From contig JBBELK010000011.1 in NCBI GenBank assembly GCA_037783545.1, positions 248,001 to 312,000 of the forward strand: a DNA stretch of 64,000 nucleotides, given 5' to 3'. Each line of letters starts with the position of its first letter. Position 1 is the stretch's first letter. Made by a program: the position numbers and the translations under genes. Below are positions 1 to 64,000 of the stretch, piece after piece. Source of the stretch: Henricia sp. BOLD:AAB3569 (Eukaryota > Echinodermata > Asteroidea > Spinulosida > Echinasteridae). The notes under the pieces were generated by a model. The model saw only the letters and a program-made list of their open reading frames with translations. It was not told the DNA's origin and searched no databases.

Positions 1-119
1 TTCAAAATGAAGCTTCCATTATCCAGATTCAAGTGACGTTTATTTTGTGGTACAGTATATTTTGACTGAATGAAAGAATGTCAAAACTGTTTTACAATGT
101 ATGACAGAATTAGAGAACA

Positions 120-258
120 GGGTCCTATTTCATAAAGCCCACTTAGAAACATTCCTAAATAAACATTCTTAACTCATGTTTTTAAAGATAGGAACAATTA
201 TATTTTATTGTTCCTAAATCCACTTAAGAATGTTTTTAACTTTTATGAAAAAGGACCC
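120..258. mobile_element. Small MITE, 139 bp
   Basis: The inverted ends GGGTCCTATTTCATAAAG and GGGTCCTTTTTCATAAAA continue into ACATTCTTAA on both arms. It belongs to the loose group with (G)GTC..ATTTCA ends. Confidence 0.7.
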
Positions 259-636
259 AGAATAGCTTTCTGTATGTGAACAAAGCAAATACACATGTAG
301 GATATGTGTACCGGTATGTAAAACACCAACAGGAAAAAAGAATCAAACGTGACTTCCAGTTTGCTTTGACCTTGACTGTCTTTCAAAATATGGATTTGTG
401 TACGCTTGACACACAGTGATTAAAACAGAAACCCAATGGATATCAAGGATATCAAAATAAATTAAAATACCCGAGTGGACTTTTTGCGGACAAAGTTAAC
501 TAATCACGTTTTCTGCACATGTTTAAAACTGTACTGTATTACACATGTAGGTGCCTACATGTACTTAATGGTGAGGCTCTTACTTAGGCAGTATGAAAGG
601 CTGTTTGTCACATGTACGCAGACATCTCATAAATGA

Positions 637-1061
637 GTCTTTCCACGGTAAAGGGGGCATTTTGGCAACACAGACCATATTTTTGAGGAAATACCTTTGT
701 CTGGTCTCAAAATAAACGAAATAAGTTTCCGTTGTTCTGAAGAGAACTTAGGCCCAAAAAGGGTTACAAATAGTGTGACAACATGCCTTTCCAAAAACCC
801 TGTGTACAAATTTCAAATATACGCTTGTAACCAGGACGGCCTAAAATGTAAGTGTACGAGCGTATATTGGAAATTTGTACACAGGGTTTTTAGAAAGGCA
901 TGTTGTCACACTACCGGTATTTGTAACCCGTTTAGAACAACTGAAGTTATCTCTTCAGGACAACTGAAACTTATTTCTTTAATTTTGAGACCAGCTAAAG
1001 GTATTTCCTAGAAAATATGGTCTGTGTTGCCAAATAATTGCCCCCTTTACTGTGGAAAGAC
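637..1061. mobile_element. Foldback element, about 425 bp, nearly all inverted arms
   Basis: GTCTTTCCACGGTAAAGGGG starts it and the inverse of GTCTTTCCACAGTAAAGGGG ends it. The arms of about 200 bp pair through GTGTACAAATTTCAAATATACG near the centre (about 838). The right arm has CCGGTA inserted relative to the left (912-919). A diverged relative of one arm lies at about 17000-17150. Confidence 0.9.
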
Positions 1062-1715
1062 ACAAATAGAGGAAGGGGCCCTTCACCTCTGTCCCTTTAA
1101 CATCTTTGATTGTAGTTCTTAACACTTGATGTTTGGAAACATTCACACCCCAGCCAATAAACATGAACTTCCCGTTTCTCCACCAAGCATGTCGACCGTT
1201 GACTTTCTTCAAGTTGTTTAACTTCCGCAACTTCCTGGCCCGAGTCTCTCCATCCCATATCAGTCTTGCAGGTTTCTCATGAGACACTGAGTGCCCCCTG
1301 GGTTGACATTGACTCACCCCCTCCCCTAGGGTAAACCCCCTCTACCCCTAATCAGTACCAGATGCAGGTACAGTCATTTGGGCCAGCATTGCGCATCATC
1401 GCTTCCACCTTCGGGACAACAAATCCGGGTGTGCATTTGGCCGAGGGCCAAGCACCGACTTGCACCTAAGACAAATTTCTATCCTTACGTTATCCCTGGA
1501 ACTCGCAAAATCCCACAATTTTTCTATTAATATCCCATAACTTTAACATCTCCATGAGGGCGTTATAGAGTGGAAACATTCAACTCAATGCACCAATAAG
1601 AAACAGGGCAATTCTATAATGTGCTTTATGTCTATTAGGAAGAAATTTGACGTCTGAGACTAGAGGTGGACTTGAAATAAACGGACTTTAAGTTTAAGAG
1701 TGATGCAATGTATAC

Positions 1716-1751
1716 TTGGGGAAGGGGGGGGGGGGGGGGGGGGGGGGGGGG
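1716..1751 (+). repeat. Poly-G tract
   Basis: A run of over 30 near-uninterrupted G; it could form a quadruplex and is prone to sequencing error. Confidence 0.95.
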
Positions 1752-2082
1752 AATGTTGCAACATGCAGGCCTACATATAATATTGTTATACATGTACCAT
1801 GATTATACATGAAGATTGCAAATTTTTATTGGTTGAGAATCAATCACACGATATGCCACAAATACGCATTAACACTCTCGGCTTCACCCTACATGCCATT
1901 TGCCCATTCGAGTGTACAAAACACCATGGGCTATTCACAGCAGGCAACAACTGTATAGTGAACAATGAACACTTGGTTGTTCAAGAGTCCACTAGTAGGT
2001 ACCGGTACATGTACTTAGCTTTTTTCTTCCTGATTATAATTGTCTTGGCTATTTTTGGTAAATAGTCTAGGAAACAGGAAAT

Positions 2083-2162
2083 TGGAGTGAGGGAGTGAGT
2101 GAGGGAGTGAGTGAGTCTCCCCCCCCCCCCCCCCCCCACCCCCCCCCCCCCCCCCCCCCCCA
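2083..2162 (+). repeat. GAGTGAGG short repeat followed by a poly-C tract
   Basis: GGGAGTGAGTGAGGGAGTGA is followed by about 43 C broken by one A. The open frames over it are compositional. Confidence 0.95.
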
Positions 2163-3257
2163 CCCTCTTTCCTTCACAGGGGTTGGATGTGGTTTGTTCC
2201 TCAGGGAGTCGGGTGATGAAAGAGGTAAGGTGGCAGCAGGTGAAGCAAGTTGATGTGTGCTTTGGGGAAGGGGGCAGAGAGGTGCCTTGGGGAGGGGGAA
2301 GAGAGGGGCAGAGAGGTGCAGCTAGGGTAGGGGCAGTGGAGAAAAACAGAATTGTAATTGAAACTTTGAGAAAATTAAGTCTGGATTGCAAAGCCCAATA
2401 AACTTATGACAAATGTCTAATAATGTTGGAAAAACAGACCAGTAGCAGAATCTTAATTTCAACTTTTTGGGGAGGTACATTTTAGAATTAGCAGACTTCT
2501 TTCCGATCTATTTTGTAGATAATTGAATAAAATAAGATACAGAGGCCATCAAAGATAATTTATCATCCCAAAATGTGAATATTACTAAAACAAAAAATTG
2601 TATTTTAAGAACTCCTGCAACTTTTGTACAGAATGTCATAATTACATGTAGATGGGGCATTCACCAAGTGACAACTGACAGCTGGCTCTTTCTAAAACTG
2701 TGAAAAATTACACAATTTTTGAGCGGCTGACAAACACAATCATACATGTACCACAAAAACTGAACATGGTTTTCTTGAAATCAAGAATCCCCTCAGAGAC
2801 ATAGGCCTACGTAGGTTAACTTTAGAAAGTTGACAAGCCACCATAAGGCCAACCAATCCGTAATAGACTCTGGTTTCAGCTTTCGCCAGGAATGCCATTC
2901 TGGGGACAAGAGGTCAGCCACAAATAAGACTGTAAATCAATTTGAATTTCTTGTATTTCAAGAATTTCTAAACTGGTTGGTTGTGTGGAAGTCTGGCCGC
3001 ATGGCGCATTGGTGACTTGATGTTCTGTCTGGTTTATATCTTTTTATCTTTCAGACATGTCAATTCAAAATTTTTATTGCCGTACATAAAATAAAGTTAC
3101 GAGTGATACTGTACAGCTTCATTATGCTTATGGTACATATTTCTTTTACATTTTATTTTAGTTTTGGAAAATGATTTTTTTTTCCCCTCTCATGCCAGTT
3201 TGTTTGAAATGCACAAGTTATGTCTTATTTCTTACTTCTTAGGTAGTATACCAACTG

Positions 3258-3334
3258 TGCCTTGTAGCTCAGCTGGTAGAGCATCTGCCTAGTGAGTCAG
3301 ACTGTCAGGTCTCGGGTTCGAATCCCGATAAGGC
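3258..3334 (+). pseudogene. tRNA-like sequence (Thr-type AGU), probably a pseudogene
   Basis: The A-box TAGCTCAGCTGGTAGAGC and B-box GGTTCGAATCCC are good, and the T stem TCGGG/CCCGA pairs. The acceptor pairs 6 of 7. The anticodon/variable region is 29 nt instead of about 23, as if about 6 nt had been inserted after CTAGTGAG, which breaks the anticodon stem. It could be a SINE head or a dead tRNA. Confidence 0.55.
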
Positions 3335-5652
3335 CCTTACGATTTTTCTCTTATCCCAAGTTTGGGTGTTTCATTTCAATGGTGATCAGGCACCATACCA
3401 GATGTTGTGTTCTTACTTCCAGTCTATCCTACTCAATGTATGTACAATGTACGTCTGTCTGATGAGTTGAGACCAATCCGTTTTGCTGGCCCCTTCACCT
3501 TTTTACTGTACTTCCCAGCGTCACATTCTGCCCCCATGGCAGGTCCCTAAGGCCCTGTGATGTACTTTCACAAAGGACTCAACCAGACACACCATGACCC
3601 CCAGTGTTCCCCAAGGATGGGACGAAGCTTGACCCTTCCTCACCTTTAAATCAGGATCATAAAATGCAAGTTTCCCTGTGCTTTCAAGTACAAACAGTGT
3701 GTACATGTAGTATGCTATACCCTATGCTCTTATACCGGTAGTGTAGTGTTTCCCAAGATCAATGGATTATACAAGAGGCAAGTATGACAAAATGTTAAAA
3801 ATAATAATGCAAAAACAAGTTTCAATTGTGACTTGCATAATAACCAATCTTTACCAAACATTCTCTTGTGCAGAAGGGGATAAGAGAATACTGGTCAAAA
3901 TCTCCCTCTGGGTATTTTATGAACAAAAAGAAATCAGAGGATTCTTCCTTTTCAGTCTGAATGTTGAGCATTTTGAATTAAGATGGCCGTCAATGCCAGT
4001 CACAAAAGTAAAAAAAAGTTTTGGGCTTTTTGAAAACACTATTGAACGTTCATTTTCCCATAAATCCCTCCTACTGCCATTTGCCCCACTCACCCTCATA
4101 CAAAGAGACGGGACAATGCCAGAGGCTTGTCAATTGTTTGGCCATAACAATGCCCCATTGTTACCGCAAGTACTGGGCTAAGAAACTGCACGTATGCCCT
4201 GGAGTGGGTTACACAGCCAAAATACTAATATCAGAGTTTTCAAACCTTTGGGCTAACTTTGTGGAAGTGTAAAGGTAAATCAAATGAGAAACTATATACC
4301 ATTCCCCCTACAACAAGAGAAAAGCAACAGGGACAGTGCTGCTTAAAGTGAAACATGATGATTGGGAATTTGGTATCAAAGGCATCAACATTCAACATGC
4401 ATAACCTGAGTAAAGTACATCTACCCTAATCCACTCTCCCTTTCAGTCCATTCATGTAGTCCATAGTCCTAGTGCTTAGCCAAGCAAAGCCTTTCTACAT
4501 GTATGTAGGGTTATTAGTGCAACTTGTAATGTACACCGATTGGGTTTTGATAACAACTTTTGTGCCGAGTCGCTTTGCCCCAAGCAGGGTTATGACTTTC
4601 ATTCGATGGCCTCTGTGGAGAGAATAAGGGAGTACCAAAACTGAATAAGGGGGCAGAAAATAGGAGGTACAGAACCAACCTGCATGCATTGAGTTATGGT
4701 AAAGTCAGGGGGTTTTGTTCGGAGTGAAATCCATGGCAAAGCTTTATTGATATCGAGTTTAAAGTCAATGTCACTCTCAATGCACTAGTAGAATTCTGTC
4801 AAGTCAACTAACAGCATGGACTACGTGTGTATATTTCTCATGTAGAAAATTTCACTTGCCAGGCCTACATGTACATACATAAACCTAACTGGCTGCCGAC
4901 AATGCTAACAAAATGCGAGACATTTACTTGGAAGAATTTAAAACTAGTACACAGTCTTTGTACTAATACTTAAAGGTAGTATACCGGTACTTGGTACCGG
5001 TTTGGTAAACTGTTAAAAACAGCATGATTTCCACTGGTAATTGAAAGCCTTTGTCGAGAAAACTACCTTGTAGAATTCTCAGCCACATAGATGCAGTAAT
5101 ACTTCAGAAAACCTTAACAATCCAAGCACGGTTTTTGTGCACAAATGAATTGGCTCGCAAAGATCGCCTGAATAGTTTTGTAATTTTTCTCATGAAAGGG
5201 GGCAATTCATATGAAATAATTTCACAGGATGATTACTACCATTACTATCTTAATAACAAGTAAGCTTTTAGATAATAATTCAGAATTTTTTGGAGGGTAA
5301 TTACCAAACAAGTAGACTACTGGGTACCTTTAACACTACCCAGATAGGGAAAATGCTGAACTTTAAAATGAAAGTACCGTAATGTTTACGGTGCATATCC
5401 ATTCTGAATAATTACATTAAACAACATACTTGGATTACCTCCCAACCCAATATTAAATGTCTATTTGCATGTTTTACAGACAAGAACTTGTATTATTAAG
5501 TGCTGGACCCAATTTGAATTTTACAAAACTGTTTTGCAGAGATTCCAAGGTCAACCAAAACCTGATCATGTGATTGTTGAAAGGCCAAAGTGCATCCCCT
5601 ACGGAGAAAAAGTATGGTAATGTTGCTTTGTGAATAAACTGCACACTAGAGA

Positions 5653-6018
5653 CCTTTTCCCACGGCACTTTAACCCCGAGATAACCTGGCGTGGGGCCAG
5701 TGACAAAGCACACATCGATAAATATTATTAAACATGCGAAATATTTACAGCAAATTGCCAGCGATGTTTCTGTGTCGTCCGCCATGTTTGTGTGTGCGTG
5801 CTCAGCCTGATCGATCGATCGATTTTCCACACGCAATGGTTTCTGGGTATTTGTGCTGATTGGTGTACCCGGGTACGTGCGCATGCAGAAATGCCGTGGG
5901 AAAAGGGTTAACGCTTGTCGTGTGAAAAGAAACTCCGGGTTAAAAGTAACCCGGGTTATTTACTGCTACCCGGGTAGAAAAGCTACCCGGGTCGGAGGTG
6001 GGTAGTGGGAAAAGGCAT
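5653..6018. mobile_element. MITE with CCTTTTCCCAC ends
   Basis: CCTTTTCCCACGGCA (5653-5667) has a perfect inverse at 5892-5906. A second inverse, GTGGGAAAAGG, follows at about 6005-6015 after ACCCGGGT palindromes, so this is a compound or partly duplicated element. Confidence 0.7.
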
Positions 6019-8669
6019 TAGCTACACAAACTGACAAACAACTGCAAAATGTGTGATTTAATGTGTGATAAAAAGCATCCCAAGACTGATGCAAGTTGTG
6101 AAAAGATAGTCCAAAGTACAATGTACATGTACATTTAAATTCACACAAGTATTTTTTTAACCCCGACTCCCTAGGGTGTATGTAAAATCATACTGATTTT
6201 GGAGGATTGAGGAGTGTTATTATTTCATTTGGCTGCCATTGTCTAATAAGATACAACCAGGAGTATAGTTTACAAACCAATTTTTCATCCTTAAAACGCA
6301 TGACAACATCTTTGGGCAGAGTATCAATAACTTGAGATTTGTAATGCACCGGTACATGTACAATGGTATAGGGCAAAGTTTTTCCCTTCAAACTGTTTTT
6401 TAAAACAAGTATTTTGCAAAGAGTGGGAATGGACAAAACAAATTACACAAGTTGTGCCCCTAAGAAGTTGCAATTTTAACAAAAACCTGCGAAGAAACGT
6501 TGTATGGACACGGAGCTAAAGGTGGCAGTGTTGCTATGGCAGAGAAGGAATTTGATCAAATGCCAAGACTGGCATTTTTCAACCCCAAGAACCAGACACC
6601 AACTTCCAAGAAGTTGATAGATTGAACCAACAAATCCTTTACTCAAGACTAACACAACAGGATACACCTCCCTCTGTGGCTCAATCAAGCCACCCACAAG
6701 AACACCACAAACATAAGACTAGAGGTCCCTTAAAATAAATGAATAAATAAATTGGATATTCATGGCAATTTTACCAGGTGTAATCATGGAGGTAGGAAAA
6801 TGCAACAATAAAAACCTGCCCATGGCAAACTCAACGTGACAGGTGCACCAACGGAATACCTGGAAAAATGTTTATCTGTGATTAGCGCAGACAGGTGTCA
6901 CATTGACAGATGGAATGGGGAGCTAGAGACAACTGCCATTGGCTGGTAAATAATTAGGTTGTCATGGTAACACGCATGACTCAATGCTGAGCAGACTAAA
7001 GAATGTGCAGTGAGGTTTTAAGAGATGTTAGGAGTTGTATTTAGCGGTCATAAATGTTCAGAAAGTTCAGAAAGTTCAGAAAGTTCTAAGAGGATTTTGT
7101 GGGTTTAAGTCTGGTTGGAAAAGGAAGGTATCAATTAGTACTGAATATTGAGTTCTTCCCTAAGAAATGAAGCTTCATAGAGTTTGCACGTCGCATTCAA
7201 TAATACGACCTCCCGTTTTCCTGTAAAAACATCCTGGATTAAGATGCAGCTGCCACGAAACAAATCCTACAAGAAACCCCTTTAAACCTACATTCTGTGC
7301 TCAGAATGAAGATGCAATAAAGTAAATGTATACATCAAGCGCAAATGAAATAGCCTTTCCTTGAATATGTATCCCAAGTGCCATGAGCAGGTTACCGGCT
7401 TAAACGTAATGTGAATGTGTACGGCAGGGAACCATGAGTAACAAGACAGACAGCGTGGCGCCAATTTCTGCACTACTGAGAAACCCTGCAGGCAGGCTGT
7501 ATGTGAGACACACATACGGTAAGCGGTAGTAACGCCGGGGGAAAAATTGGAAACTCACGGTGTGGAAAAGTACTTTCTATATTTGTTTTATGTATTGCTT
7601 CAGTTAATTGAATCTTCAAAAATTGTGACCATAAAATTATTGGAGTAAAAGTTGGCAATCGACTGTGAGGACTGATTGTTTTGCATATCTCTCTTTGCCC
7701 TTTATTTATTGGCAAAATTCTTGAAATAGTGCTCAGAAAATGAAAGTTAATTTCTTGTTTTTAAAGGTCAATGCCAATACTACTTCTTTAAAGGTGTCCG
7801 CCTTCAATAATTTTAATTCACATTTTCTGATCCCGTGTGTGCCCAAACATACATGTAAATAACACTGCTCCTTCGGGATTCTCATTTTATCCAGGGTTCC
7901 AGAATAAACATTTCAGACTTCCATGTACCGGCATTCTTTGGCAAAGGCCCGTATTGTTTTGATAGAGTTTAATAGCACTGGAATGAAACATATTAAAACA
8001 ATATGGACTGAAATACCTACAATGCAGTGTTTTATGCTTGAACTTGCGGGTTGACTGCCGAGCATAGTTTCACAGGGCGTTCCCACAGAGGGTGTTCCTA
8101 TTTTCTACGAGAATACTCGTAGTGGCAGAATCCGGTACACCTGTTATACTCGTAGTCGGTAGTCAACATGTTAAGGACTGTACCGTATATGTCCCACACT
8201 ATAGCGAAAAAAAAAAATGAAACTGGGATTGTCCCTCAGTATTCCCTTCTGCAGTTTGAAAAAGATATACTGGTACATGTACATGTAATTTTAGGAGAAA
8301 AATGTGGCTCGCTCTGGAAAAAGGTAGCATGAGTTGCGCAGGCTACATGTAGGTCGAGTTTTTGCGGGTCACAATATACAATGATTGGCCTACATGTACA
8401 ATGTACATGTAAGCGATGTAAGTGAAAAGGAAATATGACCAGAACTTCAAGGGAAAATACTGTTTAAAAACAGATGGCGTACAGAGATGGCAGGGGAATT
8501 TTAATGGCTGCCTCGCCTAGCCTAGGGCCTTGTATTTGACCTTGGGAGTATCAGATTACTCAGTAGATTGAAAACACAGATAGTTTAAGTCAGGGTCAAG
8601 GGTTGTTTAGGTTCTATATTTATACCTCATCAAGTTTGGCAAGGCTTGTCTACATCAGCCAACATTTCA
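6019..8669. other. Non-coding stretch, no gene recognised
   Basis: No feature found beyond a short tandem repeat and many TA-rich palindromic octamers (for example TACATGTACATGTA near 8275). Confidence 0.6.
7057..7086 (+). repeat. AGTTCAGAA short tandem repeat
   Basis: About three and a half copies of a 9-base unit. A similar AGTTCAG run lies at 27038-27063. Confidence 0.8.
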
Positions 8670-9087
8670 CCGTGTTTACACTCGAACCGGCAAAGGTGAA
8701 TACAGACCGAGCAAAACTGAACATTTGCCGCGTTTACAATACACCCCAAATCGCTTCAACTCGCTTTAGAGACCGCAAAAGTTGCTGCACTAATGCCAGA
8801 TTGGTCAATTAAATCTACTACACGGCGGGCACCGCCCCAAGGACACTCAAATTGCCGAATCTGTGTTCGGGTAGCGTTTAAACTACAAGCGACCTTGACA
8901 ATTGCGGGGTTCAACCCTACCCCAAAGGTGACTTGAAAAAGGCGAATCAGACCTGGGTCTGATCCGCCTTTTTCAATTCACCTTTTGCGTTTACACTTAG
9001 CGCCTGCCTACCCGGCTTCAACTCCCCTTTTTGGCAATTGCGGAGTTCGATTCGGCAAAGGCGAATCAAGTGTACATGTAAACGGGC
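8670..9087. mobile_element. MITE with GTTTACAC ends
   Basis: Left GTTTACACTCGAACCGGCAA and the right inverse GTTTACATGTACACTTGATT align if CATGTA is removed from the right end. An internal hairpin lies at 8935-8980 (AAAAAGGCGAATCAGACC). Confidence 0.6.
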
Positions 9088-9431
9088 CTTTAGTAGGCCA
9101 ACAAGGACCAACATGAAGTTGGAACTTGTTGGGCGGTACATGGATGTGCTCGACTGCGCAAACCAACATGTTTCAGCATATGATCTTGACTGCAGTTGTT
9201 TGCTGCCTTAACGTGACATGCGTTCTAATCTGCTATTAGCCAGTTTCTCCAACAAGCTCCAACAAAGTCAGGCGATAGAAGCATGATCCAACATGGACCA
9301 ACTTGTTGGATGATGTTGGGCGTTGTCTGGAGTGACGTCCACACCATCCAACTTTTGGTCCGCCGACATCGTCAGACACGTGTTGGACCTTGTTGGCCAA
9401 CAAATGTTGGCTCGTGTAGATGGGCCTTAAG
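9083..9431. mobile_element. MITE with GGCCAACAAGGACCAACA ends
   Basis: Left end AGGCCAACAAGGACCAACA and right inverse GGCCAACAAGGTCCAACA lie inside GGGCC..TTTA/TTAAGG outer ends. Several TTGTTGG/CCAACA repeats fill the interior. Confidence 0.65.
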
Positions 9432-9715
9432 GCTATGTTCAGAAAATATTTAGTTTTAAAACGGTTGCTCACTTCTATGGGCACTCTTCTGTAGTTACTT
9501 CCCAAAGAGACCTCCTGCACATAATTAAGTGTGATAACATCAATGATGTGCATCCAATCAATCAAAGTTTACTATGTATTTCAGCTTCGCCGCCTAAAAA
9601 TAAACTCAAGTGAATTAGAAATGCAACCATGATGGTACCGGTACATGCAACTTATAAACATGAAAACTATTTACATGTAGTTTGCCCTTTTGTTTCAAAA
9701 ACAGTGCTTAATTTG

Positions 9716-9735
9716 TAGGCCTACATGTACCGGTA
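9716..9735. repeat. Chain of three TA-N4-TA palindromes
   Basis: TAGGCCTACATGTACCGGTA: cores GGCC, CATG and CCGG share their flanking TAs in perfect 6-base register. Other chains lie at 6350-6361, 10243-10256, 12595-12602, 19498-19512 and 33047-33062. Confidence 0.9.
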
Positions 9736-10539
9736 TGCATTTGAAACAAAAATATTTTGAAATATGTTTAGAGAAAAAGGCCTATTACATGCTGGATAGG
9801 AAAAATGACAGGGTGGCAGGCAGCTCGGGTTGAGAGGTGGGTGGGTTGAAAGCAGAGCAAAAAGTCAGCTTCGTTGTGGTAGTTGAATCGGGCAATGAAT
9901 TCATACATGTGCACACAGACATGTATGATTTGGGGTAACAAAGACCGTCTTTATCATGGTACAAAGTTTGCCAGCTCTCACTATAATATAGTGTGTGGAG
10001 GTCAGGAGGGTTAACACGCAAACCAAATTATAAGGGTTTGATAGAGTGCCCGCTCAACTCCCCCCCTCCACCCCACCGAAGCTCATTGGGCTGTGTCTAC
10101 TACACATCAGAAGGCAATAGATTGGTTGTTATAGCCTAAATTTTCCATGACATAAAACAGAAACTGTGTTTCTGGATCAGGCGATAAAAATAACATTTTA
10201 ACTCGCTGTTTAATGATGGAAACAATAACTAAAAGGGGAAGTACATGTACATGTACAGTCATACATGTATGTTTAGATTCGAGGAAATTTTATGAATGGG
10301 AAAGCAAAAACTAATTTTTCTAAATATCATAAAGTAATTAAGAAAGTACTAATAATAGCATTCACCTTTTTCAATACTCACTGATGATTCTCCCAGGGAT
10401 CACTTCATGATTGAGATTTTCAATTTCATTTTCTAAGGTTAGACACTCATACTGAATGGTAGAGGCAATGTACTACATTGTATGTATGCGTACTAATAAT
10501 GCATTCAAATTAAACAAGAAATGATGTCTAATCCTCAAT

Positions 10540-10808
10540 AGGCCGTATTCCTGAACGTGGAGGGCGCTGTCAAGTGCTCCGCGCCCATCGTGCGTTATGT
10601 TCGAACCCAAAACGCGCTACGCGCACACGCCTTCCAAACGTTTATTTTGAATGGAAATCTGTGCGCGCGACACAGGTCTGCGCGCTCCGCGTACGCGACT
10701 TTTCCCCACGTACGTATGCACGTACCCCCACTTTTCTACTGTCGTCTATGGACATTTTCCCCCAAATCACCTTGTTCGAGCGCCCTCACGCGTTCAGGAA
10801 TACGGTCT
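10540..10808. mobile_element. MITE family A copy 1 (AGRCCGTATTCC ends)
   Basis: The inverted ends are AGGCCGTATTCCTGAACG and CGTTCAGGAATACGGTCT, with AT on both flanks. The interior is CpG-rich and over 90% alike, inverted, to the copy at 37830-38109. The open frames inside are incidental. Confidence 0.9.
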
Positions 10809-10880
10809 ATATGGCTGCAAGAAAACCTGTAGTAAATAATGCTCTCTTAAATAACTACCGGTACTTCATAGAAATCCATT

Positions 10881-11262
10881 GCAGCGTTCTCCACTACCGG
10901 TTTTGTCCGGCTGCGCCACCCGGACAAAACCATCAGAAGTACCATTAGCGCTCGGACAAAGATTTGCCGCCCAGACAAAAACAATCATTTTTCCCCTCTA
11001 AAACACTTTGAAAGTGCAGCCAAGTCATTCCAAAATTAGGTGTAAAGTCACCAAACATGATTTAATAGCCACTGGTGTCATTATCGTTTACTTTTACCAT
11101 GCATATCTATCGCATCAGCGACCCATCGACGGTGGTTGATAACGGCCATGGCAGTTCCATGCATTCGTTTTGAACAGCGTCCTCACGCGGGAACACTGAT
11201 TCGCCGAGTGAGGGCGCTGCTTAGCGCGCCCGGACAACATTTTTAGCAGTGGAGAACACTGC
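10881..11262. mobile_element. MITE with GCAGYGTTCTCCACT ends
   Basis: Left GCAGCGTTCTCCACTACCGG and right inverse GCAGTGTTCTCCACTGCTAA continue into TTGTCCGG on both sides. Length is about 382 bp. Confidence 0.8.
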
Positions 11263-12640
11263 ATTCCTTACATTCTTTTTACATGCATGCTTTAGACGGT
11301 AATGTTAGCATTTTTAAGATGACTAAGTTATATACTGCCTTTTCTCAATTAAAACCCTTCATAAATTCATTCTTAACTCAAGTGTAAATGAGCATTAGCT
11401 GTAAGTATTACCAACGGCCTTGGGCTTGACTATTAGGGTTCACTCCATCTCAAACTTACATTACCAGTCGACTGGTAAATTTATTAGCAGGAAACTGTCT
11501 GCGTGAACACCCTCGGCTCAACCGCATCCCTTTAGGGAGGTGGAAAAGCATTCAGATCGCTGCACCTGTTAGTATAGCTCGGCTGGAAATATTACCAGCA
11601 GCTTCTCAAAATGTTGGGGAAAAAATCCGTGATGTAAGAGGTTGTCCTTGACCCTGGACTCATCTGGACAAGATAGAGCCAGGGATCAAGGGATCACTGT
11701 CTGTAATCTCTATAATGCCTGCCTCCCTTCTGTATTAGGAGGATGTCAAGGGACCGAATGTCTCTATATGCACACCACAGGGCTTGGGCGCAGTCGGCCC
11801 TCAAAGCAGGATCATTCTGACTACAAGCGGAAATTCCGTGTAATGGTTTGATGCCAGATTGCGATATATTCCCTCAAAAGAGATTATCGAGAGCAAATGA
11901 AAAATCCAGAGAAAGATAATTTGTGTCCCGTCACCAGATTATTTGTATGGACATGTAGACGAATAAAAATAGCACTGTTTACATTCTAACCAGATGTTGT
12001 AGTTTTGTGTGCTGTTTTTACAGTATCATGTTTTAATGTGCCGTTTCCTGTATGTCCTAGTCATTCTACCTCTGAAGACTCCTCTGCTTGGGTTCGAACA
12101 TCAGGCCACTAATTTTACAGAGGAAAATCCAAATAAAACATTGATCAATTTAAATAAATTAAAAGGGGAAATTGTGTGTTGCCTTCGCATACCTGCCAAC
12201 ATTGCCGAGTAAAAAATTGGACTGTAGTGAAACTTGCAGCAGTTGGTACATGTACATACTATGTACAATGGTCAAGTTGACCTAGTACTGCACCAGTTTT
12301 TATGTAGTCAGGTCAAGTTGACCGTTTACCACCTGTTCCGATTTTCAACACTTTTAACACTTAAAAGTCAGAACAAATACGGACTACATGTACCGGTAGT
12401 TGGCAGGCATGCCTTCGTCACTAAACCAAATGTGCTGTGTAATTATGTTGTGTAGTTTAAAGTATTCAGCTTTTGATCGAGGTACACGTACCTGTACCGT
12501 ACATGTATGTATATTTTTCTATGGATATTGAGATTTTCCCAACGGTAATATTGCATCTCTATGCATGGCTCTTGGCATACATGTATGTAGGCCTACATGT
12601 ATACGTACAAATGCATTTTCTCTCAAAGCCCCAAATCCCA

Positions 12641-12742
12641 CAGCCTGTTGTTGCACCATATCCAAACTGTATCTATCAAGCCTTGCATCAGCCTGTTGTT
12701 GCACCATATCCAAACTGTATCTACCGGTATCAAGCCTTGCAC
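12641..12742 (+). repeat. Tandem duplication, 48-bp unit, second copy with a CCGGTA gain
   Basis: CAGCCTGTTGTTGCACCATA starts at 12641 and 12689. The copies agree except that TA at 12674 is TACCGGTA at 12722-12729, plus the very end. Confidence 0.9.
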
Positions 12743-13347
12743 AGCTTTTGCAAACACACTAATTACCGGACAAGCCCATTAATTCACTCTGCCCAGTGAC
12801 TAATTGCTTGACAATCTTAATGCAACAGGTTGATTGATCAGCGAAGGAGGCCAAATGTTTTTAATGACCAGTAACCTTTAGAATATTTTGATGGATTTTT
12901 CTTGACACTGAGTTTTTTAGAGGGTGGTGGTGGGGTGGAGGTGTTTTAATTTTTTGTTAAGGGTATTAACGACAACCAATTATAAGGCACAGAGGCCGCC
13001 TCTCTTGAACTTGGCACAGCAGGTGTTTATTTACATGCAGAATGAACAAAAATTGGATGACAATTATCGCTGTTACACAACGATGAATAATTGGCTGTTA
13101 TGTTTGGGATGACAGTGTGAATATGTGCCCAGTTTAACAGGCAATATAGCAATACAGCTGGTACCATACTGCACTCTGTATGCTTCACAGACTACATGTA
13201 CATTGTATGACAGCTCAAAATTCAGAAATTTACAATTAATTTTACAATCAGCTCTATAATAAACTTCAATGCTCCTGTTCATTGGCAATCAAAATGTGAT
13301 GAATAATTCTATAAATAATCATCAAAATGTGATGATTAATAATCTGT

Positions 13348-13687
13348 GGGGTACCGTGGCCGAGTGGTTTGGGTCACTCACTCGCAATACTTGGGTGAAA
13401 ACTTGGGGTTGCAGGTTCGATACTCAGCTGGGATACCCATGCCCTTGAGCAAGGCACTTACATGTAAACACACTTGCTCCATCCTTTGGAAGGGATGTAA
13501 AGCCGTTGGTCCAGTGTGTTAGGTAACGCACTTTAAAGACCCCAGAGCATTCTTTCGTAAAGAGCAAGGGGATTCCCCGGTGTCTCTGGCCATTTCTAAT
13601 TCTCCTGATGGGTTTCCTCATGCTTGCGAATCCTTTTTTTAAGGAATCCTTGGTTTCAGTACCAGAAAGAAATAATAATAATAATAA
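13348..13687 (+). mobile_element. tRNA-derived SINE, family S1 copy 1
   Basis: It begins GGGGTACCGTGGCCGAGTGG, a type II (Leu/Ser-like) tRNA head, with B-box GGTTCGA. A body follows with CCTTGAGCAAGGCACTTA and AGGGATGTAAAGCCGTTGG, then an AATAATAATAA tail. It has gained TACATGTA at 13459-13466 compared with other copies. Confidence 0.88.
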
Positions 13688-14150
13688 ACCAAGGAAGTGG
13701 ACGTTGATTCATCCTCTGTTCCATTTTAATCGCTTTCATTTTGATAATGTGTTATAATCATATCCAGTTTCATTAAACTACATGTGTGTAAGCATTAACA
13801 CAGAATAGAATGTGTAAGACTACCGGTATGTACCGTACATCTACTTGCTGTAGGCCTATTATGTCAAATCAAGACTTACTTTTTTATGGATATGTAGGAG
13901 TATACCGTATACAATGTACATATGTACGGTAGGTTGCGTGCTTGAATTGCGTGCCCATTTTAATTGATAACTACATGTACATGTGTACATACAGAAGCCA
14001 TTTGAATGTGATTTACATTTTGACAAGCCTTCGAGGGTACCGGTAGTCATCATTGTTATATTCACTGTAGCTTTTCTGTTTGCAGCAAGTACACTACATT
14101 ATGCTCAGAACTGAATTAAAAAGATATGCCCCAAAACTGAACGCCCTTCT

Positions 14151-14537
14151 AAAGGCCTGTCCGCATTGCAATTTTTGGGGAAACTTACCGGGACGATGGG
14201 TATTTTCCCCATTTTTAATCCAGTGCGGACAGCCTACCCACGGTAGGAAGTTTTCCTCTCAGTAACTTTACCCCGAGTCCAGGGGTTACTTTTCCTGGCC
14301 AACTGCTGCCCAGGAACTGTTTTTGAGACGATAAGTCACATTGAGTTGGTAAAAGCGCTCTGGAAGTGTATGTCCGGGCCATAAGGGTCATACTGTGAAG
14401 GGACACTGCGCATGCTCTCATACAGTCTTGGTAAAATTTTTCCAAATGCGGACAGCAGTAAAATTTAGCCATTTTTCATTTTACCATCATCTTGGTTTAA
14501 CCTCCCGAAAAACAAGTCCAATGTGGACACGGCTTAA
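14151..14537. mobile_element. MITE family H copy 1
   Basis: Ends AAAGGCCTGTCCGCATTG and the inverse of TTAAGCCGTGTCCACATTGG; interior with ACTGCTGCCCAGGAA and CGCATGCTCT. It has a plain TA at 14369 where the other two copies have 8-base palindromes. Confidence 0.85.
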
Positions 14538-15392
14538 AGCTCTTTTCATCTTCTGCAGTACAGATAATGCATGCGTTAGTTTACTGCACTCTAACCCTCA
14601 CATGTAGCATTTAAACTTTTGGTACATGTAGCTTTCCTGTAGAGTAACACATTAAGAACAGCATGACACTTAATAGCGTAAGTCACCCCCTGTGGTTATT
14701 ATGCAAAGAAACATATAAAAAGAACTAGGTTTATAGGTCACAGTTTGAAGCTTGGCTATAATGCAGTTTCTTGTACAACTGTGGACCATCCTTGTTCTGT
14801 GTAGTAGTTTCAACCACATAAGGCCTTTTCATACTATGAACATTCGACCCGTGTCGAAATCTACACGGTTCCACCCCGTGTAGACTTTTTAAAATTTCAA
14901 CACAGGTCCAATCGGCTACGTTTTTAAACAACTAAACGCAACACCGGAATTTTTTCTACACGTGTAAGGTTTCGACCCGTGTATCGTGCGATCGTTTCAC
15001 ACTACACACACAGCCGGCCGTCAGTTGACACGGGTCAATCGGAAAATCCCGCACATTGCATTGCGTCAAGTCATCTCATTCTCCAAATATTGCTATTTCT
15101 TGTTGTTCCATCGAGCTGGTTTTGGATAGAATTGTCAGCCCAATTGGCCAACATGTACATGTAGCAGCTTCAGGGTTTAATCATTTCTCCTCCATAAGTT
15201 CTCTCATCTCAATGAACATTCCATGAAGCCTTTATTTTTCAATCAGATAAATGTACTGCCTTTAATAAAGCGGCTCACGGTCAGATTGTGTTCACTGCAT
15301 TTTGCTTGATTAAACCCCAGGGTCCGTCACTGAGCAGACACTTAGCAGCGACTATTTGGCCACGTTACGTAGGCATTATTCAACTCTTAAGT

Positions 15393-15702
15393 GGCGTTCA
15401 CACTATCGTGGAAAAATCACCTTGCCGCACTGCGTTCACCACATTGCATGAGGACTCAATCGCCGATCTTTCCAAAATAAAAAAATAAACTCCGGTAACC
15501 TTGGGCTTCTCTGATACATTACTGGCTGCACGTTGGAAAGGTCAGCTCACCGCGGTCAAAGTTCAACAGAATTGAACTTTGACCCAGCTGAAAACGTTTT
15601 GCACGTCGCGACAGGCCGCACACAAGTGGCAAACCAGTTTCTGTACAAACCAATGGCACAGGCGCACGCAAAGACTTTTTTTTTCGCGATAGTGTGAACG
15701 CC
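15393..15702. mobile_element. MITE with perfect 16-bp inverted ends
   Basis: GGCGTTCACACTATCG at 15393-15408 and its exact inverse at 15687-15702. The interior is CpG-rich with no coding. Confidence 0.85.
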
Positions 15703-16635
15703 CCGTACATGTAGGCCTACATGTATGTGTGTTGGGATTCAGTGCTCAGTTAAACCTCATCCACACTGTGGTGAAATGCGACGGAAATGGTAACTGGCCA
15801 GTAATGGAATGGCCTAAGCAGCTCTTTGTTCGCTATAAGGAACCGCCACGATAACCAACACTTTTTATGGTCCATAATGTTCTTCATGATAGCGATTTTC
15901 ATGCGAGAGAACATGTCCTAGTACTTTCACACCTCAAAGGAAAGATAAATTAGTACCGGTATACAAGTTTTGCTGGGAGAAAGTCTCTTGAGAGGAAACA
16001 CACTTTTAAGAGTTGGATGGATCCGACTTCCGTTGTGAAACTCTGCAAGTATTGATCACAGATGGTGCATGGGACCGGCTCATGGTTCTGCCTAGTTATG
16101 CTAGCCCTAGTCTTGTTGGCAAGTGACAAGATGTCCCCCTGGGTTGGAATTCTGATGTGTTAAGGCAAGAGGAAGGGCGATAATTTGAGGAAGGGGGTAA
16201 GAAAGGGGTCTGCTTCAACTACAAGTGGACGATTTAAGCACTCTTTGAGTATGGCTACTGCAGAGGAGAGAAGGGACGTGTACTGTGTACTGTGTGCTTG
16301 TAACTGATGTTTTGGAATTAATTTAGGGACAGAATTTAGGAAAACATGATCTGAACCAAAAGAAAGCTTGCAATAAAGTACACCAGAGGAGGACAGACAT
16401 TGCCTCGGGGTAATGTCCCCCAGAGAGCCTCCTTAGCCCAGAAACACCTTCAACTGATCATAAGCGGCTTAACTTTGTTGTGTTAACACCTTTTTGATAC
16501 AGAATTATCCCTGCTTTACACTTTGTACATATGTAGGCCTACATTCAAGCTATGATCTCCATTCAAATTTCTAACTAGGACACAGCGTATAATCTCGTTT
16601 ATGTTGTAACCTCCATCTCTGGGGGTTGAGAAATC

Positions 16636-16761
16636 CATGCAAAGTAGGTCGCACATGCCAAATGGGTTGTACATGCCAAGTGGTTCACACATGTAAAGCG
16701 GGTCACACATGTAAAGCGGGTCACACATGTAAAGCGGGTCACACATGCAAAGCAGGTCGTA
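16636..16761. repeat. Minisatellite, 7 units of exactly 18 bp
   Basis: CATGTAAAGCGGGTCACA-type units start at 16636, 16654, 16672, 16690, 16708, 16726 and 16744; the middle ones are identical and the outer ones diverged. On the minus strand they read as an open LYMCDP hexapeptide repeat within a 93-codon frame that I do not accept as a gene. Confidence 0.9.
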
Positions 16762-18276
16762 ATGGGCCAAACATCTGGGAGGTTTCCATGGGATCACTTA
16801 AATGATTCAAACGTTTGGCAAATCAAGTAACTTTCCTGAATCGTTTATTAAAAACAGGTGCTGACTAGTTGAGGAAAAAAAATTGCGAGAAAATACGCGA
16901 ATTAGCGACAATTTTTAGTTGGAATCACACTGAATAAGTGAATTGGTACTTGGGTTTTCCACGCTAATGGGCCTATTTGAAAAATAAGTCAATAATTCCT
17001 TTCAGATGTCTTCAGTTTATCTCAAACTTAAAGAAATTCCCTTGTACTGTCTCAGGAGATAACTTTTGCCCAAAAAGGTAAGAAATAGCTGCCACAACAT
17101 ACATTTCTGAAAAGCTTGTGTACAAATTTACCCTTATACGTATGTAACTGTACACAACACATGCGGCGCGCGGATAGTCAGGTCAAGTCAACCGTTTTGA
17201 TTGTTCAAATTTTTAACACTTTTAACACTTAAAAATCGGAACAAATACGATAAAATCAGACTACGTGTAGTTGGCAGGTATACGTACCAATATCCCTAAC
17301 TTATTGTGAATAGTGTACAGTACTGGAAAGTCCAATAGTCCTGTGACATCCAATCAGACATGTAAACACGGGAGAGGTCAAAGGTCACCGGAGAACCAGG
17401 AATCATCAGGGACACCGCTGAGGGGTGCCTCCCAAAATAGACGCTACTCAGCAAGAGCTAATGAAGCCTTACCGGTACATACTGCACATGTAGCAGGGAT
17501 GGTACAATCTACCGGGGGTAAGGAATCGTATAATCGCTGCAGAAACCAGGCTAGATACCGGTATATTCCAGAAAGCTTGTTTTCCAAAGAGCTAAAGAAA
17601 ATTTGACTGTTACAAGCAAGATCATCAGTTTCTGGGTCATCCATATTACAGGAATTTTCAGTAAAAAGGGTGATATTCAGGGACAGGGACCCTAAAATTT
17701 GTGAACTTATCCATATATTGTTGATTTCGGTATTTTCCCTGCCACTTTGTATGAAATTTCATTTATATTTTCAAGTTCCTAATCACCACACACCTGCACT
17801 TTGCATCACTTTTCTAAGAAATCACAATCACGAAGCCATAGGGAGGCCCAACCTACTGTATAAGTAGGCATAAACTTGCTTCTAACCTTTACCCCAAAAG
17901 GCTAAGGTACACTAATAATGACATTAAAATCCCCTGCAACCATGTCATAACTCCTACGCCTTCAAGGAACTGACACTAATGGTGGGTACATGTATAAGAG
18001 ACCGAGTGAGCACTTTAGTATGAGAAATGTGAAACCTGTAAAGATTTGGAGGAGGGGCACTTGAAGCCTGAAGCTTGGTTTTTGCTTGTTCAGTTTTTAA
18101 ACATACAAAACAAGCCAGTGACTTTGAGTGTACCTTACTCATACTGTTATGAAAGTTGACTTGTGAGAATGTATGAAGACAACCAAAATGTACCAGTACA
18201 GGGCTATTTCAGTCCGTCAGTTACCTCTTGCTTTTGTGTAAGGTACACATGTAGATATAAACACCCAAGGCATGCG

Positions 18277-18525
18277 GTTTCTATTGAAGATCCGGAATTT
18301 TACCCATTAAACCCATTTGCCATTTGCCAGTAAATAGCAGGTTATGCAAAATTTCTACTGAGTCGCTCTATCCAGAAAATAGCCAAGCTTGCTGGCCTTC
18401 CATCACGCTTCGTGAGTTTGCCGGATAAAGGTCATATGCAGGGGTCAAGCACGTACATGTACACATTGGATTAGACATTTTCTCCTCTGTGTGCGCACTC
18501 GGGCAGAACGGTGTGTGTTTCTATT
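18277..18525. mobile_element. MITE family J copy 1
   Basis: GTTTCTATTGAAGATCCGGA starts it. It is similar, inverted, to 27157-27410, sharing the AGCAAGCT-region and CATTGGAT..GACCCCTG parts. A second J-like unit follows directly. Confidence 0.7.
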
Positions 18526-18691
18526 GGTGCTTACCAGATAAATTCCCCGGCATTTTCCTTCCTCGAGAAGGAAAATTGCCTGGGAAAATTACCCCCGCCA
18601 TTTACCGGAAAATAGCGGGTAAGACCTGTTTCTACTGAGCACATTTTCCGTCTTTTCCGGCATTATCCGGTAAATGGCTCTCAATAGAAAC
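18517..18691. mobile_element. J-related MITE, adjacent
   Basis: GTTTCTATTGGTG and the inverse of GTTTCTATTGAGAG bound a GC-poor interior rich in TTACCGG and TTTTCC repeats. Confidence 0.6.
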
Positions 18692-18983
18692 ACGCCCAGA
18701 GAGAATGGATGGAGACGACTCAAATTTTCCTAGACACCTAAACCTTTCTCTTAGTTTTGCATGGATACGTGCAAATGTAAGTGAAGTTACAAACACAATA
18801 TTCGGTATTGTGCCAAATCACCATGTACCGGGTATCTGCAATAAAGGCATTTCATTTTAATTCTTTGTATTTTTGAGTGGATTGGGATAGACTTGTGCTG
18901 AACTCAGACCGCAGTGATGTTCAGAGCAATACCTGATGCACCAATGGTTTTTGACCATGGTCAAACTAGGCCAAACCTTCCTT

Positions 18984-19407
18984 AAGCCGTGTCTGCATTG
19001 GACTTGTTTTTCGGCAGGTTTTACCGAGACGATTGCAAAATGAAAAATGACTAAATTTTACTGCGGTCTGTATTTGGACTTTTTTGACACAGGGAAGTTT
19101 TAACGAGACCATGGGAGAGCATGCGCAGTGTCCCTTGGCGGGATGACCTTTACAGCCCAGACATACATGTACGCTTCCAGAGGGATTTTACCGACTCGGA
19201 TGTGTCCGCATTGGACTTATCGTCTCTGGTAAAGTTCCCTGGTCAACTTTCCTGGGGAGCAGTTGGCCAGGAAAAGTAACCACTGGACTCGGGAAAAGTT
19301 ACTGAGAGGAAAACTTCCCAGGCTGTCTGCACTGGATTAAATTGGGAAAAGTACCCATCGTCTCAGTAAGTTTTCCCAAAAAAGGTCCAATGCGGACAGG
19401 CCTTTAA
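18984..19407. mobile_element. MITE family H copy 2 (inverted)
   Basis: GCCGTGTCTGCATTGGACTT starts it; TCCAATGCGGACAGGCC closes it. TTAA stands at or next to both edges. TACATGTA lies at 19164-19171. Confidence 0.85.
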
Positions 19408-22400
19408 AGTCCAGATGGTGTATGTATCTTCATGATACACACTCCCATTTTGGCATCACTAATCACCCACAGTGGCTGCACCTACATTGTACATGTATGT
19501 ACATGTACATGTACTCAACCATCCAATGTAACAATAACGATCCAATGTAACAATAACCCTGAATATTAACTTGCTCTCACTACACTATCAGAAAAGCCTC
19601 TAGATCTACCGGGTAGACAATTACAAAATTTAAGCCATAAAAGCTGTAAAGAAACCCTTTAATTAAAGGGTTGCTCCAGTTTTTAATGATACCCCGGTAG
19701 TTCAGGGCCCGAATTCCAGCTACATGTAGATATACTACATTTAGTACTACTAGACCACCGTACCTGTGACTCAAAGGTTTTTACCAGACCAAAGATATAA
19801 GATTGAGACTACAGCCAAGGAAAACATTTGGTGTTTAAATTGGGAAATAAATTTATACAAAATGCACTGAACCATTGGTCAAGTGCAGCACAAAAAGCAC
19901 TGATCCGAAGCTACCGGTACATGTACTAAGTGGATATTTTGAGCTCTGTATTTGCTATCCAATGGTTTGATACTCCTACAGTATGGTCTTAAAAAAGAAT
20001 TATGTTTAGCGTTAGCAAACACGTCATTTTTAACCTTGCGTAATTAAAGCTTTTAAGCTGTCAGAAAATGCATCAGTTAACATAAGACTTCACTTTATTG
20101 TTTGCTTCTTTGTGAGGAAATACCGGTAAGATTGTTAGAAAGAGCATGGAAGAAACATCACCGAAGCAAGATTGAAGAAGGCCTCATCATTGATGCAAAT
20201 TCCGACTGCACAATCAGGCCTGTTCTACACATTTTAACCAGTTAACACTGGGATTATTTTGAAAACATTGCTGTCCGTAGGTGCGGGTTTATTTCTAGTT
20301 GAAGCTTAGAGGAAGGAAAACAACTGAACTCATACATGTAACCATGCGCAATAAAATATTGTTGTTATGTCGATACACCGTCATTGTACACCCCAATGCC
20401 GCTTTGTTTTGCCCATTTTCCTTGTAAATTACTGCGAGTGTAGACGTCAAAAGCAGTAACAAGTGAATTTCTCCCAAACGTGTTCTAGTCCTTCGCTACA
20501 CACCAATGCGGAAATCTTGCCGTGTTTAAACGTCCTCGGCATCAAGTGGTTATGATACATTGTAAATATCAAATTGTTTTGTATCTGACAAGAAGTACAT
20601 TTACTTTGAGAGCCGCATTGGGCAGGCGATCTTACTCTTAGATTCATCTCAATGTTTAATTGGCCCTGTCTCTGCCTGGATTAACGTCTATGATTAATGA
20701 TAGCTGGAGAGGACATGTACATCCCGACTAATAAAATGTGTCTGGGATTTCAAATGGATAAATCATCAAATTGTTGCTAATGAATTGCAGAGGAGTTCTG
20801 CATGCAACACCAAACATTCTCTGCAACTTAATACTGGAACATAATCCAGTCTTGATTGCTACTAACAAGGGAGTAATCTATCATCTGGTGTTATGGGTGT
20901 TGTTTGTTGTGCTTGCGTGCAGACGGCTTGACCAACAGATAAAGGGAAAGACAAAACCAAATTATCTTTTTTTTTCTACAATCTCTGACCCACTTTTTTG
21001 TTTGTGAAACTTAAACCATATTCCCACACATGCTCCTGTGCTACAGATCTTTTTGTTTGCACACGGTAAGTTGGTGTACTTTTTGAGGTCAACAACTACC
21101 CAATATCTCTGGAAATCTCGATGACCTATAGATTCTTTTCTTTTATCAGCCCTTTTCTATTCATTCCAATGTTAAACTATCTTTAAAGGCAGTATACATG
21201 ATTGGTAATCTCGAAAATCAGAAATGTTCACAGATTTACGCCTAACTTACACAATATAAACATGACTGTAGAAAACTTTCCCCTGAAATGGTTTTGTCTA
21301 AAGTCTTATAGTCTTTATGAGTAAAACAATTAGTTTTCGTCTCATGAGACGAAAATTCAATTTGCCCCAAAACCATTTCGCCCAAGTGCCATTTCGCCCC
21401 AAACCACTTCGCCCGAGTGCCCCAAAACCACTTCGTGTACAGGCCGTGGTTCAGGGCAAAATGGTTCAGGGCGAAATGGTTTTGGGACGAAATGACTGCA
21501 AACCCTTTTTTGACTGTTTTCTCAAAAGTTAGACAAAGTACGGAGCTGGTTTTTGCTCAGGTTGGTTTTAATCATGCATATCTTCAATCACGCAGGGGGA
21601 TAAAACTATTTGTAATCATGTATACTATCTTTAAGTTGTGTAATTTGAATCACATGTCAGCTGATGAGTTTTGCGATAGCAGAACTGCTTTTTATTTCAC
21701 GTGGTTTACAACATTTACTGGCATTTTGGATGGACCTTTATACTAAACCTTGAACTCGCAGTGCAGTGTATACTGTTATTGTACCTGATCTAACTTATTT
21801 GATTAAGGAAGATACATTATTGCAATATTAAGACATCCTCAATTCCATCAATAACAGAGTCATTTGCATAATTCACTACTATCCTTTACATAATTATTTG
21901 ACAGATGTATGAGGCATTGGAACTTCAAGGACATGAGATCATGTTATAGGAGGAACATTGACTGACTAAATAATAGTGATTACGTAGAACATTGACTGGG
22001 ACATGAAGAAGGATTAAAAGGGGAATGTCTTAGGGTCAAGGGTACTGGCAGCTGTCTGAAGTGACTCCTCAGACAGACAGAAGAAAGAAAGAAGGAGAAT
22101 TCCAAGACGAGTTTGGTGTCTTACTCCAGGAGAGACCACCGTGATGAAACAGCAGGAGGTGCTTGTATTGAGAAACCAGCAAGCTCCATGGCTTTGTTTT
22201 CTTAAAGAAACCAAGCTTTCTTGAGGCCATTGATGAGGACAGGAATGTTTTGCATTGTACAGCAGGATTGTCATTCCATTTGCTTCATGTTATGGACATT
22301 TCTTCTAGCATTTTAAGTCAATCATAATCAGCATGGAACATGTCTTATGAATGATAATACTCTGAGCCTACACATACATGTACAGTGTGTAAGAAAGAAA

Positions 22401-23484
22401 ATTATTTCAAACTGCACGTACATGTACATGTACAATGAGGGATCAATATTTCAACTACCATTGTCCAAAGGCAACACAGACAGGCCATTGTAGATTTTAC
22501 AGTTATATAAATGATAAAGAACTGACTTTTGTTTTAGTGCTTTTTAGCAAACAATCGAACTGGATCATACTTGCAACAAACATTTTGCAATTTTATTTTC
22601 AGAAAATCTGGCTTTTTGTAATTTCCACAAAATTGCAATGAATGCATTTATCCATACCGGTAGCTTTAACAAAATTGTCAAATAATTTCCCAAAATTAGT
22701 GATGCTCTTCAAATTGTTTCCAAACACTGGGAGAAGAAAATGAAGAGAACAAATTCAGAAAAAAAGAATAATTCTGGTATTCCTGGGAGGGGAGGGAATT
22801 TGGGGAAGGGGAGTTTGGGGGATTGGGAAGGGGAGGGGCAATACTTTGCTGAACAGTGAACACCACATGGGATACATGAAAAGAAAGATCCAAACAAGAT
22901 TGCTTGCTAGTGACAGTGTCATTGTATTCCAACATGAGAACAGTACCGTACTACAGGCTTCAAGCATTTCAAACTTGATTTGGCAACGAATCTCCGAGGT
23001 AAGTGGGAGGGTAATTTGCTCAAATTGGGCACTTTTCTCAATTTGGTTCAAAGCAACCAGTCTCATATCCCTCCCTATGGGGAAGGCAATTGAATGAACT
23101 CGACCTTTCTCAGTGATTCTCAATGGAACGTGGGTACTCCTAGCTCAGTCCAAAATGCAATATATGCCTAACAGGATTCATGAAAAGAACGCTAAGTTCC
23201 TTAATTTGCTTTTAAGGCTTTTTCTTTCTCTTTCAGTCACTGGTGCCCGGTAAGGTCAAGGAGAATACCAAGGTCATGTGACTACAGGTGACTGGAGAAC
23301 AGGCAAATTATGTAATTGGATTAAAGGCAACCAGGGACCAATGGATACCAGGCAATTTGAGCTTACTGTGATCTTGCAGTTGGTTGGTGGCTGTTTTTGC
23401 TTGAGTACATACATGTAGGCCTACACCATATGATACAGTATTATGGGTAGGCCTACGGTACCTACAGTGTACGTACACACAATA
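19408..23484. other. Non-coding stretch, no gene recognised
   Basis: One hairpin at 21360-21500; otherwise nothing I can name. Low-complexity purine runs lie near 22780-22840. Confidence 0.6.
21360..21500. repeat. Hairpin of CCCCAAAACCATTTCGCCC type
   Basis: CCCCAAAACCATTTCGCCCA is inverted at about 21467-21492 (GGGCGAAATGGTTTTGGGAC). Sub-repeats of CATTTCGCCC lie between. It is probably a small MITE. Confidence 0.65.
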
Positions 23485-23705
23485 GGGCTTTTTCCAATAG
23501 AACAACAATCCCCGCGGCGAACTCGCCCTGGGGTGACTCACCCCCAAGGTCAACCCCGCTTCGATTCACACTTGTTCTGAATCGAACTCACCCTGGAGAT
23601 CAGCACCTCGTCCCTCACTTGAACAAGTGAAAACTCGCCCCTGTCCCTTTTCCCACTACCTTTCTCGCCCGGGGAAAGTGTCTCGCCCCGGGGCCAACAT
23701 TTTCA
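23485..23705. mobile_element. Fragment of a CTCGCCC-rich element
   Basis: GGGCTTTTTCCAATAGA start, then repeated CTCGCCC/CTCACCC motifs. A related half lies at about 27660-27780. The second terminus is not clear. Confidence 0.45.
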
Positions 23706-24778
23706 ACCCTTATAATTCTTATAATTAGCTAAAAAGCCATTTAGTATTACGTTATTATTCAGTGTTAGCTCATGTATTTCTGTGTATTGGAGATATCTAA
23801 TGAATGTACATGAACATGCACTGACTAACGGTACAGAAAGCAGCTGGTTCACAGCCAATATCTGACACATACATGTAGTATTTCCTGGGCGTGTCTGGAC
23901 ATGACTCCTGTAGGAAAGTCTTCCTGTAATGCATGCTTTGCTCACTTGCAGTAATAATTAATTTTGACTCGTGTTGGAACAAAGAGATATTCTTCAGAAG
24001 AGACTTTGGCACTATAAAACCATTGCACTGGCAGCCATATAACAGGGCAGGAAATTCGTCACTGAAAGGGCGCTGCCATTTGTGTTTTTGGAGGAGTCTT
24101 TTGGAGTATAAAAAGGGCACTTCCATTGAAAAATTAAAAAGTCTATGGCAAAATTGCAAAAGGGCACCAAGGCCAAACCAGGGGCAACGGAGGCAGTGGC
24201 CTCTGTGAATTTCCAGCGCTGATATAAGGGGGAGATTTTCATATTTAAATGTGACAATGGAAACACCAAGTGCCTAATCAAATGTGGTGTCCATCTAAAC
24301 CTACATGTGTACCCTTTGAGGACAAGATACACTGTATGAGAATAATGTAATACCGCACACCAAAACCTGTTTTTAGCATACATACACGTACAGAACCGGA
24401 TACATTTGGCTTTCAAGCCTGAGAAGATTTGTGTGTGATCAAAAAAAAATAATGTAAAAACCACATGCATCGCGTGCCATGTATACCGTAAAACAGTAAT
24501 TCTGCTTATACGAGTATAGATCCCTTATAATATGTAGTTCATGTCAACTGACCCATCCACCTCCCGCACCCCTGCAACCCCCGCACCGCCCCCTCCCCCT
24601 CCCCCACACCCCCAAAAAAGGTTTACATCTGTTATAATTGCTGTTGTCAGGATGTGGTGCAATCTACTATACATGTATACGCAAAGTCTGCAGCATGGGC
24701 ATATTTCATCATGAGTTGGTACATGTATGGTGTATGTACCAGTACATTCATCTCATTCAGGAAAGGTTGTGGGGAAAC

Positions 24779-25201
24779 TAAAGCCCTGTCTGCATTGGAC
24801 TTTTTTGGTCAAACTTGCCGAGACGATGGGTCACTTTTCCCATTTTAAGTCCAATGCGGACAGCCCAAGAAGTTTTCTCAGTAACTTTTTCCTGAGTCCA
24901 GTGGTTAATTTTCCTGGCCAACTGCTGCCCAGGAAAATTGACCAGGTAACTTTTCCCGAGACGATAAGTCCAATGCAGACACATCGAGTCGGTAAAAGCG
25001 CTCTTGAAGCGTACCGGTACGTCCGGGCCGTGAAGGTCAAACTGGAAAGGGACACTGCGCATGCTCTTCCACGGTCTCGGTAAATTTTACTGTACTGAAA
25101 AAGTCCAAAAGCAGACAGCAGTAAAATTGAGCCATTTTTCATTTTATCATCGTCTCGGTAAAACCTCCCGAACAACAAGTCCAATGCGGACACAGCTTTA
25201 G
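24779..25201. mobile_element. MITE family H copy 3
   Basis: TAAAGCCCTGTCTGCATTGG starts it and TCCAATGCGGACACAGCTTT ends it. TACCGGTA lies at 25012-25019. Confidence 0.85.
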
Positions 25202-25914
25202 TTGAACAACAATTACTGTTAATTCTGACAATGTTCAGAATTATGCACATGTTCCCCCGTGTACAAATGCCTATACAGTGGTGGTTCCCAGATTAATGTT
25301 GCAACAACTCATAGGGTAACTAGTGGAATGGGTACCGGTAAACAGCACCACTAAATGTACGGTCGTCAAATTTTTAGTTTTAAGGAGATGGATTGCTCTC
25401 ATCACTTTTTAGGTGCCCCTTTAAAACACTGCCTCTGGGCTTGGCTTGGATGCCCCTTTAAGGACCACATTCTATCTTGATAATTCCTAGAACTTTCCTC
25501 ACATTTCAAAACAGCAAATTTGCCTGCTACAAGCATGACTACAGGTAGCATGACTACAGCAGGAGTAGCATACTCTTCTTTTTTTTTAATCCAAGAAAAT
25601 GTCTACCAAACAGCCCAAAACAAGCCACTGAATGGCATCTCTTTAGATTTGGGCAAGCTGCATGTGCGTGACTTAAATAGACCTTAATGAGCTAACCCCA
25701 ATAGTACTTGACCATTTGGACCAGACCCTTCGCCCCCCTGGCAATTGTTTATGGTGTTTATAAATCAATGTTCAGATTGAGCATGTGCACCAGTTGGGTT
25801 TAAAGATGCACTCTGCCACGGATTAGGGAATTTTGGTGATAAAAATCACCTCTGGCATTACAACTCACATAAAGACAGCTGGCATGTTTCTTTAAAAATA
25901 TGTCAGCTGACTGA

Positions 25915-25995
25915 GAGGCGTGTGGCTCTCAGAAAAGCTGGTTGGTTTCTTTGTGTTTCGAACATTTTGCTTCGTTTGTCATCAGGAGACCATGG
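25915..25995 (+). repeat. Dispersed repeat fragment shared with 44970-45095
   Basis: GTTTGCTTCGTTTGTCATCAGGAGACCA-type text (key words TTTGCTTCG, TCATCAGGAGACCA) and AGAAAAGCTGGTTGGTTTC occur in both places. The 45-kb copy adds inverted flanks with AAACCAACC and AGCCACACT. Confidence 0.6.
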
Positions 25996-26575
25996 CCGGA
26001 TTGCAATATGCAGGCTTAGACCGGTCTATACATTTACATTGTAGGCTTAGCTGGCTAACGCGGCGTCCACTAAGACCAGTCGAGTACAATTATAGCCTAC
26101 TAGTACTTGCAATATCTTGGTCTTAAAATAAGACCGGTCTAAAAATTAAAGCCCGAGGCGAGCAGGCTATTATCGGTCTATAATTTTTGAATATGGCGCT
26201 ACATCTCGTTATTTTTTATGAAAGAAGACAAAGAACGTTGTGAAATCATAATACACATTGTCCATTAGTGCCTTTTTAGTGATATTTGATAATTTCGTCA
26301 GTTTCTTGCAAATTATGTGGAAGCGCACGCATCATCAAGTGGCTTTGTGAGGACGTTACTATCTTTGGTGTGAATCACGTACCCAAGTAAGTATAGCCGG
26401 CTGCAACACTTTTCGTTAAGACATGTGTGTTTCTGCTGGCGCAGTCGTACTTTAGTTAGACTGGTTTATTATGGGCTAAACCAGCGACTTAGCCGAGACG
26501 TGGCTAAGTTGGATAGCCGGCTATAAAAGACTGGTCTTAGACCAGTGGCTAAGTCGATTTTATTGCAATCCGCCC
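25994..26575. mobile_element. MITE, about 580 bp, GGSCGGATTGCAATA ends
   Basis: GGCCGGATTGCAATA on the left and the inverse GGGCGGATTGCAATA on the right. Both flanks carry GCTTAGACCGGTCT / CTTAGCCACTGGTCT sub-repeats, and more AGACCGGTCT palindromes lie inside. Confidence 0.75.
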
Positions 26576-27156
26576 TATATCTTTTTCATATGCTGTTAAA
26601 TGTCATTTCAATATCATTTCAACTGTCTCGCATAGCATGCTGAATAGCGATATTTTGTCTGCAGTACATGTACATGTAGGAACAGCTGAGATAGCGGTTA
26701 AAGGTGTGTTTCAATGCATCGCCAAAATGTGTTTATTGCTGATGCAGTGATGGCTGCAGTGGAAACAGCACGCATCACAAGTCTGTACTGCTTTTAGCAC
26801 CAACAGTCTCTCTTTAAATCGGAAATTATTTTACAGGAAATTATGCAAAAACACCCTTAGATCTTTGGGAAATTTGTCAGCTGTTTCAACAAATGTTACC
26901 TACTTCCCTGTATATAGAACTGCATATGAGGTATGCATCATTACACATAGTAGGTACATACATGTACATGTAGTAGGTACTGTGGTAACTGGTATGCACT
27001 TGGATGTGGACAAATGTAGTGAGCTGGCAACACTGAACAGTTCAGAGTTCAGAGTTCAGAGTTTTTACTGGGCATGCCCACATGGCATTTTTGGCAAGTG
27101 GCAGATGACCTCGGGGTCACGCGATAACAGCCTCAATGAAACATACATGTAAGAAC

Positions 27157-27410
27157 GATAGAAACACGCACTGTTCAACCCGAGTGCACATACAGGAGAA
27201 AACATAATATGCAGGACCACAAAATGGCTGATCCAATGCACGTTTGACCCCTGATATGACCTTAATCCGGCAAACTAACACTAACGCATGACGAAGGCCA
27301 GCAAGCTCCCTTATTTTCTAGATAAAGCAGCTCAGTAGAAACTTTGCGTTACCAGCTATTTACCGGTTAATGGGTTTACCGGTAAAATTCCGGATCTTTA
27401 ATAGAAACAT
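27157..27410. mobile_element. MITE family J copy 2
   Basis: GATAGAAACACGCACTG start and GATCTTTAATAGAAACATGC end; the inverse of 18277-18525. Confidence 0.7.
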
Positions 27411-28718
27411 GCTACTTTGCGCGAAAAAACTCATTGTGAATCTAACTTAAGGTATCAGTAAGATCAGTAAAGCAACTGTTCTTCCTCTTAAATGGCGTTA
27501 TCTTTAATATCTGATCAGTCTATTGATGGTCTGTTTAAATGTTGACTCTAATAATTTAATGAGTGTGGCAAAGGAAGTGCCTTGAAAACAAACAAACCAG
27601 CTTAAATGGGTCATTTCAGTGGGTATACACACTACTGCAGAAAGATTTAAGCATGTTTAGGCCTTTTTCCACTAGAGAAAATCTCGGGGGTGGCCCGGGG
27701 TGAAAATAAACCCTCCGATTCCCACTTGCAAGTCTCACCCCTGCGTCTCACCCCCTCACTCCCCTCCTCCATCTCTCTCTACACCCACAGAATCCAAGAT
27801 GAATACCTCTTTAAAAAAAGTGATCGGAACAAATAACCCCCAAGCTATAACGGAGTGGTAATTTTTAAAACTTTTTATTACACCCCCTCTAAAATGGAGT
27901 AGGCCATGAGTTTCTTCCAAGGCTAAAAAATACTACAATGTACCAGTACATGGCAAAGGGACTTCCCCTAATGCACCTATACCTCAACACACTCTTCCCT
28001 TTTGTTAACGTGAGATAACCACCCCACCCAGATATTACTTAAGATATGCCCCAAACCCCTGCCCGGCATGCCCCAATTATTAAGTATTAGTCTTTTTTAG
28101 TGCTGGATTTTAGGAAGTGATTATGCAAATTTGAGTTGTTGTTTTAGCAAACCCCATTTAAGTATTATTTTTATTTAAATTTGTATACTAGGCAAACCCC
28201 TTGTAAAATTTAATAACTACGTACTGTACGGGTGAAATGTGCCCAACAGCCTTGTACAAGTAGTCTTGTAAATAATAAATTTGTGAAAAGACAGATTACC
28301 GGTACTTTCTTATTACATTCCTCCCTTTAACCGAGTCCTATTCTGACAACTTCTGACAATTTTTCTGAATGTAGAATAAACCTTTCCCTTCCTTCGTACA
28401 ATCAAAGTTAGGCACAGTTCCCAGTTGGTTCCACCCTTTAAGTGGTGTCGTCTGGATCGGCGATATCATGTTCCCATTTGTTTGCTTTTGTTCCCATTTT
28501 TTCCATTTACCATTTTCACCTTGCTCTCATTTTTCCTGCGTTTTTTTTCCCTCCGAACAAAATCTTACAAAGAGAAACAAAACTGTCAGATCCGTGATAA
28601 GACTCCACATGATTAATGTTGTGTACACGATGAACTACTGTAGACTGGCAGATAGCGTTGTTTATTGGTCATCTGCCTGTAGTATCTGGTGCATTTGTCT
28701 CTGTATGCTCTTATATTA

Positions 28719-28888
28719 AGGGAATAAAAGTAGGTTTGGCCAATCTTAAACATACGTTTAAAGCCGGCTAGGGGCCTGGACGAGTTATAATGGCCGAGCC
28801 GCAAGGCGAGTACCATTATTACTCATCCAGGCCCCTAGCCGGTTTTAAACGTATTGTTTAAGACTGGCCAAACCCACTTTTATTCCCA
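28719..28888. mobile_element. Foldback MITE, 170 bp, arms about 70 bp
   Basis: GGGAATAAAAGTAGGTTTGG and the inverse GGGAATAAAAGTGGGTTTGG continue through GCCGGCTAGGGGCCTGGA on both arms. The loop is about 30 bp. Fragments of the end recur at 29155-29215. Confidence 0.9.
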
Positions 28889-30826
28889 TTCATACATGTA
28901 AATACCATTTTTTTTCAAATCAGTAAAGCTCACAAAAATGTTCGATAATCTAGTCCTTTTGCCATGTTTTGCATTGTACTGTTAGATGCACGACACGCGT
29001 TCGTTCAAACTACTGTTTGTTTGTGCGAGCGTTACGCGTATTGCAAGTGTGTAGGCCTACTTCACAGTGCACATTTTGCTTTTGGGAGCGTGCAGTTCCT
29101 GTGTGCATGTGCATGTTCCATAAGCGCTGAATAGGGCGTGGGCGTGTGCGAGGCTAAAAAGTGTTTAAGACTAACCGGTCTTTATCGTCCGTTTAAGACT
29201 GGCCACGTGACGTGCTCTCAGTCAATGCATAGTTCTGAGTTTGCCTAGTTAGCCCCGCCCCCTTGGATATTGTTGCTATGGCTCACACGCTATCGTCAAA
29301 AATGGCGGCACACAACGCACAAAGCAATGGGACTTTCAACGGAAAGCACAGATTCATTGGAGAAAACTCAAAAGTATTCACGTTTCAGGGTCGACAGTTA
29401 TCTTAGAACACACTGAGTAAAGGGCCAGTAATACAGGGATGTCATATCATGACATACGTGCTTTCGTACCTTTGAACAATGAAACGACCGGCCTTGAAAC
29501 CAAATTTTCACCCGGATCATCGCATACAACACTGTACAAATTGTATGTAATGGGGCCGGCAACATATGGCGTGATCATGTTGTTGTGAGACAGTGCACTT
29601 TGACCTATGTGGGTGATGTCTGCTAGCTCTGTTGTGATTGGTCGGCGGGTTCGGTTGATTGACAGGTCGGAACTATGCATTGGGATGACTATACTGTCTA
29701 AGGTATTTATGAATGGTTTTTTAAGGTGTGGAATTATCTGTGCATGTAGTTGTCAAAAAATTACAAAATGGGTTCCAAGTCGCTGGTGTTAGAATGTTCT
29801 GCTCATGGTTTAGCTACATTTATTTAAAGCACCTCAAAATACTGGAAATTAAATTTAATCATTTTCATGGAAATATCCACGCACACACCACAGTACAGCA
29901 TGAAACTGACCTATACCAAATGATGAAATCCACAACGGATGCTATCTCAGCTATTTTCATCTCTTCCACAAACCAGAGATTTTTAAGGTCAACAATCTGT
30001 GAGACTAGAAGGTGACAAAATTCTCCCTTTAGCCTTGGGGCTAAATTCTTGAGTCAATTTCTGACTGTCATGTCAATATCATGCTGGCACTTCACCCAAC
30101 TTGACTCAAGCTCAACTACAGTGTAAAGGTCACTGGCCAACGACTTGGAGGTCAAAGTTCATGGACATGTGCCTCTTACTAAGTCCTGTTTTAGAATATA
30201 TCACGCGAGTACAAACAAGGCCAGGTGAGTTTCGCATTAGCAAACTTGCCAGGCAAATTTAGCTGGAGCCCAAATGTCGCCTCGATGTAATACGGCGTAT
30301 TATGCTTCAGTAAAGCTTCCTGTAAATACCATCATTACTGTCTGACAGCGACTCTTCGAGTTTTCCCATCTGGAAAGGAAAAATTGTTTACTGGTTTGCA
30401 ACGGGGAGATTTCTAAATTGGAATTAGCTGCATGCAGTTAAATGGATTATGCAATTCTTTTTTAAAGTGGTACTGAGATGAGAAGGTAGCCATCAATTCG
30501 TCCACAAAATTTAATGAACCATAATCATTCTTTTAAATCTTTGAATTTCTCAATATTTTAAACAGTAATCTCCACTGCAAAATAACATTATTTTCATTTC
30601 AGTCTATCTATTAAGCTGTGATTCTTCCTAAGAATCCGTCAGTTCTGATCGAAATACTCAGTGTGGGCCTCTTCAGTGGTTTTAATACAGACGTGTCCAG
30701 TTGTCCTACCAAATTTCATGCTGAGGCTATAGACAATTTGCACTGGTGGCCATTGTTAGGGACAAGGTTTCTTACATCTAAATGTGATTTATAACAGATC
30801 CACAAAGCACTGACTCATGCATGATG

Positions 30827-31115
30827 CCCTTTATCACGGTGCGGCCATCTTCCCTTTTCTCCTATTAAAATGAACGTAACCAAAGCGAGGCTTTAAAAAA
30901 AATAATAGTTTGGTCCCGTTTTGATATTGTTCATTGTGTGCATCACAATGGCACAGGCGTTGCGCGATCGAAAGAGCGTGCAGCGCGGACAGTGATTTTC
31001 AACGCGAGATTACATGCGCTATCGCGCAGTAGCGCAGATGCACTGATCGTGCACGACAAATGCCTGACACGTACTATGGGGAACAAGACAAAGATGGACG
31101 CATCGTGATAAAGGT
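30827..31115. mobile_element. MITE with CCTTTATCACGRTGCG ends
   Basis: Left CCTTTATCACGGTGCGGCCA and right inverse CCTTTATCACGATGCGTCCA, then CATCTT. The interior is rich in GCGC. Confidence 0.8.
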
Positions 31116-32066
31116 CTATAAAGTAGTGGTGCCACTACCCTTTTGCAAATCGGCCTCTACCCTTTCACATTCACAGCTTCTAACAATATTCTTAGAGAAT
31201 TATGCTTTCTGAGCTCTCAGACATTAAAATTGATACAAAACAGACAATGAAACTGATAAAAGTACAATGAACGAAGTGAACACTCTCCAGAAATCCACTG
31301 TTTGTATCATGGCAGTATCACAGTATTGGATGGCGAAAGTGAACAGACAACGTATGTCATCTCAAATATATTTTACCACTATGCTATAACAATTTTCTGG
31401 GGGAAACACTGACAGTACTAGGCGCGATTAAATCTCTCAAAACTGAAACCCTGGAATTCAAATCAACTGAGGTCATGTGTGTTTTCATCATTTTAAGGCC
31501 GTGTGTGTGCCTCATACTACTAGTACTACTGGTAATAAGGCAGCCTTATTTGTTTCACCTCTTAATCACACAGCCCATCTCTACAATATATTACCATTTA
31601 CTGATAAGTGGACAGCTGCTAGATATAGCTAGGCTGAAGTACACTGTGCCCTGGAACCATATATCTAGGGTTATTGTACTTCCATTATACATGTATGCAC
31701 AAGTCACATGTTACAATATGTAAAATACACAACGCTGCAGTAATGCATTATGGTAAGCTCATTGTGGACTTTACAAAATGTAGTTTTGTGGCATGCATTT
31801 ATTCTGGGTACTACCAACGTACACCCACATTTTATCTACCTTTCTAATTTAAATCCTTCTCGTCGATTTGGCAAATATGAATGCAGTTCAGAATAACACG
31901 GAGGCTACAGCCTCACTTTCACTGGTGGTATTTGGCCTTAATTTGAGAAGGGAGTTACCATCAAATTACGTCATGGGTTCAAGTCCTACTTTTAGCACAT
32001 TATGGGTTTTTGCATCCGACTCCTCCAGGGGAAAGTACTTGGTATAATGCTAATAGATGTGCCTAT

Positions 32067-32206
32067 AGAGCCTTTGTACGGCGGCCATGACAGGGGGCAG
32101 TCACATTGTCACTGTGTCAAGCATGAGTAGGTGCTTTGTGGTTCCATTGTCACATCATTTAAATAAGAAACATGCCCCCTGTCATGGCCGCCGGTGCAGA
32201 AGCTCT
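32067..32206. mobile_element. MITE family O copy 1
   Basis: Ends AGAGCCTTTGTACGGCGGCC and the inverse AGAGCTTCTGCACCGGCGGC, continuing CATGACAGGGGGCA on both arms. AT flanks both sides. Confidence 0.85.
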
Positions 32207-34766
32207 ATACACATATGAATCTAGTGTAATTTTTCTTGGAAACTCTCCCAGGAATTTAATTCAAACAAATTTGCTACTGGTATGTAGATGTACATGTACC
32301 GTAATGTGAAAAATGCTTTTGTTGGCACCATTCCGTGTACAAATGCAGTTGCTTCTAAAGACTATGTTTCTTGTAGCCTGTTTAATAGCTTGTGTTTTTT
32401 CTCAGCAACTATTGAACCCATTTTTTATTCCCTTTCTCCGGATTTCTCTGTTGAAAAGGAACTCTAAAATGCCAACAGTAAAATTAACTTATTTTCTTCC
32501 CATTTTCCTGCGGCTATTGCAAGGCTTTTGTCCGCATTCAAAACTCCCACAATGGTCCTTCAAAGTGCGTAAACCAAGGGGATTGTTAAGACGTGTCTCG
32601 AGGGTCTTAGACCACAATTTGGGGCATTTCAAATCCCCCTCAAGAGAGTAACCAAAGAGGATTGGTCAAATAATGGCCCAATGGGTGAAAAGGGGGTAGT
32701 TACAGCGCAGTATTATGGACTGCACAATGCGACATAACGGTGCACCATGTACACTTTGTGCAGTCATTGTGTTGAGTGGAAGTTGTATTCATAGGCTCTG
32801 CACACAAAACTATTCCCTTGTGACCGCTGTGTAAAGCTTATTGTTGGAAGGATACCCATGAATTGAGAGTCGTTAAATGTTCAGCTTCTCCCCTGTGTAC
32901 TTTGCGAATGCAATCTTTGAACAATGAGCTTTTTGTTACCAATTTTTATTACAAAGCAGCCAGTCTACAATAATGGTTGGTTTGGCATGTCCTTTTATAT
33001 AATGGTTACGATTCTGTAAATTCTGCAAAGGTATGGTGTTACACTACATGTACATGTACATGTTACCCTTTTTATGTCTTAAGTTATCTCCTTCAAACAA
33101 CATATTCCAAGTTTCTTTCTTTTATTTTGTGGAAAGATAAAGCCGATTGTTTGAAAATATGATCTTGGGGCAAATGTACACGTGCCCATTTACCGTTTAG
33201 ACGAACCACCTTCAAATAAGATCCATTTTGAAAATATTAAAGTAATGTCATGACTGAATTTGTACCTGTATCCTACGTGCACCCCTACTGAACCTTTTGG
33301 AGTTCTTAAATGCATTCGCTCCTTCCCACACTACCCTTTAAAAAATGTGCGTAATACAGTATCCATGTAACACTGCCATGTTGTTGACCAAAATTGAACA
33401 TTTGCATGCACTGGTACTGTAGGCTACAAGTTTGTATAATGCAGACACAACATACAATAGCATGCAATGTAACAGTTTCACACATGCATGGGTTTTTGAC
33501 AGGTTCGTTGCATGATCTACACAGAGTCGGGTCAAAGCTATACAAGTGCCTTTACTGCAGAATAGAAACACATGAACTTCTCACCCTAGACAATATCAAC
33601 ATAGGGGATCCGCATGGCACGTAAATATCATCCAAATGTACACAAGTACATGTACCGTACGTACACATAGAATGCATTGCATAGCATTCAAAATGAGCTC
33701 AGGTAATCGTACTTATATTAAATGTTGGTTAAATGATTCTTGCTTGAAATTTGAAAAGGATTATAATTCTATAAAAAAAATTAGGCACACCGGTACTACA
33801 TGCTTAGTGGAGCACAGCTAAATTCAAACAAAACTATAAAATCAAAATAATGTATCCAAGACCACAGTGCATGACACCAGAAGGCGAGCTTGTCACAAAT
33901 GTATCGATGAAAAGGGGACATTATCCTCAAAACAACAAAAGAATAAAGGTGAACAAAACGAAATGACTAAATCAGTTCAGTGAACCGCAAATCCTATTGC
34001 TATACCTTCACACAATATCTACCACTAACAAAGACATGTTATGGAGTTTAGTTTTGGTTTATGAATATCAATGACAAATATTTTCACCCACACTACTTTG
34101 TACTAAGAACATTAGATGGAAACAGAAAAATAATAAACAGTTTTGGGAAAAAGAATTGAATTCAAGGAAAATTTATGCATTAAAAAATGATACTTGCATT
34201 ACTTGTATGACACAGTTATGTAAAGTGGTCTGAGGTGCTGAATACTCCTGGATATATGCAATGCTTAAAAACAGCATTTTTATTTGTTTTATGTTGAGAT
34301 GTAAGTTTTCAATTCAATTCAATTTTATTATCATGACATAAAATATATGAAATTTAGTTTACCAGTGTACAAGATAAAACACATAAACATCACAAAACAA
34401 CAAACTGGAGTAAAAACCACTTAAAATACAACGGGATAAAAGGCTTGAATCATGGGTTGGGATAAAAATCAATTATGTTGTCAAAATAGCACTTATATTT
34501 GAATATTGCAGCAAGCCACTAACTCCCACAAAAAGTATTAAACCAAACTGCAATAGACCTGAAACATGATGACGTCATTGTTTGTTTTAGCATAATTGGT
34601 AAATTGGTACAGCGGACCTTTGACATGTGTATAGATTGGTTCCCGCTAGAGATGGCATTCCGCAATAAGCGATAGGATCGGGAACCGGTAAGGAAGTCAA
34701 GATCGTTGGCATAGTTGGGGGCTTACCAGTTACAAAGAGGCAACATCTTGAGATAGTGTAACTTAC

Positions 34767-36042
34767 CATTGAAGTAGCTCTTGCTTCGCAGGTAGCTAAC
34801 GCTGAGGCGAAGAATGGACAATTTATCCAACTTTGAGATAGTGTCCGTATCAAACGGCAACAGACTCGCCAGACGGTCCAACTCAGCATTGAGTCTGTCT
34901 CGATGGCGTTTACTAGGATTAGATTTCACCTCCGTTGGAGTTTGAGTTTGATTTCTGCAACAAACATACAATAAAAGAGTCACTGCTGGATCTAGATCCC
35001 TGGTCTGAACAGAAACATTGGGCCAAATGCACAACCGAGCAAAATAAAAAACAAAATATTTGGAAAAAAATTTATACATTGGATGGCTTTGAGGGTGAAT
35101 ATACCACACGAGTCATGAAAATACTGAACGAGCTGAATGCAAGTTCGGTATTTTCATGATGAGTGCGGTATATTCCCATATCACCTGGAAAGACATCTAA
35201 TATTATAATCATATAAAATGAAACTTGAATGAATACCTTCGTTGTTTTGTAAGATTTCTGCAAGATTGGTGTCTTTTTGGTGTTGAAAGTTTCGGTTCTT
35301 TTCCAACGTCTACAACTTTTGTACAGTGTTTTTTATTACTGTCTTACGCATTACGGTCTCACGCATTGCGCACACGCACAGTGCATTCACACGATGCATG
35401 ACGCATGTGTATGCGCATGCTTGGTGCGCATAGCGTGTACGCGATTCAGACTGGGGCTCTGTGCAGCACAGTATCAGAAACACACGGTGCCCGCAAAAGC
35501 TTCATTTTATATAATAATTCCGTTTACTGGTCGCCACTTATTCTCCTTATGATGACTTAATTTATTTTATTTTTATTTATTATACCATCTTTAAGGCTGA
35601 TCATTCGGGGCCCTCAGTTATATAACAATAAAAATACATAATAACTACCAAAACGTGTAAATATTTTGAAGGAAGAAATTTTGAAAATACTTAAACATTT
35701 TACTGCCCTGTTCCATAGACTAGTATAGACTTAACACACGGCGTCTCAGTGGCGACCAGTAAACGGAATTCATACCAAATATTTTGTATTTAACCAAAAG
35801 TTCAAAAGCTGGCTGTTTTTAAAAAACACAAAGAAAAACTTTAAAAACAAACAACTGAAATAAAACAAAACACAAACAAAACAATTAAACAAAACAAAAC
35901 AATTAAACAAAACAAAATCATAAATAAATGCATTAAAAAAGCACACCCACCTTTTAACTGGTCTCCGTCGTCTCTTTCCAGCGTACATTTTTTGCGATAT
36001 GCCATCCACCGAGTCTACAGAATATGTTGACAACGACATCAT
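34767..36042 (-). CDS. AHR: Aryl hydrocarbon receptor homologue, first two coding exons (bHLH part), partial
   Basis: Coding exon 1 is complement(35951-36042), starting [13 protein letters not shown] and ending in a basic run KRRRRPVK; the donor is GTGGGT. Coding exon 2 is complement(34767-34954), after a TTGCAG acceptor and before a GTAAGT donor. The join is phase 2 and completes an Arg codon. Exon 2 reads [13 protein letters not shown], then a helix-loop-helix ([27 protein letters not shown]). This is the diagnostic AHR basic region and b[15 protein letters not shown] is close to vertebrate AHR, and the basic KRRRRP resembles the AHR nuclear localisation signal. The family is a ligand-activated bHLH-PAS transcription factor that dimerises with ARNT in the nucleus. 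The PAS domains would lie at lower coordinates. I could not recognise them, so either intron 2 exceeds the 34 kb available or a short diverged exon was missed. Intron 1 is nearly filled by two repeats (35079-35515 and 35516-35770). ATG 36042 is the first in frame, with a second immediately after it. Confidence 0.88.
35079..35515 (+). mobile_element. Repeat family P copy 1, in AHR intron 1
   Basis: It matches 58165-58557 in reverse orientation: TTGGATGGCTTTGAGG at one end and GCATTTTGCGGGC-like, TTTTATATAATAAT at the other. Shared inner words are AAAACTTCAGTTC-type, GGTGTTGAAA and CGCATACGCGTG-like CpG runs. It includes a hairpin at 35111-35180. Confidence 0.75.
35516..35770. mobile_element. 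MITE with perfect 23-bp ends, in AHR intron 1
   Basis: AATTCCGTTTACTGGTCGCC, extended by ACT, stands at 35516 and its exact inverse ends at 35770. It abuts repeat P. The interior is AT-rich. Confidence 0.9.
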
Positions 36043-37384
36043 GGCACGGTATTTCCAGTAATATTAGCGTCACCCTGAAGTATAGTTTAAAGAATTAAAG
36101 AATCATCAATGTCAGGAAGAAAAGCCAATTATTTAAAATCAAATCCATTTGATGTTTCACATGTAAGTCATGCAGACATGTACTTTATATACAAGACTTC
36201 AACAAGTTGAGTTTTACACAATTCCAAATCCAGATTTATATAGAACAGCCAAAACACCATTAAAATCTCCACTTTTTAACAGCTTCCGGGGCACATACAA
36301 TGTCAAAAGAATCATTGATGTATCTAACAACGTTTAACAGAGAAATTAAGGTTCTGATCTCAATGCAAAACGGCGGCTACACAGCGAGTTGAATAAAGTT
36401 GACCCTTTTCGCATGTCTTGTTTGTGGGTACGTTTGTGTGTACATTGCGCCTGGGACATTGAAGTTGTACAATTTACCAAGAAACACTCACTGGGTCGAT
36501 CACGGACGTATAAAAAGTTCCGCAACTTTAACTCCGGTTACTGAAATCACTGCCGAATAATGTCGTCATTTCTGGCACTGCCCACAACAACTCCTTGCAG
36601 ACGAGTAGAAGACTTAGTCATCACACCTTTGACTTGAAGTTCAGGAAGTCCTTTCGTAAGGAGAAATACTGGCGAATTGAAGTCACAAATAGACGAAAAA
36701 ATGTTGTGCTCTTATCAAGCGTTTGTGGATTTTGGGACACACTGTGCATGGTTTTAGACGCAAGGTGGCGCTCTCTGAATTCACAAGTCTCGTCCACGCG
36801 CGCGCGCACTCAAGTCGTCACTATATTCGTGGTCGAAAAATGTCAAGTCAAGAGCAAAATAACAGGGCGATTGTACGATACAAGATAATGCATGGAATAC
36901 ATTGAAATGCACTGGAACAGAGAAATATGCCACAGGTGCTCCATAGCAGAGGCATGATAGAGCTCGGAGCTGCGTATTTCGTGGCACGAATTTGGCGCGC
37001 GCGCATTGTTGACGAACCTGTGCCTTTAATTATTAAACTTTGTAATCAATATTCATAACTGCACTGCTTCCAAAATTGCACGAAAAGCGACCGCCAAATT
37101 GCTGGCAGAGTGTGACGTCAATATCCGCCGGTATCCGCGCGGACGCGCTCACTTCTTTGACAACGGTTCACGCTACTTGCACGGCAACGCGTTTCTAGTT
37201 CTCCATGCGTTTTGCACTGAGGCCACAAGGGGAACATTTTCTGTTTGAGGTTTTTCTGTTACAAACGTCACAAAATACAGCGGTATGGTAGCGTATCGCT
37301 ATGAGAGCCGTATGAGCAAACCATTGCAAGTCATTATGGTCCTTGTTTTTAAATATTTTCTTCTAAAAGAATAATAGTAACGAG
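36043..37384. other. Region upstream of AHR, probable promoter and 5' UTR
   Basis: CpG density rises at 36780-37220 (CGCGCGCGC at 36798 and 36997, GACGCGCTCAC). This is compatible with a promoter between the divergent AHR and RWDD1 genes; the start site cannot be placed. Confidence 0.4.
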
Positions 37385-37547
37385 TCAGTCGATTTCACGA
37401 AACATTGCGCAGCTTGCGGAACTTTTGAGAAATGGCGCAAGCCCCATAGCTTGCGTGTTATCTTCGCAAAAATGTTGCGCAACTTACGCAATAAAATGTT
37501 GCGAAAGTAAGCTTGCGCAACTGCGCAAGTTTCGTGAAATCGGTCAA
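37385..37547. mobile_element. Short MITE, GTCGATTTCACGAAAC ends
   Basis: GTCGATTTCACGAAACATTG and the inverse GACCGATTTCACGAAACTTG, then TGCGCA runs. Confidence 0.75.
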
Positions 37548-37829
37548 GTTGTGCGCAAACACAATGGATGTAAAACATGACGTCACATTGCGGGCGCTGG
37601 ACCGTAACTATGGTTACTGGTTCACGCTCACGTTTTACACCATTGTGTATTAATATTCCCAATACGAATTGCATCCACTCAAAGCAATCCAACTCGAACG
37701 TGGTACGTACGCTTTCCATACCAACATTGCGGACAGATAAATTGTGGCTACGGCCTCAGGGTTTCAAGTCAATATTTTGCTTAAACATTCGGCATGTCGA
37801 ATTTGGGTGCAGACGCGCGCCCTACCAAT

Positions 37830-38109
37830 AGACCGTATTCCTGAACGCGGGAGGGCGCTCGAACAAGGTGATTTGGGGGGAAATGTCCATAGACGACAGT
37901 AGAAAAGTGGGGGTACGTGCATACGTACGGGGGGAAAAGTCGCGTACGCGGAGCGCGCAGACCTGTGTCGCGCGCACAGATTTCCATTCAAAATAAACGT
38001 TTGGAAGGCGTGTGCGCGTAGCGCGTTTTGTGTTCGAACATAACGCACGATGGGCGCGGACCAGGCGCGGACCACTTGACAGCGCCCTCCACGTTCAGGA
38101 ATACGGCCT
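37830..38109. mobile_element. MITE family A copy 2, nested in a tRNA-like foldback
   Basis: This is the inverted-orientation relative of 10540-10808. Left flank CCTACCAAT and right flank ATTGAGCTATA rebuild the tRNA-like CCTACCAATTGAGCTATA once one AT is removed, so the target duplication is AT. Confidence 0.9.
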
Positions 38110-38623
38110 ATTGAGCTATAAAGCCAACTGGTGGTCTTGAATCACGGTAGTGCAGTTGATCCTCACTGATTGGGATTGGCTATCATGTGAGCTTAGCAAG
38201 CCCTACAGAGAAATAACCACCCCTCCCAGAGATCAATTATAATTAAGATACGCCCCAAACTCGACTCCTGCCCGGCTTGCCCAAGTTTTTAAGTATGAAT
38301 AAGCGGTTATATTTTTAGGGATTATATATAACCCAGGGACAGCCGAGATGAATTATTTCACCTCGGCGGTCCCTGGGTTAACCCTAACCCTAAAAAATAT
38401 AATCACTTATTCATACTTAAAAATTGGAGCAAGCCGGGCAGGAGTTTGGGGCGTATCTTAAAGGCACAGGCTCGTCAAGGCTGACGAGCTTCTGCCTTAA
38501 AATGATCTCTGGGAGGGGTGGTTATATCGTTGTAGGGCTTGCTACGCTCACGTACGTGAAAGCGAAGCCATATCCCAATATAAGGAACAACTGCACTACC
38601 GTGATTCGAGACCACCAGTTGGC

Positions 38624-38695
38624 TTCATATAGCTCAATTGGTAGGGCGTCTGCACATTAAGCAGAAGGTCCGCGGTTCGAATCCCGATAGAGCCA
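38624..38695 (+). pseudogene. tRNA-like sequence (Asn-type anticodon AUU), right end of foldback
   Basis: The D arm GCTCAATTGGTAGGGC and anticodon arm TCTGC-ACATTAA-GCAGA are intact, and a B-box GGTTCGAATCC is present. The T stem is mostly mispaired and the acceptor carries two extra bases. This is a tRNA-derived repeat head, not a convincing tRNA gene. Confidence 0.6.
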
Positions 38696-39368
38696 AGTTG
38701 CGTTTACTGCATCTAGATTTCCCAAACTCGATCATGGGCATTTGTCCACATTTGTATAAAATTTAAATATTCATAAAAAATTAACTGCACTGCATGCATC
38801 CTTTAGAAACCCTTCACCGTACATTCTTCATGATTTTGTATTACCTGAAACAGGGTTTCTCTAGATAAATTGAACAATCTTCTGAAAGCCATCATCCTGT
38901 TTTTAAAATTTTAATTCTGACAAATGTTCGAGCGTAATCCACTCCTCTGGTAAAACTGAAGAAGCTTTAGAAACCGTGAGACGTAAAAAGGGCCACCGGC
39001 CGCCAAAGGCACGCCCCCGACGTGGTTTTTGTTTTCGGTAAGCATATAGAGCGCCCTCAAACAAGCGATCGGATGATCGGGACCCAGACAAGAGAGGGCG
39101 TCCTTCTACAACGTTGTAAAATTTGTCTCCGGCTTCATCAAAAATGGGAACAAATCCAAAGCTTGAATTTGGGAAAAGGCTCTCTGGTACCACACTTCAA
39201 TCGCTGTAGATTTCACGTAAACCAATCCACATGAATCATGTGAATCATAGGTTACCAGTCTATAGTTTATGTCTGACAAATGCACGAAATTTACTGCTTA
39301 GCTTTCAGAAGTTTCACGTTATTGTCTGTTTTTATGAAATATTTTACTGAAACTAACGGCGACTGTCA

Positions 39369-42300
39369 ATGACTGACTACAAAGAAGAACAGACTAATGA
39401 AATTGCAGCTTTGGAGGCAATTTATCCCGAGGAATTCACGGGTAAATTGTAGGCCTGTGCAGTGTGCATGCTGTGCAGGTTTGCGTTTGGTCTTTAAAAA
39501 AAATCAAAACTTTTTCACACAAATTACTTCTCCTCTGGTCTGCAGAATTTCATTTTTTTGTGGTAGCAAAAAGAAAAAATTATTGCAGGTATTGAATGAG
39601 TGTTATTGACGTGTCTTTGTTTCAATGTGTGGGACACATATTTCGTTAAAAACGTGACACTTTTTATCGTTGCAGCGTTATCCGATGACCCTTGTTGCTT
39701 CACCATCAGCGTGAGTTCAGAAGACACAGGCAATGAGGATGATGGTGGGTATTAATACCTAATGTATTGATGATTGAACAATGGCTGATGAATACTACAT
39801 GTACTAGGTGGGGACCTCACGGACCTGGCGACATTTACATTTTTACTAGTGAGAATTGTTCTCACTAAGAGTAAGAGGTGGGGTAGAAAATGAACACTTT
39901 CACGGTCATCGACACAATCTTGTTCATGGGAACAATTTAAATATGTCTTGCTGTGGCATGCGTGGATGGCAGATCGTAACGAGTGCACAAAAATACTCCG
40001 CCGAACATACGAGCATGGCATAGATTAATGTGAGATGGTTTATTTACAAAAATGCATTGTCCAGATATGGCATTTTTCCTTTATACACCTATTGTCATAT
40101 TTACTGCAGTAATGATTCTTTATTTATTTCCCCAGTTGGATTAGGAACATTCCTGCAACTTAGTCCTTGTACTATGTAGCTCAAGTCTTGTTAGCAGCAA
40201 ATTCAGTAAATGAAAATATAAAAATCATTTTTTTTGTCTTTATCGATCAGAAACATACAGCGCAACGCTCCAGTTTACATACACCTCGACCTACCCCGAT
40301 GAACCACCTCTATATGAGGTGACAGAGGATGGAAACATCGACGATGACGATCGCAATCAAATCACAGAGTTACTGCAGCAACAGGTACATGTACTTGAGT
40401 GGGTGGGGCTTGGAATAGACTCTTTGCACCGGCGGCCATGACAGGGAGCAGGTTTTCATATTTAAATGATGCGACAATAGATCCACAAAGTGCCTACTCA
40501 TGCATGACGCACAGTGACAATGTGACTGCCCCATGTCATGGCTGCCCGTGGAAAGCGTCTATTGGTTCAAAGACATCTTAAAATGATCCACTGGGTCTTT
40601 AAGAAAACTAGACTTCGTAGAGTGTCTCTGGTTTAAGTAAACAATTCTTCTATACAAATAAACAGTCATAAATATGTCTTCCTCCAGGTGGAGGAGAATC
40701 TTGGCATGGCAATGGTGTTCACATTAGTCTCATCTACTCAAGAATTCCTGAACGGCAAAGTGGATGAAGACAAAAAACAGCAGACGGAAGAAAGGGAGAG
40801 AAAAGAGGAGGCGGAGGATAGGGCTAGAGAGGAAGAGGTGTGTAGACTCGAACTGTAGACCACTGGATTGATGCGCCAGTCAACCATTTAACCGAAATAT
40901 TTAGCTGTATAAAGGATGTCATGTCATAAGATAAGGGGCCATCCATAAAGTACGTACACACGAAATGCCGACTTTTTAGAACCACCCCCGCCCCCCTCTC
41001 CTGTATGCAAAATTTGTTATTTCACCTGTATACTTTAATGTTGGGTGTACACATTGGCTCTAACGCCCCTCTCCCCTCCAGGTGTACATACTTTATAGAC
41101 GGCACCTTTTCAGTTTTGTGACCGCCGCAATAATTAAATTGTTTCATATAATTACAGTCACCTGCTGTATGGGGTTCGAGTCCCACTCAAGAAAGCTATG
41201 AGGCTTTAAGTGTGTACTTATGTAATATGTGCAAGTTACATTCCATCCAACATTATTAATTTGGTTGGCAAGCACATTTAGAAATGAGAGGAAATTCACA
41301 GCAGGTTGAGATTTCTACTGCGTTTCTATGTTGACTGCAAACTGCTTTGAATTATGATTTATATATTAATATTCTTAAATTACCATATCCGTGACCAGTT
41401 TCAAATTGTGAATTTGTCTTATTTACTTTGTACACTCAGGAGCTAAAATTAAAAGGAACATTTGTGACGATTGAAACATTTCTCGCCTGGAAAGAAAAGT
41501 TTGACAAGGAACGACAGGCTGAAAAAGGGAAACCAGTATTCTCTGAACAGACAAAGAAACTCACAGGTATTTCTGCTCTTTGTTGAACTGGCACTTTATT
41601 TGAAGACATTCTGTGTTAAATCATATAAATGGTCATCACTAGTTTGCATCAATCCTGGGTTTGACTTCGGACTGGTACCCTGCAGTAAGCTTTTGTTATA
41701 ACATCCCCTTATACAAAGCTCCTTTATTTAAGTCTCAGCCGTTACTATTCATTGCATATGCATTGCTTATTGTGCACGCATTAATTTGGTCCCTTGAAGA
41801 CCACAACTATATGCCTTTTTCCAAATCTGGACTTGGGCTCCGGCTCCATGTGGTTTACATGGAGCTGGAGCCTGAGCCGGAGCCCAAGTCGAGATTTGGA
41901 AAAAGGCCCTGATGAAAGTTGACTATTGACCCCTTTCGAACACGTGCAAATACGACATTTTGGGAGTCAAATAATGCTGAGTCATTGTGGAAGCGATGTG
42001 CGTGCGCGCTGGGTGTGTCTCCGGTGGGCGTAACGCGGTTTAGTTCACCAATGAGAGCCTCAGCATAGCGCGTTACGCGCGCTATGGACACACACAACGC
42101 GCACGCACATTGCTTCCACAACGACGCGGCATTGTTTTTCTCCCAAAATGACGTCATTGGCACGAGCTCAATAGTTGGCATTTTGGGATTACACCAACTT
42201 ACGGCTGGATTGCTCAGTTGGTAGAGCGTTGGTACATAAATCCACAGGATTCGTCTCAATTTTCAAGTCAAACTTTGTTTAATATGAAATTTGTTTTTTT

Positions 42301-43265
42301 AACAAATATTTTTCCTTTTCTTTGTCAACAGGAAAGCAATTATTTGAGAAGGATCACACACTCTATGAATCAGATATGGCTTTACTGGATGAGAGTAAGT
42401 TACAGTTTAACCTCGTCATTAAGAGATTCTTGGGACCATGCTGTTTACCTTGTTATAACAGGAGCCTTCTATTATCGCAAATAATGATACCTAACATATT
42501 CCTTGTTATCTAAAGAATGGTGTATCAACAATGCTCTTATTATCAACAGTAATCCCATGGAAACATTTCAATTTCAACATGCTGGTTTTCAGAAACTGAG
42601 CTAATTTTTTACTGCCGTCTGTGAAGGTTGCAACCCTTATAAAAGGAAGGAACAACACTTGTTTGAAGTTATTGACAAATTTAATCAAAAATATTACCGA
42701 TGTATTGCCATAAACCTTCATGAGAATCTTGTCTGCAACCCAATTAATTTTGATGATAAACTCTGCAACTATGTGCTGCGCCATATTTTAAATTTTGAAA
42801 GGGATGATGACGTCAACCATGCAATGATTGCATGGATGACGTCAAGATTGATGCCTTGTTTCCCAACTTCCATACGCCAAGATTGCGACAAACAACACGT
42901 TTTTCCAACACAGGGGTCGATTTCTAAAGAAATATTTGCAACGTGTCGTAACAACTGATGAAACTGTCGCAAAGTTACGATTACCAAATAGGTAATCGCA
43001 ACTTTGCAAAGTGGTCTGAACGATCGCGCTCGAATGCCCTGGGGACAGTGTTGGGTTCTGCCCACAACTTGCAACAGGTACCTGTTGCAAGTGTTTTGTG
43101 ACGCGTCACAAGTCATTGTGAAATCGACTCCAGGTCACATATGGATATTTGTAGTAACGTAGCATCTTTGTTTTACATTGCATTGCAGGTGACCGTGTGG
43201 AGGTGGACGAATCACTCTTTCAGGAGATGGAAGACTTAGAAGATTTAGATCTAGAAGATGATTAG
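39369..43265 (+). CDS. RWDD1: RWD domain-containing protein 1 (RWDD1/DFRP2), complete, 7 coding exons
   Basis: Exons: 39369-39441, 39676-39744, 40251-40384, 40688-40837, 41440-41566, 42332-42394 and 43189-43265, all with GT-AG introns and a continuous frame. The total is 693 nt, or 230 residues plus stop; human RWDD1 has 243. The N-terminus MTDYKEEQTNEIAALEAIYP opens the RWD domain (about residues 1-115), which includes TYSTSTYPDEPPLYE-like and VEENLGMAMVFTLVS segments typical of RWDD1. A charged, Glu/Lys-rich coiled-coil stretch follows (about 116-145). Then come GTFVTIETFLAWKEKF and GKQLFEKDHTLYESD, and the acidic tail VEVDESLFQEMEDLEDLDLEDD, all family hallmarks. RWDD1 (DFRP2) binds and stabilises the translational GTPase DRG2; its yeast counterpart Gir2 binds Gcn1. 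Repeats sit in intron 3 (40417-40560), intron 5 (41813-42180) and intron 6 (42640-42866, 42913-43132). A polyadenylation signal candidate lies at 44003. Confidence 0.95.
40417..40560. mobile_element. MITE family O copy 2, in RWDD1 intron 3
   Basis: AGACTCTTTGCACCGGCGGC start; the inverse of AGACGCTTTCCACGGGCAGC ends it. AT flanks both sides, and the interior ACAATAGATCCACAAAGTG is shared with the copy at 43593. Confidence 0.85.
41813..41907. repeat. Hairpin, 95 bp, in RWDD1 intron 5
   Basis: GCCTTTTTCCAAATCTGGAC pairs with its near inverse at 41888-41907; the arms of about 35 bp include ACTTGGGCTCCGGCTC. Confidence 0.8.
41919..42180. mobile_element. MITE with long (about 110 bp) inverted arms, RWDD1 intron 5
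   Basis: ACTATTGACCCCTTTCGAAC starts it and the inverse of ACTATTGAGCTCGTGCCAAT ends it. The arms continue with CATTTTGGGAG, TTGTGGAAGC and ATGTGCGTGCGCG. Confidence 0.8.
42188..42255 (+). pseudogene. tRNA-like fragment (A-box half)
   Basis: TTGCTCAGTTGGTAGAGCG is a good tRNA D arm, but no B-box follows. It sits in RWDD1 intron 5 next to a MITE. Confidence 0.4.
42640..42866 (+). repeat. Dispersed repeat V copy 1, RWDD1 intron 6, with a double CRE palindrome
   Basis: It matches 60312-60555 in reverse. Two exact TGACGTCA sites (42808-42815 and 42837-42844) flank the palindrome CCATGCAATGATTGCATGG. Confidence 0.85.
42913..43132. mobile_element. Short MITE, GGGGTCGATTTC ends, RWDD1 intron 6
   Basis: GGGGTCGATTTCTAAAG and the inverse GGAGTCGATTTCACAATG. 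Inner inverted pairs include GTAATCG/CGATTAC and TTGCAACAGGTACCTGTTGC. Confidence 0.75.
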
Positions 43266-43592
43266 CTTCTGTCGGCACAACTGCTTATGTAACCAACCAA
43301 TCAAGCGATCAGTATGGGACTGTCTTATGAAAGTACAATACATGTTTCAAGTGGACCGAAGTCAGAACCCCAATGGCCATCCTAAAATGATTAAATTAGC
43401 CAAAACTGCTTTTTTACTGCGTTTTTTTAGGTATTGAGCTTGTGTGAACCACCACACACGTGTGCAGACTGCTAAATTAATTAAGGCATCTCATTGGTGT
43501 TTTGCTGTGCGTCTGTGTTTGAAAAGGCGCTTAATGCATTGTGACGTGGCTCATTTGACTTCCAAAACATAAAACACACATGTGTGGTGGTC

Positions 43593-43720
43593 CGAGCTTT
43601 TGCACCGCTGGCCATGACAAGGGGCAGGTTTTCAGATTTAAATGCTGTGACAATAGATCCACAAAGTGACTACTCGTGCTTGACATACTGTGACATTGCG
43701 ACGCCATGCAAAGGCTCTAT
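43593..43720. mobile_element. MITE family O copy 3, in the probable RWDD1 3' UTR
   Basis: GCTTTTGCACCGCTGGCCAT start and CATGCAAAGGCTCT end; the interior matches the copy at 40417. Degraded pieces of the family are also seen at about 24222-24290 and 30738-30826. Confidence 0.75.
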
Positions 43721-44002
43721 AGCATAATTATCAACCTCAATGGTTCTGCAACCGATTGATCTCACATCTCCCAACACAGATTAAAAACCTTCCTGAATTG
43801 TCAAGTTACAATTTTAAAAAGTGAGAAATCAACCAATTTTTACAAGTATCTTCTCAAAAATCCAGGAAAGTTGGCAGCTTTGATGTAGCAGTGTATTTAT
43901 TTAATGGTTTAAAATGTATTTTTTACAAAAGTCTTACCACTCTGGCCCCGCCCGTTTAAAATAACATTTAGCATGGTCTCTTGTGTCTCACAGCTTCTTG
44001 TA

Positions 44003-44008
44003 AATAAA
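44003..44008 (+). terminator. Candidate polyadenylation signal of RWDD1
   Basis: This AATAAA lies about 740 bases after the RWDD1 stop and is the first clear canonical hexamer seen downstream. The 3' UTR would then include the repeat at 43593-43720. Confidence 0.5.
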
Positions 44009-44544
44009 ACGAGAAACAATGAAACATTCGTCATGTTGTGATTTTCTCTTTAAAACCATTTTGTTTCGATACCAAGTTGTTCAATGAGTGTTTGTGATTT
44101 ATTCAGATAAAAACAAGCACAAAATGAGTTCAAGTACTGGTGGGCTTAATTTATTCATTAAAAAATTCATATCTTAATTTTTTGAGGCGTTTGATGAAGT
44201 ACAACAGTTTTCCAGAGGTCACAGTTTTACAAAACTGCTGTGACAATTTGCTTGGTGCATGTCGTTTTACAAACACTTTAAGTTTAAAATCCTCAAGATC
44301 GAATGGAAGACATTGTTGCAAATTACTAAAGTCTGCCAAAAAGGGCATTTAATATTTGTTGTGATAGAATTGCAATACAGTACATGTACCTGAATTGGCC
44401 ATTTTCATGAACAAGAACATTACCCAACATGGCCACCAAAAGTTTACTACTAGTCCTTCCTGACTGATAACCATTAGGAGTTTTTAGCTAATTATGATCA
44501 GTACTGTGATGCGAGTGTAATTTGGAACATTTCTTGGTATTTTT

Positions 44545-44663
44545 GGGGTAGATTTCACAAAGTGCCATGACTCTTCTTAGAAAGGATCACTCTTCGTATC
44601 TTGGGACGTTGGTATGGGAATTAGGATGCAATGAACTTGTCTTAACTTTTGTGAAATTGACGC
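44545..44663. mobile_element. Short MITE, GATTTCACAAAG ends
   Basis: GGGGTAGATTTCACAAAG and the inverse GGCGTCAATTTCACAAAAG; 119 bp. Confidence 0.7.
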
Positions 44664-44969
44664 CTGGCCATGCAATTAGTCCTGCACTTACTGGATTGAC
44701 CCTGTCACTTCAGCCGGTATGGACGTAGCATCCAGTGACATCAGTAATATCACTAAGGCATTGTGGAGAGGTATACATGTATGTCCAGTGGTGTTAGAGT
44801 TCAGAGAAATGCGTCGACCAGCCTGATGGCACCCAAGTCGATTGGGGAGGCTGTATGTCTCTCCGTCAATGACCTGTAATGAAGGATTAAACCACTAGGT
44901 GAAAATCATATACTAAGCTAAGTATTAACGTGTTTACATTAGCACCATGTGTCGCAACTATCTGACTGA

Positions 44970-45130
44970 GACTAAACCAACCAGCTTTTCTGAGAGCCAC
45001 ACTCCTCTCTGAGAGATAAAGAAGTGTGGCTCTTGGTTTGTTGACATTTTAAACAGTTTGCTTCGTTTGTCATCAGGAGACCAGGGCATCAAGAAACCAA
45101 CCGGCTCTTTACAAAGCCACACTTCTCCAA
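44970..45130. repeat. Dispersed repeat with inverted AAACCAACC/AGCCACACT arms
   Basis: The arms CTAAACCAACCAGCTTTTCT and the later GAAACCAACCGGCTCTTTAC alternate with AGTGTGGCTCT. It shares its core with 25915-25995. Confidence 0.55.
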
Positions 45131-45436
45131 AAGAAAAAGTTCCGACGCATGGTATTTCATTCACATGGTATTTCATTCACCATTCAAAGTCTTAAATCTT
45201 TTCAAAAATGTCCGAGACCATCGCACAGATAGCCAACCGCTTAAGGCTTATCTGTCGGCAGATCACGGGATACAAATATCTTACTGTCGTGGCAGATTCT
45301 GACTACAATACTGGCACGTCTAGGCCAGTTAGTTTAATTACTGCCACCGTTTGTTGGACAAAGAGGTATTTTTTTCGTATAGATTGAACAAAGATTTTAA
45401 GGAAATTACCTCCTGGAATCAACACATAATGTAATT

Positions 45437-45688
45437 TTAAGATATACTTCCCACTTGCACTTTTGTCGAAAATGTTGCTTTTCTGTAGAAAAATCGCGTT
45501 TTCTTTTTCAAAAATTGCCTTCAATTGAGTTAGTGCACAAGATAACCATTCACGCGCACGCAGCGCCCTCTGTTGTCGCGCTTACGCACAGACCGCTCGC
45601 CACGTCATTTTGTGCATTAATTTTATCATTTATTTATCTCAGAAATGCAACATTTGCGACGTAAGTGTCAGTGGGAAGTATATCTTAG
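45437..45688. mobile_element. MITE with TAAGATATACTTCCCACT ends
   Basis: TTAAGATATACTTCCCACTT and the inverse CTAAGATATACTTCCCACTG; the interior is CpG-rich. Confidence 0.85.
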
Positions 45689-45754
45689 AATTGAATAAGC
45701 TATCGATTCCATTATATAAATTCACCCAAATCCATGTTCAATGTAGGCCTATAT

Positions 45755-45876
45755 CTAGCTAAGATAATCTCAGCTCTTTTTTTATCATTTTTCATTGGGA
45801 TGTGGTCTTTTCACGCGTGAAAAGACCACATCCCAATGAAAAATGATAAAAAAAGAGCTGAGATTATCTTAGCTAG
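45755..45876. repeat. Perfect 122-bp palindrome, no spacer
   Basis: Two 61-base arms match without a single mismatch when I check them base by base; the centre is ACGCGT at 45813-45818. The outer ends are CTAGCTAAG/CTTAGCTAG, and the next outward pair (T, C) does not match. Confidence 0.98.
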
Positions 45877-46071
45877 CCTATATCAGTATATCATTATATG
45901 AAAACAAATCCAACAAAGATTACTGAATGGAGCGTGCCTGCACATCGTTCTTAACGGAGATCAAACCATGGAGTTATGATCAAACAACAAAGACTGGTGA
46001 AGGAGTATAGCTGGATCAGTGTTGTGTTTCACTAAAATGGTATAATTATAACACAACATGTGGGGTACCGT

Positions 46072-46430
46072 GGCCGAGCGGTTTAGGTCACTCGCAATCA
46101 TAGGTGAAAACTTGGGGTTGCAGGTTCGAACCTCCCCACGGCTACGGTACCTGTGCCCTTGGGCAAGGCACTCAACCACACTTGCTCCATCCTTCGGAAG
46201 GGATGTAAAGCCGTTGGTCCAGTGTGTTAGGTAATGGAAACGCACTCTAAAGATCCCAGAGCATTCTTTCGTGAAGAGCAAGGGGGATCATCCCCGGTGT
46301 CTCTGGCCATGCATTTCTAATTCTATTTCTTCATGGGTTTCCTCACGCTTGCGAGTGACAGTGCAATGAGCACTATTGAGGAATCCTTGGTATGAATACC
46401 AGAAAGAAATAATAATAATAATAATAATAA
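46072..46430 (+). mobile_element. tRNA-derived SINE, family S1 copy 2
   Basis: Same head (GGGGTACCGTGGCCGAGCGG), body and AATAAT tail as the copy at 13348. This copy keeps GGTTCGAACC and has a longer pre-tail (CACGCTTGCGAGTGACAGTG). Confidence 0.9.
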
Positions 46431-46508
46431 CATATAGAAAGCAAATGGTCGAGTCAAAGTTTCGATCTGGAGCTAGATCTTCATATCAGGACTGACTGAA
46501 AACCCCAG

Positions 46509-46558
46509 CGTCAAGCTAGCACCAGATTCAATCGTCAAGCTAGCACTAGATTCAGCCT
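46509..46558 (+). repeat. Tandem 24-bp duplication
   Basis: GTCAAGCTAGCACCAGATTC then GTCAAGCTAGCACTAGATTC. Confidence 0.8.
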
Positions 46559-47024
46559 AGTAACATTCATTGATCAGCGTGAAATATACTACGGTGTTTG
46601 CGGGAGGACATGTTAACTTTTTTAACGTCTATGGAAGGCAAAAATCCCATATAGGCCTACATGTAGCATAACAACAACAAAATAATTTTTATTTTTTGTC
46701 AGCATTTTCTTGTGTATCGTATAGCAGCGCGTAGCGATATTTGCTATCCGCCGGCTGCGCTTGTTGCAAACTTTCTGCCAATCCGCGCTTCCGTACGGCT
46801 AGGCTACACACGCTACATGCAAAGAGAGAGGCTAACCAGGCACTCCATACATGACCCGAATGCGGATCGCACAGTTCACAGCTGCAAGGGCCCGAATGTG
46901 GATACACCTGCACGTACACGATGTACATCAATTGGGTACATTCCTTCCATAACCATGACGGGTTCGTACACGGGCTGTGATGGGAAAGCACGGAGTGCCT
47001 GGCTTAAAAAAACAACACGGAGGA

Positions 47025-47395
47025 AATTTTTCTAATTTGGATATATGATAGCTTGATGTTTGAAGATTATTCCAAAAAAATTACAGGGTGGCACACGAAG
47101 AATGGATAGTGTTTTTTAGTGTTTTTGTGCGATTTACTTAACCTTAATTCCTTGGCCAACTTCAGCGCCACTCTCTCTACGTGTGTTATGCACGTCCTTG
47201 CCGGGATAATGCGGTGTTGGAATTTATTTTGTTCCCGCCAAAAAAACGACGAGGTAGAAATGTTTCTAATTTGGATATATTATAGCTTGATGATTGAAGA
47301 ACTTTCACACAAAATTACAGGGTGGCACACGAAGAATGGTTATTGGTTTGGTGCGATTTACTGAACCCCAATTCCTTGGCCAACTTCACCGCCAC
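47025..47395 (+). repeat. Imperfect tandem duplication, about 230-bp period
   Basis: TTTCTAATTTGGATATAT, ATTACAGGGTGGCACACGAA and AATTCCTTGGCCAACTTCA occur at about 47030-47172 and again at about 47260-47393. The second copy is open as a short frame (LIWIYYSLMIEELSHKITGW) of unknown meaning. Confidence 0.85.
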
Positions 47396-47512
47396 ACATT
47401 ATAAAACACAACTTGCAGTTTTTGATCAGTCGTTAAGCAGCTTGTTTAGCTCTTTTAAACAAATTACCAGCCTTTTCATGCTTCAAAACTACTTCAACAA
47501 AAGTAGGTATAT

Positions 47513-47822
47513 TTTTATTATTTTATTATTATTTCTTTCTGGTATTCATACCAAGGATTCCTCAATAGTGCTCATTGCACTGTTACTCGCAAGCGTGAGG
47601 AAACCCATGAAAAATTAGAATTAGAAATGGCCAGAGACACCGGGGAATCCCCTTGCTCTTCACGAAAGAATGCTCTGGGATCTTTAGAGTGCGTTACCAT
47701 TACCTAACACACTGGACCAACGGCTTTACATCCCTTCCGAAGGACGGAACAAGTGTGATAAAGTACCTTGCTCAAGAGCACAAGTGCCACAACCCATCAC
47801 GGCCCGGAATCGAACCCACATT
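47513..47822 (-). mobile_element. tRNA-derived SINE, family S1 copy 3 (diverged head)
   Basis: Reverse-strand copy. The ATTATTATT tail is at the low-coordinate end, and the body matches the copies at 46072 and 59560 closely up to the B-box (GGTTCGATTCC in reverse). The tRNA head beyond it is diverged or lost. Confidence 0.85.
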
Positions 47823-48390
47823 CTAGTACATGTATACTGGCACAGGAACTTGAGTACATAACCAAGTAAAATTATGGTGAAATTTCGCAAATGAATAAGT
47901 ATGGAGTTTGTTTAGTCAGAAAAACCGAACTTGTTCTCGGCGCCCCGTTACGTCTGTGCACACGCTGAAAAACCTTGCCCCCAATCTGCCAAAAAGTCGG
48001 GTGCCGTCACGTCCTAATTACAGTCGCGGCAACGTTATTTGAATAGGGACTTTCATCTATAGTTCTATATGTCTGTGGACATATTATGGACGAGCAGTTT
48101 AGCGCCCTCACCGATAGGCGATATATCTGTGCTGCACAAGCGCTAAGCTTCCCGCCACAGCATGCAATATACGTACCAGTACCAGCTCGATTATTACTTT
48201 TATTAGGAGCAAATTTGTAAATCCTGAAATCGACCCCAGGTATCAGTGGTTAGTTGACAATTTGTACTAACACTAGGCGAGACCTGTTCAGTGCTGTTAG
48301 TGTTATTTGATTTATTATTATATTAGGCCGCATTGAATCGTCTAACGTTAGTTTTGTGAAATCGATCACTAGAATTTGAATCACCTGACG

Positions 48391-48993
48391 ACGACGACGA
48401 CGTTCTCAAAGTATCATGGAATTGGATGACAAGTGAAGCTGGCAATTTTCACACAAACCTATGAGGCTCTGGGGACATGACAAATTTATTCTCGTTTCTG
48501 TGAAGCGATTGACATGTGATCTTCCCACACGTTCTTCATCAAGGAAAAATGAAATTTTTGACAAATATCATTTTTATTCTAACTGTAGTATAAAAATGAA
48601 ATAAAATGAGAAAATTTAAAAAATTGCACAGCACCAGTTTGTACTTTACAAAATAACGCACCTGATTGGCTCTAACGTGGTAGCTCAACCCTGGCTCAAC
48701 CAATCGTGACAGCTCTTCTATAATGGTACAAACTGGCGCCGTTCAAAAAGTCGAGTTTTCTTGGTTTATTTCATCTAAGCTCACTTAAAATAAAAATTAT
48801 ATTTTTTCAAAATTGCATCTTTCCTTGATCAAAAGCGTGTGAGAAGATCACATGTTAATCGCTTAACAGAAATGAGAATGAAATCGATGAATGTTGAAAT
48901 CGATGAATGTCCCAGAGCCCCATAGGTTTGTGTGAAAATTCCCTGCTTCATCTGTCATCCAATCTCATAATGCCTTGAGAACGTCGATAAGGT
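48391..48993. mobile_element. Foldback element, about 600 bp, arms about 210 bp
   Basis: CGACGTTCTCAA and its inverse bound arms that share ATTGGATGAC, TTTTCACACAAACCTATG, GCTCTGGG, AAGCGATT and ACATGTGATCTTC. The right arm has a doubled AATCGATGAATGT segment. Confidence 0.85.
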
Positions 48994-49072
48994 TTATTAT
49001 TCTAAGACGCATACATGTAGTACCGGTATCTTAAATTGTATGAGTTTGAAGATATACAAGTTGCAAAACAGT

Positions 49073-49344
49073 TAGACCCATGAACAGGGCTCCGGAACCT
49101 CCGCCCTGCCCCTGAAGCCCTGTTGCCGTTTCCCACCCAAAATCTGTGGCAAACTCGCGCAAATGAAATTTGTCCCTTAGGTCTGATATTTGCTCATTAG
49201 GTGCACTCACCCAAACGTTTAAATATTCTGAAATGTACGCATTGATCTGATAAACTCGGTGAAATCATATTAAGGCAAAATTTTGACCCTCCGTGTGGGA
49301 AACGGCAACAGGGCGGAGGTTCCGAAGCCCTGTTTACGGGTCTA
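49073..49344. mobile_element. MITE, about 270 bp, upstream of the katanin start
   Basis: TTAGACCCATGAACAGGGCT and the inverse GTAGACCCGTAAACAGGGCT; both continue CGGAACCTCCGCCCTG. It ends 139 bp before the katanin ATG, so it may overlap the promoter or 5' UTR. Confidence 0.85.
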
Positions 49345-49482
49345 CAAAACAGCACGTGCCATACTTTGGCCTATCTAACAGTATAACGCAACACATTGTA
49401 TTAAACATGACTAATTCTGTCTAAACATGTTTTTGGCCTGTGTTCGAACCCTAGCTGTTTCCGGTCCAGGAAGCTAACAAAA

Positions 49483-58134
<8,652 letters not shown>

Positions 58135-58164
58135 TTGATTAATTAAGCCATTCACATGTATTAG

Positions 58165-58557
58165 ATACTTCATATTATTATATAAAATGATGCTTTTGCG
58201 GGCACAGTGCGTTTCTGATACTGTGTAGTACAGAGCCCCAATCGAATGTGCGTCCACACTGGACACACTAAAGCACACGCGTATGCGCGCATCATGCATC
58301 GAGTGAATGCTTTGTGCATGTGTGCAACACGCGCGCAAGTACAGTAACAAAAAATACTGTACAACAGTTACAAAAGCACATGCAGTTGTAAACGTTGGAA
58401 AAGAACTGAAGTTTTCAACACCAAACCGACAAAAATCTTGCGGAAATCCTACAAAATAAAAAAGTATAAGCCTCATTTTATATAACAGTAATAATATTGG
58501 ACGTCGTTTCGTTCGGTATATTCTCATATCATCCTCAAAGCCATCCAATATATAATT
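58165..58557 (-). mobile_element. Repeat family P copy 2, just after the katanin stop
   Basis: Reverse-strand relative of 35079-35515, starting about 30 bases after the katanin stop codon. It contains AATAAA at 58455-58460, the first clear canonical hexamer I saw downstream of katanin. Confidence 0.75.
58455..58460 (+). terminator. Candidate katanin polyadenylation signal inside a repeat
   Basis: AATAAA on the plus strand, 320 bases after the stop, lies within repeat P. Usage is inference. Confidence 0.35.
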
Positions 58558-58639
58558 CCAATCCAGAGGAAACCTGTTATAATGTCCAGTTTGACCACCA
58601 CTATAATGAACATTCTGCAATTTAGTAAATTTTGGCCAA

Positions 58640-58935
58640 GTGGGCTGGTGCGTCGTACTTGACACCTGTTTAATTTTACAGGTCGTGAGTTCAAATCCAG
58701 GCCGCGCCATGGTGCGTGTGCCCATGGGCAAGTCACTTTGCCATGAATTGCCTCTCTCCACCCAGGAGCAACTGGGTACCTATGAGGGCAGTGAATGTGC
58801 AGTCAAAGGTTCTTTGTGTGTGTGTGTTTGCTTAGCTGTTGAGTGCCTAACGGGGCAGCCGTTAAATTAAGGAATGTTATAAAAGCCCACTGACCAGGGA
58901 TAACAATGCTAAACAGCATGATATGTGGGACATGT
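58640..58935 (+). mobile_element. Second SINE family (S2), tRNA-like head with conserved central motif
   Basis: B-box-like GAGTTCAAATCC is followed by TGCCCATGGGCAAGTCACTT and CTCTCTCCACCCAGGAGCAA, then GGGTACCTATGAGGG. As I recall, this kind of central domain is widespread in SINEs of aquatic invertebrates. The head is degenerate and there is no clear tail. Confidence 0.65.
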
Positions 58936-59559
58936 GTACTGTATAAATGTACACATTATCTCATTGCTCATTATAACAAACACATGATGTTCATTCCAGT
59001 GACTATCCTCGCACCAACAAGATTTCGTTGAAAATGAAAAAAAAAAAATTGGTTTCAAAAAGGAAAATGGAATAGATTCCACTGACTTGCTTTAAAGGCC
59101 ATTGTTTCATTTGCAATGACCCAATTTTTATTTTTCATGAGTTGACAAGAAAAACCTTACTCAAAGTGTTGATAGCAATGGTAACAAACACCACATGAAT
59201 TTATTTCCGTCTAAAATGGTATTTCATGTTAGAAATTTACAACCGAAGGTTGGTTTCTAAAAAAGTCCCGCGCTTTTTTACCATTCACTTGTACACAAAA
59301 TCCATATATAAGTTTTCAAGGTTTTCTGAAGCACTGATGCATCTATGTAGCTAAAACAAATTCAGGCTAGTTTACCAACATTCTTCCTTAGATATTTTAC
59401 ACTCTTATTCCACGAATCTGCAAAAGGTTGTATCTTGCGAATGACACAGAGGGACTTTTATTTGTGGGGTCATTTTCTCTGACCACTTTTTTCTTAGTTT
59501 GAAATCCAGAGATATTTTTTTGAGAAAATTAACTGCCATGCCCTTCCTAAAATTGAATT

Positions 59560-59911
59560 TATTATTATTATTATTATTATTTCTTTCTGGTATTCGTACC
59601 AAGGATTCCTCAATAGTGCTCATTGCACTGTCACTCGTAAGCGTGAGGAAACCCATGAAGAATTAGAATTAGATATGGCCAGAGACACCGGGGAATCCCC
59701 TTGCTCTTCACGAAAGAATGCTCTGGGATCTTTAGAGTGCGTTACCTAACACACTGGACCAACGGCTTTACATCCCTTCCGAAGGATGGAGCAAGTGTGG
59801 TTGAGTGCCTTGCCCAAGGGCACAGGTACCGCAGCCGGATTCGAACCCGCAACCCCAAGTTTTCACCCATGATTGCGAGTTGATGGCCCTAACCACTCGG
59901 CCACGGTACCC
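59560..59911 (-). mobile_element. tRNA-derived SINE, family S1 copy 4
   Basis: Reverse-strand full copy, with an ATTATTATT tail at 59560 and head CGGCCACGGTACCC at the high end. The body is nearly identical to the copy at 46072. Confidence 0.9.
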
Positions 59912-60311
59912 TCATTTAATTGAGGGTCAGGAACTGATTTTTCTCGAAAATGAGTCTGGATGTCAAGATTTCCTTAGATAGGAGTTTGAGTAGATTCTCT
60001 GCTAACTAATTTGTAAATAACTTGGACAAAGTTTGCGCTGCCTGTACTGTATACAATGTTTGCCTTAAAGTATACAATAATTGATTGCAAGATTTTATCT
60101 TTTAACAAGCATGGTTTGGGTTATTAATGATTGTTAAAATTGGTGTTGCGTTCATCAGGATCTATTTAATTTAAAGGAAGGGACAGCACTTGCAAAGGGT
60201 TGCTTAATTATATACGCTTCATGTAAGTCGTTATCTTGCAGTTTGGCGCTCGGACTTAAAAGGGCGTGAGTCAGGACACAACAGATTTTTACATTCTTCA
60301 CTGTGTATGGG

Positions 60312-60555
60312 AGTCGGGGAAACAAGGCATCAATATTGACGTCATCCATGCAATCATTGCATGGTTGACGTCATCATCCCTTTCAACATTTCTAATATGG
60401 TGCAGCACATAGTTGCAGAGTTTATCATCAAAATGAATTGGGTTGCCGACGTTGAAAACAAGATTCTCTGATTCTCATGAAGGTTTGCACCGGGCAATAC
60501 ATCGGTAATATTTTGATTAAATTCGTCAAACAAGTGTTGTTCCTAATTCCTTTAA
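60312..60555 (-). repeat. Dispersed repeat V copy 2, with the same double CRE palindrome
   Basis: Reverse-strand relative of 42640-42866. TGACGTCA lies at 60337-60344 and 60366-60373 around CCATGCAATCATTGCATGG. Confidence 0.85.
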
Positions 60556-61089
60556 TTTCAAGGACCATTTTTACTTTGAAGTTGTTGTAATTCAGTTGTG
60601 AATCAAAATTCAAAATAATTTACCAAATATTTTGGGTAATTCTCTGATGATCTTTTGTGGTTGTTCTAAAATACTAATAAATGTTAAGAATTGTGCAGTG
60701 AATATTGCCTTAGCTTTGTGTATGTTTTGTCCTTTTGCAGTGACGAGAGGGGTGGTGTGTGGTCGGGGCGATGTGTTGAGAGGGTATGAAAACATACCAC
60801 TACGCCCTCTATTTTATCCTCGATTTAATTCAGAATAGAGGGCGGTGTACGGACGGGTGTACCCCCAACTTAACACCCCGAATAGAGTCTAGTTTTCACT
60901 CGCATATTTCTCCAAAGGGTATATTCTGGAAATGGTCAGAACTCTACTCTCACTATTAAGGGGGAAAGATAACGAGAAAGCTGTTCTCTACAAACCAGCT
61001 TACTAGAACAACTCATTACTTCCGTTTGGTTTGGTTTAACATTCAGTACTGTGTATTTCATTTTGATAGTATGGAAATAAATGCGAATT

Positions 61090-61172
61090 TGAATCGAAAC
61101 TGAAGCAAGATTTGAACCAAGGACCTTCTGATTGAACGTCGAGATCTCTTCCAACCAGACCACGAAGCTTGT
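61090..61172 (-). pseudogene. tRNA-like remnant
   Basis: On the minus strand, CGTGGTCTGGTTGGAAGAG (A-box-like) and CTTGGTTCAAATCTTGC (B-box-like) are correctly spaced. The stems are poor. It is probably the head of an old SINE. Confidence 0.45.
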
Positions 61173-64000
61173 GCAAACTCCCCGTTTTTCTCCAGGCTAC
61201 GACGTAAACAAATGAATCCGCCGACACGTACAACCATAGACATTCGACTTTGCGTGATGCGCACCATGCGCGAAAACGCCAAATCTTCAGAAAATGTGGA
61301 ACTCGTGGGACATCAAATCTCGACTTATGCAAAAGAAAACCCAACTTGAATCTTGTCTACAAAGTACAATCTACATTATTTTAATCATCAGTTGAAACCA
61401 TTGATCAGCTATGGCTTGACCATGTCTGACTAATGGTCAAATCTTTGACAGCGTTTAATATAAAACACGTTTCTGATTATGGCCGCGAAAACCCGCCCCA
61501 GCTCCCTTCCAACAGTTGGCTGACGTCATCATGACGTCAACATATCTCTCCCTGTCTCTGGTAATGATGGACAACTCGCCTTGGGATGTAATTACGTCTT
61601 TTGTCCCAAGGTGTGAGCTACGACAATTTGACAATCATTCAGGGAGCTGTCCCGTAACTGTGTTTCATTGTTTGCCTCTTACCGTTCAAGTCTGCTTATT
61701 ACTGGCGGACAAAGGCCTGGCGAGATTACACGGCCACTCCGCTGTGTCCAGATCACAGCCTTGCGGTAAATTACTTCTTTTTATTTCATGACTCAATCCT
61801 CTGGTTTTGTTGCTCAGTCTTTTGCACAGGTGAGCGTACTTGTGGCTGTCATTGTGCCCCTGTCAACGCCACTGTCATTTGATTCCCTCCCCCCACAACA
61901 ACGCATTTGAGAACAATGTATATCGTTAATTACCAGTTTATACATTTGCTGAAGCCATTAGACTCTCAAATGAGATATACTTAAACAAATATGTGACGAT
62001 CAAGTTTTCGCTGTGAAATAAGTGGAATGTAAGCGATCGCATGGACTGAGGGGCAGTCTAGGCAAAACATTATCTTTCTATACCAAGATGGCGGACGCGT
62101 TGCTTTAATTCACGTATAGACATTTTACAGGGGTCAGTGGAAGTTTGCATCGAACAGGCGTTCATTTTAAAACCTTGCCGTCTCACAAGGTTATCTAAAA
62201 TTAATTGCGCCTAAATTATAATGCTTTCTACTGCCATGTTTGTTATTTGCCCAGTGCACCACACACGCACAATCACTGCACTGAACTTTTCCCCCAGATT
62301 CGAGTTATTTGCACTTGCCATTCAATTCGAATCCGCATGTTTGGTATTAAGCGGCAACAAAAGATGAGACCTTGGCACGGTGTGTATTACCGCGCTAAGT
62401 TATAAACGGAGTCAAAAGTTTCCCTTTTAGACTCCGGTGTGACCTACATATCACACAGGATTGAAAACTCACTGAGCTGTGGAAACTAGATCAAGCGTAG
62501 TTTGGTCTGGGAAATAAATCCATCCATGTTCTTCCCTGTCGTTCTGCACAGACTGCGCGCACTGGTTTCTCGTCCCTGTGTGTTTGAAAATGATGAAATG
62601 TCATTTTCGCAGAATTGATTGAATAAATCATATAATATTTTACAGGGTTCTGAGTGCAGTTTACATTTTAACAGCATTGTAAATATAGCACAGCCTTCAT
62701 CCGCAAGATTCTGAGCATGCGTAGACTGAGAGGCTGAGATTAGCTGAACAATATCCTTGCGCAGTGGTCACTCTTAGCATAGCAAATTCCCATTGTTGAG
62801 AAAGTAGTAGCGAAGTAGCCTCCCCAAGGACACAAGTACACGAACCGCCGTGGAGCGGACTTGCACTGCCGCATTCCAATTTGAGTTCGGCGCATAAACT
62901 GTATTGCGAAGCCATCACTTTTTCGAAGCTGAAAACTGTCGATTACATTTTTGTTAGCGATGTCAGATAGATTTTTGTAAAAATGGAGGAAACGGCAACT
63001 CACGCACCACAATCTAGAAATGGAACCAAGGCCAGATTTGCCCAAACGTCACGTCACAATGGGCCGACTCGACGTGTTTGAATGCTTCGAAAAGTACGTT
63101 CACGCGCCGGCAATTCCGGGGGAACTCAGTTGTCGAAAAGAAAGGCGAAAACGGGCCAAGTTTGTTGATCTTCTGTAGGATTTCTCTCCAAACTAGGCCA
63201 AACGATCAAGTCTACCATTGTGTCCAGCTTGTAGGCAGTTGTTTGGTGGGAACAAAGCCCGTGGAAATGACAAGTACGGTTCGCTCCCGACCGCAGCCCC
63301 GCGGGGCATTGGCGAGAGAACAAGCCGGCTTGCATGGTTCCTGGGCTGAGCTGTGCTACGCACCAAGCTCAATACCGCCCAATGGATCAGGTATTCTGCT
63401 GCGGGTTTTCCTGAAATGAATCTTACAATCAGTGACCTTCCCCAAGAAACTAGTTCAAGGATACGATGGGGGTTGGACTCATCTTGCACGTCTTGTGCTT
63501 CAATAATGGGTTAAGCCGGGGAAAGAGGCCCCTTGCGCAGCCCAAACAATACGCAAGCAGGTCCCACGAACGTCGGCCGCCCCGAAGCGATTGCTGTAAG
63601 CTCTTCCCCTCGTCTCCCCCTCGTCTCTCGTAAGATACGGGAATGTTTTCAGAAGTGAAATCAACTTGGCCGGCCCAATCGACTAACACTTGATACTTTA
63701 TCAAGCTTTTTGGTTTGCAGTTCAAGAAAAGAGGGTCCGAGTGATTCTGAGACTTTAGCTCGTACACTCATAGGCCTACATGCGAACAGCGTGCCCTGTT
63801 TGTTATCAAGGACAAACACATGTGTCTGACGTAATAGCTGGTTCAGCCAATCATCTGCTTTGCCGTTTTGACCAAAGCTGATCATTGGTTAAATTCACGA
63901 AAACGTTATAAACATGTTTCAAACATATGGTCGCAAAAACTCGCCTCCGTTTCCGTTACGAACTATACACGCCCAGTCACAGTCGCAGTGCCACACCCTC
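61173..64000. other. CpG-richer stretch without a recognised gene
   Basis: GC and CpG content increase after about 62800. Several open frames of 60-110 codons overlap on both strands and none resembles a family I know. A first exon of a gene beyond the window end is possible but unsupported. Confidence 0.4.

Follow-up and report, generated by a model that had tools for sequence, protein, structure and literature searches.

Recurrent TA-framed palindromes

What could have placed three palindromic octamers over and over in the DNA of a sea star? In the stretch of Henricia sp. DNA analyzed here (the window, 64,000 nucleotides), the strongest TA-framed words are TACATGTA, TACCGGTA and TAGGCCTA. 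They occur 69, 24 and 12 times, respectively (105 octamers in 64 kb), whereas 2.1, 0.5 and 0.3 copies are expected from a third-order Markov background, for which the octamers were masked and a 127-bp array was excluded. Thus, the recurrence reported in an initial annotation of this DNA is real, and the count against background that it proposed lies far above expectation within the window.

The excess is specific to one spacing. Words of the form TA-N4-TA number 440, compared with 272 +/- 18 in 30 simulations, and those with a palindromic core number 126, compared with 19 +/- 5. None of the remaining core lengths between 0 and 12 has an excess of comparable size (30 simulations). The simple TA-framed cores of one to eight bases that are over-represented, besides TTA microsatellites, are CATG, CCGG, GGCC, CCG/CGG and CAATG/CATTG. 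The 7-mers TACCGTA and TACGGTA, described previously as common, are present 13 times versus about 3.4 expected. There is a weak excess of TACATA plus TATGTA (52 versus about 35) and no clear excess of TACCTA plus TAGGTA (17 versus about 15).

Octamers in related repeat copies

Sequences that exist in the window in more than one copy allow a site with an octamer to be compared with its relative. The sites are as follows (window positions, unstranded).

912-919: TACCGGTA in the right arm of foldback 634-1064; the left arm has TA at 771; exact 6-base gain
33045-33058: TACATGTACATGTA in a diverged further copy of the foldback 634-1064 sequence, at the TA homologous to 771/912
9073-9080: TACATGTA in the right end of element 8670-9087; the left end has TA at 8677 (ends aligned side by side)
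12385-12398: TACATGTACCGGTA; the copy at 17175-17281 reads TACGTGTA, one unit less, a 6-base difference
12722-12729: TACCGGTA in arm two of a tandem duplication; arm one has TA at 12674
13459-13466: TACATGTA in a single copy of a four-copy SINE-like repeat; 6-base gain relative to the other three
19164-19171: TACATGTA in repeat H copy 2; 6-base gain relative to copy 1 (TA at 14369)
25012-25019: TACCGGTA in repeat H copy 3; 6-base gain at the TA that is filled at 19164, but with a different core
18454-18461: TACATGTA in a repeat that is also present at 27149-27408; the gain is not a clean six bases
27377-27384: TACCGGTA; the relative at 18277-18356 has TA-ATGGG-TA, a counter-example to a simple gain

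Ten of the 12 octamers with a usable relative are gains of six or twelve bases, one is imprecise and one is contrary. Any spanning relative was present in the alignment listing for 20 of the 105 octamers; ten scoring under 38 bits, which are largely chain-to-chain matches, were excluded from the usable 12 (two of these fit better when emptied and eight when filled).

Five of these comparisons had been put forward in the initial annotation, and four hold as described. The foldback arms differ exactly by the unit at 912. In the 48-bp duplication, the second arm without its unit is identical to the first at 47 of 47 bases. All three states of the MITE H site are present, and the ends of element 8670-9087 differ as claimed when set in parallel. 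The fifth, in SINE S1, retains its six-base gain, but TA is intact in only one of the three empty copies (CTTTATC, versus CTCAACC in the other two). The further foldback copy at 33045 exceeds the bare copy by 12 bases, and it fits the emptied sites better (39.7 and 41.1 bits). At two repeat sites, 912/33045 and 19164/25012, a single homologous TA carries differing cores in different copies. Single alignments thus contain the arrangement typical of a Tc1/mariner footprint, in which TA is duplicated on either side of a short core.

A formal empty-site test is weaker than these single cases, and its significance depends on the score cut-off. With any relative admitted, the emptied site fits better for 10 of 22 octamers and for 21 of 69 other TA-N4-TA sites (p = 0.15). 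Above 38 bits the fractions are 8/11 and 7/45 (p = 0.0005), and above 45 bits 6/9 and 7/43 (p = 0.005), with sites that are not all independent and cut-offs that were picked after the first run. Seven of 20 listed six-base gaps are octamer gains, some counted repeatedly. Judged by the individual alignments, the reading of octamers as six-base gains at TA is well supported, although the test without a cut-off is not significant and octamer-free six-base gaps occur.

Such words might instead arise by point mutation or from a base composition that favors palindromes. The octamer at 27377 could stem from substitution, and 13 of the 20 listed gaps lack an octamer. However, 12 further 4-base palindromes that were counted in a TA frame have together only 19 copies (about 12 expected), and near misses are few: the excess of one-mismatch neighbors per perfect copy is 0.29 for CATG and 0.32 for CCGG (1.08 for GGCC, from 12 copies). 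Given also the six-base steps in the repeat alignments, this origin is extremely improbable. The initial annotation had regarded an origin of octamers by point changes or by indels of arbitrary size as evidence against its reading; of the 12 usable comparisons, 27377 and the imprecise 18454 depart from gains of six or twelve bases.

Chains and flanking bases

Octamers also join in register by sharing a TA, as noted previously for the first of these examples.

9716-9735: in-register chain TAGGCCTACATGTACCGGTA, with three different cores
15706-15725: chain TACATGTAGGCCTACATGTA

There are 17 such chains, compared with a mean of 4.8 and a maximum of 10 in a flank-weighted simulation (60 runs). This number would suit tandem slippage of a six-base unit, making the octamers a dispersed microsatellite. 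However, 73 of the 105 octamers are unchained, and slippage does not account for how a bare TA gained its first unit. Moreover, where a microsatellite consists of runs of one identical unit, only 7 of the 17 chains have a single core and 10 join different cores. Slippage is therefore highly improbable. Mixed-core chains are as expected from independent events.

The flanks are also nonrandom. With flanks pooled and chain-like neighbors dropped, A-pyrimidine-purine precedes TA at 18% of 144 half-sites, versus 5% of background, and 37 of the 73 unchained octamers are preceded by a purine and followed by a pyrimidine. The preferred flank is GTAC-like, with a unit at 13 of 256 such sites, versus 6 of 341 for ATAT.

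A possible origin by transposon excision

Cut-and-paste transposons with TA as their insertion site, such as Tc1/mariner-like elements, probably left the octamers behind as excision footprints. Insertion of an element would duplicate TA. Transposase would then cut two bases inside each 5' end, so that the broken chromosome would keep TA plus two element bases per side as 3' tails. If end joining retains both tails, the net gain would be six bases: elements with CA..TG ends would yield TACATGTA, those with CC..GG ends TACCGGTA, and those with GG..CC ends TAGGCCTA. CCG/CGG and CAATG/CATTG would follow from a base lost or added at the joint, and TACATA/TATGTA from a joint with only one tail left. 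Because each scar supplies two TAs, later events could chain in register. The excess, the single six-base gains at TA, the alternative cores at one TA, the mixed chains, the flank preference and the joint variants are observed; that any element was once resident, the type of transposase and the repair route are inferred.

Among the predicted joint products, CCG/CGG and CAATG/CATTG are clearly in excess, CA/TG is weakly so and CC/GG is not. Where the CA core has an extra base, A or T (11 sites) outnumbers C or G (3 sites; strands pooled). The cores are palindromic as two plus two bases, as expected of two end dinucleotides, and no matching element was found in the window.

Several observations run against the footprint reading: the one-end forms are few, the target is unlike the usual AT-rich one, and chains exceed the simulation.

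The initial annotation had suggested a search for full TA-flanked elements with CA..TG, CC..GG or GG..CC ends, and none was found in the window. Inverted-repeat elements with CA, CC or GG ends did not stand out from those with other end dinucleotides in the 64 kb. Inverted pairs matching at 12 or more of 14 bases are framed by TA in 53 cases and by AT in 57, many of them in foldbacks, inverted SINE copies and octamer chains. A second search excluding octamer TAs gave 3 CA, 3 CC and 2 GG candidates, compared with 1 to 10 for other dinucleotides. A six-frame Pfam scan of 1-60002 revealed no transposase domain at an E-value of 0.01.

One candidate, 3689-4962, has an element-like length. Its ends match at 12 of 16 bases and it has no transposase domain, and we treated it as a chance occurrence.

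These negative results would be accommodated if a TA-targeting process without a resident element, such as the joining of nuclease or transposase breaks at TA, wrote fixed palindromic six-base units. Such micro-insertion would account for the same six-base gains and flank preference, and fits the predominance of the two-tailed form. However, three fixed cores require a template, which element ends provide naturally, and the CCG/CGG and CA/TG forms are consistent with two tails that were partly lost. We know of no system that writes fixed six-base micro-insertions at TA without excision, and consider this origin unlikely. Excision remains the best fit, given the regional bias of the joint variants (below) and the published Tc1 footprint, with the lack of a matching element or transposase domain in the window standing against it.

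Distribution along the window

The octamers are spread unevenly, a feature absent from the claims of the initial annotation.

1-34000: octamer-rich zone, 92 of 105 octamers, 2.7 per kb
34001-64000: octamer-poor zone, 13 of 105 octamers, 0.43 per kb, containing bHLH, RWD and katanin p60 exons

We take the bHLH exon to belong to AHR; together with katanin p60 and the SINE-like repeats, it would suit animal DNA. The best single change point in density is at 29120. The five- to sixfold fall past about 29-34 kb counts against excision footprints, which do not explain it.

Putative joint variants share the left-hand bias. Left:right counts are 12:1 for CCG/CGG, 11:0 for CAATG/CATTG and 39:13 for CA/TG, whereas the bias of the octamers is absent from CC/GG cores of two bases (8:9) and from the remaining 5-base cores (170:125). 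When variants touching an octamer are removed, the counts are 8:1 (p = 0.09), 7:0 (p = 0.02) and 27:13 (p = 0.20), respectively.

The distribution also bears on the proposal that such words are homodimeric transcription-factor sites, kept or spread by selection. In Phytophthora infestans, two of the three words, TACATGTA (motif-1/M93) and TACCGGTA (M94), are over-represented promoter motifs according to passages of PMC3520976 and PMC3597505. The former was proposed to be such a site, and the same passages of PMC3520976 note it as an Irx homeodomain site and raise, then dismiss, the idea of a footprint. In the window, however, octamers are scarcest in the gene-bearing part and chain in register with mixed cores. 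Arrays of binding sites would originate by substitution and be kept by selection, whereas these octamers arise as six-base gains in SINE-like, MITE-like and duplicated sequence. Selection for binding sites is thus a very improbable explanation here.

Relation to known systems

The closest precedent is the Tc1 footprint of Caenorhabditis elegans. PMC3520976, citing Eide and Anderson 1988, describes TACATGTA as a footprint of Tc1 excision, with the identical eight bases (TA, two bases per end and the duplicated TA). That four-base form is called rare there and derives from a known element, whereas the window has 69 copies in 64 kb, two more cores and no such element found. The predicted cuts have a parallel in ISY100 of the Tc1/mariner family, for which PMC2170065 reports cleavage precisely at the 3' ends but two bases in from the 5' ends.

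Stowaway MITEs of the Triticeae likewise leave short end fragments between two TAs, with recurrent insertion and loss at one TA among wheat relatives (as excerpted from PMC1925063). In contrast to the uniform palindromes here, their joints are mixed, such as TACTCC..AGTA, and elements persist in some lineages. Also against the footprint reading, published scars measure 0-3 bp for ZB and 0-4 bp for Passer, and ZB prefers ATATATAT, an AT repeat, whereas the octamers in the window have GTAC-like flanks. The cyanobacterial HIP1 sequence (GCGATCGC) is also a short palindrome of high frequency, but it has no TA frame and is linked to DNA methyltransferases in PMC4390886.

In a literature search of open-licence papers, none was found to describe these octamers as scars in large numbers. 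A TACCGGTACATGTA search for octamer-rich DNA was uninformative, returning 68 viral stretches with one match each. The three-octamer pattern had no match in viral contigs and was present in one bacterial MAG contig. The 69 matched loci (530,373 bases) contain 86 copies of TACATGTA, 79 of TACCGGTA and 1 of TAGGCCTA, mostly the retrieving matches themselves.

Implications

Cut-and-paste transposition need not add copies, and its long-term rate is therefore hard to measure. If the octamers are scars, past jumps could be read from octamer counts and from comparison of orthologous TAs, even where the elements are gone. If so, motif finders would also need caution, because palindromes left by transposons may abound in promoters. 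The footprint possibility raised and dismissed for Phytophthora in the passages of PMC3520976 could be settled by the same comparison of repeat copies. We tentatively suggest, as a less than even prospect, that scars at TA, at more than one per kilobase, may form a running count of jumps in this animal lineage, far outnumbering the elements that remain, and that the Phytophthora promoter words TACATGTA and TACCGGTA may also be scars rather than transcription-factor sites.

Abundance of the octamers

The initial annotation held that three TA-N4-TA palindromes, TACATGTA (core CATG), TACCGGTA (core CCGG) and TAGGCCTA (core GGCC), recur across non-coding DNA. This excess is real: the window contains 105 of these octamers (69, 24 and 12 copies, respectively), whereas 2.1, 0.5 and 0.3 are expected under a third-order background computed with octamers masked and a 127-bp tandem array left out.

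Among TA-Nk-TA words (k = 0-12), k = 4 is a far outlier, with 440 words observed versus 272 ± 18 expected, and with palindromic cores in 126 versus 19 ± 5. Smaller palindromic-core excesses occur at k = 5 (34 versus 20) and k = 10 (7 versus 0.3, the 7 being the count of TACATGTACATGTA). Other palindromic 4-base cores, summed over 12 of the 13, total 19 copies versus about 12 expected. When TA-framed words were screened (core length 1-8, minimum of 6 copies, z > 4.5, strands pooled), enrichment was found only for CATG, CCGG, GGCC, CATTG/CAATG and CCG/CGG, besides TTA microsatellites and longer octamer-containing words. The frames AT, GC, CG and CA gave mainly microsatellites and octamer-overlapping words such as ATGTACAT and CATGTACATG.

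Six-base gains at TA

The window was aligned to itself (62 matching stretches), and each octamer site, either filled or emptied of its six-base unit, was compared with the rest of the window. A usable relative exists for 12 of the 105 octamers, and gains of 6 or 12 bases underlie 10 of these; 18454 and 27377 fit less well.

Octamers with a usable relative
912: six-base gain
9073: six-base gain (element-end comparison)
12385 and 12391 together: a gain of one unit over the relative, which reads TACGTGTA
12722: six-base gain (duplication 12641-12741)
13459: six-base gain
18454: gain of less clean size
19164: six-base gain
25012: six-base gain
27377: no simple gain; relative reads TA-ATGGG-TA
33045 and 33051: twelve-base gain, two units

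The arms of the duplication are identical at 47 of 47 bases once CCGGTA is taken from the second. In the self-alignments, gaps of 1 and 2 bases are most frequent and 6 comes next (20 of 175, some counted repeatedly); 7 of these 20 are octamer gains and 13 lie in other sequence.

One TA can carry different cores. Within the foldback family, position 771 and the copy near 17.1 kb show a bare TA where 912 has TACCGGTA and 33045 has TACATGTACATGTA, the alignment being less secure for the diverged copies at 17 kb and 33 kb. Repeat H shows a bare TA at 14369 where further copies carry TACATGTA (19164) and TACCGGTA (25012).

In a formal empty-site test whose score cut-offs were chosen after the first comparison run, so that the single alignments outweigh its p-values, and in which octamers within one repeat are non-independent, the emptied form scored better in 10/22 octamers with any relative versus 21/69 other TA-N4-TA sites with no cut-off (p = 0.15). 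The corresponding fractions were 10/22 versus 11/55 at 30 bits (p = 0.03), 8/17 versus 8/49 at 34 bits (p = 0.02), 8/11 versus 7/45 at 38 bits (p = 0.0005) and 6/9 versus 7/43 at 45 bits (p = 0.005). Three octamers above 38 bits are not better emptied: 27377, and the pair 19164 and 25012, which match one another at the octamer. Of the control gains, several come from TTA microsatellites or a foldback edge, and the one at 918 adjoins the octamer at 912. In our estimate, the octamers are likely to have arisen at TA in steps of six bases.

Target context and chains

Flanks were analyzed after half-sites resembling a neighboring unit had been dropped (144 of 210 kept). A-pyrimidine-purine precedes TA in 18% of kept half-sites versus 5% of background. 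Directly before TA, T makes up 12% at octamer half-sites versus 35% in background, and G 38% versus 19%; because the two flanks were pooled, the pattern is symmetrical by construction. Of the 73 unchained octamers, 37 are preceded by a purine and followed by a pyrimidine. The octamer-richest context is GTAC, not ATAT, whereas an AT repeat is reported for ZB.

Units are joined in register in 17 chains. Random re-insertion of 105 units gave a mean of 2.4 chains with uniform TA choice and 4.8 with flank weights (maximum 10 in 60 runs); the observed number exceeds both models. Equal cores are joined in 7 of the 17 (simulated fractions 0.44 and 0.58), and all six GGCC chains are partnered with CATG. 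The data show additions at TA of fixed six-base units, each a core plus TA; these additions favor a particular context and occur more than once at some sites.

Regional step and gene content

Positions 1-34000 (2358 TAs) hold 92 octamers, and 34001-64000 (1789 TAs) hold 13. A single change point fits best at 29120 (87 left, 18 right). Six-frame Pfam scans of 1-60002 (threshold E 0.01) detected no domain in 1-30002; matches elsewhere were as follows.

34.8-34.9 kb, minus strand: bHLH exon, which we read as AHR type
near 40.2 kb: RWD
near 41.4 kb: DFRP_C, sub-threshold
49.5-58.1 kb: katanin p60 pieces (KATNA1 MIT, AAA, Vps4_C)

The low-octamer zone is not repeat-free, because it contains 5580 bases of self-similar repeat sequence versus 3770 in the high zone. 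The altered cores share the octamer skew (left:right, CCG/CGG 12:1, CAATG/CATTG 11:0, CA/TG 39:13), more weakly once octamer-touching variants are removed (8:1, 7:0 and 27:13), as do one-mismatch octamer derivatives (70:26). No such skew is seen for two-base CC/GG (8:9), CAG/CTG (14:6) or other 5-base cores (170:125), and other TA-N4-TA words lean weakly left (210:125, p = 0.03).

Several other features were observed. The tandem array (53935-55748; 14.3 copies of the 127-bp unit, 98% matches) consists of repeats of an exon-like segment from the katanin p60 gene, and TCAAG-rich minisatellites lie amid katanin exon matches at 52397-52881. The histone 3' UTR stem-loop family is matched at 56546-56590 (35.7 versus a gathering score of 34); Pfam scans of 30001-60002 gave no histone domain at E 0.01. 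A 122-bp perfect palindrome spans 45755-45876 (100% identity to its own reverse complement). tRNA-like matches lie at 3257-3337 and 38628-38689, the second overlapping the edge of foldback 38107-38641.

Excision footprints as a proposed explanation

Tc1/mariner/IS630 elements insert at TA and duplicate it; in ISY100, cleavage falls two bases inside the 5' ends (PMC2170065). Excision of Stowaway and mariner elements leaves the TA duplication plus short end fragments, and repair in yeast is mainly by end joining (PMC4561436). CA, CC and GG could be terminal dinucleotides of three element groups, with both tails usually retained on joining. The extra base in CA cores is A or T at 11 sites and C or G at 3. 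Untemplated addition during joining may account for this, as would a third element base A.

Two of the three words are known from Phytophthora. TACATGTA is reported upstream of 12,070 genes (PMC3520976), and PMC3597505 lists it as M93, with 4150 occurrences in promoters of P. infestans, and TACCGGTA as M94, palindromes distinct only at two central bases. Among Tc1 footprints in C. elegans, taCATGta is mentioned as a rare form by PMC3520976, which dismisses a footprint reading of its own motif, citing abundance and conservation. The available portions of these two papers describe no repeat-copy test, and the open-licence literature searched yielded no description of the octamers as accumulated scars.

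The annotation had proposed that the octamers are excision scars of TA-inserting elements. This mechanism is, we judge with moderate confidence, the best of the explanations considered; confidence is held down because the formal test is cut-off-sensitive and the flank preference is not AT-rich as in known Tc1-like elements. Two-tailed dominance (both end dinucleotides kept), the regional step, the chain excess and the absence of resident elements from the window are not explained by it. An element that moves without being copied makes one scar with every jump, however, and need not be common.

A TA-flanked 1270-bp stretch at 3689-4962, with weak inverted ends starting CAAA, is of a size suited to a Tc1-like element; with 12/16 end identity and no transposase domain, it is probably a chance match. 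Two further TA-flanked stretches are a possible MITE with CT ends (35525-35761; 233 bp, inverted ends CTGGTCGCCACT) and 268 bp at 49073-49344 (36-base inverted ends, 92% identical, GACCC first after TA).

Age of the octamers

One-mismatch relatives above expectation number 0.29 (CATG), 0.32 (CCGG) and 1.08 (GGCC) per perfect copy. By our own estimate, CATG octamers are ~3-4% diverged if all are of one age. Octamer-holding copies of the host repeats are more diverged (74-85% identical), which agrees with gains later than the spread of the repeats.
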